This document shows positions 1 through 64,000 of a stretch of DNA of 64,000 nt, in pieces. A program made the position numbers and the translations under genes. The notes under the pieces were generated by a model. It was not told the DNA's origin. It saw nothing but the letters and a program-made list of their open reading frames with translations, and ran no database searches. The stretch is from Solwaraspora sp. WMMD792 (GTDB lineage: Bacteria > Actinomycetota > Actinomycetes > Mycobacteriales > Micromonosporaceae). The stretch's first letter is position 1. Each line of letters begins with the position of its first letter. The stretch lies in contig NZ_JARUBH010000009.1 of the NCBI RefSeq assembly GCF_029626105.1, positions 6,076,001 through 6,140,000 on the forward strand, given 5' to 3'.

Positions 1-207
1 CGCCAGACCCTTCGAGAACGCCATCGAGAAGCAGCCGGCGTGGGCGGCGCCGATCAGCTCCTCGGGGTTGGTGCCCTCGCCCTCCTCGAAGCGGGACCGG
101 AACGAGTAGTTCCCTTCGTACCCGCCCTTCCCGGTGCGGATAGTGCCAGAACCCTCGGTCAGATTGCCCTGCCAGCGGGCAGATGCGGTACGGATAGGCA
201 TGGGCAT
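1..207 (-). CDS. OsmC family protein (N-terminal part; truncated by window edge)
   Basis: The reverse strand reads [14 protein letters not shown], then a [10 protein letters not shown] segment and [18 protein letters not shown]. This is the N-terminal half of the OsmC/Ohr family, cytoplasmic thiol peroxidases that reduce organic hydroperoxides. The cysteine in AHAGCFSM corresponds to the first of the two catalytic cysteines; the second would lie off the left edge. Two in-frame ATG codons (207 and 201) are possible starts. Divergent from the membrane protein at 276. The family call is firm; OsmC versus Ohr subtype is not decidable from this fragment. Confidence 0.85.
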
Positions 208-275
208 GACGCTAGCTCACCTCAATGCCCGACGCGACGATGCCCGTGCAAGGTCACCGAGGAGGCTCGGACCCG

Positions 276-1304
276 ATGCCCGACGACGGCCGCCGTAGCG
301 GCGCGGAACCCGTACCACCCCGGACCACGCCGGAGCCGCCGATAGTCCGTACCACACCGGCTCCGGTGCCGACGTCACCCGGCCCGCCGGCCGACCAACC
401 GGCGGTGATCGAGCTCGGCGGCGACGCCACCCCGCCGGCCGACGGTCCAGGACCTGGATCCGGACCGAGCCCTGGTCCCGGCAGGTGGACCGCCGTCGCT
501 GAGCGGCTGTCCGGTGCGACCACCGCGACGGTAGACCGGGCCCGCGCCGCAGCCGGGACCCGACTCGGCACACCCGGCCGCGGCAACCTGCCGAGCCTGC
601 TGCTCGCCGCCGTCGGGGTGCTCGCGGCTGCCGGTTCGCTCGGCGGGAAGTGGCTGGCCTTCGAGATCCCCGGAGTCGACGTCGGAACCGGCAGCCCCTA
701 CGCCGCCGCCGTGCGGCTCGCCGAACTCGGCGCTTTCGGCACCGGGTACCTGCTCGGTCTGCTGGCGTTGCTGGTCTGTGCGGCCCTGACGCTGTTCGGC
801 TCCCACCGCAACCGCCCCGACACCCGGATCGCCGGGCTGACCATCGGCGCCGGGCTGGTCGCGCTGCTGGTCACGGTGATGCTGAACAGCGACGAGCTGA
901 TCAGATCGTCGCTGCAGGTTCCCACCGAGATGGAGGTGCTGGTCAGCCGTGGTACTGCGGTGACCGCTGGCCTGGTCGGCGTCGGCGCGTTGCTGCTGGC
1001 GCTGTACCTGGCCGGGCGGACCACGGCCGGCCGTGGCGGGACCACCGGAGGTGGCGGCACCACTGGAGGTGGCGGTGCGGACATCGAAGGCGGTGTGGAC
1101 CATGGTCGGGTGCTTGACGGGAGCGGGCGACCGGCGACCGGCGATCCGGCGGGTACGGCGCCCGCACCGACCGACCTGCCGTGGCGTCGGCCACCCAACG
1201 ACGACCCGGATCCAGGCGGAGGTGCACCCCCCGATCTGACGGTCGGGCCGACTGCCCCGTTCGTCCGGCCGGACAACCCGCCGCACCAGACGCACCGCTG
1301 GTGA
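276..1304 (+). CDS. Four-helix membrane protein, hypothetical
   Basis: About 342 aa with no recognised enzyme motif. The N-terminal ~110 residues are Pro/Gly-rich and low complexity. Four hydrophobic segments follow: LPSLLLAAVGVLAAAG, TGYLLGLLALLVCAALTLFG, AGLTIGAGLVALLVTVML and GLVGVGALLLALYLAG. The C-terminal tail is again Gly/Pro-rich and carries a TTGGGG-type repeat. I chose ATG 276 because GGAGG lies 10 nt upstream; an in-frame ATG at 225 has no such signal. The stop codon lies inside a 17-bp tandem duplication (1289-1305 and 1306-1322). Probably an integral membrane protein of unknown role; it precedes serS on the same strand. Confidence 0.7.
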   Translation: MPDDGRRSGAEPVPPRTTPEPPIVRTTPAPVPTSPGPPADQPAVIELGGDATPPADGPGPGSGPSPGPGRWTAVAERLSGATTATVDRARAAAGTRLGTPGRGNLPSLLLAAVGVLAAAGSLGGKWLAFEIPGVDVGTGSPYAAAVRLAELGAFGTGYLLGLLALLVCAALTLFGSHRNRPDTRIAGLTIGAGLVALLVTVMLNSDELIRSSLQVPTEMEVLVSRGTAVTAGLVGVGALLLALYLAGRTTAGRGGTTGGGGTTGGGGADIEGGVDHGRVLDGSGRPATGDPAGTAPAPTDLPWRRPPNDDPDPGGGAPPDLTVGPTAPFVRPDNPPHQTHRW

Positions 1305-1376
1305 GGACGCACCGCTGGTGAGCCGGCCGAAAACCTGCGCGCGGGCCGACGCGGTGGGCCGGTATCGTTGACTTCC

Positions 1377-2642
1377 GTGATCGATCTCCGACTGCTCCGT
1401 GATGACCCGGACCTCTTCCGTGCCAGCCAGCGTGCCCGCGGCGAGTCCGAGTCCCGGGTGGACGATCTGATCGCCGCTGACGAGGCCCGCCGTGCGGCGG
1501 TGCAGGCCTTCGAGGCGCTGCGCGCCGAGCAGAAGCAGCTCGGCAAGCGACTGCCCCGGGCGGAACCGGCCGAGAAGGCCGAGCTGCTGACCCGTACCAA
1601 GGAGTTGTCGGCCCAGGTGAAGGCGGCCGAAGCCGCCGCCACCGAGGCCGAGCAGACGCTGCGCCGGGCGCAGTTGGCCTTCCCCAACCTGATCGAGGCG
1701 GGTGCGCCGGCCGGCGGCGAGGACGACTACGTCGTCCTGCGGGAGGTCGGTGAGCGGCCCGACATCGACGCACCGCGCGACCACCTGGCGCTCGGTGAGG
1801 CGCTCGGCGCGATCGACGTCGAACGAGGCGCGAAGGTCTCCGGCAGCCGCTTCTACTACCTGACCGGCGTCGGCGCGCTGCTGCAGCTCGGTCTGCTGCA
1901 GCTGGCCATCGCCCAGGCCGTCGAGTACGGCCTCACCCCGACGATCACCCCGGTGCTGGTCAAGCCGGAGTCGATGGAAGGCACCGGCTTCCTCGGCGAG
2001 CACGCCAGCGAGATCTACCGGCTGGAAGCCGACGACCTGTACCTGGTCGGCACCAGCGAGGTGCCGCTGGCGGCGTACCACTCGAACGAGATCCTGACCC
2101 TCGACGGCCCGGTGCGCTACGCCGGCTGGTCGTCGTGCTTCCGGCGGGAAGCCGGGTCGTACGGCCGGGACGTGCGTGGCATCCTGCGGGTGCACCAGTT
2201 CGACAAGGTGGAAATGTTCTCCTTCTGCCCGCCCGAGCAGGCCCATGACGAGCACCTGCGGCTGCTCGCCTGGGAAGAGGAGATGCTGGCGAAGGTCGAG
2301 ATCCCGTACCGGGTGATCGACGTCGCCGCCGGCGACCTCGGCACCAGCGCGGCCCGCAAGTACGACTGCGAGGCGTGGGTGCCGTCGCAGGGCCGCTACC
2401 GCGAGGTGACGTCGACGTCGAACTGCACCACCTTCCAGGCCCGCCGGCTGAACATCCGCTACCGCGACGCTGACGGCCGTACCCAGCCGGTGGCCACCCT
2501 CAACGGCACCCTGGCGACGACCCGGTGGCTGATCCCGATCCTGGAGAACCACCAGCAGCCGGACGGCTCGGTACGGGTACCGAAGGCGCTGCAGCCGTAC
2601 CTCGGCGGCCGGGACGTCCTGGAACCCCTGGCCACCGCCTGA
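1377..2642 (+). CDS. serS: Seryl-tRNA synthetase
   Basis: Cytoplasmic class II aminoacyl-tRNA synthetase that charges tRNA-Ser (and tRNA-Sec where present). The product is about 421 aa, the normal size. The N-terminal ~100 residues form the antiparallel coiled-coil tRNA-binding arm ([20 protein letters not shown] onward). The catalytic core shows class II motif 2 ([22 protein letters not shown]) and motif 3 ([16 protein letters not shown]), plus [10 protein letters not shown]. The GTG at 1377 gives the family-typical start [12 protein letters not shown]; a TTG 9 nt upstream is less likely. Single-copy housekeeping gene that anchors the region as chromosomal backbone. Confidence 0.98.
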
Positions 2643-2815
2643 ACGAACCGGAGGACAACTGGTTCGCCAGCAACTTGCGCGTTGCGGCCGCGCTGGCGGA
2701 AACGGGGTACGACTGCCGGCTGGTGCTCGGCGACGGTGGGCACAGCCCGAACCACCCTGGGGTGCTGCTGCCGGATGCGCTGCGCTGGCTGTGGCGGCCG
2801 CCGGACGCTGGTTGA
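2643..2815 (+). pseudogene. C-terminal remnant of an esterase-family alpha/beta hydrolase
   Basis: Immediately after the serS stop, in another frame, the DNA encodes [20 protein letters not shown], then YDCRLVLGDGGHSPNHPGVLLPDALRWLWR. This matches the C-terminus of enterochelin-esterase-like (Fes/IroE-type) hydrolases, including the GGHSPNH segment that carries the catalytic histidine. There is no N-terminal domain, nucleophile elbow or plausible start, so only about 55 codons of the gene survive. Judged a decayed remnant next to the DivIVA remnant at 2937. Confidence 0.6.
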
Positions 2816-2820
2816 GCGGT

Positions 2821-2883
2821 GTCGAGTGGAGGGCTGGGGTACGTGATTCTCGCGGAATTACGTACCCCAGCCCTCCACTCGAC
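2821..2883. repeat. Long perfect hairpin (REP-like palindrome or terminator)
   Basis: Arms 2821-2844 and 2860-2883 are perfect 24-bp inverted repeats. The 15-nt centre (2845-2859) extends the pairing by one G-T and four more pairs around a TCGCG loop, so the stem is about 29 bp. There is no T-tract. It could terminate serS transcription in both directions, but its length and perfection also fit a dispersed palindromic element. Confidence 0.75.
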
Positions 2884-2936
2884 GGGTGATCAGATGGCGC
2901 CGCCCTGCTTCGGTTCAGCCACGAACACGCTTGGGC

Positions 2937-3110
2937 ATGCTCACTCCGGACGCGGCGGCGGCCTAGACCAGGCCTAGACCTGGCCTAGACCCCGGCGAGG
3001 TCGCCGCCTTCCTCGAACGGGTCGCCCACGACCTCGGCGTCGTATACGCCGAACTCGACCGCACCTACGAACAGAACGACCGGATCAAGGACGCGCTGCG
3101 CCGCTCTGGC
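2937..3110 (+). pseudogene. DivIVA-domain protein remnant broken by an 11-bp tandem triplication
   Basis: ATG 2937 gives MLTPDAAAA, then an in-frame TAG at 2964. The same frame continues with LDPGEVAAFLERVAHDLG, YAELDRTYEQNDRIKDALRR, the coiled-coil signature of actinobacterial DivIVA-domain proteins. The stop lies inside three tandem copies of an 11-bp unit, GGCCTAGACC plus one base (2960-2992), which suggests repeat expansion created the break. The reading after the repeat tails off into unrelated sequence. No ribosome binding site was seen. A remnant rather than a working gene. Confidence 0.55.
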
Positions 3111-3316
3111 AGTTCAGCCAGGCCGCCGCAGCCGGCCGCTGAACCGGCGTGGGGTGGGGCAGCACCTTCGGATTTGGCGCCCGGCGAGTGTGCATCCGGG
3201 CTTCGCTCGGAAGTCATGGTCAGGTCACGGTATGCGAGGTACGGTTGCTGCCCCGTCGACCGAGGAGATCATCGACCACGGAGATCGTCGACCATGGGGG
3301 GATCAAGGAGGACAGC

Positions 3317-4198
3317 ATGCCGCGCCCCGGTCTACCCAAGTTGATCGCGACCGACCTCGACGGCACTCTGGTCCGCAGCGACGAGACCGTCTCCGCGTAC
3401 ACCCATGAGGTGCTCGACCGTGCCCGCGACCTCGGCATCCCGGTCGTCGGGGCGACCGGCCGCGGACCCCGGCTGATGGAGTTGACCCGCAACGACATCC
3501 GGGCCGCCGACTACCTGGTGATGGCCGGCGGCGGGCGGGTGGTCGACCAGAGCGACCCGACCGGCGTACGGGTGCTGCGCGACGAGCGGCTGCCCGCCGA
3601 CGTGCTGGCCCAGCTGATCACCGAGTTGGAGGCGGCGGTCGGTCCGCTGATCGTGATGGTCGAAGCGTCCGACGAGCACGAGGCGCCGCTGTGGGGCGAC
3701 TTCGACCCGCAGTGGCGCTACCCGGAACGGTTCGAGGCCCGTACCCGGGAGCAGTGCCTGGCCACCGACGTGATCAAGGCGTTCGCCCGGACGCCGTCGC
3801 ACGACGTGGACGCGCTGCTCGCCGCCGCGGTGCAGATCGTCCCACCGACGCTGGCGACGGTCACCCAGGCCGGGCTGGGCTTCATCGAGATCTGTCCGCC
3901 CGGCGTCGACAAGGCCAGCGGTCTGGCGGTCGTCGCGGAGTCGCTCGGCGTCGACCCGGCGGACGTACTGGTCTTCGGCGATATGCCCAACGACCTGCCG
4001 ATGTTCGCCTGGGCCGGGTGGTCGCGGGTGGCGGTGTCGAACGCCCATCCGACAGTACGCCGTGCCGCCGATGAGGTTACACTGCGTAATGATGATGACG
4101 GCGTAGCGATTTACCTCGACCGGCTACTGTCCGGAGATGGAAGTGCATCCACGTCTGGTCGCCACCGATCTCGACGGGACACTGCTGCGGCCCGATAA
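3317..4198 (+). CDS. Cof-type HAD-IIB family phosphatase
   Basis: About 293 aa. HAD motif I is DLDGTLVRSD near residue 13 (nucleophile Asp and acid Asp), and motif IV is GDMPNDLPM with the preceding Lys in VDKASGL. The cap between the motifs is the alpha/beta IIB type. Family members dephosphorylate sugar phosphates, phosphorylated cofactors or nucleotides; the substrate here cannot be read from sequence. ATG 3317 follows an AAGGAGG ribosome site. The 3' end overlaps the next HAD gene by 62 bp, so the pair is translationally linked. The last ~20 residues (Arg/Ser-rich) exist because of that overlap. Confidence 0.88.
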   Translation: MPRPGLPKLIATDLDGTLVRSDETVSAYTHEVLDRARDLGIPVVGATGRGPRLMELTRNDIRAADYLVMAGGGRVVDQSDPTGVRVLRDERLPADVLAQLITELEAAVGPLIVMVEASDEHEAPLWGDFDPQWRYPERFEARTREQCLATDVIKAFARTPSHDVDALLAAAVQIVPPTLATVTQAGLGFIEICPPGVDKASGLAVVAESLGVDPADVLVFGDMPNDLPMFAWAGWSRVAVSNAHPTVRRAADEVTLRNDDDGVAIYLDRLLSGDGSASTSGRHRSRRDTAAAR

Positions 4199-4991
4199 GT
4201 CGCTCAGTGCCCGGACCGCCGCCGCGCTGGACGAGTTCCAGCGGCGCGGCGGGCAGGTGGTGCTGGTCACCGGCCGGCCGGTGCGTTGGCTGCCGGCCGT
4301 CTACGAACAACTACAGGCCCCGGTGCCGGCGGTCTGCGCCAACGGTGCCGTGGTCTACGAGCCGCGTACCGACACCGTGCTGCGCGCCGACCCGCTCGCT
4401 CCGGAGATCATGGCCGAGGTCGCCCGGCGACTGCGCGCCGAAGTCCCGGATGTGGTCTTCGCCGTCGAGGTGGAGGACGGCCGGTTGATGCGGCACGGCA
4501 CCGACTGGCCGGCGCACTGGAACAGCGATCACCCCACCGCCCGGCAGGTCACCGACTCGGCGGAGCTGCTCACCGCGCCGGCGGTGAAACTGCTGGCCCG
4601 CAGCAGCCACGATGACCCGGAAGTGTTCGTCCGGATCGTCGCCGGAGCGCTCGCCGGGCTGGCCGAGGCCACCCACTCGTCGAAGTCCGGGCTGGTGGAG
4701 ATCTCGGCTGCCGGGGTCACCAAGGCGGCCGGGCTGGCCTGGCTCTGCGCCCGTTGGCAGATCGGCGCCGCCGACGTGGTCGCCTTCGGCGATATGCCGA
4801 ACGACGTCCCGATGCTGACCTGGGCCGGGCAGGCGGTCGCGGTGGCGAACGCCCACCCGACGGTGCAGGAGATCGCGGACGCGGTGACGGCGTCGAACGC
4901 CGACGACGGGGTGGCTGTCTACCTGGAGCAGTTGCTGGCGCAGCGTCAGAGGTACTGGCCGGTGCGGGTGCCGCCGCCCTCGCCCGGCTGA
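4137..4991 (+). CDS. Cof-type HAD-IIB family phosphatase (tandem paralogue)
   Basis: About 284 aa and clearly paralogous to the preceding gene: DLDGTLLRPD near residue 11, TGRP motif, VTKAAGL lysine and GDMPNDVPM metal-binding motif. The predicted reaction is Mg2+-dependent hydrolysis of a small phosphorylated metabolite. Its start lies inside the 3' end of the upstream gene (62-bp overlap), indicating translational coupling. The 3' end overlaps the convergent bpa gene by 46 bp. Two different C2 caps after duplication suggest different substrates. Confidence 0.87.
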   Translation: MEVHPRLVATDLDGTLLRPDKSLSARTAAALDEFQRRGGQVVLVTGRPVRWLPAVYEQLQAPVPAVCANGAVVYEPRTDTVLRADPLAPEIMAEVARRLRAEVPDVVFAVEVEDGRLMRHGTDWPAHWNSDHPTARQVTDSAELLTAPAVKLLARSSHDDPEVFVRIVAGALAGLAEATHSSKSGLVEISAAGVTKAAGLAWLCARWQIGAADVVAFGDMPNDVPMLTWAGQAVAVANAHPTVQEIADAVTASNADDGVAVYLEQLLAQRQRYWPVRVPPPSPG

Positions 4992-5614
4992 CCGGCCTGG
5001 CCCGGCTGCCCCGGCATGCCGGGGATCATCCCACCTGGGCCGACCGGCAGCGCCGGCCGCCCGCCGGAACGCATCTGCTCAAGCTGCAGCCGGGCTGCCA
5101 TCTGCTGGGCCATCAGCGCGGCCTGGATGCCGTGGAACAGCCCTTCCAGCCAGCCGACCAACTGGGCCTGGGCGACTCGCAGTTCACTCTCACTCGGGGT
5201 GGCGCCGTCCTCGAACGGCAGCGAGATCCGGGCCAGCTCCTCGCGCAGCTCCGGTGCCAGGCCGTCCTCCAGCTCGGTGATGGAACGCCGGTGGATCTCG
5301 CGCAGCCGCTGCCGGCTCGCCTCGTCGAGCGGGGCGGCGCGGACCTCCTCCAGCAACTGTTTGATCATGCTGCCGATCCGCATCACCTTGGCCGGCTGCT
5401 CGATCAGCTGCGACGGGTCTTCCGGGTCGACCGGCTCGTCGCCGGCACCGGTGGCCCCGCTGGCGTCGCCGGGGGTACCTGCGGCACCGGCACCGCCGGC
5501 GTTCACCGTGCCGACCGGTCGCCCGTCCGGGCCGACCACCACCACCGCGCCGGGCCGGCCAGCCGCCGGGCCGGACTCATTGGTCTCTTCCGGGGAGCCT
5601 GACGTCTCGGTCAT
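4946..5614 (-). CDS. bpa: Bacterial proteasome activator (Bpa/PafE)
   Basis: About 222 aa. The core SQLIEQPAKVMRIGSMIKQL and the RISLPFEDGATPSESELRVAQAQLVGWLEGLFHG helices are the DUF2587 signature of Bpa/PafE, the ATP-independent ring that opens the 20S proteasome gate. The protein ends in GQYL, the C-terminal motif that docks into the proteasome alpha ring, so it looks functional. N- and C-terminal tails are Gly/Pro-rich and disordered. ATG 5614 (MTETSGS) has GGAG just upstream; an in-frame ATG at 5623 is possible. Convergent, with a 46-bp overlap with the HAD gene. The proteasome genes are not in this window. Confidence 0.93.
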   Translation of the reverse strand: MTETSGSPEETNESGPAAGRPGAVVVVGPDGRPVGTVNAGGAGAAGTPGDASGATGAGDEPVDPEDPSQLIEQPAKVMRIGSMIKQLLEEVRAAPLDEASRQRLREIHRRSITELEDGLAPELREELARISLPFEDGATPSESELRVAQAQLVGWLEGLFHGIQAALMAQQMAARLQLEQMRSGGRPALPVGPGGMIPGMPGQPGQAGQPGEGGGTRTGQYL

Positions 5615-5655
5615 AGGCTCCATCTTGACGCAGCACCAGGGCCGGCCGCTCGCCG

Positions 5656-5705
5656 GTCCCCCGGTTCACGCTGCCCGTCGGTCCCCCGGTTCACGCTGCC
5701 CGTCG
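5656..5705. repeat. 25-bp tandem duplication with hairpin
   Basis: Positions 5656-5680 and 5681-5705 are identical 25-bp units. The second unit pairs with downstream sequence: CCGGTTCACGC (5686-5696) with GCGTGAACCGG (5709-5719). It lies between bpa and the ABC binding-protein promoter. It may insulate the two divergent genes. Confidence 0.7.
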
Positions 5706-5733
5706 GCGGCGTGAACCGGCAGATCACCTAGCA

Positions 5734-5762
5734 TTGACTGGACGCAGCCGAGCGGGTAGAAC
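5734..5762 (+). promoter_or_regulatory. Candidate promoter of the ABC binding-protein gene
   Basis: TTGACT (5734-5739), a 17-bp spacer and TAGAAC (5757-5762) match the housekeeping sigma consensus well and point at the gene starting at 5850, leaving a leader of about 80 nt. Confidence 0.5.
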
Positions 5763-5849
5763 GCCGGGTGGACTGTCGACCAGCTCGCCACCGTCGGCGT
5801 ACTCCACCTGCGCGACCGACCGTCGTACCCATGGGAGAGGACCACCCCT

Positions 5850-7055
5850 GTGCCTCACATCGACCGCCGGCAAGCCCTGAAGCTGCTGGCCGCGCTCGGC
5901 GCCACCGGGCTGGCCAGTGCCTGCAGCGTCGGCACGGGTGACGACTCGAACGAAGACGACGGCCTGGTCAGCGACCGGCCAGTACGCATCGGCCTGATCG
6001 TCCCGCAGACCGGCGGTTACAAACCGATCGGCGACGAGATGCTCAACGGCTTCCAGCTCTACCTGGACACCCACCAGCAGCGGCTGGGTGGCCGCCCGGT
6101 CGACCTGGTGATCGCCGACGAGGGGGAGACCCCGGAGTCCGGGCGGGCGGCGGTCGACTCGCTGCTCCAGCAGCAGGTGCTGGCGCTCACCGGGGTGGCC
6201 AACTCGGCGGTGATGCTCGCCATCCGGGACGCCGTGGAAGAGGCCCGGGTGCCGTTGATCGGCTCGAACGCCTCGCCACGCAGCCTGCAGAGCGTCGTCT
6301 ACATCTGGCGTACCTCGTACGTCGCCGACGAGCCCGGCCTCGCCCTCGGCGGCTACCTGGCCCGAGAGGTGTCCGCCAACGGCGAGGTGGCGATCGTCGC
6401 CGCCGACCAGCCCGCCGGCCGCGACGTGGTGCAGGGGTTCCGGGAAGGCTTCGGCGCCAGCGACGAGCGGATTTCCGGGGCGGTCATCTGGGCCAACGCC
6501 ACCCCGAATCCGGGTCGGGACACCTTCATCGAGCCGATCCAGGAGGTGATCTTCCGGGATCCGGAGGCGGTCTACTGCCATTTCACCGGCTCGGCGGCGG
6601 TCGAGTTCATCCGGCAATTGCGCGACGCCGGCTTCGAAGGTCCGATCTATGGTCCGGGTTTCCTCACCGAGGGCAACGTCATCGACCAGTTGGGTGAAGA
6701 GGCGAGTGGCATCGTCACCGCCCTCAACTACTCGGCTGACCTGGACAATTCGGCCAACCTGCAGTTCGCCACCGGTTACCGCAAGCGGTACGGGGCGCCG
6801 CCGACCACGTACGCGATGTCGTCCTACGACGCGGCTCAGGTGCTGGACAAGGCGATCCGGTCCGCCGGACCGGGTGTCTCGTCCCAGGAGCTGAACCTGG
6901 CGCTCGGCCGGGTGGGGCAGATCGACAGCCCGCGTGGGCTGTGGCAGTTCAACCAGCCGCGTACGCCGCAGCAGAAGTGGTACCTGCGTGAGGTGCTGCG
7001 CGACGGTCCGGTGCTGTCGAACGTGCTGATCACCGAGCTCGCCACGCTCGGCTGA
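5850..7055 (+). CDS. ABC transporter substrate-binding protein, amino-acid (LivK) type, Tat/lipoprotein
   Basis: About 401 aa. The N-terminus MPHIDRRQALKLLAALG, then ATGLASAC, combines a twin-arginine motif with a lipobox, so the protein is probably exported folded and lipid-anchored outside the membrane. The rest is a type I periplasmic-binding fold (VRIGLIVPQTGGYKPIGDEM, GVANSAVMLAI, DAGFEGPIYGPGF) typical of branched-chain amino acid, amide or urea uptake. No permease or ATPase is adjacent, so its partner must be elsewhere. The GTG start has GAGAGG upstream. Ligand unknown. Confidence 0.88.
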   Translation: MPHIDRRQALKLLAALGATGLASACSVGTGDDSNEDDGLVSDRPVRIGLIVPQTGGYKPIGDEMLNGFQLYLDTHQQRLGGRPVDLVIADEGETPESGRAAVDSLLQQQVLALTGVANSAVMLAIRDAVEEARVPLIGSNASPRSLQSVVYIWRTSYVADEPGLALGGYLAREVSANGEVAIVAADQPAGRDVVQGFREGFGASDERISGAVIWANATPNPGRDTFIEPIQEVIFRDPEAVYCHFTGSAAVEFIRQLRDAGFEGPIYGPGFLTEGNVIDQLGEEASGIVTALNYSADLDNSANLQFATGYRKRYGAPPTTYAMSSYDAAQVLDKAIRSAGPGVSSQELNLALGRVGQIDSPRGLWQFNQPRTPQQKWYLREVLRDGPVLSNVLITELATLG

Positions 7056-7116
7056 GCGCCGCGCTGGGCTGGGCCGGGCCTGGCACGCGCTGGCCTGGCC
7101 TGGGCTGGAGCCGTGG

Positions 7117-7974
7117 TCAGCCGCGCAGTTCGGCGACGCAGCACTTCACGCTGCCTCCGCCCTTGTGCAGCTCGGTGAATTCGACCGGCAGCGGCTGGTA
7201 GCCGGCGGTGGCCAGCTTGTCGGCCATCCCGGTCGCCTCGCTGTTGACCACCACGTGCCGGCCGTCGCTGATCAGATTCAGCCCGAAAGCCAGCGCGTCG
7301 GACCGGTCGGCGATCACCGCCCCGGGGAACAACTGCCGGAGCACCCGCTGTGACGCGGGGGAGAAGGCCTGCGGGTAGTAGGCGACAGTCTCGTCGTCGA
7401 GGGCGGCCAGCGCGGTGTCCAGGTGGTAGAAGTGCGGGTCGACCAGGCGCAACGACACGACCGGCCGGCTCAGCGTCTCCTGGAGCCGGCGGTGCGCGTC
7501 CGGGTCGGTACGGAACCCGTAGCCGGCGAGGATCGTGCCGCCGTACGCCCCTGGAAGATAGGTGAAGTCGCCTTCGCCCTCGTTGGTCTCGGTGGGCCGC
7601 ACGTACCGCCAGCCGAGCTCCTCGTAGAACTCCCGATGCGCGATGGCCTCCGCGGCCCGCTGCGGGTAGGTGAACCGGGCACCGAAGACGGTGCGGTCGA
7701 CCGAGAACGCACCGTTCGCGGCGTACACCATGTCGGGCAGGTCGGCGCGGGCCGGCAGCAGCCGGACCTGGTGCCCGATACCGGTCAGCGTCTCGCGTAG
7801 CCCTTCCCATTGTTTGACGGCGAGTTCGGTATCCACCGGCAACTGCGGGTTCATCCACGGATTGATCGCGTACTCGACGGCGAAGTGCTCCGGCGGACAC
7901 ATCAGGTACGTCCGGGGCTGCCCGGCGGCAGCGCGCACATCGGTCACGGGAACCAAGAGTAGGTATGCTGTCAC
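7117..7974 (-). CDS. ddaH: Dimethylarginine dimethylaminohydrolase / amidinotransferase-family enzyme
   Basis: About 285 aa. It has the guanidine-modifying pentein fold: CPPEHFAVEYAINPWMN substrate loop, PDMVYAANGAF, EGEGDF, the DPHFYHLDTAL histidine region and the C-terminal GGGSVKCCVAEL with the catalytic Cys. Such enzymes hydrolyse methylated arginine or arginine to citrulline. Divergent from an Lrp/AsnC regulator, a common arrangement for amino-acid catabolism. The GTG at 7974 is the longest start; GTG 7947 (MTDVRAAAG) is also plausible and may be leaderless. Substrate (dimethylarginine versus arginine) is not settled. Confidence 0.85.
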   Translation of the reverse strand: MTAYLLLVPVTDVRAAAGQPRTYLMCPPEHFAVEYAINPWMNPQLPVDTELAVKQWEGLRETLTGIGHQVRLLPARADLPDMVYAANGAFSVDRTVFGARFTYPQRAAEAIAHREFYEELGWRYVRPTETNEGEGDFTYLPGAYGGTILAGYGFRTDPDAHRRLQETLSRPVVSLRLVDPHFYHLDTALAALDDETVAYYPQAFSPASQRVLRQLFPGAVIADRSDALAFGLNLISDGRHVVVNSEATGMADKLATAGYQPLPVEFTELHKGGGSVKCCVAELRG

Positions 7975-8015
7975 ACAATAAGAAGTCTTGATCGTTGCGC
8001 CTGAAGGACTAAACG

Positions 8016-8483
8016 TTGCAGATCGACGCCGTGGACCAGCGAATCATTGCGTCGCTGGTAGCCGACGCCCGTTCGTCCTACGCGGACATCGGCGCCCGGG
8101 TGTCGTTGTCCGCCCCGGCGGTCAAACGCCGGGTCGACCGGCTGCGGGCGGCCGGGGTGATCCGCGGCTTCACCGCCGTCGTCGACCCGTCCGCCGTCGG
8201 CTGGACCACCGAGGCGTTCATCGAACTGTTCTGCACCGGGCGGACCACACCGGCCCAGATCGCGGCGGCCACCCGCCAGCACCCGGAGGTGGTCGGGGCG
8301 TACACGGTCAGTGGCGAGGCAGACGCCCTGGTGCACCTGCGGGCAGCCGACATCGCGCACCTGGAACAAGCCCTCGAACGGCTGCGGGCCGAGTCGTTCG
8401 TCACCGCCACGAAGAGCATGATCGTGCTCTCCCGGCTGGTCGACGCACCACCGCCGGTCGCCGTGCCCGACCCGCTGGCCTGA
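8016..8483 (+). CDS. Lrp/AsnC family transcriptional regulator
   Basis: About 155 aa. The N-terminal winged helix reads DAVDQRIIASLVADARSSYADIG, ARVSLSAPAVKRRVDRL; it is followed by an RAM/AsnC ligand-binding domain (GAYTVSGEADALVHLRAAD). The TTG start at 8016 is supported by GAAGGA 8 nt upstream. Only 41 bp separate it from the divergent ddaH, so it probably controls ddaH and itself in response to an amino acid. Confidence 0.9.
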   Translation: MQIDAVDQRIIASLVADARSSYADIGARVSLSAPAVKRRVDRLRAAGVIRGFTAVVDPSAVGWTTEAFIELFCTGRTTPAQIAAATRQHPEVVGAYTVSGEADALVHLRAADIAHLEQALERLRAESFVTATKSMIVLSRLVDAPPPVAVPDPLA

Positions 8484-8530
8484 CCGGCCCGTGCCGACCC
8501 GCTGGCCTGACCGGCAAGTGCCCGACCAGG

Positions 8531-9637
8531 TCAGAGGTACATGCCGGTGCGGTGATCCCCGGTGTCGCCCCGGGACGGCTTGTCCCCGTCGCCAAAGAAC
8601 CGCTTGCCACCGAACTCGCCGTGCAACCGGTCGTCCAACTCGTCGGCGAGACCGGTCATCACCTGCACCGCGAGCATCAGATGGGTGGGCTGGAAGTTGC
8701 GGCCGAACACCGGTACGGACGCCCACACCGTGTCGTTGGTGCAGTACAGCCGCCCGATCGGCATCCGGTTGGTCAACTCGGACAGCTTCACGTACAACTG
8801 CTCGGTCGGCTCCACCTCGGTCAGGACCGGCGAGAAGACGTCCACCAGCGGCGGATTGTCCCGGATCCGGACGAAGACCATCGCCGAGCCGGCCCGGATC
8901 CCGATGTCGCCGTCAGCGTCCACATGCAGATGCTCCGGGGTGCTGCGCATCATCGTCGCGACCACCGTACGGACCCGCTCGTCGAGCGGCAGCGCGTCAC
9001 CTGGACCGTCGTCACCGTCCCCGGGCACCGGGTCACCGGTCGGCAGCCCGAGATGGTCGCCGAGGGACGACGCCGGTCGGGCGGTGCCGAGCGGCTCGAC
9101 CTCGATCGGCGAGTCGCTGTCGTCGCCCACCGAGTAGACGACGAAGGCCGGATGCGGGGCACCGTAGACCTGGCGCAGCGTATGGGTGATCACGGAGGCC
9201 AGCCGAGCGACGTCCGTGGTCGTCGTGGCCAGCCCGAAGTTGTCACCGCAACCCGGCACCACCCCGGGCGGCGACCAGCCGAGCGCGACCAGTTCGGCGA
9301 CGGCGTCCCGGTCCATCCGGTAGTCCGGCGGCAGTGTGGCGTTGCTCACCGCCGACGCGGTCAACCGGTCCTGCAGGCCGATCGAGACATCCACCGAGTA
9401 GATCGCGTCGCCGGTGCCGGACGCTGTCGGATCGAGCGTGAGCTCCACCTGTGCACCGGCCGGCAGCGTCGGCAGCATGGCGGCCAGCGCGGCGGCGAAG
9501 TCCCGCCACGCCTGGGTCACCTTCTCCCGCAGGTCGGCCGTGCTCGGCTCGTCGAGCAGGAGCGGCTCGTGCGCCGCCGGCTGACTCCCGGACGCCTGAT
9601 CCCCTGATGCCGGCACCTGCTCCCCCACGATGATCAA
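8531..9637 (-). CDS. YbjN / type III chaperone-like (TY-Chap) domain protein
   Basis: About 368 aa from the TTG at 9637; longer (GTG 9682) and shorter (GTG 9628) starts are possible and none has a strong ribosome site. The C-terminal ~140 residues (EHLHVDADGDIGIRAGSAMV, RLYCTNDTVWASVPVFG, FQPTHLMLAVQVMTGLADEL) match the YbjN-like domain found in actinobacterial proteins of unknown role. The middle region resembles a second degenerate copy, joined by an acidic Gly/Asp linker. No catalytic residues or membrane segment are visible. Confidence 0.75.
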   Translation of the reverse strand: MIIVGEQVPASGDQASGSQPAAHEPLLLDEPSTADLREKVTQAWRDFAAALAAMLPTLPAGAQVELTLDPTASGTGDAIYSVDVSIGLQDRLTASAVSNATLPPDYRMDRDAVAELVALGWSPPGVVPGCGDNFGLATTTTDVARLASVITHTLRQVYGAPHPAFVVYSVGDDSDSPIEVEPLGTARPASSLGDHLGLPTGDPVPGDGDDGPGDALPLDERVRTVVATMMRSTPEHLHVDADGDIGIRAGSAMVFVRIRDNPPLVDVFSPVLTEVEPTEQLYVKLSELTNRMPIGRLYCTNDTVWASVPVFGRNFQPTHLMLAVQVMTGLADELDDRLHGEFGGKRFFGDGDKPSRGDTGDHRTGMYL

Positions 9638-9801
9638 CTCAGTCCCGTTGTGCGCACACCCTACCCAGATGAGCCACCACACCGGCTAGCCCCGGGCACC
9701 GTCGGATAACCGGCACTGGCCGGCCGCAGCTCGCCGTACCGCCGCTGGCCTGCGCCTTTTGGACGTAGCCGGCGGATCGCAGCACGTGAGAAGGTGGCAG
9801 C

Positions 9802-12072
9802 ATGGCCCGTTCCGCCCCCCGAGACGACGCCGGCGACCGCGACCTACGGGTCGACCAGCCGGCGACCAGCGCGGCCGGACTGCCGGGCGTCACCCACGCA
9901 CTGCGCGCCGGCGTCGCCCAGATGGGCGTACGCCGTACCGCGCTCACCCTGGCGCGGGTCAACCAGACCGGTGGCTTCGACTGCCCCGGCTGCGCCTGGC
10001 CGGAGCCGGCCGCCCAGCGGCGCTCGCACGCCGAGTTCTGCGAAAACGGCGCCAAGGCGGTCGCCGAGGAGGCGACCCTGCGCCGGGTCACCCCGGAGTT
10101 CTTCGCCGAGCACCCGATCAGCGAGCTGGCCACCCGCTCCGACCACTGGCTCGGCCAGCAGGGCCGGCTCACCCACCCGGTGATCCGCCGACCCGGCGCC
10201 GACCACTACACCCCGATCGGCTGGGACGACGCGTTCCGGCTGATCGGCGACGAACTGCGGGGCCTCGACTCGCCGGACCGGGCCGCGTTCTACACCTCCG
10301 GCCGCACCTCCAACGAGGCCGCCTTCCTCTACCAGCTGTTCGCCCGGTCGCTGGGCACCAACAACCTGCCGGACTGCTCCAACATGTGCCACGAGTCGTC
10401 CGGGGTGGCGCTGCTCAGCACCATCGGCATCGGCAAGGGCTCGGTGACCCTGGACGACCTGCACCGGGCGAAACTGATCGTCGTCGTCGGGCAGAACCCG
10501 GGCACCAACCACCCCCGGATGCTGTCCGCGCTGGAACGGGCCAAACGGGACGGCGCCACCATCGTCGCCGTCAACCCACTGCCCGAAGCCGGGCTGATGC
10601 GGTTCCGCAATCCGCAACGCCCCGGCGGCCTGGTCGGGGCCGGCACCCCGCTGGCCGACCACTTCCTGCAGATCCGTATCGGCGGCGACCTGGCGCTGTT
10701 CCAGGCGATCGGTGCGCTGCTGGTCGCCGACGATGCGGTCGACACCGACTTCGTCGATACCCACACCAGCGGGTACGCCGAGTACCGCGCGGCCCTCGCC
10801 GGGCTCGACTGGGCGGCGGTGACCGCCGCCACCGGGCTGGACCGGGCCCAGATCGTCGAGGTGGCCCGGCTGTTCGCCGCCTCCGACGCGACCATCGTCT
10901 GCTGGGCGATGGGGCTGACCCAGCGGCAGGACTCGGTCGACGCGATCCGCGAGATCGTCAACGTGCAGCTGCTGCGCGGCATGATCGGCAAGCCGGGGGC
11001 CGGGCTCTGCCCGGTGCGCGGACACTCCAACGTGCAGGGTGACCGCACCATGGGCATCTGGCACGAGCCGCCGGCCTGGCTGCCGGCGCTCGGCCGGCGA
11101 CTCGGCGTACCGATGCCGACCGCGACCGGACTGGACACCGTCGGCGCGATCCGGGCGATGCGCGACGGCGAGGTACGCATCTTCATGGCCCTCGGCGGCA
11201 ACTTCGCCGCCGCCAGCCCGGACACCGAGGTGACGGTCGCCGCCCTGGCGTCGTGCGCGTTGACGGTGCACGTGTCGACCAAACTGAACCGCTCGCACAC
11301 GGTGCCCGGCGCGACCTCACTGATCCTGCCCTGCCTGGGCCGCACCGAACGGGACCGGCAGGCCGGCGGCGACCAGTTCGTCACCGTCGAGGACTCGATG
11401 TCGGCGGTGCACGCCTCCCGGGGCCGGCTCGCCCCCGCCTCCGACCAACTGCTCTCCGAGGTGGCGATCGTCGCCCGGCTGGCCCGCGCCACACTGCCGG
11501 ACTCGCCGGTGCCGTGGGAGGCGTACCAGGCCGACTACCGGGCGATCCGGGCGACCATCGCCGACGTCGTACCGGGCTTCGCCGACTTCGAACGCCGGGT
11601 CGCCGAGCCGGACGGATTCGTGCTGCCGCACCCGCCCCGGGACCGGCGGACCTTCGCCACCGCGTCCGGCAAGGCCGCGTTCACGGTCAGCCCGCTGACC
11701 GTGATCGAGGTGCCGCCGGGCCGGCTGCTGCTGCAGACCATGCGCAGCCACGACCAGTACAACACCACGATCTACGGGCTCGACGACCGCTACCGCGGCA
11801 TCCGGGGCGGGCGTCGGGTGGTCTTCGTCCACCCGGACGACCTGACCGCACTCGGCTTCACCGACGGCGACCAGGTCGACCTGGTGTCGGAGTGGTCGGA
11901 TCAGGTCGAGCGCCGGGCCAGCGCCTTCCGGGTGGTGAGTTACCCGACGGCGCGCGGCTGCGCGGCCGCGTACTTCCCGGAGGCGAACGTGCTGGTGCCG
12001 CTGGACTCCACCGCCGCCGGGTCGAACACCCCGACGTCCAAGCAGATCGTCATCCGCCTGGAGCCGGCCTGA
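9802..12072 (+). CDS. FdhF/YdeP-family molybdopterin oxidoreductase
   Basis: About 756 aa, the full length of the YdeP-type formate-dehydrogenase-like family. GFDCPGCAWPEP near residue 58 is the N-terminal cysteine motif; NNLPDCSNMCHESSGVAL supplies the active-site region; LIVVVGQNPGTNHPRML, MRSHDQYNTTIYG and the C-terminal barrel bind bis-MGD. It is thought to act in the cytoplasm on formate or an unknown substrate with an unknown electron partner. ATG 9802 follows AAGGTGG. The downstream convergent genes DUF6457 and mobA suggest a molybdenum-cofactor neighbourhood. Confidence 0.9.
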   Translation: MARSAPRDDAGDRDLRVDQPATSAAGLPGVTHALRAGVAQMGVRRTALTLARVNQTGGFDCPGCAWPEPAAQRRSHAEFCENGAKAVAEEATLRRVTPEFFAEHPISELATRSDHWLGQQGRLTHPVIRRPGADHYTPIGWDDAFRLIGDELRGLDSPDRAAFYTSGRTSNEAAFLYQLFARSLGTNNLPDCSNMCHESSGVALLSTIGIGKGSVTLDDLHRAKLIVVVGQNPGTNHPRMLSALERAKRDGATIVAVNPLPEAGLMRFRNPQRPGGLVGAGTPLADHFLQIRIGGDLALFQAIGALLVADDAVDTDFVDTHTSGYAEYRAALAGLDWAAVTAATGLDRAQIVEVARLFAASDATIVCWAMGLTQRQDSVDAIREIVNVQLLRGMIGKPGAGLCPVRGHSNVQGDRTMGIWHEPPAWLPALGRRLGVPMPTATGLDTVGAIRAMRDGEVRIFMALGGNFAAASPDTEVTVAALASCALTVHVSTKLNRSHTVPGATSLILPCLGRTERDRQAGGDQFVTVEDSMSAVHASRGRLAPASDQLLSEVAIVARLARATLPDSPVPWEAYQADYRAIRATIADVVPGFADFERRVAEPDGFVLPHPPRDRRTFATASGKAAFTVSPLTVIEVPPGRLLLQTMRSHDQYNTTIYGLDDRYRGIRGGRRVVFVHPDDLTALGFTDGDQVDLVSEWSDQVERRASAFRVVSYPTARGCAAAYFPEANVLVPLDSTAAGSNTPTSKQIVIRLEPA

Positions 12073-12334
12073 CCTCGCCCGGGGCCGGCCCGACCTCCTC
12101 GCCGCCGCCGTAGGCGCGGGCCAGGGCGGCCAGCCGGGCACCGGCCTCGACCGGATCGGCGCCACGGCCGACGGCCAACCCCAACAGGTACGCGGTGACC
12201 GGCGCACCCGGGCGTAGCACGTTGTGTGCCACGTCGCGGGCCAGGTCCAGCACCACCGGCACCGGCACCTCGCCGGGGTCGAGCCCGAGTTCGGCGGCGG
12301 CCGACGCCACCCAGCTCGTCATCGTGTCGCTCAT
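12050..12334 (-). CDS. DUF6457-type small protein
   Basis: 94 aa, starting MSDTMTSWVASAAAELGLDP and containing DLARDVAHNVLRPGAPVTAY, an all-helical small protein that often accompanies mobA and FdhF-type oxidoreductases in actinobacteria. Its start overlaps the mobA stop (ATGA, 12331-12334), so the two are co-translated. Its 3' end overlaps the convergent oxidoreductase gene by 23 bp. Biochemical role unknown; context suggests help with cofactor insertion or enzyme maturation. Confidence 0.75.
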   Translation of the reverse strand: MSDTMTSWVASAAAELGLDPGEVPVPVVLDLARDVAHNVLRPGAPVTAYLLGLAVGRGADPVEAGARLAALARAYGGGEEVGPAPGEVRPAPGG

Positions 12335-12966
12335 CGCACCCACTCCCGTGCCTGCCGGACGTCCTGGTCGGTGTCGCAATCGAACCACGGCGGAGGGCCG
12401 GCGCCGGACCAGGTCACCTCGGCGACGGACAGGCCGCCGAACAGCGCCCGCATCGACGCCCCGACGAGGCCGCCGCCGCGTCGCGCGGCGAGCCGGTCGA
12501 CCGCCGCACGCAGCCGGCCGGTACGCCAGACACCGCAGAGCAGCTGCCGCCGACCGGTGGCGTCGACGTAGAGCGCCCCGTCGACTCCACCCGCCCGTAC
12601 GGTCCGCGTCAACAGGTCCACCGCGTCGGCGGTGAGCAGCGGCAGGTCGCCGGCGAGCAGCGCGACCAGTCCGGCCGGCTCGGCGAACGCGGCGGGACCG
12701 GTGCGGCCGGCGGCCTCGGCGAGTGCGGCGAGGCCGGCGGCGGTGGCGGCGACCGGACCGGCCCCGGGCGGCTCCTCGCGTACCGCCAGGACACCCGGCG
12801 GCGGGTCGGCCAGCGGGCCGACGACGACGCGCGGGTCGGCGCCCGCGACGGCGGCCAGCACCCGGTCCCGCATGGCCACCCCACCCACCGGTACGTCCGG
12901 TTTGTCGACGCCGCCCATCCGTCGGGCCGCGCCACCGGCCAGCACCACCGCCGCGAATCCGGTCAC
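12331..12966 (-). CDS. mobA: Molybdenum cofactor guanylyltransferase
   Basis: About 211 aa. The nucleotidyltransferase signature AAVVLAGGAARRMGGVDKPD is at the N-terminus and LVALLAGDLPLL supplies the metal-binding Asp. MobA transfers GMP from GTP to molybdopterin to make MGD, the cofactor used by FdhF-type enzymes such as the convergent gene at 9802. GTG start. Coupled by a 4-bp overlap to the small DUF6457 gene. The canonical GG-x-S-x-RMG-x-DK loop is slightly altered (GGAARRMGGVDK). Confidence 0.87.
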   Translation of the reverse strand: MTGFAAVVLAGGAARRMGGVDKPDVPVGGVAMRDRVLAAVAGADPRVVVGPLADPPPGVLAVREEPPGAGPVAATAAGLAALAEAAGRTGPAAFAEPAGLVALLAGDLPLLTADAVDLLTRTVRAGGVDGALYVDATGRRQLLCGVWRTGRLRAAVDRLAARRGGGLVGASMRALFGGLSVAEVTWSGAGPPPWFDCDTDQDVRQAREWVR

Positions 12967-13043
12967 GTCGCCGACGGTACCGCGAGGTGAAACCCGTCGG
13001 CGCGGTTGACATCGAAGCTGACCGGCCGGAGCGTCCTTCCAGT

Positions 13044-14372
13044 ATGGAGTTCAGGCTGCTCGGGAACTTCGAAGTGGTACGGGACGGCCGGCCGGTATCG
13101 GTGGGCCGGCGCCGGCAGGAACGCCTGCTGCTCGCCATCCTGCTGCTGGCAGCCGGTCGTCCGGTTGCCACCGATCGGCTGACCGACCTGCTGTGGGACG
13201 GTGCACCGCCGCCGAACGCCCGCGGTGCCGTGCACACCTACGTCGGGCGGTTGCGGGCCGCCCTGTCGCCGTACGGGGTGCGGATCACCACGAAGGGTGG
13301 TGGCTACGCGGTGCCGGCCGGGCAGGTCGACGCGACCCGCTTCACCGACCTGGCCCGGGAGGCCGCCGGCACCACCGACCCGGCCGAGCGGGTCCTCCTC
13401 GGCGGTGCCGCCCTGGCCCTGTGGCGCGGGCCGCTCCTCGCCGACCTGGTCGACGAGCCGCTGCGGCAACGGCTCGGCGAGCCGCTGCGGGAGCTGCGGC
13501 TCAGCGTCGCCGAGACGTGCGCGCGGTCGCTGCTCGACATGGGCCACCACGAGCGCGTGGTCCGCGAGCTCACCGACCTGGCCGAGCAGCATCCGGGCCG
13601 GGAAGCGCTGGTCGCGAGCGTGATGACCGCCCTGTACCGGTCCGCCCGGCAGGCCGACGCGCTGCGCCTGTACGACCGCGCCCGCAAGACTCTGATCGGC
13701 GAACTCGGCGTCGAGCCCGGCCCCGACCTGGAGACCGTGTACCAGCGGATCCTCGTCGGCGACCCGCGCCTCGAACGACCGGCGGCCCCGGTGTACGCGG
13801 TCCGGGTCCGCGACCACTGGCTGCCGTGGAGTGTGGGCGGCCATCCAGCGCTGGAGTTCTGCAACACGTACGCGGGTTGGGGCGGTGAACGGATCCCCGG
13901 CGCGGAGTGGCTGCGCAGCTACTCGTCGCTCGCCGTCTGGGCCGGCCACCAGGATCTGCTCGACGACGGTGTCGTCACCGGCCTGCTCGCCACCGCCGCG
14001 CAGGATCCGATCGGCGCCGCGACGGTGCTGGACGAGGCCCGCCAGCTGCGCGAGCGGCTCTACGTCTGCCTCACCGACCCGGCGGATCCGCGTGCGTTCG
14101 CCGCCGTCGCCCGGTACGTGGAGGACGCCGCCCGGGACGCGGTGTTCCGGCGGGGAGCGGACGGGCTGGGCAGCTGGCACCCGTCCCGTCGGGCCGGGCT
14201 GCGCGCGCCGCTGCACGCCGCGGCCCGCAGCGCCGGCGAACTGCTCGCCGACCCGCGCCGGTCGACCGTGTGCGCCTGCCCCGGCCCGCACTGCGGCTGG
14301 CTGTTCCTCGACCAGCGTGGCCGTCGTCGGTTCTGCAGTCAGGCCACCTGCGGGCACCCGGCGGCGATCTGA
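13044..14372 (+). CDS. SARP-type regulator fused to an ABATE/CGNR zinc-finger region
   Basis: About 442 aa. Residues 1-95 are an OmpR-like DNA-binding domain (MEFRLLGNFEVVRDGRPVSV, LLWDGAPPPNARGAVHTYVG); about 95-245 are the BTAD helices that define SARP activators (LYDRARKTLIGELGVEPGPD). About 260-442 match the ABATE plus CGNR module (HPALEFCNTYAGW, then CACPGPHCGWLFLD and FCSQATCG). The terminal CGNR is degenerate (CGHP), though the four Cys of the finger remain. ATG 13044 is the natural SARP start. Not adjacent to the NRPS-PKS cluster, but the only SARP in the window and therefore a candidate for binding the direct-repeat promoters there. Confidence 0.85.
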   Translation: MEFRLLGNFEVVRDGRPVSVGRRRQERLLLAILLLAAGRPVATDRLTDLLWDGAPPPNARGAVHTYVGRLRAALSPYGVRITTKGGGYAVPAGQVDATRFTDLAREAAGTTDPAERVLLGGAALALWRGPLLADLVDEPLRQRLGEPLRELRLSVAETCARSLLDMGHHERVVRELTDLAEQHPGREALVASVMTALYRSARQADALRLYDRARKTLIGELGVEPGPDLETVYQRILVGDPRLERPAAPVYAVRVRDHWLPWSVGGHPALEFCNTYAGWGGERIPGAEWLRSYSSLAVWAGHQDLLDDGVVTGLLATAAQDPIGAATVLDEARQLRERLYVCLTDPADPRAFAAVARYVEDAARDAVFRRGADGLGSWHPSRRAGLRAPLHAAARSAGELLADPRRSTVCACPGPHCGWLFLDQRGRRRFCSQATCGHPAAI

Positions 14373-14409
14373 CCTCGCGGCCCGCTTTCGGCAAGATCGT
14401 GGTGAGTCG

Positions 14410-14988
14410 ATGGTGAGGGCCGCCGTCGAGACTCGGTCCATGCGTCGATTCACTTACCTCGCAATGGCCACGGCCACCGCCGTGCTCCTCGCCGCCGTAC
14501 CCGCGTCGGCGGCCCCCGACAACGGTCGTCCACCCTCGGGCGACGACGAATGGGTGCCGGTGCCGTCGGCTCCCTTCGAGCAGGAAGCCGGCATCACCTG
14601 TGACTTCCCGATCCGCGGCGAGCCCGTGCTGGACCGGGTGGTCAAGATGGTGCTGGCGACGTACCCGGACGGCTCGTCGAAGCGGGAGATCTACACCGGA
14701 GCGCTCATCTACCGGGTCACCAACACCGCGACCGGGGAGTCGGTCGAGGTGGACATCAGCGGCACCTCGGTGCTGCAGATGCGGCCGGGCGGCTCCTACT
14801 CCAACAACGTGACCTGGCGGGTCTGGGGCCCGATCCTGCTGGGCATGCACAAGGACAGAAGCAACTATCCGAGCGGCATGTACGTGCCGAACGGGATCTA
14901 CACGTTGGACGTCAGCAAGTCGGGATACCGGACGCTGCGGTTCACCGTCGGCAGCGCGCACAACATCTGCGACGATCTTCAGCCCTGA
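14410..14988 (+). CDS. Secreted protein of unknown function
   Basis: About 192 aa. A signal peptide is clear: MRRFTYLAMATATAVLLAAV, then PASAAP with an ASA-type cleavage site. The mature part has two cysteines (ITCDFP and HNICDDL, perhaps one disulfide) and a beta-rich body (IYTGALIYRVTNTATGESVE, VDISGTSVLQMRPGGS). ATG 14410 has GGTGAG upstream; ATG 14440 would start directly at the signal peptide. I do not recognise a catalytic motif. Probably an extracellular beta-sandwich protein. Confidence 0.72.
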   Translation: MVRAAVETRSMRRFTYLAMATATAVLLAAVPASAAPDNGRPPSGDDEWVPVPSAPFEQEAGITCDFPIRGEPVLDRVVKMVLATYPDGSSKREIYTGALIYRVTNTATGESVEVDISGTSVLQMRPGGSYSNNVTWRVWGPILLGMHKDRSNYPSGMYVPNGIYTLDVSKSGYRTLRFTVGSAHNICDDLQP

Positions 14989-15072
14989 CCTGCAGGAGCC
15001 CCGACCTGCGGGATCCCAGCCCGGACTCCGCCAGCGGGAAACATCCACCCCCCGATGATCGTTGCCGGTGGT

Positions 15073-15885
15073 ATGGACGATTCCGGGGTGAGCGGACCCG
15101 ACAGCGGAGACGAGACGTCCCACGCCGGCCCGGCCCCGGGCCGGCGTGGCGCGGTCCGGGTGGAACCGGGCCAGAAACGGGTCCGGGTGTACCTGCACGG
15201 CGAGGTGGTGGCCGACACGACCGCCCCGCTGCTGGTCTGGGAGAAGCCCTACTATCCGACCTACTACCTGCCGGCGGCGGACGTCCGCGCGGCACTCGTC
15301 GCGACCGGCGCCACCGAGCGGTCGCCGAGCCGGGGCACCGCCGAGATCCTCGACGTGGTCACCGGGGCCGGCCGGACCGCCGCCGGGGCCGCCCGCCGCT
15401 ACCCCGACTCACCGTTGCCGCAGCTACGCGACGCGGTACGGCTGGACTGGGCGGCGATGGACGAGTGGCTGGAGGAGGACGAGCCGGTCTACACGCACCC
15501 GCGTGACCCGTACACCCGGGTCGACATCCTGGCCAGCAGCCGGCGGGTGCGGGTGGAGCTGGACGGGGTGACGCTGGCCGACTCCGGCTCCCCCCGGATC
15601 CTGTTCGAGACCGGGCTGCCGCCGCGCTACTACCTGCCGCTGACCGACCTGCGGCGGGACCTGCTGGTGCCGTCGCAGACCCGCACCCACTGCCCGTACA
15701 AGGGGACCGCCGAGTACTGGTCGGTGCGGCTCGGCGAGCGGACGTACGACGACCTGGTCTGGATCTACCGCGCGCCGTTGCCGGAGAGCCAGAAGATCGC
15801 CGGTCTGGCCTGCTACTACAGCGAAAAGGTCGACCTGTACGTCGATGGCGTCGCCCAGCAACGGCCGCGTACGCAGTTCAGCTGA
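15073..15885 (+). CDS. Tandem DUF427-domain protein
   Basis: About 270 aa with two copies of the DUF427 beta fold: the first around KRVRVYLHGEVVADTTAPLL to EKPYYPTYYLPAADV, the second around RRVRVELDGVTLADSGSPRI to LPPRYYLPLTDLR, HCPYKGTAEYWSVRLG. The family is a small cytoplasmic beta-tent protein of unknown chemistry found widely in actinobacteria. The start is uncertain: ATG 15055 and ATG 15073 are in frame and neither has a strong ribosome site. Confidence 0.85.
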   Translation: MDDSGVSGPDSGDETSHAGPAPGRRGAVRVEPGQKRVRVYLHGEVVADTTAPLLVWEKPYYPTYYLPAADVRAALVATGATERSPSRGTAEILDVVTGAGRTAAGAARRYPDSPLPQLRDAVRLDWAAMDEWLEEDEPVYTHPRDPYTRVDILASSRRVRVELDGVTLADSGSPRILFETGLPPRYYLPLTDLRRDLLVPSQTRTHCPYKGTAEYWSVRLGERTYDDLVWIYRAPLPESQKIAGLACYYSEKVDLYVDGVAQQRPRTQFS

Positions 15886-15986
15886 GGTCGGAGCGGGCAC
15901 CGGCCGGACGACGAGTCCGCCGGCCGGCCGGCCGTACGTGCGGTGCGTGTCGTCCGGCGGTCACCTTCCCCTGCTAACTTCTGCCC

Positions 15987-17735
15987 GTGGCGCAGGCAGA
16001 CGGATCAACCGCAACGGACGGATCCGGGACGCTCGACGGATCCGGATCCGGATCCGGATCCGGATCCGGATCCGGGGCAGTCGGGCAGCCGGCGGGCGTC
16101 GTCCCACGGGTCGTCCGCAACGACTGGTCGTCGGTGGCCGTACCCGATCTGGACAGCTGGCGGCCCACGATGACGGTGAGCGTCGTCATCCCGGCCTTCA
16201 ACTGCCAGCCCACGCTGGATCTGACCCTGGCGTCGTTGAGCCGGCAGACGTACCCGGCGGACCTGCTCGAGGTCGTCGTGGCCGACGACGGCTCGGACCC
16301 GCCGTTGACCCTGCCCGAGGTCCGGCCGTCGCGGACGAAGATCGTCCGGGTCGGTGCCGACGGCGAGGCCGGTTGGGGACGGGCCGCCGCCCTGCGCTGC
16401 GGCGTCGCGCACAGCACCGGCGAGATCCTGCACTGGCTGGACGCCGACATGATCGCCTATCCCGAGCATGTGGCGGCCCAGGTTCGCTGGCAGCATGTGC
16501 TGCCGTACGCGGTCACCCTCGGCTACAAGCGCTTCGTCGACCCGGACGGCAACGGGCGGTGGCCGTCGGCGGAGACGGTCGCGCAGACGCTGGCTGGCGG
16601 GGCGGCAGCGGACCTGTTCGGTGGCAACCCCGGTGAGCCGCACAGCTACGTCGAGCGGTACGTCAACCAGACCGACCAGCTGCGCATCGCCGACCATCAC
16701 GCGTTCAAGATCCACGTCGGCGCGACCGCCGCGTTGCGCCGCGAGCTGTACCAGCGGGCCGGCGGGTTCGACGCGCAGCTGCGGCTGGGCGAGGACACCG
16801 AGTTCGGCTACCGGCTCGCCCAGGCGGGTGCCGTGTTCGTGCCGGAGCCCGCCGCGCGGAGCTGGCATCTGGGGCGGACCCATGTGATGCGCGCCCGCAA
16901 AGACATCGCCCGCTGGAACCGCCCGTTCTTCGCCGACCGGATCCCGTACCCGCGCAGCTGGCGCAAGGTGGGCGGGACGTCCTGGTCGGTCCCGCTCGTC
17001 GAGGTGGTCACGGCAGTCGGTGACCAGCCGCTGGAACGGGTACGGGCGGCCGTCGACTCGGTGCTGCGTAGCAGCGAACACGACATCCGGGTCACCCTGG
17101 TCGGCCCGTGGGATCAGCTCGACGACGCGCGGGTACGGGTGCTCACCGACCCGCTGCGCGACCTGCGACTGATCGCCGCGACCTACCGGGGTGAACCACG
17201 GGTCCGGCTGGCCACCGAACGGCCCGGCAGCGTCTTTCCCGCGCCGTACCTGCTGGACCTGCCGGCCGCGTACGGCCTGGCACCGGACGGCCTGCGACGC
17301 CTGATCGACGTCGCCGACCGCCACCAGGCCGGTGTGGTCCGGGTCGACGTCGGCGAGCCCGGGGCGGACCCGGCGCGGGAGGCCGGCGTACGGCTGTGGC
17401 GGACCGCGGCGCTCAGCCGGGCGCGGTGGGTGCGCTCCGCCGACGAGCCGCTGTTCGACGCGGTGACCTCGGTGTACGGGCACCGCGACGTGCCCGCCGA
17501 CGAGGTCGGCGTCGTGGACCTGACCCGGTTCGAGGTGACCGACCTGGCGAACGGCATGCCGCAGCCGTCCCGGCGTCGCCGGGCACCTGCCGCGCTGGTG
17601 CCGACCACGGTCGAGGTGGCCGGCGTACGGTCGCTGGCGAAGGCGACGGTGGTGGTCGCCTGGATGGCGGGTCGGCGGGTCCGGGCTCAGTGGGCCGGGT
17701 CGACGGTGCGGCGCAGAGCCGGCCACAGCGGGTAG
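15987..17735 (+). CDS. Family 2 glycosyltransferase with N-terminal Gly-Ser stretch
   Basis: About 582 aa. After a ~60-residue N-terminus with an alternating Gly-Ser run, the GT-A fold starts at MTVSVVIPAFNCQPTLDLTL. The metal site is HWLDADMI and the acceptor side shows GGFDAQLRLGEDTEFGYRLA (ED motif). A ~230-residue C-terminal part carries a second, degenerate GT-A-like region. Probably cytoplasmic, transferring a nucleotide-activated sugar. GTG start. The 3' end overlaps the convergent sulfotransferase gene by 49 bp. With that gene and the GT2 at 18858 it may build a sulfated glycan. Confidence 0.85.
   Translation: MAQADGSTATDGSGTLDGSGSGSGSGSGSGAVGQPAGVVPRVVRNDWSSVAVPDLDSWRPTMTVSVVIPAFNCQPTLDLTLASLSRQTYPADLLEVVVADDGSDPPLTLPEVRPSRTKIVRVGADGEAGWGRAAALRCGVAHSTGEILHWLDADMIAYPEHVAAQVRWQHVLPYAVTLGYKRFVDPDGNGRWPSAETVAQTLAGGAAADLFGGNPGEPHSYVERYVNQTDQLRIADHHAFKIHVGATAALRRELYQRAGGFDAQLRLGEDTEFGYRLAQAGAVFVPEPAARSWHLGRTHVMRARKDIARWNRPFFADRIPYPRSWRKVGGTSWSVPLVEVVTAVGDQPLERVRAAVDSVLRSSEHDIRVTLVGPWDQLDDARVRVLTDPLRDLRLIAATYRGEPRVRLATERPGSVFPAPYLLDLPAAYGLAPDGLRRLIDVADRHQAGVVRVDVGEPGADPAREAGVRLWRTAALSRARWVRSADEPLFDAVTSVYGHRDVPADEVGVVDLTRFEVTDLANGMPQPSRRRRAPAALVPTTVEVAGVRSLAKATVVVAWMAGRRVRAQWAGSTVRRRAGHSG
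16038..16073. repeat. GGATCC hexanucleotide microsatellite (six perfect copies)
   Basis: Six tandem GGATCC units (16038-16073), with a seventh isolated copy at 16020. In the glycosyltransferase frame each pair of units encodes Gly-Ser repeats. The unit is a multiple of three, so slippage would change linker length without a frameshift. Confidence 0.95.
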
Positions 17736-18646
17736 CGGTAGCGGGGCAGCAGCGGCATCGACACCGTGGTCGAGATCAGCCGCTGGCCCCGGGCCTGCTG
17801 GTCGATCCAGCGATCGTCCAGTTTCAGCGACACCTCGCCGGTGCGGAACCGGCTCGGGTTGCCGGAGACCGTGTGGTTGGGCCGCAGCCGCACGGTACGC
17901 CGGTCGACGAACGGCCCGCCGGCCGGCGGCGAGACGACCTCCTCCGGCAGGCCGACGAAGCGGAGCAGCCCTTCGACGGTGTCCCGGGGCTCGACCATGA
18001 AGTCCTCGTACCGCAACCGCCGGTGCCGGCCCGGATAGGCGCGGGCGGTCCGCTCGATCAGCAGGTTCCAGCCGAGCCACAGCCGGCTGCTCTCGGCCGG
18101 GCTGTGGTGGTGGGTCAGGCCGGGGGTCGAGGCATCGTGGTGGGAGGTCGTCCGGGACCAGGAGTACGCCACCGCTCGCGGGTCGCGCACCACGTGCAGC
18201 AGGTACGGCTGCACCCCGTCGACACCCGACAGCATCGCGGCGTCGGCGGGCGACTTGGACGAGTCGACGATCAGCGTGGCACCGGTGACGTCCGCGACCG
18301 CCCGGTAGAGCGAGGCCATCAGCCGTCGGTAGCGTTCGACGTCCGGGCCGGGCCGGGTGCGTAGGAGAGTGGGCGTGTGGCGGACCCGCAGCGCGCGCCG
18401 CTGCAGCGCGTACACCTCGGTGGCCGACGGCGGGTCGTCCCCGTACGCGGCGCGGAGGATCTCCCGCCAGAGCGGGCATTCGGGGACCGGGACGCCGCAG
18501 CCGCACGGCCGGCGCTGCTGCAGCCCGCGTAGCCAGAGGTAGGTGAGCTCACCGACGGTGAAGACAGACTCGTACGAGTTGAGAATGTTGTCCAAGATGG
18601 TGGTGCCGCTGCGTCCCCACGCCGCGATGAACAGAACCTTGGTCAC
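17687..18646 (-). CDS. PAPS-dependent sulfotransferase
   Basis: About 319 aa. The 5'-phosphosulfate loop is FIAAWGRSGTTILDNILN at the N-terminus and the 3'-phosphate loop is VVRDPRAVAYSWSR, the two hallmarks of cytosolic or NodH-like sulfotransferases. IVDSSKSPADAAML and RRLRYEDFMVEP are also family-typical. It should move sulfate from PAPS to a hydroxyl or amine acceptor. It sits between two family 2 glycosyltransferases, so the acceptor may be a saccharide. GTG start with GGAGGGA upstream. Confidence 0.9.
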   Translation of the reverse strand: MTKVLFIAAWGRSGTTILDNILNSYESVFTVGELTYLWLRGLQQRRPCGCGVPVPECPLWREILRAAYGDDPPSATEVYALQRRALRVRHTPTLLRTRPGPDVERYRRLMASLYRAVADVTGATLIVDSSKSPADAAMLSGVDGVQPYLLHVVRDPRAVAYSWSRTTSHHDASTPGLTHHHSPAESSRLWLGWNLLIERTARAYPGRHRRLRYEDFMVEPRDTVEGLLRFVGLPEEVVSPPAGGPFVDRRTVRLRPNHTVSGNPSRFRTGEVSLKLDDRWIDQQARGQRLISTTVSMPLLPRYRYPLWPALRRTVDPAH

Positions 18647-18857
18647 ACCGCTCCCTCCACAGGCTGCGGCCGGAGTCTAGCCAGGGGCGATGCCGACCCG
18701 GGTCCGCTCCTGGCGCCCTGGCGGGCCGGATGCCGGGGGTCGGGGCCGGGTCTGCGCCGGTACGTCGCCCGGTCGCCGAGGGTGTTCCCGACCCGTACGG
18801 ATGATGACTACCCAGATTTCACCCAATGGTCGCTCACGGTCGCCATCGTCAGGCGTG

Positions 18858-19844
18858 ATGTCCGATAGCCCAGCCGTCAGCGTGGTCATCCCGACCCGCA
18901 ACCGCCCGGACCTCGTGACCCGCGCCGCTCACAGCGCCCTCGCGCAGAGCGTCGAGGAGCTCGAGGTGATCGTCGTGGTCGACGGGCCCGACACGGCTAC
19001 CCGGTCCGCGCTCGACGCGGTCGCCGACGCCCGGCTGAGGGTGGTCGAGCTGCCGGCCAGCGGCGGCGCGCCGGCGGCCCGCAACGCCGGGGTACGACAG
19101 GCCCGCGCACCCTGGGTGGCGCTGCTCGACGACGATGACGAGTGGCTGCCGCACAAGCTCGCCGCCCAGCTCGAGGTGGCCCGCGAGGCGTCCGCGCCGC
19201 TGCCGATCGTCGCCAGCCGGCTGGTCAACCGGACCCCACGGGCCGAGTTCGTCATCCCTCGTCGGCTACCGGATCCGGGTGAGCCGCCGAGCGAGTACTT
19301 CACCGTCCGGCGCGGACTGTTCCACGGGGACGGTTTCATCCAGACGTCGACGATCATGGCCCCGACCGAGCTGTTCCGTCGGGTGCCGTTCGATCCGACG
19401 GTGCCCCGGATGCAGGAGCTCGACTGGTCGCTGCGCGCGCTGAGCCACGACGACGTGGCGCTCACCTTCGCCGACGAGCCGCTGGTCATCTGGCATCAGG
19501 ACGAGAACCGGCCACGGATCAGCCTGGACTCGCCGTGGCAGGCACAGTTCGACTGGCTGCGGCGCAGCCGTCCGCTGATGACGCCCCGCGCGTACGCCGC
19601 GCTCACAATGAGTGTGATCAGCTCGATGGCGGCACCTACCCGCAGCGGCAAGGTCTTCGCGACACTGCTGCGTGAGGCGCGCCGGCACGGGCAGCCGGGC
19701 ACGCTGGACTACCTCACGTTCGCCCAGATCTGGCTGATCCCGCCGGACCTGCGCCGTACTGTGCGGGACATGATCCTCAAGCGCCGCCGCCAGGCGCAGC
19801 CCGAGCAGCCGGCGGGCATTGAATCGGACGCGCTCCGGCGGTAG
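18858..19844 (+). CDS. Family 2 glycosyltransferase
   Basis: About 328 aa. GT-A fold: AVSVVIPTRNRPDLVTRAAH at the N-terminus, SGGAPAARNAGVRQARAPWV, then the DDDDEW metal site and PRMQELDWSLRAL acceptor region. ATG 18858 begins MSDSPAVSVVIP, the expected distance to the fold; longer in-frame starts add unlikely basic sequence. Divergent from the sulfotransferase. The acceptor is unknown; cytoplasmic. Confidence 0.85.
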   Translation: MSDSPAVSVVIPTRNRPDLVTRAAHSALAQSVEELEVIVVVDGPDTATRSALDAVADARLRVVELPASGGAPAARNAGVRQARAPWVALLDDDDEWLPHKLAAQLEVAREASAPLPIVASRLVNRTPRAEFVIPRRLPDPGEPPSEYFTVRRGLFHGDGFIQTSTIMAPTELFRRVPFDPTVPRMQELDWSLRALSHDDVALTFADEPLVIWHQDENRPRISLDSPWQAQFDWLRRSRPLMTPRAYAALTMSVISSMAAPTRSGKVFATLLREARRHGQPGTLDYLTFAQIWLIPPDLRRTVRDMILKRRRQAQPEQPAGIESDALRR

Positions 19845-19887
19845 CTCCGCTTCGCCTACAAGCTTCGCGCGGTTCGCAGGCCCAGGG

Positions 19888-21033
19888 TCATACGCCACCT
19901 GGGCCACTGTGGCGGGTGGCGTCCCGGGCAGTTCGCCGTCGGATCTCCTTGACGCTGACCACGTCGCCGCTCACGGCATCGGTGGCCCGCCAGAACTCAA
20001 GTCCATCCGTTGAGAGCTTCGACTCCGGAGCATCGCTCCCGAGGGCTGCCACCTTGACCGCTTGGCCAGCAGCCGACAGCGAGGAGTAGACCTGCCCGCT
20101 GTAACGGACCCGACCGTCCGGGAGCAACTCGCTCCGATATGTCACGCCGAGGTAGGTTCCGTGGAGAGTGCTTCCCGGTCGGAGCCGCCCAGCGGCGATC
20201 ATGTCGCTCACCTTGACCCGGCGCTCTTGCTCAGTCACAGTCGGTCTGGTCGCCCGACTGCTGACCTTGGGCCTGCTGGTACCGGCAGCTCTCGGGGATG
20301 GAGCAGGTGAGGGTAGCGGAGTCGGCTCATCCGCAGCGCCCAATGGCGGGGCCTGCCGGCCACTGAGTCCAGGGAAGTCGAACGTGGCTTTCGCCCTGGT
20401 CAGGCTTGCCCGGATCTCGTCGTCGGTGAACCGTGGTAGGCGTTGGCTCAGCGCAGCGACAAGTTCGGCTGCCGGATCAGCACTGCCGAACATGGCGTTC
20501 AGTTGAGTATCGACCTGGCGATCGACGAAGAACTCCTTCCATAGCTCATCGATCCGATTGTCTCGCATGTTGTCCCTGCTGAACAGGCTGAGTAGCGTCA
20601 CTGCAGGCTCGGTATCGTCAATGCGTACGGCTCGGAACAGCTTTTGCTCGATGGGCACCGGGGCGTGTGCGTTGTAGATCCGCCACTCCCTGCCGTCGGT
20701 GAGGGCGACCCACTCGACTCCGGCGGCCGTGGCATAGGCGATCGTCTGGTTGGCCCACTTAGGGACATCGAGGTTCTGACCGAGGCCCTTCGCCTCGATG
20801 AAAAACTTCGGGGTCTTCCGCAACAACAGAGCGTAGTCGACCGGGTTGTCGGTGCCGTTGCGCCGGTACTCGTGAGAGACCTCATCAGGATCTCGCGGAT
20901 CCCAACCAAGTGCCTCGATGATCGGGCTGATCAGGCTCGCCTTGGTGTCCTGCTCGCCAAGCCGGCTCCGGCTCGTTCGGAAGCGATCAAGCCGCTCACC
21001 GCACTGCTTGACGACATCTCGCAGTTCGAGCAC
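19888..21033 (-). CDS. HsdR_N-type nuclease domain fused to a RAMA-like domain
   Basis: About 381 aa. Residues ~1-170 match the N-terminal nuclease domain of type I restriction R subunits: NPVDYALLLRKTPKFFIEAK keeps the Asp...Glu-x-Lys catalytic triad of the PD-(D/E)xK fold. A Pro/Ser linker (~230-270) leads to a C-terminal domain (VKVSDMIAAGRLRPGSTLHG ... YSSLSAAGQAVK ... GLEFWRA) resembling RAMA, a domain associated with modified-DNA recognition. No helicase, methylase or specificity subunit is adjacent. GTG 21033 follows GGGGGTG. Possibly a stand-alone, modification-sensing defence nuclease. Confidence 0.78.
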   Translation of the reverse strand: MLELRDVVKQCGERLDRFRTSRSRLGEQDTKASLISPIIEALGWDPRDPDEVSHEYRRNGTDNPVDYALLLRKTPKFFIEAKGLGQNLDVPKWANQTIAYATAAGVEWVALTDGREWRIYNAHAPVPIEQKLFRAVRIDDTEPAVTLLSLFSRDNMRDNRIDELWKEFFVDRQVDTQLNAMFGSADPAAELVAALSQRLPRFTDDEIRASLTRAKATFDFPGLSGRQAPPLGAADEPTPLPSPAPSPRAAGTSRPKVSSRATRPTVTEQERRVKVSDMIAAGRLRPGSTLHGTYLGVTYRSELLPDGRVRYSGQVYSSLSAAGQAVKVAALGSDAPESKLSTDGLEFWRATDAVSGDVVSVKEIRRRTARDATRHSGPGGV

Positions 21034-21534
21034 TGCTTCACCCCCATCTGTCGGCTGGCTCGACCGGCCGCAGCCTCTGTTGTGGACATTATCGGCGTGA
21101 CGAATCGGCGCCGATTCTTCCGCAAAGGGCCGGTCGAGTCGAGTGGCGTACCGCTCGGCCGATGCCAGTAGGTGCAGGCCAACCGCCGATCAGCGGAGGT
21201 GATCTGCCTGACCTCGGTACCGGAAAGGTCATCCCGCCCGGTGTCCCTGCGTCATCGACCGGTCGTGGCGGTGGGTGTCCGCCGGAAAGGTTGGTTGAAT
21301 TCGGTACATAAAGGGCAAAACAATTGATATTCTGCTAACGCCACCAGCTCCCGTGGTAGGTCGGAGGTGCCCCATGTGAACCGCGCCGACCACGATCGCC
21401 GGTGATCCACGGCCGCTGGCTTTGGCTCGCATGCCCGCCTCGGGCCGCAACCGATGGCCCCGACGAAGACCGGGCCTGCCGCCCGCGATCTTGTCCGGTG
21501 CCGGCACCGCCAGCGCGGGCGTACGCAGCAACTG
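21034..21534. other. Intergenic stretch without a supported gene
   Basis: No ORF here has both a ribosome site and plausible codon use. It contains a local AT-rich island at about 21285-21340 that is unlike the surrounding GC-rich DNA, which may hold a promoter or mark an old junction. It separates the nuclease gene from the toxin-antitoxin pair. Confidence 0.5.
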
Positions 21535-21549
21535 ATCTGATTATCAGAT
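21535..21549. promoter_or_regulatory. Palindromic operator of the toxin-antitoxin pair
   Basis: ATCTGAT-T-ATCAGAT is a perfect 7-bp inverted repeat ending 11 bp before the antitoxin ATG. It abuts a TAGACT-like -10, so the antitoxin (or its complex with the toxin) could block transcription here, as is usual for Phd/VapB-type autoregulation. Confidence 0.6.
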
Positions 21550-21560
21550 AGACTAGGTCC

Positions 21561-21818
21561 ATGCGAACCATCTCGGCCACAGAAGCCTCACGGAGATTCT
21601 CCGATCTCCTCGACTCCATCGAGCGCGGCGAGAGCGTCACCGTCACGCGGGGAAACCGCCCGATCGCTGAGATCCGTCCGGCGCACCGCCGCACCGGCAG
21701 GGACCTACGAGCAGCACTCGCCGACATGCCCGCGCCCGACGACCGCTTCGAGACGGATCTCGCCGACGCTCTCAGCTACGTGACGAGCGAACGGACGGAT
21801 CCGTGGGCCGACGCCTGA
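21561..21818 (+). CDS. Type II toxin-antitoxin antitoxin, Phd/YefM family
   Basis: 85 aa. MRTISATEASRRFSDLLDSI, then GESVTVTRGNRPIAEIRP is the Phd/YefM DNA-binding fold; the C-terminal tail (FETDLADALSYVTSERTDPW) would wrap the toxin. It overlaps the PIN toxin gene by 16 bp. Probably represses its own promoter through the palindrome at 21535. Very short or leaderless 5' end. Confidence 0.9.
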   Translation: MRTISATEASRRFSDLLDSIERGESVTVTRGNRPIAEIRPAHRRTGRDLRAALADMPAPDDRFETDLADALSYVTSERTDPWADA

Positions 21819-22201
21819 TCCTCGACACCAACGTCGTCATCGCCTACGAGCGCGGCACGCTCGACCGCGCTTCCCTCGACGAGGACGAACTGGCGATCGC
21901 CGCCATAACCGTCGCCGAGTACCGGGTCGGCATCGAAATGGCCGACACCGTCGCCCGCGCGGCAGACCGCGCCCGAGCCTTGGCCGCGATCGTCTCCGCA
22001 GTCGACGTGCTCGACTACACCGACGCCACGGCCGCTCACCACGCCAGACTCATCGCGCACGTACGACACGCCGGAACACCACGCGGCGCGCACGACTTGA
22101 TCGTCGCCGCGCACGCCGCCGAGACCGGACGAATCATCCTCAGTCGCGATGCGAAAGCCCGCTTCGGCGATCTGCCCAACGTCCTGGCAGCGCAGCCCTG
22201 A
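21803..22201 (+). CDS. vapC: PIN-domain ribonuclease toxin (VapC type)
   Basis: 132 aa. The PIN acidic residues are visible: LILDTNVVIAYERG, AITVAEYRVGIE, HDLIVAAHA and RDAKARFGDLP. These toxins are Mg2+-dependent RNases that cut tRNA or rRNA to stop growth. The GTG start at 21803 is inside the antitoxin gene, giving translational coupling. All four catalytic acidic positions appear intact, so the toxin is probably active. Confidence 0.92.
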   Translation: MGRRLILDTNVVIAYERGTLDRASLDEDELAIAAITVAEYRVGIEMADTVARAADRARALAAIVSAVDVLDYTDATAAHHARLIAHVRHAGTPRGAHDLIVAAHAAETGRIILSRDAKARFGDLPNVLAAQP

Positions 22202-22268
22202 TGATTGACCACACCGTAAGAAGAGGGTTTCAACCAAGAGATCACCGCAGGGCAGGGCGATGATTCGA

Positions 22269-22465
22269 CTACGGCGAGTTGACGAACGCGACGAACCGGT
22301 GCAGGGCTTGTTGACTGCGGTAGCTCACGTAGGCGCGTTCCTTGCTCGGGCGGTCGGCACCGCCGCGCGGACCATCGTCGCTCACCCACCGACCTGCCTC
22401 GGTGCGGAGCCCACCAGACGTGCGGCCAACAAGCCATCGGTCATGAGCTGGGCTTCGTAGCTCAT
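22269..22465 (-). pseudogene. Small gene with apparent frameshift, unidentified
   Basis: ATG 22465 has a strong GGAGGG site 4 nt upstream and gives MSYEAQLMTDGLLAARLVGS, then stops after 27 codons. Another frame continues across the same point with TEAGRWVSDDGPRGGADRPS, KERAYVSYRSQQALHRFVAF to a TAG at 22269, and has good codon use. One base lost near 22405 would join the halves into a ~65-aa protein. I do not recognise the product. It could also be two very small genes. A 9-bp inverted repeat (22441-22449, 22459-22467) covers its start. Confidence 0.35.
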
Positions 22466-22494
22466 GATCCCTCCGTTTGGGTAGCCGTCTTGGG

Positions 22495-22567
22495 TGGGCC
22501 GCCTGGGACTCGAACCCAGAACCTAAGGATTAAAAGTCCTCAGCTCTGCCGATTGAGCTAACGGCCC
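22495..22567 (-). tRNA. tRNA-Lys (TTT anticodon)
   Basis: Cloverleaf is complete: acceptor GGGCCGT pairs with GCGGCCC (one G-T), D-arm GCTCAATCGGCAGAGC, anticodon loop CTTTTAA, T-arm with GGTTCGAGTCC. No CCA is encoded; the discriminator is A. It sits at the junction between the accessory patch and the biosynthetic region, but no duplicated 3' end (attachment site) is visible in the window. Confidence 0.97.
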
Positions 22568-22778
22568 GTCAAGGGCCAACCCTACTCCGCCTGGCCGCGG
22601 CTTCTGCACCCGCCCGTCTGCTGCCCGGGTCTAGGTCTGTCGCGGCTGACCGGTTCGGTCAGGCGGCCGGTGTGCCGGAGCGAGCCGTGCAGGCCGCGAT
22701 CCCTGGGCAGGCCGCGATCGCGGTCTCGATCCGTGAGCCGACGGGCCGCCCCAGTCGCGGCGTCGGCATCACACGACA

Positions 22779-23084
22779 CTACTGGGAGCTGTGCGCGAGC
22801 GATGCGATCTCGGTCAGCGCATCGACATGTGCGGCGAAGGCCTGCCGTCCGGTAGGCGTAAGCTGCGCCCACGTCCGTCGGCGACCGTTGAGGGTAGCCC
22901 TGCGCAGCCTGAGGTAGCCCGCATCCTCCAACTGTTTGATGTGTTTGGACAGTGCCGAGTCGCTGATCCCGAGTGCCTCTCGCAGCATCTGGAACTCGGC
23001 CTCGTCCAGAGGAGTCAGCAGGGAACAGATGTGCAGGCGGTGGGGTGCATGGATGACCGGATCGAGGCGGGGCACGGTCACCAC
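22779..23084 (-). CDS. Winged-helix transcriptional regulator (MarR-like, DUF/PF13601 type)
   Basis: About 101 aa, one winged helix: HAPHRLHICSLL, EFQMLREALGISDSALSKHI, KQLEDAGYLRLRRATLNGRR. The short single-domain form usually pairs with a neighbouring membrane protein gene, as here (31 bp downstream of 23116). It probably represses its own operon through the inverted repeat at 23597-23613. GTG start; weak ribosome site. Confidence 0.82.
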   Translation of the reverse strand: MVTVPRLDPVIHAPHRLHICSLLTPLDEAEFQMLREALGISDSALSKHIKQLEDAGYLRLRRATLNGRRRTWAQLTPTGRQAFAAHVDALTEIASLAHSSQ

Positions 23085-23115
23085 GGCGTCTCTGCCGACG
23101 CGGGGGTGCGGGCGC

Positions 23116-23586
23116 TCATGACGGTCGTCCCGTGACCCTTCGTCGAGTCGAGTGGCGCAGAAGCTCGAGCACCGTGAAGAGCACCAGACCCGCGACCGCC
23201 CCGGATGCCGACGGGATCCACCACTGCCGGGACGCGTCGAACGCCTGAGCTGCGAACAATCCGAGTCCGAGCATCACCAGTGGTGCGGCCACGACGATGG
23301 CGAGGGCTTCGGCAGTGCCGTGCACGGCCCTCACCCGCGCCACGACGCGGTGCCGCCACGCGCCGAGGGCCACGAGCCCGGCGATGAGAAGGGTAGCGAC
23401 GCTCCATGTAGCGAGTGGGCCGTCGTAGACGGTGGCGACAGCCATGGCGGCGGACCACGATGACACGGCTGCGGCGAACCATCGCGAATACAGGCCCTTG
23501 CTCAGCCCGAACTGCTTCATACGCTCGATCGATGTCAAGGCCCTCGTCGCCTCATCCGGCGTGGGGTCGTCGGGAAAGATGGCCAT
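23116..23586 (-). CDS. Small membrane protein paired with winged-helix regulator
   Basis: About 156 aa from ATG 23586 (ribosome site GAGAGGAA). A cytosolic N-terminus (PDEATRALTSIERMKQFGLS) is followed by four hydrophobic segments: YSRWFAAAVSSWSAAMAVAT, WSVATLLIAGLVALGAW, EALAIVVAAPLVMLGLGLFA and GAVAGLVLFTVLELL. First gene of a two-gene operon with the regulator at 22779. Function unknown. Confidence 0.78.
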   Translation of the reverse strand: MAIFPDDPTPDEATRALTSIERMKQFGLSKGLYSRWFAAAVSSWSAAMAVATVYDGPLATWSVATLLIAGLVALGAWRHRVVARVRAVHGTAEALAIVVAAPLVMLGLGLFAAQAFDASRQWWIPSASGAVAGLVLFTVLELLRHSTRRRVTGRPS

Positions 23587-23596
23587 AGGTTCCTCT

Positions 23597-23640
23597 CTTT
23601 CCAGTACGGAAAGAGTAGCTGTGACTTTCCGCCTTGGCAA
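23597..23640 (-). promoter_or_regulatory. Promoter with inverted repeat for the membrane protein/regulator operon
   Basis: On the reverse strand TTGCCA (23640-23635), a 17-bp spacer and TACTCT (23617-23612) form a good promoter. CTTTCC-AGTAC-GGAAAG (23597-23613) overlaps the -10 downstream edge and is a likely operator for the winged-helix protein. Confidence 0.5.
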
Positions 23641-23729
23641 GTCACGGCAGGAGTGCGGAGATACGTTCACGACATCCGCATGGTCCGGTCCGCAGGCGCC
23701 GTCGGACGGGGTGGTGATGCCGCGCCTTC

Positions 23730-26651
23730 TCAGGCGTTGGCGATGCTCGTCAGGGCTCTGTGGACCAGCGCGGTCTGTCGGCCGAGCGTCCGGCCGGCCA
23801 GCAGTTCGCGCAGCGGGACGCGGACGCCGAACTCGTCATGGATGCGCCGGGCCAGCTGGGTGATCAGCAGGGAGTCGCCGCCGAGGGCGAAGAAGTCCGC
23901 GTCCTTGGCGAGATCGTCCTGCCCGAGTACCTCGGCCCAGAGCTTCGGCAGCGTCACCTCGGGATCGGGATTTCCCGTGGGGGTCGTGGTAGCCGTGGTA
24001 ACGGTGGTAGCCGTTACCACCGGGCTGCGGTTCACCTCGGGTGCGAGCAGACGGGGCCCGGCGAAGGCGTAGCCAGGCAGATGGATGCGCCGGCCTTCGC
24101 CAGCCCCGAGGGCGTGTGGCGGCACCGGCACGCCCAGGGTCCACAGCCGGCCGAGGGCCTCGAGGATCGCCCGGCCGGGGTCCCCGCCACCGGGATCGAG
24201 CGGCACTGCGGTCAGCCCGGCGGCTGCGGTCGCAGTGGCGAGGGCTTGCCCAGGGCCGACCTCCACAGCTACGCAGTGCGGATGCTGCCGGGCAAGCGCG
24301 GCGACGGCGTCGCCGAAGAGTACGGGCCGGCACACCTGCTCTACCAGTGCAGCGACGGTGACGGTGCCGCCGACCGGAACAATCTCCCCGGTCAGGTTTC
24401 CGGCCAGCGGTGTCATCACCGGACGTAGAGCCGCCTCGGTGAGCGCCCCAGCCAGTTCGGGCACCGCAGGCTCCATCAGCCGGGAGTGGAAGGCGTGGCT
24501 GGTGTGCAGCCGGCGGGCGAAGACCCGGTCGCCGATGTGCCGGCGCAGCCGTTCCACCTCCTGTTCGGTGCCGGATAGGGTGCAACTGGCCGGACTGTTG
24601 ACCGCTGCCAGCGTCAGGTTGGCGCCCGATTCGGCGATCAGGTCCCAGGCGGTGTCGGCATCGCAGCCGACAGCCAGCATTGCGCCCGGCGGGCAGGACT
24701 GCATGGCACGCCCTCGGATGACGACGAAGCGAGCGGCATCGGCGAGCTCGAGTACGCCGGCGAGACACGCCGCGGTGATCTCACCGAGACTGTGGCCGAG
24801 GAGAGCGCATGGCGCCATGCCGAGTCCGGCCAGGGCACGCCCGGTCGCGTAGCCGACCGCGAACAGGGCCGGCTGTGCCAGCTCTGTGCGGGCTAGCTCG
24901 TCGGCCGGGAAGGCGGGGTCGAACAGCGCGCGGCGCAGCCGCTCGGACAGCTCATCGTGGAACACGGCGAGGCACTCCTGCAGCGCCATGCTGAATCCGG
25001 GCAGCGCCGTTGCGTACCCGATAGCCATCCCCGGCCGCTGCGAGCCCTGGCCGGGGAGTAGGAAGGCCACCGAAACCGGCCCGGCCGGCGCGCGGCCACG
25101 TGTGCGCAGCGGGCGCTGTTGCAGCAGTTCGGCGACTTCGGCGCTGTCGCGGCCAACCACCGCCAGGCGTTCCGGCAGCGTGGCGCGACCGACGGCCAGA
25201 GTTGCGGAGACGTCGGCGAGGTCCGGTTGTTCGCGGCGCAGGTGCGCTGTCGTCCGTTCCACCGTCCGGTCGAGGGCCTCCGGATCAGAGGCGGACAGAA
25301 TGACCACCCGGTCCCGGACGGGTGCCACGGGCCGGGCCGGCGCGGGCTCCGGTGCCTCGACGATCATGTGAGCGTTGGTGCCGCCAATGCCGAACGAGCT
25401 GATCCCAGCGCGCCGGGGGACCGGCCCGGTCCAGGGCTCCGCAGCCGTCGGCACGCGCAGTGGCGATCCTTCGGCGTCCAGCAGCGGGTTGAGCGCGGTG
25501 AACCCGGCGACGGGGGGGACGACGCCGTCCCTGACCACCCGCATCGCCTTGATCAGCGAGGCCAGGCCGGACGCCGCGTCGAGGTGGCCGACGGTGGCCT
25601 TGAGCGCGCCGACGGCGACCTGGCCCGGTGCGGCACCCATGGCAGCCAGCGCCGCGCTCGCCGCGGCCCACTCGATCGGATCGCCGATCCGGGTACCGGT
25701 GGCATGCGCCTCCAGATAGCCGATGGATGATCCGGGCACGTCGGCGACGGCCAGGGCGGTCCGGATCACCTCCTCCTGACCGGTCAGTGAGGGCGCGTAG
25801 TAGCCGGCTTTGGCGGCGCCGTCGTTGTTGACCGCACCGCCGAGCAGAACTCCGTACGGATCGGGGCCGTCGCCGATGTCGGCGAGCCGGCGCAGCACCA
25901 CGGCCACTACCCCGGAACCGGCCACGACACCGTCGGAGTGCTCGTCGAACGGCCGGCACTGCCCGGCGGCCGACTGGATGCCGCCGTCGACATGCAGGTG
26001 GCCGCCCTGCGGGTAGTCGATGCCGGCGGCCGCCACCAGGGCCGTGTCGCATTCGCCGTTGATCAGGGCCTGCGTGGCGAAGTGCACGGCGACCAGCGAG
26101 GAGGAGCAGGCGGTCTGCACGCTCAGCGCCGGGCCGGTCAACCCGAGCTTGTAGGCGATCAGACTGGCGATGAAGTCCGGTTCGGTGCCGTGCAGGGCCT
26201 GGTCCAGGGTGAGCGGGTCGAGTGGTCCGCCGGAGAGCATGGCTCGCAGGTAGCCGCTGCCGCTGCCGCTGGTGAAGACGGCGATGTTGCGGCCGGTACT
26301 GTCGCCGGGTGCCGCTTGCGGCGTGATCCCGGCATCCTCCAGGGCAGACCAGGCGACCTCGAGCATCAGCCGGTGCTGTGGGTCCATCAGTTCGGCGTCA
26401 CGGGCGCTGATACCGAACAGCCGGTGGTCGAAGCGATCGACGTCGGCAAGTACACCGCGGACGGGGACGTAGCCCTCCGCGCCGGCGACTTCGGCCGGCA
26501 CGCCGGCGTCGAGTAACTCGGCGCGGGTCAGTCGGCGGGTCAGGACCGCCCCGCCCTTAACGGCGTCCCACCACGAGTCCAGGTCGGTCACGCCCGGCAG
26601 ACGGGCGGACACCCCGGTCACAGCGACGTCGAGAGCGCGGTCCCGTTCCAT
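23730..26651 (-). CDS. Type I polyketide synthase module, KS-AT-ACP
   Basis: 973 aa with three domains. KS (~8-430): VQTACSSSL with Cys182, EAHATGT with His316, GHLDAASG with His356, all intact. AT (~525-830): GHSLGE nucleophile Ser621, and HAFH at 719-722, the motif associated with malonyl-CoA. ACP (~895-965): GGDSLL with Ser927 for phosphopantetheine. There is no KR, DH, ER or TE, so one unreduced beta-keto C2 unit should be added. The KS probably accepts a peptidyl chain from the NRPS partners at 27991 and 41354. Leader of about 37 nt with CCGGAGG. Its promoter has the cluster's TTGCCA repeats (26695-26743). Confidence 0.95.
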   Translation of the reverse strand: MERDRALDVAVTGVSARLPGVTDLDSWWDAVKGGAVLTRRLTRAELLDAGVPAEVAGAEGYVPVRGVLADVDRFDHRLFGISARDAELMDPQHRLMLEVAWSALEDAGITPQAAPGDSTGRNIAVFTSGSGSGYLRAMLSGGPLDPLTLDQALHGTEPDFIASLIAYKLGLTGPALSVQTACSSSLVAVHFATQALINGECDTALVAAAGIDYPQGGHLHVDGGIQSAAGQCRPFDEHSDGVVAGSGVVAVVLRRLADIGDGPDPYGVLLGGAVNNDGAAKAGYYAPSLTGQEEVIRTALAVADVPGSSIGYLEAHATGTRIGDPIEWAAASAALAAMGAAPGQVAVGALKATVGHLDAASGLASLIKAMRVVRDGVVPPVAGFTALNPLLDAEGSPLRVPTAAEPWTGPVPRRAGISSFGIGGTNAHMIVEAPEPAPARPVAPVRDRVVILSASDPEALDRTVERTTAHLRREQPDLADVSATLAVGRATLPERLAVVGRDSAEVAELLQQRPLRTRGRAPAGPVSVAFLLPGQGSQRPGMAIGYATALPGFSMALQECLAVFHDELSERLRRALFDPAFPADELARTELAQPALFAVGYATGRALAGLGMAPCALLGHSLGEITAACLAGVLELADAARFVVIRGRAMQSCPPGAMLAVGCDADTAWDLIAESGANLTLAAVNSPASCTLSGTEQEVERLRRHIGDRVFARRLHTSHAFHSRLMEPAVPELAGALTEAALRPVMTPLAGNLTGEIVPVGGTVTVAALVEQVCRPVLFGDAVAALARQHPHCVAVEVGPGQALATATAAAGLTAVPLDPGGGDPGRAILEALGRLWTLGVPVPPHALGAGEGRRIHLPGYAFAGPRLLAPEVNRSPVVTATTVTTATTTPTGNPDPEVTLPKLWAEVLGQDDLAKDADFFALGGDSLLITQLARRIHDEFGVRVPLRELLAGRTLGRQTALVHRALTSIANA

Positions 26652-26694
26652 GGACGACCTCCGGAGGAAGTTGCGGCGATCAGGGCCGAACCCA

Positions 26695-26743
26695 ACATTG
26701 CCGCACTAGGCAATTTATGGCAACCTCTTGACAAGCTTGGCAC
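26695..26743 (-). promoter_or_regulatory. PKS promoter with TTGCCA direct-repeat array
   Basis: Reverse strand: -35 TTGCCA (26723-26718), 17-bp spacer, -10 CAATGT (26700-26695). GGCAA-type units on the forward strand begin at 26709, 26719, 26730 and 26739; the unit at 26709 lies 8 bp from the -10. The array also faces the divergent P450 gene. Confidence 0.7.
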
Positions 26744-26772
26744 AAAGTTGATCCGACGGGATGGAGAAGAGG

Positions 26773-27990
26773 ATGCGATCCACATCGCACGCCGCTGAGC
26801 CGACCCGGCTGCTGGACGAGCCCGTCTGCCTGCACCGGCTCACCGATCCGGTGCTGCACGCCGAGGGCGACCCGCACCGGGTGTGGCGCTGGATGCGTCA
26901 CCACGCGCCGGTGCTGCGCCATCCCGACGGCGACCTGCCGGCATTCTGGTCGCTGACTCGGTACGAGGACGTCCGAGCGGTCTACCGCGACCCGGAGACA
27001 TTCTCGTCCCGCCGCGGTGTGCTACTGCGCCCCGCCCACCGGGGCGAGGACCCTGGCGGCGGTATGACGCTGGCACTCACGGACCCGCCCCGGCACAGGC
27101 AACTGCGCGCGGTCGTCGCGGGCTGGTTCACCACCCGTTCGGTCCGATGGCTGGAAGAGTCGATGCGTGACTCGGTGCGCGCCATCCTCGCCCGGGTGGT
27201 CGACGAGCCGGTCGTCGACTTCGTGCAGGACGTCGCAGGCCGGCTGTCGATGTATCTGATCGGCTCCATCATGGGCGTTGCGGAACACGACCACGAGAAG
27301 CTGTTCCGCTGGACCAACGAGGCATTCGAGGCGGGTGTCTCGCTGGCCGCGCACCAGGAACTGATGCACTACTTCATCGGATTGATGGAGCGTCGCCTCG
27401 TCGAGCCGGCCGACGACCTGGTCAGTGCCCTGCTCGGCGGCACCATCGACGGTGCCCTGCTCACCGAGGAAGAAGTCCTGCTGAACTGCGAGAACATCGT
27501 TGGTGCCACCGAGAACGGGCGGCTGGCGATCGCTGGCGGAATGGCCGCGTTCCTGGCGCGCCCCGACCAGTGGGAGCGGCTCGGTGCCGATCGGTCTTTG
27601 TTGCCGACGGCCGTCGAGGAGGTGCTGCGGTGGACGTCAAGTGCCACGCACAGCATGCGGACGGCCACCCGGGACTGCGTCATCCGCGATCAGCGGATCG
27701 CGGCCGGTGATCGGGTGGTGCTCTGGGTCGCGTCGGCCAACCGGGACGAAGATGTCTTCGTCAGCCCGGACCACTTCGACATCGGCCGTACCCCCAACCG
27801 TCATCTCGCGCTCGGTATCGGGGAGCACTTCTGCCTGGGCGCCACGCTCGCCCGCGCACAGATGCGGATCCTGTACAGCGAACTGCTGGACCGGATCCGG
27901 CTCATCGAACCGGCCGGTCCGGCGCACCGGGTGCGGTCCATCGCAGTCGCTGGGCCCGAGACGCTGCCGATTCGCCTGACACTGCGGTGA
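26773..27990 (+). CDS. Cytochrome P450 with non-canonical I-helix
   Basis: About 405 aa. Heme-binding loop is LGIGEHFCLGATLAR (Cys ligand), the ExxR helix is AVEEVLRW and the meander HFDIGRTPNRHLA is normal. The I-helix reads ENIVGATENGRLAIAGG, where most bacterial P450s have AG-x-(D/E)-T-T; the usual Thr pair is replaced by Asn-Gly. Such changes occur in biosynthetic P450s with altered oxygen activation. ATG 26773 has GGAG 6 nt upstream; ATG 26761 is an alternative. Divergent from the PKS and tail-to-tail with the NRPS, so it probably tailors the peptide-polyketide. A ferredoxin partner is not encoded nearby. Confidence 0.93.
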   Translation: MRSTSHAAEPTRLLDEPVCLHRLTDPVLHAEGDPHRVWRWMRHHAPVLRHPDGDLPAFWSLTRYEDVRAVYRDPETFSSRRGVLLRPAHRGEDPGGGMTLALTDPPRHRQLRAVVAGWFTTRSVRWLEESMRDSVRAILARVVDEPVVDFVQDVAGRLSMYLIGSIMGVAEHDHEKLFRWTNEAFEAGVSLAAHQELMHYFIGLMERRLVEPADDLVSALLGGTIDGALLTEEEVLLNCENIVGATENGRLAIAGGMAAFLARPDQWERLGADRSLLPTAVEEVLRWTSSATHSMRTATRDCVIRDQRIAAGDRVVLWVASANRDEDVFVSPDHFDIGRTPNRHLALGIGEHFCLGATLARAQMRILYSELLDRIRLIEPAGPAHRVRSIAVAGPETLPIRLTLR

Positions 27991-30900
27991 TCAGAGCGTG
28001 CGGATCCGCTCGCCTATTCGCTTGCTCATCTCTTCGACGGTCGACTCGGCGATCACGTCGCGCCGGAAGTACAACGTCAGCCGCAACCCGCCGTCCTCGC
28101 CCGGCCAGATCTCCGCGTGCAGTTCCAGCGGCAGGTCAAGATAGGGCTGGCGGACGAAGGTGGTCCGGGCACCCTCCAGTGCGAGTTCCCCGGGCGCGTT
28201 GTCCTGCACGGCGAAGAGGGTCTGGAACAGTGGTGGTCGGCTGCCGCCGGGCAGATCGAGCAGTCGCAACATGTCCTGAAACGTCACGTCCTGTGCCGAG
28301 AACGCCGCTGCGAAGTCGCGCTGGGCCGCCCGTAGGGCGCCCGGTCCCTCACCGAGCGCTGCGCCGCGCAGCCGCAGGCACAGCATCGCGATGTGGCACC
28401 CGACGGCGAGCTCCGAGCGGGCTCCGTGCCGCTGGGCGACCGGGATGCCCACGGCGAAGTCCCGCTGCCCGGTGACCTCGGCGAGAGAGACCGCGTAGTG
28501 GTGCAGCAACGCCGCGAATCGGCTGACACCAGCGGCTTTGGCTTCGGCGTCAACTGCGGCCACCATGTCCGGCTCGATGGATACCTCGACGAGGCCGGTG
28601 CCGGCGACCTGATCCGGTCCGGGCGAGACCGGCCAGTGCAGGGACGGCACCCGGGCGAGCTCGATCCGCAACCTTTCACGCTGGTCCACCAGGCCGCTCA
28701 TCGCGAGCCGCTCGATGTAGTCGCCGTAGGCGCGGGCCAGTGCCGGCGGCGCGGGCTGGTCCGGCGGCGGCGCACCACGCCGGGCGGCGTTGTACGCCGC
28801 CGCCAGGTCCCGTGCGAGCACCGACTCCGACCAGCCGTCGAACGCGATGTGATGCACGACGATCCCGAGCACGGTCGCGTCCCCGGCCGGTGACACGGCC
28901 ACCCGCCACACATCCGCATCCTCAATCAGCAGCCCGCTGGTGAAGAGCGCACGCAACGCCGCGATGGCGGCTGGCACGGACGGCTGCGCTGGCAGTCTCT
29001 CCAGCGGCGGCGGGTCGACCTCGGTGATCCGTGCCATCGGCCGGGGATCGCCCAGGTAGGCCGCGCGCAGCGGCTCATGCCGGGCGTGCGTCGCGGCGAT
29101 CGCGGACTCGAGCGCCTCGTGGTCGAGCTCGCCGTCGATCACCCAAGTCAGCAGACAGTGCGAGGTCAGGTCCGTCGGGTCGAGCAGATGCCGGGTCAGG
29201 AAGATCAGCTGCATGGGCGTGAGCGGGACGACGCCCACCTCGGCGTCGCCGGTGTCCGCCGGTGCACCGGTGTCCGCGCGTGCATCGGAGTCCGCGCGTG
29301 CACCGGGGTCGGCTCCTTGCAGCCAGCCGGCCAGCCCGGTGACGGTCGGATGGTCGAGGAGCTGGGCGAGCGGGACCGGCCGTTCCAGCCGATCTGCCAG
29401 GCGCGCGCAGACCCGGCCCATGTCCAGCGAGCTACCGCCCAGGTCGCTGAGGGACACGTCCAGCGGCACCCCGGTGCGGCCCAGCACTTCGGCGAAGACC
29501 TCGGCGACGACCACAGCCATCCCGGCCGGCCGCTCGCCGTGCCCGTTACCGGCGGCATGGCGACCGGCGGGGACGGCGCGTGACAGGAGAGCCCGTTCGT
29601 CGAGCTTGCCCTGCGGCGTCACCGGAAAGGCGGTGATCGTCCGGATCTCGGCGGGCAACAGATAGGCGGGAAGCGCCTCACGTAGTACCGGCAGCGCCTC
29701 TCCGAGCGGGTCATCCGGCTGCTCTGGCACACACCAGGCGATCAGCCGAGGCTCAGCGCCGCCGGTGCGGTCGACCACCACCCGGCAGGAGCGTACCGGT
29801 AGCAGGGCGATGATCCTGCGCTCGATCTCCGCCGGCTCGATGCGATGGCCGCGGATCTTCACCTGCCGGTCGGCGCGCCCACGGAAGTGCAGCAGCCCGC
29901 TGGCGTCCCGGACCCCGAGGTCGCCGGTGCGGTACGCACGTACCTCCTGGTCGCCGACCCGGATCGTCACGAACTTGCGCGCGGTCTGCTCCTCGTCACC
30001 GACGTAGCCCAGCGCCAGCCCGGTGCCGGTGAGGCAGATCTCGCCGATCTCGCCGTCCGCGCACGGCCGGCTGCCATCAAGGAGGTGCACCCCGGTCTCC
30101 GGGACGGGACGGCCCAGCGGCACCCCGTCCGGGTGTTCGGCGTCGGCCAGTGAGATCCGGTGGGTGGTGGCGAACACGGTGCACTCCACCGGACCGTATC
30201 CGTTGAGTAGGACGACGCCGGGGTGGCGGCGCAGAAACCGGCCTACGTGGGTGGGTGAGAGACGTTCTCCACCGATCATCAGCAGGCGTAGCCCGGCGAA
30301 CGCATCTGGGTCCTCATCGACCAGCATATTGAACAGGCTGCTGGTCAGCCAGGTGGTGGAAACTCCGTGCCGGCGGATGCCGTCGCGCAGCCCGTCGGCG
30401 GTCAGGTACGGCTCCGTGACGATCACCGAGGTGCCGCCGTTGGCGAGTGCCGCCCACAGTTCCAGGGAGAACGCGTCCCATGGCGCCGGCGCGGCCAGCG
30501 GGATCACAGTGTTTTCGTCGAAGGTGGCGAAGGTGTCGACCGCGAAGAGCCGGGCGGTGGCGCGGTGGGGTGTGAGCACGCCTTTCGGACGTCCGGTGGT
30601 TCCCGAGGTGAAGAACACACAGCACGCCGTGTCCCCACTGACTTCGGCGGGCCGGAATCCGGACGGTGCGGCTGCCTCGTTCACCGGAGGTGTCCACACC
30701 GGAAGGTCGGGCCCGGCGACCGGTTCGGCGGCGATCAGCAGCGGCGCGTGGAGCACTGCGGTGACCTCCCGCAGGCGTGCTGCGGGCCAAGCCGGGTCCA
30801 GCAGCGCATAGGCGGAACCTGTCTTGAGTACTGCGAGGAGAGCGAGCACGAGGTCCGTCCCGCGTGGCAGGACGATCGGCACCTGATGGCCCGCGGTCAC

Positions 30901-31143
30901 GCCCTCGGCAGCGAGCCGGGCGGCCCAGGCGTTCGCCGTGGCGTCCAGCTCGCGGTAGCTGATGTGGCGATCCTCGGCGACCAGCGCCGTGGACCCGGGC
31001 CGGCACCGGGCTGTCCGGGCCACCCGCTGGTGCAGGCCCTCGTCGAGACGGGCGGGCCCCACCGGCGGTATCGGATTGGTCTGCACGGAAGGCCTCCCGT
31101 CGGCTGGCGACACATCTGCATGGCTAGCGCCAACCTCTGCCAT
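27991..31143 (-). CDS. Non-ribosomal peptide synthetase, A-T-C
   Basis: About 1050 aa. Adenylation: FFTSGTTGRPKGVL (A3), NGYGPVECTVFA (A5), YRTGDLG (A7), QVKIRGHRIEPAEIE (A8), TPQGKLD (A10). By-eye alignment to PheA gives pocket residues D-A-L-W-M-G-G-V-F-K; I do not assign a substrate. Carrier: DLGGSSLDMG. Condensation: VVHHIAFDGWS with intact HHxxxDG. There is no thioesterase; the C-terminal C domain must act with a carrier on another protein, most simply the A-T protein at 41354. ATG 31143 has GGTGA upstream, but a TTGCCA palindrome with a possible -10 ending at the ATG may mean a later start. Follows the XRE-TPR regulator by 33 bp. Confidence 0.95.
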   Translation of the reverse strand: MAEVGASHADVSPADGRPSVQTNPIPPVGPARLDEGLHQRVARTARCRPGSTALVAEDRHISYRELDATANAWAARLAAEGVTAGHQVPIVLPRGTDLVLALLAVLKTGSAYALLDPAWPAARLREVTAVLHAPLLIAAEPVAGPDLPVWTPPVNEAAAPSGFRPAEVSGDTACCVFFTSGTTGRPKGVLTPHRATARLFAVDTFATFDENTVIPLAAPAPWDAFSLELWAALANGGTSVIVTEPYLTADGLRDGIRRHGVSTTWLTSSLFNMLVDEDPDAFAGLRLLMIGGERLSPTHVGRFLRRHPGVVLLNGYGPVECTVFATTHRISLADAEHPDGVPLGRPVPETGVHLLDGSRPCADGEIGEICLTGTGLALGYVGDEEQTARKFVTIRVGDQEVRAYRTGDLGVRDASGLLHFRGRADRQVKIRGHRIEPAEIERRIIALLPVRSCRVVVDRTGGAEPRLIAWCVPEQPDDPLGEALPVLREALPAYLLPAEIRTITAFPVTPQGKLDERALLSRAVPAGRHAAGNGHGERPAGMAVVVAEVFAEVLGRTGVPLDVSLSDLGGSSLDMGRVCARLADRLERPVPLAQLLDHPTVTGLAGWLQGADPGARADSDARADTGAPADTGDAEVGVVPLTPMQLIFLTRHLLDPTDLTSHCLLTWVIDGELDHEALESAIAATHARHEPLRAAYLGDPRPMARITEVDPPPLERLPAQPSVPAAIAALRALFTSGLLIEDADVWRVAVSPAGDATVLGIVVHHIAFDGWSESVLARDLAAAYNAARRGAPPPDQPAPPALARAYGDYIERLAMSGLVDQRERLRIELARVPSLHWPVSPGPDQVAGTGLVEVSIEPDMVAAVDAEAKAAGVSRFAALLHHYAVSLAEVTGQRDFAVGIPVAQRHGARSELAVGCHIAMLCLRLRGAALGEGPGALRAAQRDFAAAFSAQDVTFQDMLRLLDLPGGSRPPLFQTLFAVQDNAPGELALEGARTTFVRQPYLDLPLELHAEIWPGEDGGLRLTLYFRRDVIAESTVEEMSKRIGERIRTL

Positions 31144-31152
31144 GTTGTCACC

Positions 31153-31172
31153 GGTTGCCAAGAGTGGCAACC
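31153..31172. promoter_or_regulatory. TTGCCA palindrome upstream of the A-T-C NRPS
   Basis: GGTTGCCA-AGAG-TGGCAACC is a perfect 8-bp inverted repeat in the 33-bp gap between the regulator stop and the NRPS start. It is the inverted version of the hexamer used as direct repeats elsewhere in the cluster. On the reverse strand TTGCCA, 17 bp, CAACAT could also be an internal promoter. Confidence 0.65.
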
Positions 31173-31176
31173 CCGG

Positions 31177-32442
31177 TCAGCGGGCACCCGTTCCGGCAGT
31201 GGTTTGGGAGATGTCCTGGGTCACCGTCTCGGCGATGGTGCGCCAGACCTCTGCTGCGAGTTCCGGGTTGCGCGCCTCCTGCGCCTGCTGCGCGAGGTCC
31301 TTCAGTGTGCGCACGCCGTGCTCGTGGTCGCCGTCGAGGATGCGCAGCCGGCAGCACAGCGCCTGAAACCGGATGCGGTCCCGGAACGACAGCAGCAGCG
31401 CCTGCCCGTCGATCTGCGCGCAGATCGCTCGAGCCTCGTCCAGTCGGTCCTGCTTGACGGCGAGGTGGGCGCGCAGTGCGGTCAGCTGTTGGGCGTGCAG
31501 CTCGGTGCCGACCACCCGTAGCACCGGGGTGACCTCGTCCAGCAGCGCCTGCGCGGGTTCGGTGAGGGCGGGAGTGAGCTGGAGATAGAGGGAAGCCGCC
31601 GCGAGTCGTAGCCGGATCCACCGGAGCAGGTCCTGGCGGCCGTCGAGCCCGAGCAGCGCACGCTCGAGCAGATCCTGGGCGGCTCGATAGTCGCCCTGTC
31701 GGATGCGGACAGTGGCCGCCGCCCACAGCGCCTCGACCTGCAGCGTGCCCGCCGCCTGCTCGGTCAGTCTGCAGAGCTGGTCGGCATGGGTCCATGCCTC
31801 GGTCAGCCGGCCGAGCTCAGCCTCTGCGGAAACCAGTGCGTGCAGGGCACCGGCCCGGTCCGCCACCGACAGGCCCTCGGCGGCCTGCCACGCCGTCATC
31901 GCGTGCTTGCGGGCCGACTCGTTGTCGCCGAGCAGGCGCATACAGCGGGACAGCTGGATGTACGCCCGGGCCCGCAGCTGCGGCGCACCCAGCTCGTCGC
32001 TGAGCTGGGTCAGCTCGGTGAGCAGGGTGAGCTCCTCGTCGTGGCGACCCTTGCCGTTCAAGGTGCGGGCCAGTAGCCACAACGCCTGCCAGCGCAGTGC
32101 CGGGTCCCAGCTGTCGGTGTCGTGCAGCGCCTCGGCGAGTTGCTCGGTCGTTCCGTCGTCAGCGGAGGTGGAGATAGCCTCGGCGAGGAACTGGAGGAGC
32201 GACGAAGTCTGCGTGGACGGTGGGCCGGACCCGCCGACCGAGGGCGCTGCCAGCTCAGCGACCGGCACGCCGAGCCGCTCCGCCAGGTACCCGACGATCC
32301 GGCTGTTCGGCCGGCGGGCGCCCGACTCGAGACGGGAGAGATACCCGGTGGACATCCCGTCGCCGGCCAGGGCAGCCTGCGAGAGCCCTCGCTTGACGCG
32401 CATGGCCCGCAGGTGTTCGCCGAAAGCCGGTTGTTCGAGCAT
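31177..32442 (-). CDS. XRE-family regulator with TPR sensor region (paralogue 1)
   Basis: About 421 aa. Residues 1-70 are an XRE helix-turn-helix: LRAMRVKRGLSQAALAGDGM, STGYLSRLESGARRPNSRIV. From ~110 to the end are TPR-like helical repeats (DPALRWQALWLLARTLNGKG, ARAYIQLSRCMRLLGDNESA, VEALWAAATVRIRQGDYRAA), the architecture of peptide-sensing RRNPP-type regulators, although a peptide ligand is not shown here. ATG 32442 gives MLEQPAFGEHLR, matching its paralogue at 36235. Upstream of, and possibly co-transcribed with, the NRPS at 27991. Likely cluster-situated regulator. Confidence 0.87.
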   Translation of the reverse strand: MLEQPAFGEHLRAMRVKRGLSQAALAGDGMSTGYLSRLESGARRPNSRIVGYLAERLGVPVAELAAPSVGGSGPPSTQTSSLLQFLAEAISTSADDGTTEQLAEALHDTDSWDPALRWQALWLLARTLNGKGRHDEELTLLTELTQLSDELGAPQLRARAYIQLSRCMRLLGDNESARKHAMTAWQAAEGLSVADRAGALHALVSAEAELGRLTEAWTHADQLCRLTEQAAGTLQVEALWAAATVRIRQGDYRAAQDLLERALLGLDGRQDLLRWIRLRLAAASLYLQLTPALTEPAQALLDEVTPVLRVVGTELHAQQLTALRAHLAVKQDRLDEARAICAQIDGQALLLSFRDRIRFQALCCRLRILDGDHEHGVRTLKDLAQQAQEARNPELAAEVWRTIAETVTQDISQTTAGTGAR

Positions 32443-32500
32443 CTCACCCTCGTCCTGGAGCGGCCCGGGTAGCACCGACCTCGAGCGCTGTGGGACCTGA

Positions 32501-32529
32501 AGTGTGCCTCTCCCTCCGCAGTTTGACAA
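32501..32529 (-). promoter_or_regulatory. Promoter/operator of XRE-TPR regulator 1
   Basis: Reverse strand TTGTCA (32529-32524), 17-bp spacer, CACACT (32506-32501). The -35 is half of the palindrome TGACAA-AC-TTGTCA (32524-32537), a variant of the cluster hexamer, which suggests autoregulation. Confidence 0.5.
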
Positions 32530-32635
32530 ACTTGTCAGGCAGGATTCCCTGATTAACGGAGGTGCTGGCAGGAATCTTGCCCCTGCGGCCCAGTCGGTTC
32601 GGCACCTGCCAGGGCGTCGCGTGCAGGCACGCGGC

Positions 32636-33769
32636 TCACAACCCCAAGCGGTTCAGGAGATCGGCCGACGAGCCGGTGAACTGACGCGTGGCGAGCCGGT
32701 CGGCGGCCTGGGCGAAGGCGGGCCGCTGGTCGAGGAACCGCCGTAGCTGGTCGGCCGAGAGCTCTCGGCCGCCATGAACACCGATCCCGCAGTGGTCCAG
32801 CATCATCGCGTTGAACTGCTGCTCGTAGACGTCGAACGGCAGTGCCAGGACCGGCTTGCGTAGGTACAGGCACTCGGACAGCAGTTGGTGACCAGCAGTG
32901 GCGACCACCGCTGAGCAGGTGCGTAGTGCCTCGGTGAACTTCGGACGGTCGAAGAGGGACGTGACCACGTTCTGCGGTGCGTCACCGATCGGCGTCTTGC
33001 TGAAGACAGTGAACGTCACCTCCGGGAAGCCGGCGAGCACGCGAAGGAACTCGGCGGGCTCCTGGCGCATCGCGGCGTACGGCGACAGGTAGACGACCAC
33101 GGAGGTCCCGTCGACCTCGGGCGTCATCGACAACACGTCCGGGCGCAGGATCGGCTCGATGACCTGACCCTCGTACCGCTCGTCACGCTCCCACTCCAGC
33201 GGAAAGAACGAGGAGGCGATCCGGTCGTCCGCGGCCGGGAAGAAGTACCTCAACTTGGCCGCCTCGTGCCAGCGGGTGTAGCCGCCGGCGTCTGGCGTGC
33301 GGTACAACAGGAACTTGCTCTGCTGCTCGGTCGTGATCAGGCGAGCACCCACCAGGTAGGCGATCTGCGCGCTGGCTGGCTCGTAGTCGGTCAGCACCAC
33401 CTCGGGCGCGTCGCCAAGCTGCTCGGCGACCTGCTCGCAGAGGGCGAAGTTCCAGGCATCGCCCCGCGGGTCGAGCTCCCGTCCGTTGGCGGCGCTGCGG
33501 GTGATGTCGATGCCGGTCGGCGTCATCGCGACCCAGCCGCCGGGGAAGTGGGTGGGTTCGGCGATGGGCACGTGGGAGGGGAAGGCGTCGTTGAGAGCGG
33601 CGACCCCGTCGCCGAAGGTGACCAGGGCCACTCGATGTCCGCGTTCCTGCAGCTGACGCACCAGGTTCAGCTGGCGCGAGGCGTGCCCGTTGCCCATCCC
33701 GCAGGCGCCGACGAGCACCCGCCGGGTCGGTGCGGCGGGTGCCTGCGCGGGACGGCCGGCGTCGGTCAT
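32636..33769 (-). CDS. GT-B fold glycosyltransferase
   Basis: About 377 aa. N-terminal Rossmann: VLVGACGMGNGHASRQLNLV, RQLQERGHRVALVTFGDG. C-terminal donor site: VVATAGHQLLSECLYLRKPV, LALPFDVYEQQFNAMML, DHCGIGV. This is the UDP-glycosyltransferase/MurG-like layout and should transfer an NDP-sugar to a small-molecule acceptor in the cytoplasm. ATG 33769 has GAGAGG upstream. Divergent from a GT2; its promoter contains three TTGCCA-type units in a perfect 10-bp register. Confidence 0.87.
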   Translation of the reverse strand: MTDAGRPAQAPAAPTRRVLVGACGMGNGHASRQLNLVRQLQERGHRVALVTFGDGVAALNDAFPSHVPIAEPTHFPGGWVAMTPTGIDITRSAANGRELDPRGDAWNFALCEQVAEQLGDAPEVVLTDYEPASAQIAYLVGARLITTEQQSKFLLYRTPDAGGYTRWHEAAKLRYFFPAADDRIASSFFPLEWERDERYEGQVIEPILRPDVLSMTPEVDGTSVVVYLSPYAAMRQEPAEFLRVLAGFPEVTFTVFSKTPIGDAPQNVVTSLFDRPKFTEALRTCSAVVATAGHQLLSECLYLRKPVLALPFDVYEQQFNAMMLDHCGIGVHGGRELSADQLRRFLDQRPAFAQAADRLATRQFTGSSADLLNRLGL

Positions 33770-33805
33770 GAGGAGTCCTCTCGTGAGTCGGCGGATGACC
33801 CGTTT

Positions 33806-33844
33806 AGTCTGCACAGCTAGGCAAATTTTGGCAACCTGTGGCAA
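33806..33844 (-). promoter_or_regulatory. GT-B promoter with three TTGCCA units
   Basis: Reverse strand: -35 TTGCCA (33834-33829), 17 bp, -10 CAGACT (33811-33806). GGCAA units start at 33820, 33830 and 33840, exactly 10 bp apart; the first is 8 bp from the -10. Same geometry as the PKS and second NRPS promoters. Confidence 0.72.
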
Positions 33845-33880
33845 AGTTGGGTTGGTGAGGGTGCGTGCGGCTCGTTGGAG

Positions 33881-33909
33881 TTGCCAACTTGCCGGGCTCG
33901 GCGTACTCG
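33881..33909 (+). promoter_or_regulatory. GT2 promoter with TTGCCA pair
   Basis: TTGCCA (33881-33886), 17 bp, TACTCG (33904-33909); a second TTGCC at 33889. Points toward the GT2/exporter operon beginning at 33983. Repeat spacing (8 bp) differs from the standard 10 bp, so confidence is lower. Confidence 0.45.
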
Positions 33910-33982
33910 GCTTGTCCGGCGCCCGATCGTCGGGGTGAGATCTCCGGCTCGCCTGGCCACGATAAGAAGAGGGACGAATTTG

Positions 33983-34879
33983 ATGACTACACCGCAGCGT
34001 TGCTCCGTCATCGTGCCGACGTACAACCGGATCACCCTGCTCCGGCACACCCTCGACTCGTTCATCCGGCAGGACCTGCCCGCCGACGACTTCGAGGTGA
34101 TCGTCTGCGACGACGGCTCGAACGACGGTACCGAGGCGTTGGTCGCGGGCTACCACGACCGGCTCCGGATCCGGTATTTCTTCCAGGAGGACGAGGGCTT
34201 CCGCGTCGCCCAGGCCCGCAACCTGGGTCTGCGGGCCGCACGCGCCCCAGTGAGCGTCTTCGTCGACTCGGGGGTGGTGCTCGGCTCTGGCGCGCTGGCG
34301 GCGCACTGCGCCGCCCATGAGAGCACAGCCGGCCCGGCCGCCGTCATCGGCTACGTATGGGGCTTCGCTGACGACATCCGCGCAGCCGCCGATCGGATCG
34401 ACCCGGCCGACCCGGACGGCACCATTGAGCGGCTGTCACGGGACGACACCCTGCCCGACGTACGGGAGTGGTACTACCACCGGTACGGCGAGCGGCTGTG
34501 GGAGTTGGCAGCGCCCTGGCTGGTCTTCTGGACCTGCAACGTCTCGGTGAACACGGCGCAGGCCCGTGCGGTCGGGATGTTCGACGAGGCGTACCGGTCA
34601 TGGGGCGGGGAGGACGTCGACCTGGCGTACCGCCTTCATCGCGGGGGGGCGCGTTTCCTGTTGAGCCGGGACGCGGTGGCGGTGCACTGTCCGCACCCCA
34701 AGGAGGACACTCGCAGCGCGAAGGCCAACCACCACTATTTCGCGGCCAAGTACGACACCCCGATCACCCGCCTCCGCCCGGACCATGACATCTTCCTGAT
34801 CGAGCAGGAGATCCGCGACCGCGGCCTGCCGTCCTGCACTGAGTACCTGGCGAGGTTGACCTCCACGGGCGCCAGGTGA
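33983..34879 (+). CDS. Family 2 glycosyltransferase with galactosyltransferase-like C-terminal motif
   Basis: About 298 aa. GT-A start CSVIVPTYNRITLLRHTLDS, nucleotide site VIVCDDGSNDGTEAL, VFVDSGVVLG, and the WTCNVSVNTAQARAVGMFDE, YRSWGGEDVDLAYRLHR segment typical of Glyco_transf_7C (GGED general base). Inverting transfer from an NDP-sugar is expected. ATG 33983 follows AGAGGGA. It overlaps the exporter gene by 4 bp (GTGA), so sugar attachment and export are co-translated. Confidence 0.88.
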   Translation: MTTPQRCSVIVPTYNRITLLRHTLDSFIRQDLPADDFEVIVCDDGSNDGTEALVAGYHDRLRIRYFFQEDEGFRVAQARNLGLRAARAPVSVFVDSGVVLGSGALAAHCAAHESTAGPAAVIGYVWGFADDIRAAADRIDPADPDGTIERLSRDDTLPDVREWYYHRYGERLWELAAPWLVFWTCNVSVNTAQARAVGMFDEAYRSWGGEDVDLAYRLHRGGARFLLSRDAVAVHCPHPKEDTRSAKANHHYFAAKYDTPITRLRPDHDIFLIEQEIRDRGLPSCTEYLARLTSTGAR

Positions 34880-36111
34880 CCGCGGTGGCGAGCAAGAGCA
34901 CCGGCTTCACGCAACTCGTCAACGACGGCGCGCTGCGCGGCCTCATGGTGAACACCGCGCTCGTCGGCCTCGGCGGCGCGTTGGTCAACACCTCGACCAG
35001 CCTCTTTCTGGCCACGGCGATCGGGGCCACCCCGCTGCTGATCGGACTCTTCTTCACCGGCCGTGGGTTGCTGGAGGTGGCGGCCGGCCTGAGCCTGGGC
35101 GCGCTGTCGGACCGCACCGGTAACCGGCGCACCCTGCTGATGCTCTGCCCGTTCTTCTCCGCCGCTGGCGCGCTGGCCTATGCGACGATCCGCGACTACT
35201 ACGTGCTGTTCGCCATCGGCGCGGTCTTCTTCGCCATCGGTGGATCCGGCTTCGCGCAGATCTTCGCCTACAACCGAGACTTCGCCTCCGCCCGTTCGCT
35301 GAACCCGACCCTGCTCAACTCGGTGTTGCGCTCGATCACGTCGACCTGCTGGATCGTCGGCCCGCCGCTGGGGTTCTTCCTCATCGACGCGCAGGGCTTC
35401 ACCGCGCTGTACCTGCTCACCGGGGCGCTCTACATGACCTCGGGCGTGCTGTGCCGCTGGCTGTTGCCCGATTTGACCGATACCGTTACCAAGAACAAGG
35501 CCAGGGGCAACCCGTTCGCCGGCATCGGTCGGTCGCTGTGGTTGCTCATCCTGGCCGTGCTGTTGATGCTGACGGTGAACAACATCTATCAGATCAACGT
35601 CGCCCTGTTCATCACTCGCGACCTGGGCCTGAACGCCGGGTTCGTCGGACTGCTGCTCGGGCTCTGCGCGGCGCTGGAGGTCGGCGTGATCCTGGTGCTC
35701 GGGCGATACGCGGACCGGATAGGCAAGGGGCGCCTCATGCTCGCCGCCACCGCCTGCGCCACGATCTTCTTCGTCGCGCTCCCGTTCGTTCAGACCAAGC
35801 TCGCGCTGGTGCTGCTGCAGGTGCCGAACGCGCTCTGGACCGCGATCGTGCTGAGCATCCCGGTGACCATCCTGCAGGACGCGATGGGCAACCGCGTCGG
35901 TATGGCCTCCTCGCTCTACACCAGCTCGTTCCAGATCGGCATTCTGCTGGGCGGTGCCACCGCCGGAGTGGTCGCCGAATGGCTCGGCTTCACCAACGTC
36001 TTCTTCGCCTGTGCGATCCTGACCGCGGCTGCCACGGCCTTCCTCGCCGCCGACCGGCAGGGTCGGGCGCGCGACAGACTCCCGGGAGGCGTCCGGGCCG
36101 CCGCCGGTTGA
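34876..36111 (+). CDS. MFS sugar efflux transporter, SET-like
   Basis: About 411 aa with ~12 hydrophobic helices. Signature parts: TGRGLLEVAAGLSLGALSDR (loop 2-3), GSGFAQIFAYNRDFASAR, LRSITSTCWIVGPPLGFFLI. These align with the SetA/SetB sugar-efflux family (QxFAxxRxxA, WVxGPPLxF). Inner membrane proton antiporter; in this cluster it probably exports the glycosylated product. GTG start overlapping the GT2 stop. Ends in a small hairpin terminator at its stop codon. Confidence 0.87.
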   Translation: MTAVASKSTGFTQLVNDGALRGLMVNTALVGLGGALVNTSTSLFLATAIGATPLLIGLFFTGRGLLEVAAGLSLGALSDRTGNRRTLLMLCPFFSAAGALAYATIRDYYVLFAIGAVFFAIGGSGFAQIFAYNRDFASARSLNPTLLNSVLRSITSTCWIVGPPLGFFLIDAQGFTALYLLTGALYMTSGVLCRWLLPDLTDTVTKNKARGNPFAGIGRSLWLLILAVLLMLTVNNIYQINVALFITRDLGLNAGFVGLLLGLCAALEVGVILVLGRYADRIGKGRLMLAATACATIFFVALPFVQTKLALVLLQVPNALWTAIVLSIPVTILQDAMGNRVGMASSLYTSSFQIGILLGGATAGVVAEWLGFTNVFFACAILTAAATAFLAADRQGRARDRLPGGVRAAAG

Positions 36112-36127
36112 GCGGGGGCGCCCCGCT
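36111..36127 (+). terminator. Hairpin after the exporter gene
   Basis: AGCGGGG-GCG-CCCCGCT starts on the last base of the stop codon. Seven perfect G/C-rich pairs, three-base loop, no T-tract. Confidence 0.55.
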
Positions 36128-36234
36128 TGCTGGTCAAACACGGCGAGCCCCAGTCACGGGGAGCAACCCCTGGCCGCTAACGTTTGCCATCACGACAGGT
36201 CGTCGTTGATGGAGCTGACGACTCAAGGAAGACC

Positions 36235-37458
36235 ATGCTCGAACAACCCGAATTCGGACAACGCCTCCGGGCTCTTCGCGCCGAGCGTGGCCTGTCTCAG
36301 GCGGCGCTCGCAGACGGGGTCATGTCCACCGGATATCTGTCCCGGCTGGAGTCCGGCGCACGGCCGCCGACGCACCGGGTAGTGGAGAACCTCGCACGCC
36401 GGCTCGGCGTGTCGGTCTCCGCCTTCGAAAGCCCGGACGACGGCGTCGGCACTCCGCGGCACTCCGCCTTCGCCGAGCTCCTGGCTGCGGTGGTGGCCGC
36501 GGCGAACGACGCCGACCTGGCGGAGTCGCTGGCCGATGCCCTGCACAAGACACCCGACCTCGACCCCGCGCTGCGGTGGCAGGCGCTCTGGCTGCTGGCC
36601 GAGATCCGTCGCGGCGAGGGCCAGCAGCAGGAGGAGTACGTCCTGCTCAAGGAGCTGGTCGACCTCAGCGAGTCGTTGGCGTCGCCTGAGCTGTGGTCCC
36701 GCGCCTGCACTGGCCTCTCCCGCTGCGCCCGCACGCTCGGCCACACCGCGCAGGCGCGGGAGTACGCGCAGCGGGCGCATGAGCTGTCCGAAAAGGCATC
36801 ACAAGCCGCCCGTACGGGCGCCCTGCAGGCCCTCGTCGCGATCGAGGCGGAGGTGGGGGAGCTGGCGGCCGCGCAGGCACACGCCGAGCTGCTGTGTGAG
36901 CTGACCGAGAACGTGGAGGGCACGGCGCACGTCGAAGCGCTCTGGGCAGCGGCCACGGTCAGCACCCGCCAGGGCGATCACGCCGGGGGCCGGCGGCTGC
37001 TGGAACGTGCTCTCGACCGGTTGGACAGCCACGTCGACCTGGTGCTGTGGATGCGGTTACGGTTGGCCGCAGCCTCACTCGGTCTCCAGGTGAGCCCGCC
37101 GCCGTTGGACGAGGTGCGGGCCAGGCTACAGGAGGCGGCCACGGTCGTCAGCCTGGTCGGTACCGAGCTGCATCAGCAGGAGCTCCGTACCCTCTGGGTC
37201 TACCTCGCGGTGGAGGAGGGCCGCCTGGACGAGGCGTGGGAGATGGCGGAGCGGGTCGCCGCCGAGCAGTCGCTGCTCTCCTTCCGCGACCGCCTGAAGT
37301 TCGAGGCCATGCGTGTCCGGCTGCAGATCCGCCGGGGTGACCGGGAGGCCGGTGTGCACCGGATGCGGGAGCTCGCCGAGGAGGCGGAGTCGGCTCGCAA
37401 CGTCGAGCTTGCCGCCGAGATCTGGCGGACGCTGGCCACCACTCTGACCGGAGACTGA
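36235..37458 (+). CDS. XRE-family regulator with TPR sensor region (paralogue 2)
   Basis: About 407 aa, clearly related to the regulator at 31177 along the whole length: MLEQPEFGQRLRALRAERGL, SQAALADGVMSTGYLSRLES for the helix-turn-helix and DPALRWQALWLLAEIRRGEG, VEALWAAATVSTRQGDHAGG, LSFRDRLKFEAMRVRLQIRR for the helical repeats. ATG 36235 has AAGGAAG upstream. The helix-turn-helix recognition segments of the two paralogues are almost identical, so they probably bind the same DNA site while the sensor parts have diverged. Followed by a strong bidirectional hairpin. Confidence 0.87.
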   Translation: MLEQPEFGQRLRALRAERGLSQAALADGVMSTGYLSRLESGARPPTHRVVENLARRLGVSVSAFESPDDGVGTPRHSAFAELLAAVVAAANDADLAESLADALHKTPDLDPALRWQALWLLAEIRRGEGQQQEEYVLLKELVDLSESLASPELWSRACTGLSRCARTLGHTAQAREYAQRAHELSEKASQAARTGALQALVAIEAEVGELAAAQAHAELLCELTENVEGTAHVEALWAAATVSTRQGDHAGGRRLLERALDRLDSHVDLVLWMRLRLAAASLGLQVSPPPLDEVRARLQEAATVVSLVGTELHQQELRTLWVYLAVEEGRLDEAWEMAERVAAEQSLLSFRDRLKFEAMRVRLQIRRGDREAGVHRMRELAEEAESARNVELAAEIWRTLATTLTGD

Positions 37459-37459
37459 C

Positions 37460-37493
37460 GAGCCGCTCGGCCAGAGTCCCGGCCGAGCGGCTC
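37460..37493. terminator. Bidirectional hairpin between regulator 2 and TauD gene
   Basis: Perfect 13-bp arms, GAGCCGCTCGGCC (37460-37472) and its complement (37481-37493), 8-nt loop, between convergent stops at 37458 and 37507. Confidence 0.8.
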
Positions 37494-37506
37494 ACAAGCG
37501 GTAGTC

Positions 37507-38400
37507 TCAGGCGCCGTTGCTGTAGGCGGTCGTGTCGCCGCAGAGCACGACACTGGGTCGCCCGTCGACACCTACCGGCGTCGAGCCGACCAGGGTCAGC
37601 CGTTCCGCCCGACGGTGCGCCGTGCCGTAGTCGTAGACGGCGTAGTGTTCGGTGGCACGGTTGTCCCAGATGGCCAGGTCGCCGACCCGCCACTGCCACC
37701 GCACTGTCTGCTCCGGTTTGGTCACGTACTCCTGGAGCGAGTGGATCAGCTCGCGGGAGACCTGCGGGCTGTAACCGACCACGCTATGCGCGAATCCGCC
37801 GAGCAGCAGGGCACGCTCCCCCGTCTCCGGGTGCACCCGCACCGCGGGATGCTCCGTCTCGATCCGGTTGGAGATGTAGTCGCCGCGCCAGTCGACGGTG
37901 TCGTCGGTGAAGTCGGAGTCGTTGCTGTGCACGATCCGCAGCCGGTCGGCGAGATCGCGCAGCTCGGCCGGCATGCTCTGGTACGCGGTGGCGGTGTTGG
38001 CCCAGATGGTGTCGCCACCCACCGGCGGGATGACCTTGGCATGTAGGAAGGCCGCTGCGGGTGGGCGCTCGATGAAGGACAGGTCGGTGTGCCAGTGGTT
38101 GGCCCGGGTGCCGTGGGAGGAGTCCATCGCCCGCAGGTGCGGCTGCTCCTCGGCGTTGTCGTAGATCGGGTGGCCAAGGGTCAGGTCGCCGAATCGCTTC
38201 ACGAAGGCGACCTGGCTGTCGTAGTCGAGCTCCTGGTCGCGCAGGAAGATCACCTTGTGATCGAGCAGGGCCTGCCGCACCTGCGCGACGACCTCGTCGC
38301 TCAACGGGCCTGAGGCGTCGACGCCGCCGATGACCGCACCGATGTTTCCGGCAATGCGTTGCACGGTGACCGTCGGCGACGGCAGCAGTGTCTCAGTCAT
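37507..38400 (-). CDS. TauD/TfdA-family Fe(II)/2-oxoglutarate dioxygenase
   Basis: About 297 aa, family-typical length. The facial triad is HWHTDLSF (His-x-Asp) and the distal His in NRATEHYAVYDYG; the 2-oxoglutarate Arg is in HRRAERLTLVG. Such enzymes hydroxylate or desaturate small molecules in the cytoplasm. Divergent from the barrel protein gene, with a five-unit TTGCCA array between them. In this setting it most likely hydroxylates an amino acid or the assembled scaffold. Confidence 0.92.
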   Translation of the reverse strand: MTETLLPSPTVTVQRIAGNIGAVIGGVDASGPLSDEVVAQVRQALLDHKVIFLRDQELDYDSQVAFVKRFGDLTLGHPIYDNAEEQPHLRAMDSSHGTRANHWHTDLSFIERPPAAAFLHAKVIPPVGGDTIWANTATAYQSMPAELRDLADRLRIVHSNDSDFTDDTVDWRGDYISNRIETEHPAVRVHPETGERALLLGGFAHSVVGYSPQVSRELIHSLQEYVTKPEQTVRWQWRVGDLAIWDNRATEHYAVYDYGTAHRRAERLTLVGSTPVGVDGRPSVVLCGDTTAYSNGA

Positions 38401-38415
38401 GACTCCCCCTTCTTC

Positions 38416-38465
38416 TTGCCAAATCTTTACCGCATCCTTTGCCTGATTGTGCCAAAAACTTGCCA
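38416..38465. promoter_or_regulatory. Five-unit TTGCCA array between divergent genes
   Basis: Forward-strand units: TTGCCA 38416, TTACCG 38427, TTGCCT 38439, GTGCCA 38449, TTGCCA 38460 (steps 11, 12, 10, 11). The last one, with 18 bp and GACAAT (38484-38489), could be a promoter whose transcript begins at the ATG at 38496. Confidence 0.7.
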
Positions 38466-38495
38466 GGGTGGACAGGGGAGCTCGACAATCAATCC

Positions 38496-39545
38496 ATGAC
38501 GAACGACATCCTCGGCATCGCCGATGACGCGATGAGCTGGGTGGAGACTGCGCACGACGCGACCGGACGACGCGGGGTCGCGGCAGGTTACGACCTGCGG
38601 CAGGGCTGGCAGCCCCCCTACCCGGAGACCAGCGGCTATCTCGTGCCGACCCTGCTGCGCGCGGCGCGCGTTCTGGACCGACCCGCTCTGGCCGTGCGCG
38701 CCCGCGAGATCGGCGACTGGCTGCTCGAGCTGCAGTCCGCCGACGGCGCGTTCCCCGGCGGCATGGGCGTCGACGGTCCGCCGGTTGTCTTCGACGTCGG
38801 CCAGATCATCTTCGGTCTCCTGGCGATTGGAGACACCGCCAGCGAGGCGGCTGCCGAACGCGCCGGCCGATGGCTGCTCACCCAGCAACGTGCCGACGGT
38901 GCCTGGCTCTCCCACTTCGACTTCCCGAACACGTACTCGTCGCGGGTCAGCTGGGCGCTGGCAGAGCTGTGGCGGGCCACCGGCGATCCGGCCATCCTCG
39001 CCGCGGTCCGCCGCTCGCTGCACTGGATCCTCCGGCAGGTCCGGCCGGACGGCTGGATCGACGGCATGGCATTCTCCGCCAGCCACACGCCGTGGACCCA
39101 CACCATCGGATACGCCCTACGTGGGCTGTCCCGCTGCGCCGACCTGCTCGCCGACGATCTCGCTGAGCAGGCCCGCGCTGCGGCGGACCGGTGCGCGCGC
39201 CGCCTCGCCGAACTGGACAGCCCGTTGTACCCGCTGCTGCCGGGCGAGATCGGCCTCGGGTTCGAACCGCTGGCGGACTACGCATGCCTCACCGGCGATG
39301 CCCAGATGGTGACGATCTGGTGGGACCTGCACCGGCGAGAAGGCGACGCTGTCCTCGCGAAACGCTGCGAACAGGTGCTGGCGCGCCTGGCCGAACTGCA
39401 GGTGCGCCAGCCGCTGGAACCGGCTGCGGTGGGCGCGTTGCCGGGCTCCTTCCCGCTGACCGGGGGCTTCGAGCCGCTGGCCTTTCCCAACTGGGCCGCC
39501 AAGTTTCTGGCCGACGCGGCGATGAACGTGGTTTCCGCACGATGA
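38496..39545 (+). CDS. Alpha/alpha-barrel protein (terpene cyclase-/C5-epimerase-like repeats)
   Basis: About 349 aa built of repeating helix pairs: ETSGYLVPTLLRAARVLDRP, AREIGDWLLELQSADGAFPG, FDVGQIIFGLLAIGDTASEA, GRWLLTQQRADGAWLSHFDF, SLHWILRQVRPDGWIDGMAF. The Q-x2-DGx-(F/W) units resemble squalene-cyclase/prenyltransferase repeats and also the barrel of sugar C5-epimerases and polysaccharide lyases. The catalytic DxDD of terpene cyclases is absent. Given the many sugar enzymes nearby, a saccharide-active role is more likely than terpene cyclisation. ATG 38496 may be leaderless. Exact function unknown. Confidence 0.65.
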   Translation: MTNDILGIADDAMSWVETAHDATGRRGVAAGYDLRQGWQPPYPETSGYLVPTLLRAARVLDRPALAVRAREIGDWLLELQSADGAFPGGMGVDGPPVVFDVGQIIFGLLAIGDTASEAAAERAGRWLLTQQRADGAWLSHFDFPNTYSSRVSWALAELWRATGDPAILAAVRRSLHWILRQVRPDGWIDGMAFSASHTPWTHTIGYALRGLSRCADLLADDLAEQARAAADRCARRLAELDSPLYPLLPGEIGLGFEPLADYACLTGDAQMVTIWWDLHRREGDAVLAKRCEQVLARLAELQVRQPLEPAAVGALPGSFPLTGGFEPLAFPNWAAKFLADAAMNVVSAR

Positions 39546-39548
39546 CCC

Positions 39549-39580
39549 GACGCGTACGGCGGGACACCCCGCCGTACGCG
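39549..39580. terminator. Bidirectional hairpin terminator
   Basis: Perfect 14-bp arms, ACGCGTACGGCGGG (39549-39562) and its complement (39567-39580), with ACAC loop, between convergent genes ending at 39545 and 39617. Confidence 0.85.
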
Positions 39581-39616
39581 TTCACGGCACTGGTGCCGTG
39601 GTTCTGCAGGCCATCT

Positions 39617-40597
39617 TCACCCCGTGAGCAGCCGACGCAGCCACTGCACCCGGGCTTGCCGGGCCCCGCGCGAGACGGTCGCGTCCGGCACCCACTCGTC
39701 GAAACTGTGGAAGGCACCCGACCAGACGTGCAGCTCGGCCTGGCCACCCGCCTGCCACACCCGGCTGGCATAGTCGACCGCCTCGTCCCGCAGGGCCTCG
39801 ACCGAGCCCACGTCGAGAAACATCGGCGCCAGCCCGGACAGGTCGTCGGCCCGTGCCGGAGCGACGTACTGCGAGACGTCGCCGCCTCGGCGCTCACCGA
39901 GCAGCGCGGTCCAACCGGTCAGGTTGGAGGTCCGGTCCCAGAGGCCGACACCGTCCATCTGCCGCCCCGACGGGGTCTCGCACCGGTCGTCGAGCATCGG
40001 GCACTGCAGCATCTGACCGAACAGGCGCGGTCCACCGCGATCGCGGGCCAGCAGCGCGACTCCGGCCGCCAGCCCACCGCCGGCACTGTTGCCGCTGACC
40101 ACAACCCTGGAGGGGTCGAGTGACCGCCCGGCTCCGTGCTCGGCAATCCAGACGAGCCCGGCGTAGCAGTCCTCCAGCCCGGCCGGCGCCGGATGCTCGG
40201 GCGCGAGGCGATACTCCACGGCGACGACCGCGAACCCCAGCTCCTGCGCCCGGTCGAGGTCGCCGTCCAGCTCCCGGCTACGGCTGGTACCAGCCACCAT
40301 GCCGCCGCCGTGGATGTGGTAGATCACGGGGAACGGACCGGGCGTCGCAGTGGGACGACAGATCAGCAGGGAGATGTCCGGCGCGCCGGGCGGCCCGGCG
40401 GCGGTCAGCTCCTCGATGTCGAACGCACCGCCCCGACGGATCTGTTCGTCGGACATCCGGCCGGCCGCCGACAGCTCCCGCCGGAAGCTGATCTGGTCTG
40501 CGGTCATGCTCGGCAGGCCGTCGAGAATGTCGCGCAGCGGTCCGGCGAGCTGCGGGTCGAACGGCGGCGGTCCGAGGGGCGAACCCACCATGGTCAT
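39617..40597 (-). CDS. HSL-family alpha/beta hydrolase (esterase/acyl hydrolase)
   Basis: About 326 aa. Oxyanion motif YHIHGGGMVAG, nucleophile elbow VSGNSAGGGLAAG, acid in DVGSVEALRDEAV and His in GAFHSFDEW: complete HSL triad. YRLAPEHPAPAGLEDCYAGL is family-typical. ATG 40597 has GAGAGGAG upstream. Last gene of a three-gene operon after the A-T NRPS and thioesterase (10-bp gap), so it may deacylate or release a cluster intermediate. Confidence 0.9.
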   Translation of the reverse strand: MTMVGSPLGPPPFDPQLAGPLRDILDGLPSMTADQISFRRELSAAGRMSDEQIRRGGAFDIEELTAAGPPGAPDISLLICRPTATPGPFPVIYHIHGGGMVAGTSRSRELDGDLDRAQELGFAVVAVEYRLAPEHPAPAGLEDCYAGLVWIAEHGAGRSLDPSRVVVSGNSAGGGLAAGVALLARDRGGPRLFGQMLQCPMLDDRCETPSGRQMDGVGLWDRTSNLTGWTALLGERRGGDVSQYVAPARADDLSGLAPMFLDVGSVEALRDEAVDYASRVWQAGGQAELHVWSGAFHSFDEWVPDATVSRGARQARVQWLRRLLTG

Positions 40598-40607
40598 GGC
40601 GCTCCTC

Positions 40608-41357
40608 TCAGCCCACTGCGGCACCGGCCCGGAGCAGGCCGAACGGTGGGTCAGAAGTCAGGTAGAAGTGGTCGCCCGCGACGACCTCCTCGTGGAACGG
40701 GCCTCGGGTGAGCTCCGGCCACGGCCGGCAGTCCGCGTCGACGTCCTCGCGCCCGACGATCGTCGTGACCGGGCAGCGCAGCAGCGGCTCCATCCGGAAC
40801 GCGCGGACGTAGGCGTGGAACATCCGACCGTCGCTGCGGATGTACGGCAGTACGAGTTCCTGGAAGAAGGGGTCTGCCGCCACCTCGGGATCCGTACCTC
40901 CGAGGCTGATCAGCCGTGCGATCGTCGTCGGATCGTCGTCGGGCTCCTCCTCCGTCAACTCCTCCGGCTCCGGCAGTGGAGCGTTGCGTGACCCGGAGGC
41001 GAACAGATGGGCCACCGGGATACCGTCGGTCTCCAGGTGCCGGGCCGTTTCCAGCGCCACGGCCGCGCCCATGCTGTGCCCGAAGAAGACCAGCGGACTG
41101 CCGGCCAGCGGGCGTACCGCTGCGGCGATCCGCGCGGCTAGCTGCACCAGGTCGTCCGGCGCTGGCTCGTCGATCCGCTCGGCCCGGCCGGGATAGCGGA
41201 CGGCGTGCACGACGCTGTCCGGCAGATGGGCCTGCCAGTCGCGGAACATCGTCGCCGAGCCACCGGCGTGGGGGAAACAGATCAGTTGTCGTCGTGCGCC
41301 CGCCGGGGCGGAGCCGGTTTGCAGCCAGATGCGCGGGTCCACGCCGGAGGCCGTCAT
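40608..41357 (-). CDS. Type II thioesterase
   Basis: About 249 aa. LICFPHAGGSATMFRDW, then the nucleophile FFGHSMGAAVALE, Asp in VGREDVDA and His in GDHFYLTSD. Discrete thioesterases of this kind remove stalled chains from NRPS and PKS carrier domains; in systems with no integrated TE they may release the product. No TE domain exists on any of the three assembly-line proteins here, so this enzyme or the neighbouring hydrolase is the best candidate for release. It overlaps the NRPS stop by 4 bp (translational coupling). Confidence 0.93.
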   Translation of the reverse strand: MTASGVDPRIWLQTGSAPAGARRQLICFPHAGGSATMFRDWQAHLPDSVVHAVRYPGRAERIDEPAPDDLVQLAARIAAAVRPLAGSPLVFFGHSMGAAVALETARHLETDGIPVAHLFASGSRNAPLPEPEELTEEEPDDDPTTIARLISLGGTDPEVAADPFFQELVLPYIRSDGRMFHAYVRAFRMEPLLRCPVTTIVGREDVDADCRPWPELTRGPFHEEVVAGDHFYLTSDPPFGLLRAGAAVG

Positions 41358-43273
41358 GCCCGCACCCGCCGGGCCCGCGCGGCTCGGGCGCGCTCCACGA
41401 CCGCCTGACGCGGGTCGTCGACCGGCCCGGCATCGGTGCCACCACGTCCGATCAGCTCCGCCTGGGCTGCCACCGTGGTGTGCCGGAACAGCGCCACCAC
41501 GGACGGCCGCGTCCCGGTGCGCCGCTCCAACGCGCCCTGCAGCTGGAACATGGTCAGTGAGTGGCCACCGAGGTCGAAGAAGTTGACGTCGACCGGGACG
41601 TCGGCGACCTTCAGCACCTCAGCCCATGCCGCGGCGACCTGGGCGGTGGCGCCGTCACGGGTGGGCTGAGCCGTCGGCGCCGGGGTCGGGTGTGCGGCGT
41701 ACCGGCGTAGTGCCTCACGGTCCACCTTGCCGTTGACGGTGAGCGGGAACTCCGGTACGACGTGGATCCGGGCGGGCACCATGGCCGCCGGCACCTGCCG
41801 GGACAACTCCAGGCGTACGCTCTCCGCGCTCACCGCTTGATCCGCGACCACGAATGCCTCCATCGCGGTCCGCGTTTCGTCGGGCAGGACCGCAGCGTCC
41901 CGTACGCCGGGCACGGCCCGCAGCGCGGAGTCCACCGCGCCCAGTTCCACCCGGTGCCCGCGGATCTTGATCTGATCGTCGCGGCGGCCCAGGAAATCCA
42001 GCGTTCCCTCGTCGTTCCAGCGCGCCATGTCGCCGGTCCGGTACATGCGCGCGCCGGGCGTCGCGTCGAACGGGTCGGGCAGGAACGCCTTCTCTGTTGC
42101 CTCTGGTTGGCCGAGGTAGCCGTTAGCGACGCCGGCACCGCCTACGAACAGCTCGCCCTCGACGCCACGGCCGACCGGGCGCAGGTCGTCGTCCAGCACA
42201 TATACCCGGCCACCGGGGATCGGACCGCCGATGCTGACCGGGGCCGGCCCGGTGAACCGCCGGTACGTGGCCCAGACGGTCGCCTCCGTCGGTCCGTACT
42301 CGTTGACCAGGTAAACCCGGGAGCCGTGCGTGGCGAAATGGCGGCGCAGGAGAGTTTCGGGCAGCGCCTCGCCAGCGGTGATGACGGTGTCCAACGACTG
42401 CAGGGCGTCCGGGCCGGCACGGTCGGCGGCGTCGAGCAGCACCGCGTACAGCGACGGGACGCAGAGCAGGTGCGTCACCCGGCGGTGACCCACCAGGCGG
42501 ACCAGACGCTCCGGGTCGCGCACCTCGTCGGCTGCTGCTACGACCAGACGGCCGCCAGCGCTCAGGGTTCCCCAGATCCCGGCGATCGAGGAGTCGAAGG
42601 CCAGCGGCGAGACGAGCAGGAAGGCTGGCGCACCCGGGTAGACGAGGCGGCGGGCCGCCGTGGAAGCGGCCAGTTGGCCGTGGGTGACGAGCACACCTTT
42701 GGGTTCGCCGGTGCTCCCGGAGGTGTAGATGACATAGGCGGGATCGTCGGCTCTGGCTTCGGCCGCCGGCCCCGGCTGTGGGGCCGGCTCCGGACGGTGG
42801 GCGACCACGAGCGGCCGGCCGACCGCTCGAAGCCGTGGCTCGGTGGCCGGGCTGGTCACGACGGCGGCGACGGCGGCGTCGGCGAGAACCGCCGCCACCC
42901 GTAGGTCGGGCTGCGCAGGGTCGATCGGCACATAGGCGGCACCGGCCCGCCAGACGGCCAGGACGGCGGCCACCATGGCGACCGACGGCTCCATCACCAC
43001 GGCGACGGTGTCGCGGTTGCCGACGCCTGTGGCGGTGAGCCGTGCGGCGAGAGCCGCCGCCCAATCGTCGAGGGCGCGGTAGCTGAGGCTGTCGGACTCG
43101 CCCTGCACCGCGGTGGCGTGAGGGTGGGCGCGGACGTGTTCGTCGACCGACTGGGGCAGGAGCGGCGGCGTTCCGGGAAGCGCTGCGGCCAGGCCGTGCG
43201 GCCGTGGGTCGTCCGGAGTGCGTCCTGGCCGATTTTTGGTGATCAACGGTTGGGAGGGCACTGCATACGCCAT
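41354..43273 (-). CDS. Non-ribosomal peptide synthetase, A-T didomain
   Basis: About 639 aa. Adenylation: YVIYTSGSTGEPKGVLVTHG (A3), NEYGPTEATVWA (A5), YRTGDMARW (A7), QIKIRGHRVELGAVD (A8), TVNGKVDR (A10). Carrier: DLGGHSLTMFQLQ. No C domain. By-eye pocket residues are D-S-A-L-I-A-E-V-W-K; the Glu at the 322 position would suit a basic or amino-bearing side chain, but the substrate is not assigned. It may supply the acceptor amino acid for the C domain of the 27991 protein. ATG 43273 has GGGGGAG upstream. Promoter carries a four-unit TTGCCA array. Confidence 0.95.
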   Translation of the reverse strand: MAYAVPSQPLITKNRPGRTPDDPRPHGLAAALPGTPPLLPQSVDEHVRAHPHATAVQGESDSLSYRALDDWAAALAARLTATGVGNRDTVAVVMEPSVAMVAAVLAVWRAGAAYVPIDPAQPDLRVAAVLADAAVAAVVTSPATEPRLRAVGRPLVVAHRPEPAPQPGPAAEARADDPAYVIYTSGSTGEPKGVLVTHGQLAASTAARRLVYPGAPAFLLVSPLAFDSSIAGIWGTLSAGGRLVVAAADEVRDPERLVRLVGHRRVTHLLCVPSLYAVLLDAADRAGPDALQSLDTVITAGEALPETLLRRHFATHGSRVYLVNEYGPTEATVWATYRRFTGPAPVSIGGPIPGGRVYVLDDDLRPVGRGVEGELFVGGAGVANGYLGQPEATEKAFLPDPFDATPGARMYRTGDMARWNDEGTLDFLGRRDDQIKIRGHRVELGAVDSALRAVPGVRDAAVLPDETRTAMEAFVVADQAVSAESVRLELSRQVPAAMVPARIHVVPEFPLTVNGKVDREALRRYAAHPTPAPTAQPTRDGATAQVAAAWAEVLKVADVPVDVNFFDLGGHSLTMFQLQGALERRTGTRPSVVALFRHTTVAAQAELIGRGGTDAGPVDDPRQAVVERARAARARRVRA

Positions 43274-43321
43274 GGAACTCCCCCGATCGTCATCGGTGTG
43301 GTCTGTGTGGGCACGCACCCG

Positions 43322-43371
43322 AGGCTAAGCGATCTGGCAAATTTTGGCAATCTCTGACAAGCATCTGGCAA
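43322..43371 (-). promoter_or_regulatory. A-T NRPS promoter with four TTGCCA units
   Basis: Reverse strand: -35 TTGCCA (43350-43345), 17 bp, -10 TAGCCT (43327-43322). Forward-strand units TGGCAA 43335, TGGCAA 43345, TGACAA 43355, TGGCAA 43366 (steps 10, 10, 11). The first GGCAA is 8 bp from the -10. Confidence 0.75.
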
Positions 43372-43385
43372 GTGCTGTACGTGAT

Positions 43386-43415
43386 GGTGTGCCGCCCCAG
43401 GTGGAGCGGCACACC
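43386..43415 (-). terminator. Hairpin after the small peptide gene
   Basis: GGTGTGCCGC (43386-43395) pairs perfectly with GCGGCACACC (43406-43415); 10-nt loop. It separates the peptide gene (stop 43441) from the next promoter. Confidence 0.6.
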
Positions 43416-43440
43416 GGTGGTGGTGCGAGTCGGGTCGTGA

Positions 43441-43629
43441 TCACGGCCAGTCGATGTCGGAGGCGACCGTCGATGGGGCCGAGGTGGCCGTATTCGCGCC
43501 CAGCGTGCCGGTCAGGGCTCCGAGGGCGAGGCAGGCGACCGCGCCGAGGGCGGCTATCCGTAGCAAGGTGGGCGAGGTGGGCGAGGTGGGTCGACGGTCG
43601 ACGAGGCGTGCGGGGTTGCGATGCGACAT
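43441..43629 (-). CDS. Small secreted-looking peptide (62 aa), possible signal peptide precursor
   Basis: 62 aa. A basic, Pro/Ser/Thr-rich N-terminus (MSHRNPARLVDRRPTSPTSP) is followed by one hydrophobic segment (LLRIAALGAVACLALGALTG) and a short exported tail ending SAPSTVASDIDWP. GGGAG lies 8 nt before the ATG, and promoter-like and terminator-like signals flank the gene, so it looks real. Size and layout resemble precursors of secreted peptide signals, and two XRE-TPR proteins of peptide-sensor architecture are in the same cluster. That link is inference; it may instead be a small membrane protein. No cluster hexamer array precedes it. Confidence 0.6.
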   Translation of the reverse strand: MSHRNPARLVDRRPTSPTSPTLLRIAALGAVACLALGALTGTLGANTATSAPSTVASDIDWP

Positions 43630-43722
43630 GGTTGATTCTCCCGGTACTCGAAATGTCCGGCAGTGCGACTCCGTTGTCGTTCTGCAGCGGTCAAAGAAAA
43701 GATGAGTGTCGATGTCTTTATG

Positions 43723-43752
43723 AGCCTACTGTCCCTGGCTGGTTGCGACCAA
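43723..43752 (-). promoter_or_regulatory. Candidate promoter of the small peptide gene
   Basis: Reverse strand TTGGTC (43752-43747), 18-bp spacer, TAGGCT (43728-43723), about 90 nt before the ATG at 43629. Confidence 0.35.
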
Positions 43753-43860
43753 CCCGCCGATCCGATTTTGTAACCATGGGACCGGAGTCGACTTTTTAGA
43801 CATTAGGGGTGCTGTCTGCAATCTGCAGCCAGACGCTGGCGACCCTGGCGATTCTGGCGA

Positions 43861-45162
43861 TTAGCCGAAAGTCGGTGACTCGACCGGCTCGGAGGCGGCT
43901 ACGCTGATTTTGTCGCCATCCAGAAAAAGATCATCTAGAAATGCGTTCCGGAACTTGCCCGGGAAGTCAAGGTGCCGCATCAGCTCCGCGAAGTCGGCGG
44001 CGCGCGGGTAGCCCGCGACGATGTCGGGCCCGGCCAGGGTGGTCAGCTTGGCCCAGTGCGGCCGAGCGTCGAAGGGTCGCAGCGCTTTCTCCACCTCGGC
44101 GAGGACCGGGAGCACCGCAGGCCAGTTTCTGACCCAGGTGAAGTGCACCGTCACCGAGTCACGACGGTAAGCTGGGCTGAGCCACAGGTCGTCGGCACGT
44201 ACCGTACGGATCTCGGCGATCTGCAGGACCGGCGCCAGCTGCTCGGCGAGACCACGCACCGCGGACAGCGCAGCCGAGGCGTGGTCGCGCGATACGTAGA
44301 ACTCTGACTGGAGTTCGTCCCCCGAGCCCGGCATGAACTCCGGGCGAAAATGTGGCAGACGCTCGTGCCACGGGCCCGGCCGATCCAGTTGCTCCGTGCT
44401 GAACTCCGGCGAGACTCCGTCGACCGGGTGCATCGGCCGCTCGGCGTGCCGACCGCCGTTCCAGCCCGACTCCGCCCATCCGGCGCGACGCTTACGCCAG
44501 ACCGAGCCCTCCTCGCTGTGCCACGTGGTGAAGACGCTGACGCTGTAGGCCGAACTGAAGACTGCGTCCAGCTCGCCGATGATCTCGTCGAGCGGAACGC
44601 CGACGTGCACCTGCTGGCTCATCTCAAAGGCTGGCTCGACGTCCAGGGTCAGCGCCGTGACCACACCGAGCGCGCCCAGGGCGACGACGCATCCTCCGAA
44701 GATCCGGTCCTCGTCCCGCCGCAGCTCGCGCAGCTCGCCGTCTGGGCCCACCAGTTGCAGGCCCCGTACGGCGGCGGCGAGGCAGCGCAGCGTGTCTCCG
44801 GAACCGTGTGTTCCCGTCGCGCAGGAGCCGGCCACCGAGATGTGTGGCAACGAGGCCATGTTCGACAGCGCGTATCCCGCCCGATGCAGCTCCGCGGCCA
44901 CCTCCGCGTACCGCATCCCCGCGCTGACAGTGACGGTCCGGTTCCGCTCGTCCAGGCTCAGCACCGTCGGCAGGCTGTCCAACCGGATCAGATCGTGCGT
45001 GGTGTCCGCGATCAGGCTGAACGAGTGCCCGCTGCCCAGGGCCCGGATCCGAGGTATGCCGGCGACCAACCGCCGTACCTCGTCGATGGTGTCTGGCTGA
45101 TGGATCCGGGCCGCGCCGAAGACGACCGAGCCAGCCCAGTTCGTGAGTCCCTGCGTCTGCAC
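43861..45162 (-). CDS. FAD-linked alditol/aldonolactone oxidase-like enzyme
   Basis: About 433 aa. VAO/PCMH flavin fold: RIRALGSGHSFSLIADTTHD, ASLPHISVAGSCATGTHGSG (FAD loop), GALGVVTALTLDVEP. The start NWAGSVVFGA and the C-terminal RPHWAKL motif resemble alditol oxidase (AldO, xylitol oxidase) more than gulonolactone oxidases. These use O2 to oxidise a sugar alcohol or sugar hydroxyl. GTG 45162 has GGAGGTGA upstream and lies 3 bp after the deacetylase stop, so the two enzymes probably act on the same sugar. Confidence 0.87.
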   Translation of the reverse strand: MQTQGLTNWAGSVVFGAARIHQPDTIDEVRRLVAGIPRIRALGSGHSFSLIADTTHDLIRLDSLPTVLSLDERNRTVTVSAGMRYAEVAAELHRAGYALSNMASLPHISVAGSCATGTHGSGDTLRCLAAAVRGLQLVGPDGELRELRRDEDRIFGGCVVALGALGVVTALTLDVEPAFEMSQQVHVGVPLDEIIGELDAVFSSAYSVSVFTTWHSEEGSVWRKRRAGWAESGWNGGRHAERPMHPVDGVSPEFSTEQLDRPGPWHERLPHFRPEFMPGSGDELQSEFYVSRDHASAALSAVRGLAEQLAPVLQIAEIRTVRADDLWLSPAYRRDSVTVHFTWVRNWPAVLPVLAEVEKALRPFDARPHWAKLTTLAGPDIVAGYPRAADFAELMRHLDFPGKFRNAFLDDLFLDGDKISVAASEPVESPTFG

Positions 45163-45165
45163 GGC

Positions 45166-46188
45166 TCACCTCCCGCCGGTGACGAACTCGTCGGCCGCGA
45201 CGAACCGGAAGGAACGTTCCAGTAGGCCCTCGATGATGCGGGGCAGGGCCGCCACGACCTGTGACCGGTCCCCGCCGCCGTCGTGGAGCAGGACGATCGA
45301 GCCGTTGCGGGTGGTGTCGAGCACGCGTTCGGCGATGATCTCGGTGCCGGGCATGGCCCAGTCGACCGGTTCGACGTCCCACAGCACCATCGTGGAGTCG
45401 ACCGGCCGTAGCCACTCGAGTACCTCCGGGGTGCGCGAGCCGTACGGCGGGCGGAACAGCCTAGGCGCCGCGCCGGTCGCCTTCTCGATCGTCTCGTTCG
45501 TCCGCTCCAGCTGTTCCAGCAGCTGGTGCCGGGCCAGCTCGGGCAGGAACGGGTGGGACCAGGTGTGGTTTCCGACGGTGTGTCCCTCGTCGATCATCCG
45601 GTGCAGCAGATCGGGGTGAGCCGCGGCGTTCATCCCGACACAGAAGAACACCGCGGGAACCTGAAAGCGGCGCAGCACGTCGAGGATCTGGGCGGTGTAC
45701 CCGGGCGCGGGGCCGTCGTCGAAGGTCAGCGCCAGGGTGGGCCGCCCCCGGTCGCCGTGGGTCACGCAGCGGTGCTTGTCGACCATCGCGGCGAGCGCAG
45801 CGGCGCTGGCCTGTTCGTCGCGCCGCAGCACGTGCTCCCGGCCGGTCTGAGTGCCGCGGGTGGGGTCGAGCCTGACCAGACTTCCGAGGTCACGCCAGGC
45901 GGCGCGGGCGAGCACATCGGCGGGCACCGAGCCGAAGTCGGGTCGCGGTGGCAGCAGATGCGGGTCTGCGCGGTACACGACGAGGCCGGCCGCCATCATC
46001 CGGCCGTCCAGAATGCCGTTGGTGCTGTCCACCACGACCGCAGGTGCGCCGATCGTGTGCAGTCGATCGATCATGGCGTCGACGTCGGCGGCGTTGAACC
46101 AGGCCGGCGCGGCCACCGGTTCGCCTGTGTCGTCCAGTACGGCGAGGCGATATCCATCGCCACTCCAGGAGACTCCTGCGTAGGGCAT
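45166..46188 (-). CDS. NodB-type polysaccharide deacetylase with an extra N-terminal domain
   Basis: About 340 aa. Residues ~145-335 are a NodB domain: LALTFDDGPAPGYT (metal Asp pair), GNHTWSHPFLPEL (HxxxH), RLFRPPYGSRTPE, IVLLHDGGGDRS. It should remove N-acetyl groups from a sugar. The N-terminal ~110 residues (MPYAGVSWSGDGYRLAVLDD, PAVVVDSTNGILDGRMM, VVYRADPHLLPPRP) are not part of NodB and look RNase-H-like, vaguely recalling IS110-type transposase N-termini. No signal peptide, so it acts in the cytoplasm, unlike most family members. ATG 46188 follows GGAGG. Confidence 0.9.
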   Translation of the reverse strand: MPYAGVSWSGDGYRLAVLDDTGEPVAAPAWFNAADVDAMIDRLHTIGAPAVVVDSTNGILDGRMMAAGLVVYRADPHLLPPRPDFGSVPADVLARAAWRDLGSLVRLDPTRGTQTGREHVLRRDEQASAAALAAMVDKHRCVTHGDRGRPTLALTFDDGPAPGYTAQILDVLRRFQVPAVFFCVGMNAAAHPDLLHRMIDEGHTVGNHTWSHPFLPELARHQLLEQLERTNETIEKATGAAPRLFRPPYGSRTPEVLEWLRPVDSTMVLWDVEPVDWAMPGTEIIAERVLDTTRNGSIVLLHDGGGDRSQVVAALPRIIEGLLERSFRFVAADEFVTGGR

Positions 46189-46265
46189 AGGTCCTCCGAG
46201 CGGGCGTAGGCCCGGACGTGGCGTGCGAACTGCGTCGTCCGTGGCTCAACGGTCATCGATGCATA

Positions 46266-46316
46266 ACGTTGCCACCGGAGTTCCTGTTTGGCAACTAGGA
46301 TGGCAAGTTTTGGTAA
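46266..46316 (-). promoter_or_regulatory. Deacetylase/oxidase operon promoter with TTGCCA units
   Basis: Reverse strand: -35 TTGCCA (46294-46289), 17 bp, -10 CAACGT (46271-46266). Units on the forward strand: TGGCAA 46289, TGGCAA 46301, TGGTAA 46311. An opposite-facing TTGCCA lies at 46269. Here the extra units lie upstream of the -35 rather than between -35 and -10. Confidence 0.6.
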
Positions 46317-46351
46317 AACACGTGACCGGACAGCACCCGCGCAGGAGGCGT

Positions 46352-47242
46352 TCAGGCGACCGCCGCAGCCAGCGTCCGTCGAGCGGTGTCGGCCATCACC
46401 GGATTGGTGTGCTGGTAGTAGGGGAGCGCCATGATCGCTTGCGCGACGGCCCAGCCACGGCCGCGTTCCCAGGTCAGATCATCCACCCGCAGCGCGGAGC
46501 GGTACGCCCGTCGCCCTTCGTCGTCCAGCAGGTTCCACGCCGGCATGAGGTCGACTGCGGGATCGCCGATTCCGGCCGAACCGAGGTCGAGCACGGCGGC
46601 CAGCCGGCCCTCGCGCAACAGCAGGTTGCCGGGCATCAGGTCGGCGTGGATCCACACGTCCGGGGTGTCATGCCTGCCGGTGGCGAGGCACTGCCGCCAG
46701 ACCTCTGCTACCCGGCGCACGTCGACGAGCCCGGCGCTGTCGGCGAGCGCGCCATCGACGGACTCGGCCAGCCGGGTGAGCGGGCCACCACGCCCGCGGC
46801 CTTGCCAGGTGCGCCCGCCGGTATCCATGCTCTGCAACTCACCGACGAACCGGGCGAGATCGCGAGCGAGCTCCAGCTGGTCGACGCCGGTGCCCGGTTC
46901 TACGGTGTCACCGGGGATCCACCCGTACGCTGTCCACCATCCGGAATAGCCGGCGGCGGGCCGGCCGACCGCGAGCGGCTCGGGCACGAGCAGTCGGGTG
47001 TGCCGGGCGATCAGGCGCGCGAGGTCCTGCTCGTGCTCCAGCGACGCCCGTGCGGTGGCGCCCGGGTCGGGGCGGAGCGGGAACCGCAGGACGACATCGT
47101 CGCCCAGCCGGAACAGGGCGTTGACCGTGCCGTGCGAGGTCACCGGCCGGACGGGGAGGTCTCGCCACCGGGGGAACTGTTCGGCGACGAGGCAGGCCAC
47201 GTCCGCCACCGTGATGTCCACTTGGTCGGCATGCATCCGCAC
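46352..47242 (-). CDS. Aminoglycoside phosphotransferase-family kinase
   Basis: About 296 aa. APH fold: VVLRFPLRPD region of the N-lobe, catalytic loop VWIHADLMPGNLLLREG (HxDxxxxN) and AVLDLGSAGIGDPAVDLMPA (metal Asp). ATP-dependent phosphorylation of a hydroxyl on a sugar or antibiotic is expected. In this cluster it could be a self-resistance kinase, or a biosynthetic step that protects or activates an amino sugar. ATG 47236 is an alternative start 6 nt in. Confidence 0.87.
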   Translation of the reverse strand: MRMHADQVDITVADVACLVAEQFPRWRDLPVRPVTSHGTVNALFRLGDDVVLRFPLRPDPGATARASLEHEQDLARLIARHTRLLVPEPLAVGRPAAGYSGWWTAYGWIPGDTVEPGTGVDQLELARDLARFVGELQSMDTGGRTWQGRGRGGPLTRLAESVDGALADSAGLVDVRRVAEVWRQCLATGRHDTPDVWIHADLMPGNLLLREGRLAAVLDLGSAGIGDPAVDLMPAWNLLDDEGRRAYRSALRVDDLTWERGRGWAVAQAIMALPYYQHTNPVMADTARRTLAAAVA

Positions 47243-47316
47243 GCTGTCAGCGCTCCCTTCGACACGGTCGCGATCACTGGTAGTGTGTTGATGGTCACGG
47301 GTGGTGCGGGTGCCCG

Positions 47317-48192
47317 TCAGTCAGCCGCAGTCGCAGCCGCTCGGGCCGCGGCCACGGTCTCCCGCTGCTTCCAGTTGGAGACGCCGCCCAGGTAGTACCG
47401 TACGGTCGCCGCGCCGGTGGAGAAGATCGGCACGTCGTTGCTCACCAGCCTGCCGAGAAGTTTGTCGTCGGGCGCGACGTTGTTGGCGTGGTCCTCCTCG
47501 GTGAACTCCTCTGGGATTGGCAGGCGCAGCAGCAGTTCGCGGCGCAGCAGCCAGACGCTCTGGTCGACGGTCATGATCGGATCATCGGGACCGGTGACCG
47601 TGCTGGGACGGAACGAGGCGCTGCGAATGCCGGGATCGGCACGGTCCATCACGACGTTCGACCCCGGGAAACGGACGCCCCGGTCCACCATGAGCTGATA
47701 GAGCCGCCGGCCCTCCTCGTACGTGAACGAGGTGTGCCACACCTCATCGGTGTACGGCGTGCCGTCGGCGTTCCACATGGTGCGTCCGGAGTGCACCGCG
47801 TCGGCGCCCGTCTGCCGTGCGAGGTCGCGCAGGCTGCTCAGGTGGTGCGGCTCGAACTCGTTGTCGTCGTCGAGAAAGGCGATCCACTCGGCAGACGAGA
47901 TCCGCGCACCGGTGTTGAACAGCCGGGACAGCCGCGGATAGACGAAGCGCCGGTCACGCGGCGGCTCCTCGCGCTCCTGTGGTGAGCGCTCGACCAGGTG
48001 CGCGACGGTGCGCCGTCCGGGGGCTGTCGGGGCTGACTCCACCACCGCCACTGACTCCGGATCATCGTCGATGACGATGATGTGCTCGATGTCACCCGGG
48101 TAGTCCTGGGCGAGGACGGAGGCCATCGCGCGGCGCAGCATCTGGTGGCGGTGCCGGGTCAGTGTCACGACGCCGATCGGGTCTGGCGACAT
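47317..48192 (-). CDS. Family 2 glycosyltransferase
   Basis: About 291 aa. GVVTLTRHRHQMLRRAMASV at the start, IIVIDDDPESVAV, NTGARISSAEWIAFLDDDNE with the DDD metal site, and DRGVRFPGSNVVMDRADPG with SVWLLRRELL for the acceptor side. GT-A fold, likely inverting, cytoplasmic. Its C-terminus is Ala-rich. It lies between a second GT2 and the APH kinase, all on one strand, with a three-unit repeat array upstream. Confidence 0.85.
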   Translation of the reverse strand: MSPDPIGVVTLTRHRHQMLRRAMASVLAQDYPGDIEHIIVIDDDPESVAVVESAPTAPGRRTVAHLVERSPQEREEPPRDRRFVYPRLSRLFNTGARISSAEWIAFLDDDNEFEPHHLSSLRDLARQTGADAVHSGRTMWNADGTPYTDEVWHTSFTYEEGRRLYQLMVDRGVRFPGSNVVMDRADPGIRSASFRPSTVTGPDDPIMTVDQSVWLLRRELLLRLPIPEEFTEEDHANNVAPDDKLLGRLVSNDVPIFSTGAATVRYYLGGVSNWKQRETVAAARAAATAAD

Positions 48193-48225
48193 CGGAGTCC
48201 CCTTTCAGGACGGAAGTCGTGTCTT

Positions 48226-48251
48226 ATGCCAAATTTTGCCAAAAGTTGCCT
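48226..48251. promoter_or_regulatory. Three-unit TTGCCA array between two glycosyltransferase genes
   Basis: Forward strand ATGCCA 48226, TTGCCA 48236, TTGCCT 48246, exactly 10 bp apart. The orientation relative to the downstream gene (48192, reverse strand) is opposite to that at the PKS and NRPS promoters, and no -10 matches, so it may be an operator only. Confidence 0.6.
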
Positions 48252-48263
48252 GAGTCGTCAACG

Positions 48264-49415
48264 TCAGCTGCCGGACGGCGACGGTGTCTCCACCCGACGG
48301 GCCACCCGGGCAGCCTCCGCCAGCACCATGTCCCGGAAACGCTCACCCAGCCGCAGTACGCGCGGCAACACCCGACATTCAGCCAGGTCGCCATCGGCAT
48401 AGGGCAGGGCGAGGCCGATCAGCGGCGTCACCTGTCGCGGAGTCCCCGGGTCGAGCACGTCCTCCACCGGTTCGCCGGCCTCGTCCAGCGCCAGGCCCAC
48501 CACCAGGACATCGACGCCGTTTGCGGTGCCGCGGGCAACGCCCAGCGACTGGCCCGCGCCGTCGAGCGCGGTGCTTACCTCGGCGCGGAGCGCGCCAATC
48601 TCACGGTTGGCCACCCAGGAGTCGCTGGCCCGGAACAACTCGACGTCGGGCCGAGGCCATTTCGCCAGGAAACGAGCCTTGTTGGTCGCGAAGGCCGCGA
48701 AGTTGATCTCCGCGTCGCGGGCATGCGGCAGATGCAGGCCGCAGAGGTCCGTGCCGAGCAGGATCGGTGTGTCGGTGGCGGCAATTCGGTAGCCCCACTC
48801 CTGGTCCTCGGCACCCCAGCCGCAGAAGTCCTCGTCGAAGTAGATTCCGTGCCGGCGTACGACGTCACCGGAGATGGCGACGAAACCGGTCCATACCATC
48901 GTCCAAGGCAGCGTCACCGGCTCGAACCGCCAGCGAGGGTCCTCCCGCAGCCCGGTCGTCGCATCCAGTCGGGCGAGCACGGCGCGGTGGCGACTGAACG
49001 GCGCGGCGGCCACCGCCTCGGTCGTCGAGAAGTTGTCGTAGCCGATCAACTGCCCGACCACGCACCGGGCAGTCCCGTCGGCGAAATACCGGCGATGCAT
49101 CGACTCTAGACAGCGGGGCGGGAGCATGACATCGGCGTCGAGGAGTACGACCACGTCGCCGGACGCTTGCCGCAGCGCGATGTTGCGGGCGTGGCTGGTG
49201 TTCCAGGGCCGCTCCACCATCACGGTCGCGATGTCGAGGTGGCGGGCGTACTCCTGGCACAGCCGCAGGTAGCCGTGGTCGTACCCGATCGCCCCGACGA
49301 CGACCTCGAAACGGGCGCGGTCGAGCGTCTGTTCGGCGAGGGACGCGAACACCATGCGCACGTTGTCGAGGCGCTGCTTGTAGGGGATCACGATGCTGAT
49401 CAGTGGGGTGCCCAT
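48264..49415 (-). CDS. Family 2 glycosyltransferase
   Basis: About 383 aa. GT-A: LISIVIPYKQRLDNVRMVFA, VERPWNTSHARNIALRQASG, VVVLLDADVMLPPRC, and the late acceptor motif FDEDFCGWGAEDQEWGYR (AED). A ~90-residue C-terminal extension is not part of the core fold. ATG 49415 lies 6 nt after a CAATAT -10, so the mRNA is probably leaderless. Acceptor unknown; presumably a sugar of the cluster product. Confidence 0.86.
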   Translation of the reverse strand: MGTPLISIVIPYKQRLDNVRMVFASLAEQTLDRARFEVVVGAIGYDHGYLRLCQEYARHLDIATVMVERPWNTSHARNIALRQASGDVVVLLDADVMLPPRCLESMHRRYFADGTARCVVGQLIGYDNFSTTEAVAAAPFSRHRAVLARLDATTGLREDPRWRFEPVTLPWTMVWTGFVAISGDVVRRHGIYFDEDFCGWGAEDQEWGYRIAATDTPILLGTDLCGLHLPHARDAEINFAAFATNKARFLAKWPRPDVELFRASDSWVANREIGALRAEVSTALDGAGQSLGVARGTANGVDVLVVGLALDEAGEPVEDVLDPGTPRQVTPLIGLALPYADGDLAECRVLPRVLRLGERFRDMVLAEAARVARRVETPSPSGS

Positions 49416-49421
49416 ACCGGC

Positions 49422-49450
49422 ATATTGCCCAATCTGGCAAAGATAGGCAA
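49422..49450 (-). promoter_or_regulatory. GT2 promoter with TTGCC pair, leaderless geometry
   Basis: Reverse strand: -35 TTGCCT (49450-49445), 17 bp, -10 CAATAT (49427-49422), and GGCAA (49436-49440) 8 bp from the -10. The ATG at 49415 falls at the expected transcription start. Confidence 0.7.
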
Positions 49451-49481
49451 CACGAGCGGGGGCAGGCAGCGCGAGCGAGGG

Positions 49482-49526
49482 TTGCCAGATGGCAAAACTG
49501 TTGCCAAACTTGCTCGATGGTTTGCC
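49482..49526 (+). promoter_or_regulatory. TTGCCA repeats upstream of the PhyH-like gene
   Basis: TTGCCA 49482, opposite TGGCAA 49490, TTGCCA 49501, TTGCT 49510, TTGCC 49522. The first two form a palindrome with a 2-bp centre. No convincing -10 was found downstream. Confidence 0.5.
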
Positions 49527-49620
49527 TGGTGCTGCCTCGCGTATGCGGATCCGGCCAGGTGGCCCAAACCACGCCCGACGGTGCTGCGGCGCATACCGCG
49601 CACAGAACGGAGTCGACGAC

Positions 49621-50493
49621 GTGACCACGCTGCAGATGGACATGTTCACGAACCCGGCGATCACCGACGCCCAGCTGAACCAGTTCGACGACCAGGGGTA
49701 TCTGATCCTGCCCGGCTTCCTGCCGGTCGACCTGGCGAACCGACTGCGGCAGGAGGTGGATCGCTGGGTGGACGACGGACTGCGCGCCCGGTCGATCGAC
49801 AGCTGCGTCGATCCGGACAAGCACGGTACGCCGCCGCTGATGGAGCTTGAGATGCCGACGCACGGCGAGTTGATCGCCTACCCCCCGCTGATGAACCTGC
49901 TCATCCGGTTGCTGGGACCGGCGTTCGCCTTCCACCACCTGCACAGCGACCGCCAGGCACCCGGACTCCCCGGTAAGGCCTGGCACCACGACTACGAATA
50001 CGGGCCGCAGGTCGACCCGGCCCACCGCATGGTCCACACCCTGCACTACCTCGACGGCCTCGACGATGGGACGTCGAGCCTGGTGGTGCTCCCCGGCTCG
50101 CACCGGGAGCGGGTGGCGAAGACCGCCCGCGCCCACCTCGGCACCACCGTGCTACCCGGTGAGCTCAATCTGGAGCAACTCCCGGCGCGCTCGACAGTCG
50201 TGCTGCACTCGGCACTCTTCCACGCCCGGCGGCCCCGGCCGGACGGGCGTACCAAGGACCGCTACTTCATCGACACCTCGTACTGCCAGGCCGGAAGCAA
50301 GTGGCCGCCGGTCAAGCCGTACTGGCGACGCATGCTGCAGCGCGGCCGCGAGTTGCGCCTCGACCGAGGTCGGTGGCCGGACCTGTTCCGCGAGGAGCAC
50401 TTCACCGAGTACCGCCGCCCGCAACAGCCGGCCGACAGCCAGGGCCGCACCGCGTCCGCGCGAGCGGTGCGGCGGCCCGGAGCCGGGCGTTGA
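49621..50493 (+). CDS. Phytanoyl-CoA dioxygenase-family (PhyH) Fe(II)/2-oxoglutarate oxygenase
   Basis: About 290 aa. FDDQGYLILPGFLPVDLANR at the N-terminus, HHDYEYGPQVDPAHRM for the His-x-Asp pair (HDY), LVVLPGSHRERVAK, and HSALFHARRP for the distal His and nearby Arg. Expected to hydroxylate a small molecule. The GTG at 49621 has ACGGAG upstream; ATG 49636 is also possible. The basic C-terminal ~30 residues look dispensable. Second 2-oxoglutarate enzyme of the cluster; probably in an operon with the LLM oxidoreductase. Confidence 0.88.
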   Translation: MTTLQMDMFTNPAITDAQLNQFDDQGYLILPGFLPVDLANRLRQEVDRWVDDGLRARSIDSCVDPDKHGTPPLMELEMPTHGELIAYPPLMNLLIRLLGPAFAFHHLHSDRQAPGLPGKAWHHDYEYGPQVDPAHRMVHTLHYLDGLDDGTSSLVVLPGSHRERVAKTARAHLGTTVLPGELNLEQLPARSTVVLHSALFHARRPRPDGRTKDRYFIDTSYCQAGSKWPPVKPYWRRMLQRGRELRLDRGRWPDLFREEHFTEYRRPQQPADSQGRTASARAVRRPGAGR

Positions 50494-50542
50494 CCATCGC
50501 CCCCGCCTTGGCACGACGCCCGTGACGATGGGAGGAAACGAC

Positions 50543-51337
50543 ATGTACAGGCCCATACGAATCGGCCTGCAGATTCAGCCGGAGCACGCCGAGTACCGCC
50601 AGATCCGCAACGCCGCCGTGGCGGCCGAGGAGCTCGGCGTCGACATCATCTTCAACTGGGACCACTTCTTCCCGCTCGACGGCGATCCGGACGGCCGGCA
50701 CTTCGAGGCATGGACGATGCTTGGTGCCTGGGCCGAGTCGACCTCCCGGGTGGAGATCGGCACACTGGTCAGCTGCACCGGATACCGCAACCCCGACCTG
50801 CTCGCCGACATGGCCCGCACCGTCGACCACATCAGCGAGGGCCGGCTCGTCCTCGGCATCGGTGCCGGTTGGTGCGAACGGGACTATCAGGAGTACGGCT
50901 ACGAGTTCGGCACGGCCGGAGGGCGCCTCGACCGCCTGAGCGGGGATCTGCCCCGGATCCGGGCTCGATGGACCCGGCTCAACCCGCCGCCCACCCGGCC
51001 GATCCCGGTCCTCGTGGGAGGCGCCGGTGAACGCCGGACCCTGCGGCTGGTGGCCGAGCACGCCGACATCTGGCACTGCTTCGGCGACCCGCCGACCCTC
51101 GCGCACAAGATGGCCGTGCTGCGCCGGCACTGCGCCGACGTGGGCCGCGACCCCGCCGCGATCGAGGTGTCGACTGCGGTGGCTGGCGCGCCCACGCCGG
51201 CGGGAACGCCCGATGTGCTCGGTGAGCAGCTGCGGGCCCTGGGTGTCTCGATGTTCACGGTCGGCGCGCTCGGGCCGCGCTACGACCTCGGCGTACTGAA
51301 GGACTGGATCGCGTGGCGGGACGAGTCGAACCGCTGA
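50543..51337 (+). CDS. LLM-class F420-dependent oxidoreductase
   Basis: About 264 aa. Luciferase-like TIM barrel: IRIGLQIQPEHAEYRQIRNA, ELGVDIIFNWDHFFPLDGDP, RVEIGTLVSCTGYRNPDLLA, GRLVLGIGAGWCERDYQEYG. Actinobacterial members of this type usually use coenzyme F420 rather than FMN. GGAGG lies 8 nt before ATG 50543. A 49-bp gap from the PhyH-like gene suggests one operon and makes this the probable right end of the cluster. It could reduce an imine, ketone or double bond of the product. Confidence 0.88.
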   Translation: MYRPIRIGLQIQPEHAEYRQIRNAAVAAEELGVDIIFNWDHFFPLDGDPDGRHFEAWTMLGAWAESTSRVEIGTLVSCTGYRNPDLLADMARTVDHISEGRLVLGIGAGWCERDYQEYGYEFGTAGGRLDRLSGDLPRIRARWTRLNPPPTRPIPVLVGGAGERRTLRLVAEHADIWHCFGDPPTLAHKMAVLRRHCADVGRDPAAIEVSTAVAGAPTPAGTPDVLGEQLRALGVSMFTVGALGPRYDLGVLKDWIAWRDESNR

Positions 51338-51428
51338 CCGAAGGGTGACCGCAACGCCGCCATCCGTTCAGGCAACCCGTCCACCACCGCCCACCAATCC
51401 GCGACCTACCCGCACCGCGTGGCGATGT

Positions 51429-52142
51429 TCAGGAGCCCATCGCGGTGAACGCCGCGGTGAAGGCCCGCGGGTCGGTGTTCCACAGTTCGCTCATCTGCGC
51501 GGACGTCGGATCCGGGTAGATGTCTTCGGCTCCGGACGCGATGCCGTCGAGGATCGCGTCGGCGACGGCCCGGGGTGCCGCCTTGGGCGTGTCCACGCCG
51601 GCCAGCATGTCGGTGTCGATACCGCCGGGGTAGACGCCGTGCACGCTGACCCCGGCTCGGGTCAGTGCCGGTCGCAAGGCGAGGGTCAGCGAATGCGCTG
51701 CGGCCTTGGACGCCGAGTAACCCGCCATCGGCGGTGCCGGCGCGTACGCGAGCAGGGTCAGCACGTTGACCAGTGCGCCCTTGTTCTTCACCAGTACGGG
51801 AGTGAACGCTCGGACCATGTCGTAGAGGCCGGTGAAGTTGACGGCGAACTCCCGGGCCAGCCCGTCGGGGTCGGCGTCCAGGGCCGGGGCGAACGCCGCC
51901 ACGCCAGCGTTGTTGATCAGCAGGTCGGCTTCGGTGGCCAGGGCGGCGAGCCGCTTGATGGCGGCCCGGTCGGTGACGTCGAGGGCGACGGGCGTGATCC
52001 GCTCGTCGACGCGGACCGTTTGCGGGTTGCGGGCGCTGGCGTAGATGTGCTTGACGCCGCGTTCGAGCAGGGCGTCAACGAGGGCGCGGCCCAGGCCGCG
52101 GTTGGCTCCGGTGATGACGGTGGTGCTTCCGGTGATCTCCAT
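51429..52142 (-). CDS. Short-chain dehydrogenase/reductase
   Basis: About 237 aa. NAD(P) loop TVITGANRGLGRALVDALLE, LLINNAGVAAF, catalytic YSASKAAAHSL and YPGGIDTDM. ATG 52142 has AGGGTGG upstream; ATG 52163 does not. Divergent from an AraC regulator that probably controls it. Substrate unknown. Not clearly part of the biosynthetic cluster, since no TTGCCA array is nearby. Confidence 0.9.
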   Translation of the reverse strand: MEITGSTTVITGANRGLGRALVDALLERGVKHIYASARNPQTVRVDERITPVALDVTDRAAIKRLAALATEADLLINNAGVAAFAPALDADPDGLAREFAVNFTGLYDMVRAFTPVLVKNKGALVNVLTLLAYAPAPPMAGYSASKAAAHSLTLALRPALTRAGVSVHGVYPGGIDTDMLAGVDTPKAAPRAVADAILDGIASGAEDIYPDPTSAQMSELWNTDPRAFTAAFTAMGS

Positions 52143-52257
52143 GCCATCCACCCTGCCGCTCATCGGTGAGATGATGAATGCCCGTACTACTCGGGCACTT
52201 GTCCCTCAGTCTCATCCCGCCTGCTCGTATGTCGTTTGCGGACCTAGACTGTGGCGG

Positions 52258-53190
52258 GTGGATGTTCTTGGCGACGTGCTGGAGCTGGCGCGGGTCGACG
52301 CGAGCCTGATGGCGACCTTCGACGCGCGGGCTCCCTGGGCCATCGAACTGCCGGACCGACAGGGTGCCACGTTCCATGCCGTGGTGGCAGGCACCTGCTG
52401 GTTCAGCGTCGGCGACGCGCCGGCGCGCCAACTTACCCCGGGTGACCTCGTGCTGCTGCCGGCCGGGGCGCGTCACCAGTTGGCGAGCGATCCGGGTCTG
52501 CCGCCGCGCCGCTTCGATGAGGACCTCAAGCGCAGCCTCATCCGTCCCAATGGTGAGCTGGTGCTCGACGGGCCCGGCGGACGGACCCGAATCCTGTGCG
52601 CGGGCTACCATTACGCCGCCGCTGTCCACCCCCTGCTGGGACTGCTGCCGCCGGTGTTGCACGTGGCCACCGCCCAACCGGCGAGCGGACCGTGGCTGCG
52701 CTCGGTTCTGGATCTGCTGGCCCACGAAACCCGCAGCGGTGCCGCCACCGGCTCGGGTACCGCTGCGGTACGCCTGCTCGATCTGCTGCTGATCCACGTC
52801 GTGCGGGCCTGGCTCGACACCGAAGGTGACACGATCGACCCATCGTGGCTGCGGGGCCTACGTGACCCGCTCACCGCGCAGGTTCTGGCCGTGCTGCACG
52901 AGCGACCCGGTCACGACTGGACCCTGGACACCCTCGCCGCGACGGTCAACGTCTCCCGTGCCACCCTTGTGCGGCGCTTCACCCGCCACGTCGGCGAACC
53001 GCCACTGACCTACCTCACCCGCTGGCGCCTCGACGTGGCCGCCCGCACGCTACGCGACACCACCTTGCCGGTCGCCACCATCGCCCACCGGATGGGCTAC
53101 ACCTCCGAGTTCGCCTTCAACCGCGCCTTCGCCCGCCTCCACGGCCAACCACCCGGCCGCTACCGCCGACATGCCGCCACGAACGGTTGA
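52258..53190 (+). CDS. AraC-family regulator with cupin-type N-terminal domain
   Basis: About 310 aa. N-terminal cupin (WFSVGDAPARQLTPGDLVLL, PAGARHQLASD) for ligand sensing; C-terminal double helix-turn-helix (DTLAATVNVSRATLVRRFTR, VATIAHRMGYTSEFAFNRAF, ARLHGQPPGRYRR). The GTG at 52258 is only 7 nt after a TAGACT -10 (52245-52250), so a leaderless transcript is likely. Divergent from the SDR at 51429; this pairing is common and suggests it controls the SDR. Confidence 0.9.
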   Translation: MDVLGDVLELARVDASLMATFDARAPWAIELPDRQGATFHAVVAGTCWFSVGDAPARQLTPGDLVLLPAGARHQLASDPGLPPRRFDEDLKRSLIRPNGELVLDGPGGRTRILCAGYHYAAAVHPLLGLLPPVLHVATAQPASGPWLRSVLDLLAHETRSGAATGSGTAAVRLLDLLLIHVVRAWLDTEGDTIDPSWLRGLRDPLTAQVLAVLHERPGHDWTLDTLAATVNVSRATLVRRFTRHVGEPPLTYLTRWRLDVAARTLRDTTLPVATIAHRMGYTSEFAFNRAFARLHGQPPGRYRRHAATNG

Positions 53191-53220
53191 CCGCCATACG
53201 ACAAGATGACCTGTGGTGGC

Positions 53221-54027
53221 TCAGCCGATGCGGCCGACACCGCCGAACAGGTAGACCTCGGGCTCGTCGGACTCCGGGTCGGGGCGCCAGCGTGAGCAGG
53301 TGACGACGCCGGGCTCCAGCAGGTCCAACCCGTCGAAGAAGCGTTCGAGCTCCACCTTGGTCCTGGCGCGGATCGGCGTGCCGCCGCGTTCGGTGGTTTC
53401 CCGCATCACGCGCAGCATCGGCTCGCCGTGGATCTCCGCCGTGGAATGGGTGAGCACCAGGTGGCTGCCGGCGGGCATCGCCTGCACCAGTTGCGCGACG
53501 GAGCCGTACGCCACGTCGTCGTCCATGATGTGGTTGACGACGCCGAGGAGCATGAGCCCGATCGGCTGCGAGAAGTCGAGCGTCCGCCGCGCGGACGCGA
53601 GGATCACGTCCGGCTGCCGCAGGTCGGCTTCGACGTAGTCGCAACTGCCTTCCGGTGTGCTGGTCAGCAGCGCACGCGCGTGTGCCATGACGAGCGGGTC
53701 GTTGTCGATGTAGACCACCCGGCAGCGCGGGTCGAGGGACTGCGCGACCTCGTGGGTGTTGTCCGCCGAGGGCAGACCGGTACCGACGTCGAGGAACTGA
53801 CGGATGCCGGCGTCCCTGACGAGGAACCTGACCACGCGCTGGAGGAACGCGCGCTCAGCCTTGGCTCCGATGGGGATGTCCGGGATGTGGGCGATGACCT
53901 CATCGCCGGCGGCCCGGTCGACCGCGAAGTGGTCCTTGCCGCCGAGCCAGTAGTTCCAGATCCGCGCCGAGTGCGGAACGGCGGTGTCCAGCTTGGAGCC
54001 TGAAGGGAGCTCCCAGTCCTCGGTCAT
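53221..54027 (-). CDS. SAM-dependent methyltransferase, PF04672 type
   Basis: About 268 aa. PHSARIWNYWLGGKDHFAVD is the family start; QFLDVGTGLPSADNTHEVAQ is the SAM loop and VVYIDNDPLVMAHARALL the second motif; DFSQPIGLMLLGVVNHI follows. This family is expanded in actinobacteria and its acceptors are mostly unknown. ATG 54027. It stands alone between the AraC and DeoR regulators. Confidence 0.9.
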   Translation of the reverse strand: MTEDWELPSGSKLDTAVPHSARIWNYWLGGKDHFAVDRAAGDEVIAHIPDIPIGAKAERAFLQRVVRFLVRDAGIRQFLDVGTGLPSADNTHEVAQSLDPRCRVVYIDNDPLVMAHARALLTSTPEGSCDYVEADLRQPDVILASARRTLDFSQPIGLMLLGVVNHIMDDDVAYGSVAQLVQAMPAGSHLVLTHSTAEIHGEPMLRVMRETTERGGTPIRARTKVELERFFDGLDLLEPGVVTCSRWRPDPESDEPEVYLFGGVGRIG

Positions 54028-54134
54028 GGAACAATTCTTCCGCACCGACGGGGTGACGACGCAACTGGGGCGGCGGTCCGACGGCCCGGCCGAGCTCCAG
54101 TAGGGCACCTGGTGGTGAGCGGAGATCGTGGACG

Positions 54135-54980
54135 TCAGACCGCGTTGCGGGCACCTCGCTGTCGTGGTGAGGCCGGCGGGGTGATGACCTTCACATCGTT
54201 CGCGGCCAGGGCCTCCCGTAGTTCGGCGGGCGGCAGGGTGTCGGTGATCAGGTAGTCCGCGCTGCCCAGCTCGGAGACCTGGGCGAAGAGTCGACGGCCG
54301 AACTTCGAGGAGTCGGCGAGGATGGCCACCCGGCCGGCGCGCGAGATCATCTCCTGCATCATCGCGGCTTCGGCAAGGTTGCTGGTCGTGTAGCCGGCCT
54401 CCGCATCGACCGCGCCGACGCCGATCAGCGCCAGGTCGCAGCTGATGTCCAGTTCGGCGCCGCTGGTGGCCCGGAACCGCACCGGTCCGATGGTGGCGAG
54501 GGTCAGGGTGCGTACCGCGCCGCCGAAGACGTAGATGTCGCGGATGGCGGTGGGTGGCAGCGCCCCGGGCACCAGCAAATTGTTCGTCGCCACGGTGAGG
54601 TCGCGGTGCTGACCCAGGTTGCGGGCGACCGCCAGGGTCGTGGTCCCGCCGTTGATCATGATGGTCGAGCTGTCCTGGACCAACGCCGCGGCCAGTGCCG
54701 CGATCTTCTCCTTCTCCTGCTCCTGCAGGCTGAGCCGTTGGTCGACGGCGCGGTCGGTGCGGGAGACTGTGGACAGACTGACCGCTCCGCCGTAGGTGCG
54801 TACGAGCGCCCCGTCGGCACTGAGCTGGTCGAGATCCCGCCGGACGGTGTCGATCGAGACGCCGAACCGTTCGGCCAGCTCGTTCACTGTGACCTGACCG
54901 GTGTCGGCGACGTACGCGGCCAGCTGGGCCTTGCGCCCGGCGGGCAGGTTGCGCTGCCGCTCGTCCTTGTCGATGTTCAT
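54135..54980 (-). CDS. DeoR/GlpR-family transcriptional regulator
   Basis: About 281 aa. Helix-turn-helix: QVTVNELAERFGVSIDTVRR, DLDQLSADGALVRTYGGAV. DeoR sensor: ALVQDSSTIMINGGTTTLAV, GGAVRTLTLATIGP, LALIGVGAVDAEAGYTTSN, ILADSSKFGRRLFAQV. The sensor binds phosphorylated sugars in this family. ATG 54980 follows AAGGGGGAAG. Divergent from the sugar operon that starts at 55287, which it probably represses. Confidence 0.92.
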   Translation of the reverse strand: MNIDKDERQRNLPAGRKAQLAAYVADTGQVTVNELAERFGVSIDTVRRDLDQLSADGALVRTYGGAVSLSTVSRTDRAVDQRLSLQEQEKEKIAALAAALVQDSSTIMINGGTTTLAVARNLGQHRDLTVATNNLLVPGALPPTAIRDIYVFGGAVRTLTLATIGPVRFRATSGAELDISCDLALIGVGAVDAEAGYTTSNLAEAAMMQEMISRAGRVAILADSSKFGRRLFAQVSELGSADYLITDTLPPAELREALAANDVKVITPPASPRQRGARNAV

Positions 54981-55286
54981 GCTTCCCCCTTGTCAATGCG
55001 GGAGTATGCCACAACCCTGCGTTTCCTGCCGAGTCTGCTGCATGGAACAGCATCGAACAGCAGTGGCGTGCCTCGGGTCAGAGAGCCGTCGGCGTGGCCT
55101 CCAGACCAGCGTCGACGGGGTCCAGGGTCCGCCACGGAGGCGTGCTCAACCCCGGCGCTGGCGCAGGACTCTGCGGTGCTCCGCGTTTTTCTGCCGTTCT
55201 ACTCTTGTCCTTGCCCGTAACACGTTGCTAACGTGACGCCAACATTCGCACAGAATCGAATGATCTCCATATAGAAGGAGTCCGCC
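54981..55286. promoter_or_regulatory. Divergent control region of the sugar operon with candidate operators
   Basis: No gene. Two direct repeats GAACAGCA (55045-55052 and 55055-55062, 10-bp step) are a candidate DeoR operator. The palindrome CACGTT-GCT-AACGTG (55221-55235) lies about 50 bp before the binding-protein ATG and is a second candidate. Which site DeoR uses cannot be told from sequence. Confidence 0.5.
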
Positions 55287-56576
55287 ATGGTGTTTCGTGT
55301 CAGCCGGCTGAGCAGACTGGTGGGGGCGGTGACCGCGGCGACGACAGTCGCGTTCGTCGCGGCGTGTGGTGCGGACGACGGTGCGTCGGACGGGGACGGC
55401 ACCGTCACGCTGGAGTTCGCCCAGTGGTGGGGCGCCGAACTGCCGGCCGGGGAGTTCGACCGGATCATCGACGAGTTCACGGCGCAGAACCCGAACATCG
55501 AGATCGAGTTGCTGAGCGCGCCGTACGCCTCGACCAAGCAGCAGCTGCTCACCGGCGCCGCCTCGAAGACCCTGCCGGACGTGGTGGGTCTCGACGGTGC
55601 CTGGGTCAACGACTTCGCCAAGCAGGGCGCGATCACCGACCTGTCCAGCCTGATGGCCGAGGCGAACTACGACGACAGCGAGCTGGCCAGCCAGATCCAG
55701 ATCGACGGCAGCACCTACATGATCCCGGTGGTCAACTTCGTCTACCCGCTGTTCGTCAACAAGGCACTGCTCACCGAGGCGGGCGTCGCGGACGTGCCCA
55801 CCACCCGCAGTGAGTTCCTCGACGCGGCCACGAAGATCAGCGCGAGCGACGGCGACGTCAAGGGCTGGGCGCTCCCGCTCGACACCGCCGTGCCCAACGG
55901 CATCCAGAACGACGTCATGTCCTGGCTCTGGGCCTCCGGCGGCAGCATGCTCACCGCTGACGGCAAGCCGAACCTGACCAGCCCGGAGGTCAAGGAAACC
56001 GTCGAGTACGTGAAGAGCCTGAACGACGCCGACGTCATCGCACCCGGCGCGCTCACCATGAAGGAGCAGGACAAGGTCGAGAAGTTCAGCAACGGCCAGA
56101 TCGGCATGATGATCGACTCGCTCGCGCACATCAACCTGATCCGGGAGAACCAGCCGGACATCGAGTTCGAGGTGGCTGCCCTGCCGGCGGCCGACGGCTA
56201 CACCGGCGAGCGCGGCATCCCGTACGCGTCGTGGGGCATCGGCATCTCGGACTCCAGCGAGCACAAGGCCGAGGCGTTCAAGTTCGTGTCGTACCTGATG
56301 AGCCAGGAGACGAACGCGCAGCTGAGCACGATCGCGAACGGCTTCCCCGGCAACAAGAACGCCGAGCCCGACTTCGGCAGCAGCGACCCGCTGTTCCGGA
56401 CCGCCTTCGAGATCTACCAGCAGGGCTACCCGGCCAACGAGTTCGTCGGCCTACCCAAGTCCGAGGACCTGATGCGTAGCTTCGCCGAGCAGCTCCAGCT
56501 GGTGCTGACCGGCGGGTCGAGCGTCGATGACGCACTCGCCGCAGCACAGGAGAACTGGTCCTCGGTCATCGAGTAG
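55287..56576 (+). CDS. Sugar ABC transporter substrate-binding lipoprotein
   Basis: About 429 aa. Signal and lipobox: RLVGAVTAATTVAFVAACG. Type 1 extracellular solute-binding fold: VTLEFAQWWGAELPAGEFDR, GAASKTLPDVVGLDGAWVND, IGMMIDSLAHINLIRENQPD. AGAAGGAG precedes ATG 55287. First gene of the operon; a hairpin after it may raise its level relative to the permeases, as is usual for binding proteins. Ligand not readable; downstream enzymes point to a hexose or ketose. Confidence 0.93.
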   Translation: MVFRVSRLSRLVGAVTAATTVAFVAACGADDGASDGDGTVTLEFAQWWGAELPAGEFDRIIDEFTAQNPNIEIELLSAPYASTKQQLLTGAASKTLPDVVGLDGAWVNDFAKQGAITDLSSLMAEANYDDSELASQIQIDGSTYMIPVVNFVYPLFVNKALLTEAGVADVPTTRSEFLDAATKISASDGDVKGWALPLDTAVPNGIQNDVMSWLWASGGSMLTADGKPNLTSPEVKETVEYVKSLNDADVIAPGALTMKEQDKVEKFSNGQIGMMIDSLAHINLIRENQPDIEFEVAALPAADGYTGERGIPYASWGIGISDSSEHKAEAFKFVSYLMSQETNAQLSTIANGFPGNKNAEPDFGSSDPLFRTAFEIYQQGYPANEFVGLPKSEDLMRSFAEQLQLVLTGGSSVDDALAAAQENWSSVIE

Positions 56577-56584
56577 TCCCGCCC

Positions 56585-56619
56585 GGGTGCCGCGCCGGAA
56601 CACCCCCGGCGCGGCACCC
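56585..56619 (+). terminator. Intra-operon hairpin after the binding-protein gene
   Basis: GGGTGCCGCGCCGG (56585-56598) and CCGGCGCGGCACCC (56606-56619) pair perfectly, 7-nt loop. Probably a partial terminator or 3' mRNA stabiliser. Confidence 0.7.
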
Positions 56620-56634
56620 GACCAAGGAGAAGCC

Positions 56635-57570
56635 ATGACACTGACGGCACCCCGGGCCTCGACCCGCGCCGCACCGGCCGCCCCTGGGCGGCCCCGATCC
56701 ACGCTGGCCCGGCGCCTGGTCCCGTACGGCTACCTGTCCCCGACGGTGCTGCTGATCGTGGTCCTGATGGTGGTCCCCATCGTCATGGTGGTCGGCTACT
56801 CGTTCCGGGACAACGTGATCGTCCAGGAGAACTCGGTCTTCGCCGGGTTCGCCAACTACACCAGGGTGCTCACCGACCCGGACTTCCTGGCCGCGCTGCG
56901 CAACACCGCCGTCTTCATCTCGGTCAGCATGCTGGCGCATCTGGTCCTCGGCCTCACCTTCGCGATGATGCTCAACACCCAGCTGCTGAGCGGGGTCACG
57001 AAGGCCATCTTCCGGATCGTCTACATCCTGCCCTGGCTGTTCACGATCGCGGTGATCGCCGTCATCTGGCGGCTGCTGTTCGACCCGTCCGGCGTGGTCA
57101 ACTACGTGCTGCAGACGGTGGGCCTGGTTCAGGAGGGCGTGAACTGGTTCGGCGACCCGGCCACGGCGCTCTGGGCGGTGACGTTCGTCAACATCTGGTC
57201 CGGCTACCCGTTCTTCATGATCAGCCTGTTGGCCGGGCTGCAGGGCATCCCCGCCGACCTGTACGAGGCCGCCGCGGTGGACGGCACCAACTGGTGGCAG
57301 CGGTTCCGGCACGTGACGCTGCCCCAGCTGCGGCCGGTGATCATCAGCATGGCGGTGCTCGACCTGATCTGGACCTCCCACCAGTTCGCGTTGATCTGGA
57401 TGACGACCGGCGGCGGGCCGCTGAACTCCACCGAGATGCTCAGCACCTTCACCTACAAGCAGGCCTTCAGCGAGTACGAGTTCGCCACGGCGTCCGCCGC
57501 CGCCGTGATCGTCCTGCTGCTCACGATGGTGCTGGCCTTCTTCTACGTACGCTCGCAAAGGGAGCGGTGA
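56635..57570 (+). CDS. Sugar ABC transporter permease (MalF-like)
   Basis: About 311 aa, six predicted helices. PYGYLSPTVLLIVVLMVVPI is the first; the ATPase-docking EAA loop is DLYEAAAVDGTNWWQRFRHV. AAGGAG precedes ATG 56635. No ATPase gene is present in the operon, which is typical of actinobacterial sugar importers that share a common MsiK-type ATPase. Confidence 0.93.
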   Translation: MTLTAPRASTRAAPAAPGRPRSTLARRLVPYGYLSPTVLLIVVLMVVPIVMVVGYSFRDNVIVQENSVFAGFANYTRVLTDPDFLAALRNTAVFISVSMLAHLVLGLTFAMMLNTQLLSGVTKAIFRIVYILPWLFTIAVIAVIWRLLFDPSGVVNYVLQTVGLVQEGVNWFGDPATALWAVTFVNIWSGYPFFMISLLAGLQGIPADLYEAAAVDGTNWWQRFRHVTLPQLRPVIISMAVLDLIWTSHQFALIWMTTGGGPLNSTEMLSTFTYKQAFSEYEFATASAAAVIVLLLTMVLAFFYVRSQRER

Positions 57571-57575
57571 GGCAC

Positions 57576-58418
57576 ATGGCCGCCGTCAAGACTCGGCGTA
57601 CCCTCGCGAAAGCCGGCGTCGTCACCGGGCTGGTCCTCGGCGGGCTGTTCGCCGGCCTGCCGGTGCTGTGGATGCTCTCCACCTCGCTGAAGCGCAACGG
57701 CGAGGTCTTCCAGAGCCCGCCGCAGCTGATCACCGAGGGCTTTTCGTTCGACGCCTACCGCGAGATCCTGGGCAACGGCACCCAGCTGCGGTTCTTCCTC
57801 AACAGCTACATCGTCGCCTTCGCGGTGACCATCCTGACGCTGCTGGTGGCGATCCTGGCCGGCTACGCCTTCAGCCGGTTCAGGTTCCCGTTCCAGAAGA
57901 CCATCAACACGGTGATCATCAGCGTTCAGGCGGTACCGCCGATCACGCTCGTCATTCCGTACTTCGGGCTCATCGTCGCGCTCGGCCTGTACGACACCTA
58001 CGCCGGCCTGATCCTGACGCACATGGTGTTCACCCTCCCGTACGCGATCATCATGATCACCGCGTACCTGAACACGCTGCCCCGCGAGCTGGACGAGTCG
58101 GTCAAGGTCGACGGTGGCACCGGCTGGACCGCGCTGTGGCGGATCCTGGTGCCGGTCTCGGTGCCCGGCCTGGTCGCGGTCGGTGTCTACACCTTCATGA
58201 TCTCGTGGAACGAGTACCTGTTCGCCCTCACGCTGACCCGTACCGACGACATGCGGACGGTGCCGATCGGTATCCAGCTGCTCATGGGGCAGCACTCGTA
58301 CGAGTGGAACCAGATGATGGCGATGAGCATCCTCGGGTCCGTTCCCGTCCTCGTTCTCTTCCTCCTCTTCCAGCGTCGCTTCGTCGGCGGGCTGACCGCC
58401 GGCGCAGTGAAGACCTGA
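57576..58418 (+). CDS. Sugar ABC transporter permease (MalG-like)
   Basis: About 280 aa. Helices from TLAKAGVVTGLVLGGLFAGL onward; EAA loop PRELDESVKVDGGTGWTALW; C-terminal helix SILGSVPVLVLFLLFQRRFV. Partner of the preceding permease, 5 bp downstream, with GGTGAG before ATG 57576. Confidence 0.93.
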   Translation: MAAVKTRRTLAKAGVVTGLVLGGLFAGLPVLWMLSTSLKRNGEVFQSPPQLITEGFSFDAYREILGNGTQLRFFLNSYIVAFAVTILTLLVAILAGYAFSRFRFPFQKTINTVIISVQAVPPITLVIPYFGLIVALGLYDTYAGLILTHMVFTLPYAIIMITAYLNTLPRELDESVKVDGGTGWTALWRILVPVSVPGLVAVGVYTFMISWNEYLFALTLTRTDDMRTVPIGIQLLMGQHSYEWNQMMAMSILGSVPVLVLFLLFQRRFVGGLTAGAVKT

Positions 58419-58457
58419 CCTCCGAACATCAACCAGCAATCAAGGAGAAAATCGGAA

Positions 58458-59321
58458 ATGCTGACGACCGGCAAGGCGATCCTCGATGTCGCCAACGCGC
58501 ACAGCTTCGCCGTGCCCGCCTTCAACATCAGCGACTGGGCGATGTTCAAGGGCATCGTGGAGATCAGCGAAGAGACGAACGCTCCGCTGATCGTCGGGAT
58601 CCACCCGGACGAGATGCGGCACATCGGGCGCGAAATGATCCGTGGCATCGCGGAACGCGCTCACAACTCGAGCGTCCCGATCGCGATCCACTGGGATCAC
58701 GGCGCCACCTACGAGCAGATCCTGCAGGCGGTCCAGTTCGGCTTCACCTCGGTGATGATCGACGGGTCGCTGAAGCCGTTCGAGGAGAACATCGCGATCA
58801 CCCGGAAGGTGACCGACTCGGCGCACGTTCTCGGCGTGTCGGTGGAGGGCGAACTCGGCACGATCGGCGGCAACGACAGCTACGCCGAGGCCGGTGCCGC
58901 CGAGATCATCTACACCGACCCCGACGACGCCGTCACGTTCATCGAAGAGACCGGCGTGGACAGCCTCGCCATCGCCATCGGCACCTTCCACGGCCTCTAC
59001 CCGGCCCATCTGAAGCCGGAGTTGAAGCTCGACCTGCTCAAGGAGATCAAGAGCCGGGTACAGATCCCGCTGGTACTGCACGGTGGCTCCGGCAACCCGG
59101 ACGACGAGATCCGCGAGGCGGCGCGGATCGGGATCAACAAGATCAACATCTCTACCGACATCAAGGTCGCCTACCACGACAAGATGCGCGAGGTCCTCGG
59201 CAGCGACCGCAAGGTACGCGAGCCGAATGCCATCCAACCGGCCTGTATCGAGGCCATGAAGGTGGTAGCCGCCCAGAAGATCGAGCTGTTCGGTGCCGCC
59301 GGCAAGGCATCGCTCTACTGA
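58458..59321 (+). CDS. Class II ketose-bisphosphate aldolase family enzyme
   Basis: About 287 aa. Zinc and substrate motifs: AIHWDHGATYEQIL, SVEGELGTIGGND, GTFHGLYPAHLKP, LVLHGGSGNPDDEI, GINKINISTDIKVAYHD. The reaction is reversible cleavage of a ketose 1,6-bisphosphate (or 1-phosphate) into dihydroxyacetone phosphate and an aldehyde. AAGGAG precedes ATG 58458. It lies between the permeases and a sugar kinase gene, so it probably cleaves the imported sugar after phosphorylation. Confidence 0.92.
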   Translation: MLTTGKAILDVANAHSFAVPAFNISDWAMFKGIVEISEETNAPLIVGIHPDEMRHIGREMIRGIAERAHNSSVPIAIHWDHGATYEQILQAVQFGFTSVMIDGSLKPFEENIAITRKVTDSAHVLGVSVEGELGTIGGNDSYAEAGAAEIIYTDPDDAVTFIEETGVDSLAIAIGTFHGLYPAHLKPELKLDLLKEIKSRVQIPLVLHGGSGNPDDEIREAARIGINKINISTDIKVAYHDKMREVLGSDRKVREPNAIQPACIEAMKVVAAQKIELFGAAGKASLY

Positions 59322-59322
59322 C

Positions 59323-60570
59323 ATGGCGGACCCGTCCCGCGTCGTCCTCGGCCTCGGCGGCTGCGTCGACTACGAGCTGAAGCTGACCGCCGACGTCCTG
59401 GAACAGCTGGTCGCCGGCTACGGCATCGCCGCCGCGGAGCTGACCTCGCCGGTCACGGTGACCAGCGAGCGGGATCTTGTGGTGTCGATCCTCGGGTACG
59501 TCGCCCGGGGCGGCGGCGGCGAACACTACGTCGCCTCCGCCCCGGCGCTGGAGCTCTTCGCCGGCCGGTTCCCGCACCGGGTGGCGCTGGGCGGCACATC
59601 GGTGCGGGCCGGGATCCTGATGAGCCGCCTCGGCGTGCCGTCGACCCTGCACCTGGTCAGCGTCGACGACACGGTACGCCGGCTGCTGCCACCGGACGGC
59701 GCGTACCTGTCCAGCGGTGCCGAGGACACCCTGCACCCGCACCTGATCGTCCAGTACGACCAGGGTCTGCGGATCCGCGCCGGTGAGCTCGACATCACCG
59801 CGCCGTTCCCGAACCGGCTGATCTACGTCAACGACCCGGCCAACGGCACGATGCTGCTCAGCGGCGAACTCGGCGACCGGCTCAGCCGGGCCGACGTGTT
59901 CCTGATCTCCGGATTCAACGCCATGCGCTCCGCCGAGCAGCTCGACCGTCGACTCGCCGAGCTGCGCGCACACATGCGGCGGTTGCCACCCGGGGCGGTG
60001 ACCTACTTCGAGGACGCCGCCTACCACGAGCCCGCGCTCAACCGCCGGGTCCTGGCCGCGCTGCGCGACGCGATCGACGTGTACGGCCTGAACGAGGACG
60101 AGATGCAGTCCTATCTCGGGCACCCGGTCGACCTGCTGTCGGCGGCGGAGGTCGCCGACGCGCTGACGGCCATGCACGCGCTCGTCCCCGTACCGATGCT
60201 GGTCCTGCACACGAAATACTGGGCCGCTGCCTTCGGCGCGCAGGCCGCCAGCTACGCCGAGGCACTCGACACCGGCACCGTCATGGCCGCCCTGCGTTAC
60301 CGCCACGGCGACGACTTCACCGACTCCGACATCGAACGGCTGCGCCGGCAACCGCGACGGCCCGGGTCCGTTGCCTTCGCCGCCGAGCTGCGGGCCCGGC
60401 TCGGCGACCAGGTGCACTGCGTACCCGCGTTCGCGCTCGACGTCACGAACCCCACCACGGTCGGGCTGGGCGACACGTTCGTCGGCGGCTTCCTCGCCGC
60501 GCTCGCCCGCCGGAGCACGTCTGCGGCGACCAGCCCGTCCCCGCATCAACGATCGGACCACGGCCGATGA
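59323..60570 (+). CDS. ADP-dependent phosphofructokinase/glucokinase-family kinase
   Basis: About 415 aa. Ribokinase-like fold: VVLGLGGCVDYELKLTADVL at the start, GGTSVRAGILMSRLGVPSTL, LIYVNDPANGTMLLSGELGD, YGLNEDEMQSYLG (NxxE) and the catalytic TTVGLGDTFVGGFLAAL (GxGD Asp). Family members phosphorylate glucose or fructose 6-phosphate, some with ADP. ATG 59323 begins 1 bp after the aldolase stop; the 3' end overlaps the next gene by 4 bp. Donor and substrate need assay. Confidence 0.85.
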   Translation: MADPSRVVLGLGGCVDYELKLTADVLEQLVAGYGIAAAELTSPVTVTSERDLVVSILGYVARGGGGEHYVASAPALELFAGRFPHRVALGGTSVRAGILMSRLGVPSTLHLVSVDDTVRRLLPPDGAYLSSGAEDTLHPHLIVQYDQGLRIRAGELDITAPFPNRLIYVNDPANGTMLLSGELGDRLSRADVFLISGFNAMRSAEQLDRRLAELRAHMRRLPPGAVTYFEDAAYHEPALNRRVLAALRDAIDVYGLNEDEMQSYLGHPVDLLSAAEVADALTAMHALVPVPMLVLHTKYWAAAFGAQAASYAEALDTGTVMAALRYRHGDDFTDSDIERLRRQPRRPGSVAFAAELRARLGDQVHCVPAFALDVTNPTTVGLGDTFVGGFLAALARRSTSAATSPSPHQRSDHGR

Positions 60571-61538
60571 CCGTCGAAGTACTGCCCGCCAACCAGCCGG
60601 AGACGTTCTACCGGGGTGCCGGCCGGATAGCCGGGTTCCGCAACAGTGCCGCACTGCCCGACCGTCCCGAGGACTGGGTCGGCTCGGTGACCACCCGGTT
60701 CGACCTGGGCCCATCCGGGTTGTCCACGCTGTCCGACGGAGGCGTGCTCGCCGACGCGATCGCCGCCGACCCACGCTGGTGGCTCGGTCCGCACCGCACC
60801 GACACCGGCGTGCTCGTGAAGCTGCTCGACGCCGGCCAGCGACTGCCGCTGCACGTACACCCGGACCGCCGCTTCGCCACGGCGCACCTGGCGTCGCCGT
60901 ACGGCAAGACCGAAGCCTGGGTGATCGTCTCCGCCCGCCCCGACGCCTACGTCCATCTCGGTTTCGCCCGGGACGTCCCGGCCGACGAACTCGCCGGCTG
61001 GGTCGCCGACCAGCAGACCGCGCAGCTGCTCGCCGCCACCAACAAGATCCCGGTGTCGGCCGGCGACGCGATCCTCTGCCCCGCCGGCCTGCCACATGCC
61101 ATCGGCGACGGCATCCTGCTGGTCGAGGTCCAGGAGCCGACCGACTTCTCCGTGCTGCTCGAGTACGCCGACTTCGGCCTCGCCGACGGGCACCTGGGCC
61201 TCGGCTACGAACTCGCCCTGCAGTGCGTCGACCGCCGCAAGTGGACGCCGGAGCAGCTCGACCGCCTGCGGGGTGGCCAACACCTGCGGGGCGGGCGACA
61301 CCTGCTGCCCGACGCCGCTGACGAGTTCTTCACCGCCCGCCGGCTGCGCGACGGCGACCGCCTGGAGCAGGGGTTCAGCGTCCTGGTCGGGATGGCGGGA
61401 CAGGGGCGGCTCACCGGTGAGCACGACGACGTGCCGCTGCGGCGCGGGGACACCCTGCTGGTGCCGTACGCCGCCGGCCCGCTGCGGCTGGCCGGCCCGG
61501 TCGAAGCGATCAGGCTGGCCGGGCCGCAGCCCCGGTGA
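60567..61538 (+). CDS. Phosphomannose isomerase-like cupin enzyme
   Basis: About 323 aa. Type I phosphomannose isomerase features: GPHRTDTGVLVKLLDAGQRL, PLHVHPDRRFATAHL (zinc His pair), ILCPAGLPHAIGDGILLVEV (third His) and a C-terminal cupin (HDDVPLRRGDTLLVPYAAGP). It should interconvert an aldose 6-phosphate and ketose 6-phosphate, feeding the kinase and aldolase encoded upstream. Start overlaps the kinase stop (ATGA). Confidence 0.87.
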   Translation: MTVEVLPANQPETFYRGAGRIAGFRNSAALPDRPEDWVGSVTTRFDLGPSGLSTLSDGGVLADAIAADPRWWLGPHRTDTGVLVKLLDAGQRLPLHVHPDRRFATAHLASPYGKTEAWVIVSARPDAYVHLGFARDVPADELAGWVADQQTAQLLAATNKIPVSAGDAILCPAGLPHAIGDGILLVEVQEPTDFSVLLEYADFGLADGHLGLGYELALQCVDRRKWTPEQLDRLRGGQHLRGGRHLLPDAADEFFTARRLRDGDRLEQGFSVLVGMAGQGRLTGEHDDVPLRRGDTLLVPYAAGPLRLAGPVEAIRLAGPQPR

Positions 61539-61542
61539 CGGC

Positions 61543-61589
61543 ACCTCGACCAACGGCTCCGGTCACGGTGACCTCGACCAACGGCTCCG
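61543..61589. repeat. 19-bp direct repeat
   Basis: ACCTCGACCAACGGCTCCG occurs at 61543-61561 and again at 61571-61589, 28 bp apart, in the gap between convergent genes. Confidence 0.85.
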
Positions 61590-61606
61590 ACCTGCCGAAC
61601 CCGCTG

Positions 61607-62170
61607 CTACCGGGACGCGCCGGTCAGCACGGGGATCGGGATCTCGAAGTGCACCACCCGGGAGGCGTGCGGGCTGCCGTCGCGCGGGTCGTGCACCACC
61701 TCGGCCACGCTTCGCCAGAACGCCTCCGCCCCGGGGACCCCGGTGTCGGTGTGCAGGTAGACCGCCCGGTAGCCGGGTTGCCCGGCGGCGAACGCGACGG
61801 CCCGTCGGACCAGTGCGCGGGCGAGCCCGTTGCGGCGGTGTTCCGGGCGTACGTAGACCCGGAACAGCTGGGCGGTGCTCGCCGCCGGATAGCGGTCGAC
61901 GAGCCAGCGGGGATGCGGCGGGCTGTTCGGCGCGGCGGCGCGCACTGCGGTGGTGGCGACCACCTCGTCGCCCTTGACCGCGACGAACAGCGCATGCCGC
62001 TCAGGCCGTAGGTAGGTGCCGGCGAGGTCGATCACGTCGGCGTGCCACCGCGGCTGGTAGCCGTAGCCGAACACCTGGTAAAAGGTGTCCAGCATGACGC
62101 TGCGGGCACCGTCGAGGTGCTGCGGCGTGGCGGTCCGGATGTCGTACGGACCGATGTTCTGGTCGTTCAC
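61607..62170 (-). CDS. GNAT family N-acetyltransferase
   Basis: About 187 aa. Acetyl-CoA motif A: LFRVYVRPEHRRNGLARALV, RRAVAFAAG. The N-terminus (YDIRTATPQHLDGARSVMLD) and AVYLHTDTGVPGAEAFWRSV are typical of small-molecule GNATs. GTG start overlaps the ABC ATPase stop (GTGA), so it is co-translated with the transporter; it may acetylate the imported compound. Confidence 0.87.
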   Translation of the reverse strand: MNDQNIGPYDIRTATPQHLDGARSVMLDTFYQVFGYGYQPRWHADVIDLAGTYLRPERHALFVAVKGDEVVATTAVRAAAPNSPPHPRWLVDRYPAASTAQLFRVYVRPEHRRNGLARALVRRAVAFAAGQPGYRAVYLHTDTGVPGAEAFWRSVAEVVHDPRDGSPHASRVVHFEIPIPVLTGASR

Positions 62171-63777
62171 GTGGTGCTCATCTCTCCGGTACTGGACGTG
62201 GTTGCGGGTCGTGGCGGATGTCGCGGCAGGTCAGGGTCGAGCGGTCGCGGCAGGTCAGGGTCGAGAAGGGCGCGGGTCAGCGGTTGCCGGCCGGCGCGCA
62301 GCAGGGTGGCGGCGGGACCGTGTTCGACGACCCGGCCGTGGTCGAGCACGGTGACGTGGTCGGCGAGCCGGCCGACCACGTCCGGGTCGTGCGTGATGAC
62401 CAGCAGCGCGAGCCGGTGCGTGCGGCACAGTTCGTCGAGCAGGTCGAGGATCCGGTCCTGGTTGACGTGGTCGAGACCGGACGTGATCTCGTCGCAGACC
62501 AGCAGCCGGGGTCGGGCCACCAGGGCGCGGGCGAGAGCGGCGCGTTGCAGTTCACCGCCGGAGAGCCGGTCGGGTCGGCGGGCAGCGAGTTCATCGTCGA
62601 TCCCCACCTGACGCAGCAGGTCGCGGGCGGTTCGCAGCGCGTCGGCGGGCGGTTGGCGGCGCAGCCGCACGGCGGGGCGGGCGACCTGGTCGAGCAGGGC
62701 GGCGTACGGCTGGAAACTGGCCCGCGGGTCCTGGAAGACGTACTGCACGGCGGCGAGGTCGGCCCGCTCCCGACGGTCGATCGAGCCGGCGAGCCGGCGG
62801 CCGTCGATTTCGATACTGCCGCCGCTCGGCGGGTGCAGGCCGGCCAGGCACCGGGCGGCGGTGGTCTTTCCGCTGCCGGAACGGCCGACCAGGGCGAGGC
62901 GCTGACCGGGGTCGATGACCACGTCGATGCCGTGCAGCACGGTGCTGCCATGGTGCGCTGCGGTGAGCCCGGTGACCCGCAGCAGCTGGCCGGCGTCGCC
63001 TGCCGGGTCGGCGCCCGGGTTTGACTGTGGCCGGTCGGTGGGGGGCGACGCTGACCGGTCGGGGCCGGTGTGATCGACGACCGCGTCCGGCGGGCCGGTG
63101 GCGACGACGGCGCCCCGGTCGAGCACGAGGACGCTGTCGGCGACCGCCCGGACCAGGTGCAGGTCGTGGGTGAGCAGGACGACCGCGACGCCGGAGCTGG
63201 CGAGACGGCGTAGTTCGGTGGCGACGTCGCGGCGGTTGAGGCTGTCCTGCCCGGTGGTCGGTTCGTCGGCGACCAGGACGCGGGCACCGGCCAGCAGGGC
63301 GTGCGCGATGACCAGCCGCTGCTGCTGGCCGCCGGAGAGCTGGTGCGGGTAGCGCCGCAGCAGGTCGCGGTCATCCGGCAGGCCGACCCGGGCGAGCACC
63401 GCCCGGACCGCCTGCCGGATCGCCGCGCGCCGCGTCCGGCGTGCCGGCGTCGGGGTGTGCCGGCGGGCGATCTCGCGCAGCACCGGGCCGATCCGGCGTA
63501 CCGGGGTCAGCGCCGCCGCCGGCTGCTGCGGAATGTAGCCGACGGTGCCGCCGGCCGGCGGTGTCTCTGGGCTGACCGGGCGACCATGGATCTCGACGTC
63601 GCCGGTCAGCCGGACGCCGGGTCCGGCTTCGCCGAGCAGCGCCCGCCCGAGCGTGGTCTTGCCGCTGCCGGACGGGCCGACGACGGCGAGGACGTCGCCG
63701 GCCGGCACGGTGAACGACACGTCGCGCAGCAGCCGCTGTCCACCGGCGTCGGCGCACAGCCCGTCGACCCGGATCAC
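62167..63777 (-). CDS. Dpp/Opp-type ABC transporter, two ATPase domains in one protein
   Basis: About 536 aa with two complete ATPase halves. First: Walker A VVGPSGSGKTTLG, signature QLSGGQQQRLVIA, Walker B VLVADEPTT. Second: Walker A LVGRSGSGKTTAA, signature RLSGGELQRAALA, Walker B LLVCDEITS. Equivalent to fused DppD and DppF. GTG 63777 has GGAGGTGA upstream and overlaps the permease stop. Substrate: a peptide, nickel chelate or similar. Confidence 0.93.
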   Translation of the reverse strand: MIRVDGLCADAGGQRLLRDVSFTVPAGDVLAVVGPSGSGKTTLGRALLGEAGPGVRLTGDVEIHGRPVSPETPPAGGTVGYIPQQPAAALTPVRRIGPVLREIARRHTPTPARRTRRAAIRQAVRAVLARVGLPDDRDLLRRYPHQLSGGQQQRLVIAHALLAGARVLVADEPTTGQDSLNRRDVATELRRLASSGVAVVLLTHDLHLVRAVADSVLVLDRGAVVATGPPDAVVDHTGPDRSASPPTDRPQSNPGADPAGDAGQLLRVTGLTAAHHGSTVLHGIDVVIDPGQRLALVGRSGSGKTTAARCLAGLHPPSGGSIEIDGRRLAGSIDRRERADLAAVQYVFQDPRASFQPYAALLDQVARPAVRLRRQPPADALRTARDLLRQVGIDDELAARRPDRLSGGELQRAALARALVARPRLLVCDEITSGLDHVNQDRILDLLDELCRTHRLALLVITHDPDVVGRLADHVTVLDHGRVVEHGPAATLLRAGRQPLTRALLDPDLPRPLDPDLPRHPPRPATTSSTGEMSTT

Positions 63778-64000
63778 TTCGTCACCTCCGGCCGGGCGGC
63801 CAGCAGCTGATCGGTGACCAGGTTGACCCCGACGGCGAGCGCGACGAGCAGCGCGGCGGGCACCACCACCGCCCACGGCTGCAGGAAGATCCCGGCGCGG
63901 TTGCGGTCGACCATGACGGCCCAGTCGGCGGCGTCCGGGGCGACGCCGATGCCCAGGAAACTGGCGGTGGCGACCAGGTAGACGGCGCCGATGAACCGGA
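63774..64000 (-). CDS. ABC transporter permease, DppC-like (C-terminal part; truncated by window edge)
   Basis: The last ~75 codons: IGAVYLVATASFLGIGVAPD, AADWAVMVDRNRAGIFLQPW, AVVVPAALLVALAVGVNLVT, DQLLAARPEV. This is the conserved C-terminal end of DppC/OppC permeases (SFLGxGxxPxxxxWxxM and the final helix). Overlaps the ATPase start by 4 bp. Confidence 0.87.
   Translation of the reverse strand, partial: RFIGAVYLVATASFLGIGVAPDAADWAVMVDRNRAGIFLQPWAVVVPAALLVALAVGVNLVTDQLLAARPEVTK

Follow-up and report, generated by a model that had tools for sequence, protein, structure and literature searches.

Genes at the locus

The window (the whole stretch of 64,000 nucleotides that was analysed) carries a cluster of biosynthetic, transport and regulatory genes. 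Domain searches identified a KS-AT-ACP polyketide synthase (PKS; 23730-26651, minus strand), a cytochrome P450 (26761-27990, plus), an A-T-C NRPS whose start codon is unsure (27991-31170, minus), a GT-B glycosyltransferase with an approximate start (32636-33790, minus), an MFS transporter (34876-36111, plus), a TauD-like dioxygenase (37507-38400, minus) and a protein with squalene-hopene-cyclase-like repeats (SQH; 38496-39545, plus). The cluster also contains a GT2 glycosyltransferase (33875-34879, plus; true start probably near 33980), esterase-like and thioesterase genes (39617-41357, minus), an A-T NRPS (41354-43273, minus; the start was set by eye at the ATG after the array), sugar-lactone-oxidase-like and polysaccharide-deacetylase-like genes (43861-46188, minus) and, between 46352 and 50493, APH-like, GT2a and GT2b genes on the minus strand and a PhyH-like gene on the plus strand. 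Among the matches listed, no close NRPS orthologue was found in the genus and foreign matches reached at most 46% identity. An ORF scan added a propeptide-like ORF of 62 amino acids at 43441-43629 (minus) that ends in ASDIDWP.

Two regulators, both predicted peptide receptors, are encoded at 31177-32442 (regulator 1, minus) and 36235-37458 (regulator 2, plus). The earlier assignment of both to XRE-TPR proteins and not to SARPs is confirmed by Pfam, which found an N-terminal XRE-type HTH (HTH_31/HTH_3) in both and an OmpR-type HTH or BTAD domain in neither. Regulator 1 matches HTH_31 and, above cut-off, TPR_12; regulator 2 matches only TPR_MalT, below cut-off, yet aligns end to end with regulator 1 at 53% identity. 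They are the only full-length family members found in the genome, the four other matches being weak and N-terminal only. Arginine and tryptophan residues of the TPR half are invariant in 10 sequences (R114, W115, W237, R245, W272, R274 and R276, regulator 2 numbering). In a search of solved structures an HTH-only phage repressor ranked first and PlcR second, followed by ComR; PlcR is the best match possessing HTH and TPR (E 1.5e-8), with the alignment covering the HTH and first TPR only. No Pfam match at E<=0.001 was found in the regulators for the PAS-like ligand domain of MltR.

TTGCCA arrays in the cluster

All seven TTGCCA arrays described in the sequence-only reading were located where it had placed them. 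The layout claimed for four promoters, a -35 of TTGCC(A/T), a second copy 10 bp on and 8 bp to a -10 of nAnnnT with a total spacer of 17 bp, is exact at 26723, 33834, 43350 and 49450 (all minus), and a fifth exact match occurs at 48236 on the plus strand. The arrays at 38416-38465, between the TauD-like gene (minus) and the SQH-repeat-like gene (plus), and at 46289-46316 are present, but read by eye they lack the strict 17-bp layout; the latter forms part of an array at 46269-46316 upstream of the polysaccharide-deacetylase-like gene (minus).

The array between the PKS (minus) and P450 (plus) genes (26695-26743) consists of three half-sites, TTGCC-N5-TTGCC-N6-GGCAA, and degenerate copies, and is readable as a promoter both ways (minus, TTGCCA-N17-CAATGT; plus, TTGCCG-N17-CAACCT). 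Three direct half-sites with a -10 of CAGACT (minus) are found at 33806-33844, separating the divergent GT-B (minus) and GT2 (plus) gene runs that hold both regulators; these runs are taken as operons from gene order. Further arrays precede the A-T NRPS gene on the minus strand (43322-43371; -35 TTGCCA, -10 TAGCCT), GT2a on the minus strand (48226-48264; the plus reading is the strict pattern, the minus reading TTGACG-N17-CAAAAT) and the PhyH-like gene (49482-49526, plus). GT2b has a three half-site operator/promoter at 49422-49450 (minus; -35 TTGCCT, -10 CAATAT). Bidirectional readability was absent from the sequence-only reading, as was an operator at the XRE-TPR1/NRPS junction (31145-31180; TTGTC-N5-TTGCC-N6-GGCAA, one mismatch to the three half-site pattern).

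Equal density of such arrays throughout the genome had been named as one outcome that would refute the sequence-only reading. The pattern TTGCC-N5-TTGCC-N8-nAnnnT with no mismatches has five sites in the 7.4 Mb genome and all five lie in the cluster; six congeners hold 0, 0, 1, 0, 0 and 0 sites of the strict pattern including the -10. TTGCC-N5-TTGCC alone has 11 sites genome-wide, six of these in the cluster (eight for the reversed control). With gene limits partly set by eye, TTGCC/GGCAA occurs 32 times per 2708 bases in cluster intergenic DNA, 30 times per 25577 bases in cluster coding DNA and 43 times per 35715 bases in the window outside the cluster.

Half-site spacing and the -10 box

Analysis of half-site pairs revealed phasing with the DNA helix in both orientations. 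Direct pairs are spaced at 10 (20 pairs), 11 (9), 12 (7), 21 (12) and 31 bp (8), inverted half-sites peak at 11 (17) and everted half-sites at 9 (13), against 0.13-0.29 expected for each spacing, pairs within one array not being independent. The repeats had been seen correctly; their main step is 10 bp, as against 11 bp in SARP boxes. SARP operators consist of direct repeats with a step of 11 or 22 bp and end 8 bp before the -10. A SARP reader of the arrays was rejected partly on these grounds, the half-sites occurring in both orientations and stepping mainly by 10 bp.

The 8-bp distance to the proposed -10 holds. The form CAAnnT, however, is often the inverted half-site GGCAAnnT, because TTGCC-N6-GGCAA is part of the layout. 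Of 25 non-redundant 10-bp direct-repeat sites, 15 have the T of nAnnnT. Since the matching letter, an A three bases before TTGCC, also appears at other half-sites (17/25 and 15/25; 52% of 29 window half-sites), this T could be part of the half-site and not a letter read by sigma.

Distribution of the operator among genomes

A total of 354 genomes of the same family were searched for TTGCCA-N4-TTGCC-N6-GGCAA, which was found in six of them at nine sites, 0.1-25.5 kb from the regulator. These six are exactly the six that have a regulator relative at 510 bits or more, a line drawn after the result was seen; without it, the operator occurs in 6 of 25 genomes with the regulator (E<=1e-40) versus none of 329 without. 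The strict three half-site pattern was not found in the other 19 of these 25 genomes or in any of the nine Streptomyces-group members of the class sample, and as a counterexample 2 of 383 class genomes without the regulator hold it.

A motif-free comparison of 31 non-redundant relatives, leaving out the window itself, identified TTGCCA as the top 6-mer upstream of the regulator (62 versus 4.7 expected) and TTGCC as the top 5-mer (100 versus 23.1). At least two half-sites lie upstream in 24 of the 31 relatives versus 18% of shuffles. Chance repeats as an explanation were rejected on the genome-wide, 354-genome and motif-free counts.

Comparison of recognition-helix groups, set after seeing the data, gave 2.5 TTGCCA per 300 bp upstream for STGY (n=19), 2.2 for STAY/STSY/SISY/SAGY (n=6), 0.8 for SAAY/SSAY (n=5) and none for distant members (n=7). 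No half-sites were found upstream of the regulator in L024, L025, L026, L054, L074 and L077, and only one precedes each window regulator; both window genes closely follow other genes.

In genome G661 (locus L062) the operator lies 0.1 kb beyond the gene for the regulator, although the 20 kb of this locus share no biosynthetic gene with the window at 38% identity or more over half the length. The operator therefore follows the regulator and not the pathway. Common ancestry of one cluster as the sole reason for the common motif was likewise rejected: of 37 close-family loci, 20 have no biosynthetic protein in common with the window (at least 38% identity over half the protein length), and most of these 20 keep half-sites upstream of the regulator. 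The link between motif and regulator is itself a computational observation.

For the same reason, namely that the motif goes with XRE-TPR genes even in loci sharing no biosynthetic gene, the "SARP box" reading was not borne out: across genomes, the repeat and the XRE-TPR family go together. It is highly improbable that the arrays are bound by a SARP activator (encoded at 12.7-14.4 kb or elsewhere) and that the XRE-TPR genes are only passengers or targets. Some points nevertheless speak for a SARP. Passages of PMC3367932 describe PimR, SanG and PolR as reading CGGCAAG direct repeats, which gives a common GGCAA core, and a weak 10-bp site for PimR; according to PMC10936776, SARP boxes likewise stop 8 bp short of the -10. 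SARP genes occur close to the window cluster, L018 and L052/L053. Against this stand the phased inverted and everted half-sites, operators that track the regulator over 354 genomes, half-sites that precede the regulator outside the pathway and the distance of the window SARP (12 kb). Moreover, M. rosaria (96-kb contig) and G213 (60 kb around the regulators) have the same operator, yet a two-sequence profile detected no SARP in either.

Candidate peptide ORFs near the regulators

Conserved, mostly exported-looking small ORFs with a kept ending are found near relatives of the receptors. A small ORF with (I/V/L)(D/E/S/G)WP near its end lies within 2.2 kb of the regulator in 20 of 36 relatives' loci; most appear exported, as judged on hydropathy alone in 16 of the 20 loci (the ORFs of L048, L049, L064, L076 and L097 were picked up with no leader criterion). 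The window ORF at 43441-43629 has a hydrophobic leader, GGGAG shortly 5' of its ATG and a GC-rich inverted repeat 3' of its stop.

Under the strict definition (C-terminal [ILV][DES]WP and hydrophobic start) 13 small ORFs occur in 157 kb near receptors. Two of these (L025 and L026), which end in RLSWP and run antisense to another gene, are probably spurious, leaving 11. Elsewhere, ORFs of this definition number three in 961 kb (L017, L052 and L102), and all three lie in regions that contain the gene neighbourhood of the receptor itself. In the window, 1 of 636 small ORFs fits the strict definition. The ending [DNE][IV][DE]WP followed by a stop codon was found 14 times in 1.38 Mb versus none in four shuffles, and among the six family genomes with the operator, five (G000, G640, G430, G213 and G710) have an ORF ending in SDIDWP. 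No credible peptide was found for L025/L026, L050, L054, L062, L070, L071, L074 and L077. The residue before WP requires five changes for four states on the receptor tree, with hand-set labels and without a shuffled control.

Alternatively, the XRE-TPR proteins may read the arrays while their TPR half responds to an intermediate of the pathway or to a partner protein; the DIDWP ORFs would then encode something different, for example a ribosomal product precursor or a small secreted protein. The operator evidence is independent of any peptide, and the window peptide gene, in the same cluster as the receptors, lies 6-11 kb from them and has no operator (its upstream 350 bp contain a single half-site and lack the complete hexamer). 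The L017 and L102 peptide genes also lack preceding half-sites. We consider this alternative unlikely, given the closeness of ORF and receptor in the 20 loci above and the near relatives L068 and L069, which keep the ending in 6/6 positions versus 15/31 in the middle. The WP motif is also repeated within ORFs (three times in L045 and L027; twice in L046, L047, L022, L021 and L052), and some peptide genes far from the receptor have TTGCCA half-sites of their own (nine before L052, five before L101, four before L084 and three before L027).

Proposed regulatory circuit and known systems

Overall, our analysis suggests that the TTGCCA arrays are probably operators of the two XRE-TPR regulators, which would sense an exported peptide encoded in the cluster, as a PlcR-PapR-like (RRNPP) circuit governing a biosynthetic cluster of Micromonosporaceae. 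Sequence evidence gives good support to the claim that one regulator drives the whole cluster; the regulators linked to the motif are two XRE-TPR proteins. The HTH is predicted to read the half-site AnnTTGCCA, with several protomers side by side on one helix face, each on a half-site of either orientation roughly one turn from the next. Binding would occur over and upstream of the -35 at most cluster promoters, among them the array that separates the divergent runs holding the regulators. The TPR half would be the receptor for the peptide encoded at 43441-43629; a fragment of about (A)SDIDWP, cut out near the C-terminus, may be released, re-imported and bound as a pheromone. At high cell density, the ligand-bound receptor would then turn on the pathway to the polyketide/peptide glycoside.

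At slightly better than even confidence, the ligand-bound receptor most likely activates rather than represses, with dual action making up the small rest. A repressor variant, compatible with the circuit above, is a tentative possibility of some weight: dimers on TTGCC-N6-GGCAA would cover the spacer and -10 until released by peptide or intermediate. The near-consensus -35 TTGCCA (23 of 25 sites have the A of the first copy) and the inverted half-site overlapping the -10 in many sites are consistent with repression, whereas the weak -10 boxes (CAAnnT) at several biosynthetic promoters, the half-sites reaching upstream of the -35 and the fact that PlcR and ComR are activators argue against it.

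Cell-density control of actinomycete antibiotics is known to operate via small molecules such as gamma-butyrolactones. RRNPP-type peptide receptors are described in Firmicutes in passages of PMC10075063 and PMC13220807, and among the matches listed from the open-access PMC literature none names either this operator or an RRNPP system in actinobacteria. It seems likely that an actinobacterial family of RRNPP-like peptide quorum sensing exists, with (S)DIDWP pheromones, XRE-TPR receptors and TTGCCA operators, and is wired to natural-product clusters such as the present one. If so, peptide ending, receptor and operator form a testable circuit in which a synthetic peptide of six or seven residues might activate silent clusters, regulons could be read from sequence by the operator, and clusters of differing types would stand under one recognisable kind of switch.

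The system shares with AfsR and the PimR/SanG/PolR group a GGCAA core, repeats about one turn apart, the 8 bp before the -10 and pathway-level control, but differs from SARPs in regulator family, main step (10 versus 11), half-sites in both orientations and a near-consensus -35. MmyB-like (MltR) regulators, according to passages of PMC3406030, are also cluster-situated actinomycete proteins with an XRE-type HTH and pseudo-palindromic boxes; their sensor half is PAS-like with a furan ligand, versus TPR and peptide as predicted here. Like PlcR-PapR of the Firmicutes, the system combines an XRE-type HTH and TPR with a nearby small exported-looking propeptide having conserved C-terminal letters. 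Unlike PlcR-PapR, it is actinobacterial, has (S)DIDWP as its putative peptide and a phased multi-half-site TTGCCA operator over the -35, lies in natural-product clusters among other places with a peptide gene that may be several kb off, and has two receptors per locus in G000, G213 and G710.

Proposed operator form and genome-wide count

A genome-wide count of the strict pattern TTGCC-N5-TTGCC-N8-nAnnnT revealed five perfect matches in the 7.4-Mb genome, and all five were found inside the biosynthetic cluster (approximately 23.1 kb to 51.4 kb of the window), where repeat arrays are present at every position proposed in the sequence-only reading. For TTGCC-N5-TTGCC, six of the 11 genome sites fall in the cluster. 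Allowing one mismatch in the strict pattern added ten scattered sites compared with eleven for the reversed control pattern, which indicates that the signal lies only in the perfect sites.

Analysis of half-sites (TTGCC, or GGCAA in reverse) in 390 kb (22 stretches; loci L023 and L024 left out, both members of the near-duplicates L019/L020 and L025/L026 kept) revealed direct steps of 10 (20 pairs), 11 (9), 12 (7), 21 (12) and 31 (8), inverted steps of 11 (17), 12 (6) and 21 (10), and an everted step of 9 (13), against an expected 0.13-0.29 pairs per spacing, pairs inside one array not being independent. Such spacing places half-sites on a single helix face in both orientations, as expected of dimeric HTH proteins stacking along the DNA. 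The available text of two earlier studies describes SARP operators as direct repeats (PMC10936776, PMC3367932), whereas half-sites here occur in both orientations, which disagrees with the SARP-box geometry first assigned to these arrays. The sign is better written TTGCC-N5-TTGCC-N6-GGCAA, with two direct half-sites and one inverted.

Since TTGCCA resembles a -35 box and the reverse GGCAAnnT resembles a -10 box, either strand of such an operator can be taken for a promoter; one copy (26695-26723) lies between the divergent PKS and P450 genes. In our reading, 48226-48264 on the minus strand gives TTGACG-N17-CAAAAT ahead of GT2a. The -10 boxes at 33834 (CAGACT) and 43350 (TAGCCT) are no half-sites. 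Several weak -10 boxes, together with arrays reaching upstream of -35, lead us to lean towards activation; repression by the regulators, which a half-site overlying the -10 would fit, is a less likely alternative.

Association with XRE-TPR regulators

The two XRE-TPR proteins (regulator 1, 31177-32442, minus strand; regulator 2, 36235-37458, plus strand) are paralogues with 53% identity. No further full-length member of the family was found in the genome, where four other matches are weak and confined to the N-terminus. Motif-free comparison of the 300 bp upstream of 40 relatives with 487 control upstreams identified TTGCC as the top 5-mer (118 vs 29.1) and TTGCCA as the top 6-mer (67 vs 11.7). 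Half-sites averaged 2.95 per upstream in the relatives, compared with 0.72 for controls and 0.33 for six distant members of the family. Both k-mers ranked first again when near-copies and the window were removed and the remaining 31 regions were compared with shuffles (TTGCCA, 62 vs 4.7; TTGCC, 100 vs 23.1). Zero half-sites were found in these 300 bp at relatives L024, L025, L026, L054, L074 and L077, the last a regulator match without the HTH end. At 20 of 37 close-family loci no biosynthetic protein is shared with the window (at least 38% identity, half its length), so the sign travels with the regulator.

Searching genome contigs revealed 11 regulator loci, in Micromonospora, Actinoplanes, Actinomadura and Streptomyces, and all four of the closest have a perfect strict pattern within 10 kb of the regulator. 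The 11 genomes hold 10 such sites in total, four genomes having none: six are near the regulator on the same contig (G007, one; G008, three; G009, one; G010, one), one in G011 (contig C389) has the complete three half-site form on a contig other than the regulator's, and three (G011 contig C665, G015 and G016) look like chance occurrences. Among 394 genomes of the class, the regulator (E <= 1e-40) was found in 11 and the three half-site pattern in four, namely G000 and G213, with sites near the regulator, and two genomes without it; the pattern was absent from all nine regulator-bearing genomes of the Streptomyces group in this survey. In the family, Micromonosporaceae, 25 of 354 genomes have the regulator and six hold the TTGCCA form of the pattern (nine sites, 0.1 to 25.5 kb from the regulator as computed from coordinates), compared with one genome for the reversed control. 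These six are the genomes with a regulator score of at least 510 bits, a line set after the result was known, and the pattern is absent from the other 348; without the line, the count is six of 25 with the regulator vs none of 329 without.

Candidate peptide genes and proposed circuit

Near the predicted XRE-TPR receptors lie small ORFs with a hydrophobic start and one or more copies of (I/V/L)(D/E/S/G)WP at the C-terminus or close to it. The strict ending [ILV][DES]WP occurs in 13 small ORFs across the 157 kb surrounding 36 receptor loci; those at L025 and L026 (...RLSWP, antisense to another gene) are probably spurious, leaving 11. Elsewhere, 961 kb gave three such ORFs, at L017, L052 and L102, the last approximately 16 kb from the L019 receptor. 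A 1.38-Mb set from which 29 duplicate loci had been excluded contains 14 instances of the exact ending [DNE][IV][DE]WP*; four shuffles gave none. A search without the leader test added candidates at L048, L049, L064 and L076, and one on the Actinoplanes cyaneus contig ending ...GSDIDWP. Candidates lie within 2.2 kb of the receptor at 20 of the 36 loci (near-duplicates counted) and farther off in the window and at L017, L018, L019/L020, L044, L063 and L052, as well as at L027, outside the 36; no credible peptide ORF was found at receptor loci L025/L026, L050, L054, L062, L070, L071, L074 and L077.

In the window, the predicted propeptide (43441-43629, minus strand) has 62 amino acids, a C-terminal ASDIDWP and GGGAG before the ATG; a GC-rich inverted repeat without a T run, 3' of its stop (43386-43415), is likely a terminator. 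Some receptor-distant peptide genes have TTGCCA arrays of their own (L052, L084, L101, L027); those of the window, L017 and L102 have none. Two or three copies of a DIxWP unit are present at L045 (8670-8948), L027 (1886-2233), L046 (5280-5489) and L047 (8919-9257), and multi-copy propeptides are reported for some Firmicutes pheromones in the available text of PMC11343458. At the distant relatives L081, L082 and L083, exported-looking small ORFs ending ...DWPW lie approximately 1.4-1.7 kb past the regulator start and may represent a second peptide type with a different operator.

Together, these elements are in keeping with a pheromone circuit of the PlcR-PapR kind, and we infer that they may work like one: the propeptide would be exported, an end peptide cut off and re-imported, the XRE-TPR protein would be its receptor, and the operator array would be the DNA target. 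The receptor's best solved-structure match with HTH and TPR is PlcR, covering the HTH and first TPR only, and membership of the RRNPP family is claimed for architecture and no further. The open-access papers searched yielded no description of either this operator or this peptide. In the portions of the sources available, the RRNPP_detector survey covered Firmicutes and viruses, with small molecules given as the typical actinobacterial signal (PMC10075063); the RRNPP systems exemplified in a 2026 review are from Firmicutes, gamma-butyrolactones being its signal for Streptomyces (PMC13220807); a 2025 survey ties XRE-like regulators to terpene clusters and does not mention such a circuit (PMC12224297); and the cacaoidin cluster has two XRE regulators and a SARP, with roles reported as unknown (PMC8068269).

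Cluster composition and setting

The cluster encodes a KS-AT-ACP PKS, A-T-C and A-T NRPSs, a thioesterase, a P450, TauD-like and PhyH-like oxygenases and sugar-type enzymes; it also has four glycosyltransferase genes, one APH-like gene and one for an MFS transporter. The A-T NRPS has no near relative among the matches listed from six congeners. EF-G-like GTPases in the Actinomadura (L019, 7678-9681) and A. cyaneus (L018, 20583-21221) clusters hint at a ribosome-directed product there; none was found among the scanned ORFs of the window. A tRNA-Lys gene (22493-22567, minus strand) immediately ahead of the cluster start and a nearby toxin-antitoxin-like pair (21561-22201, called by eye from protein starts) possibly mark an integration edge. 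At 12723-14372 (plus strand), a SARP (Trans_reg_C and BTAD) is fused in a single frame to ABATE and CGNR zinc-finger domains, to our knowledge an unusual combination.
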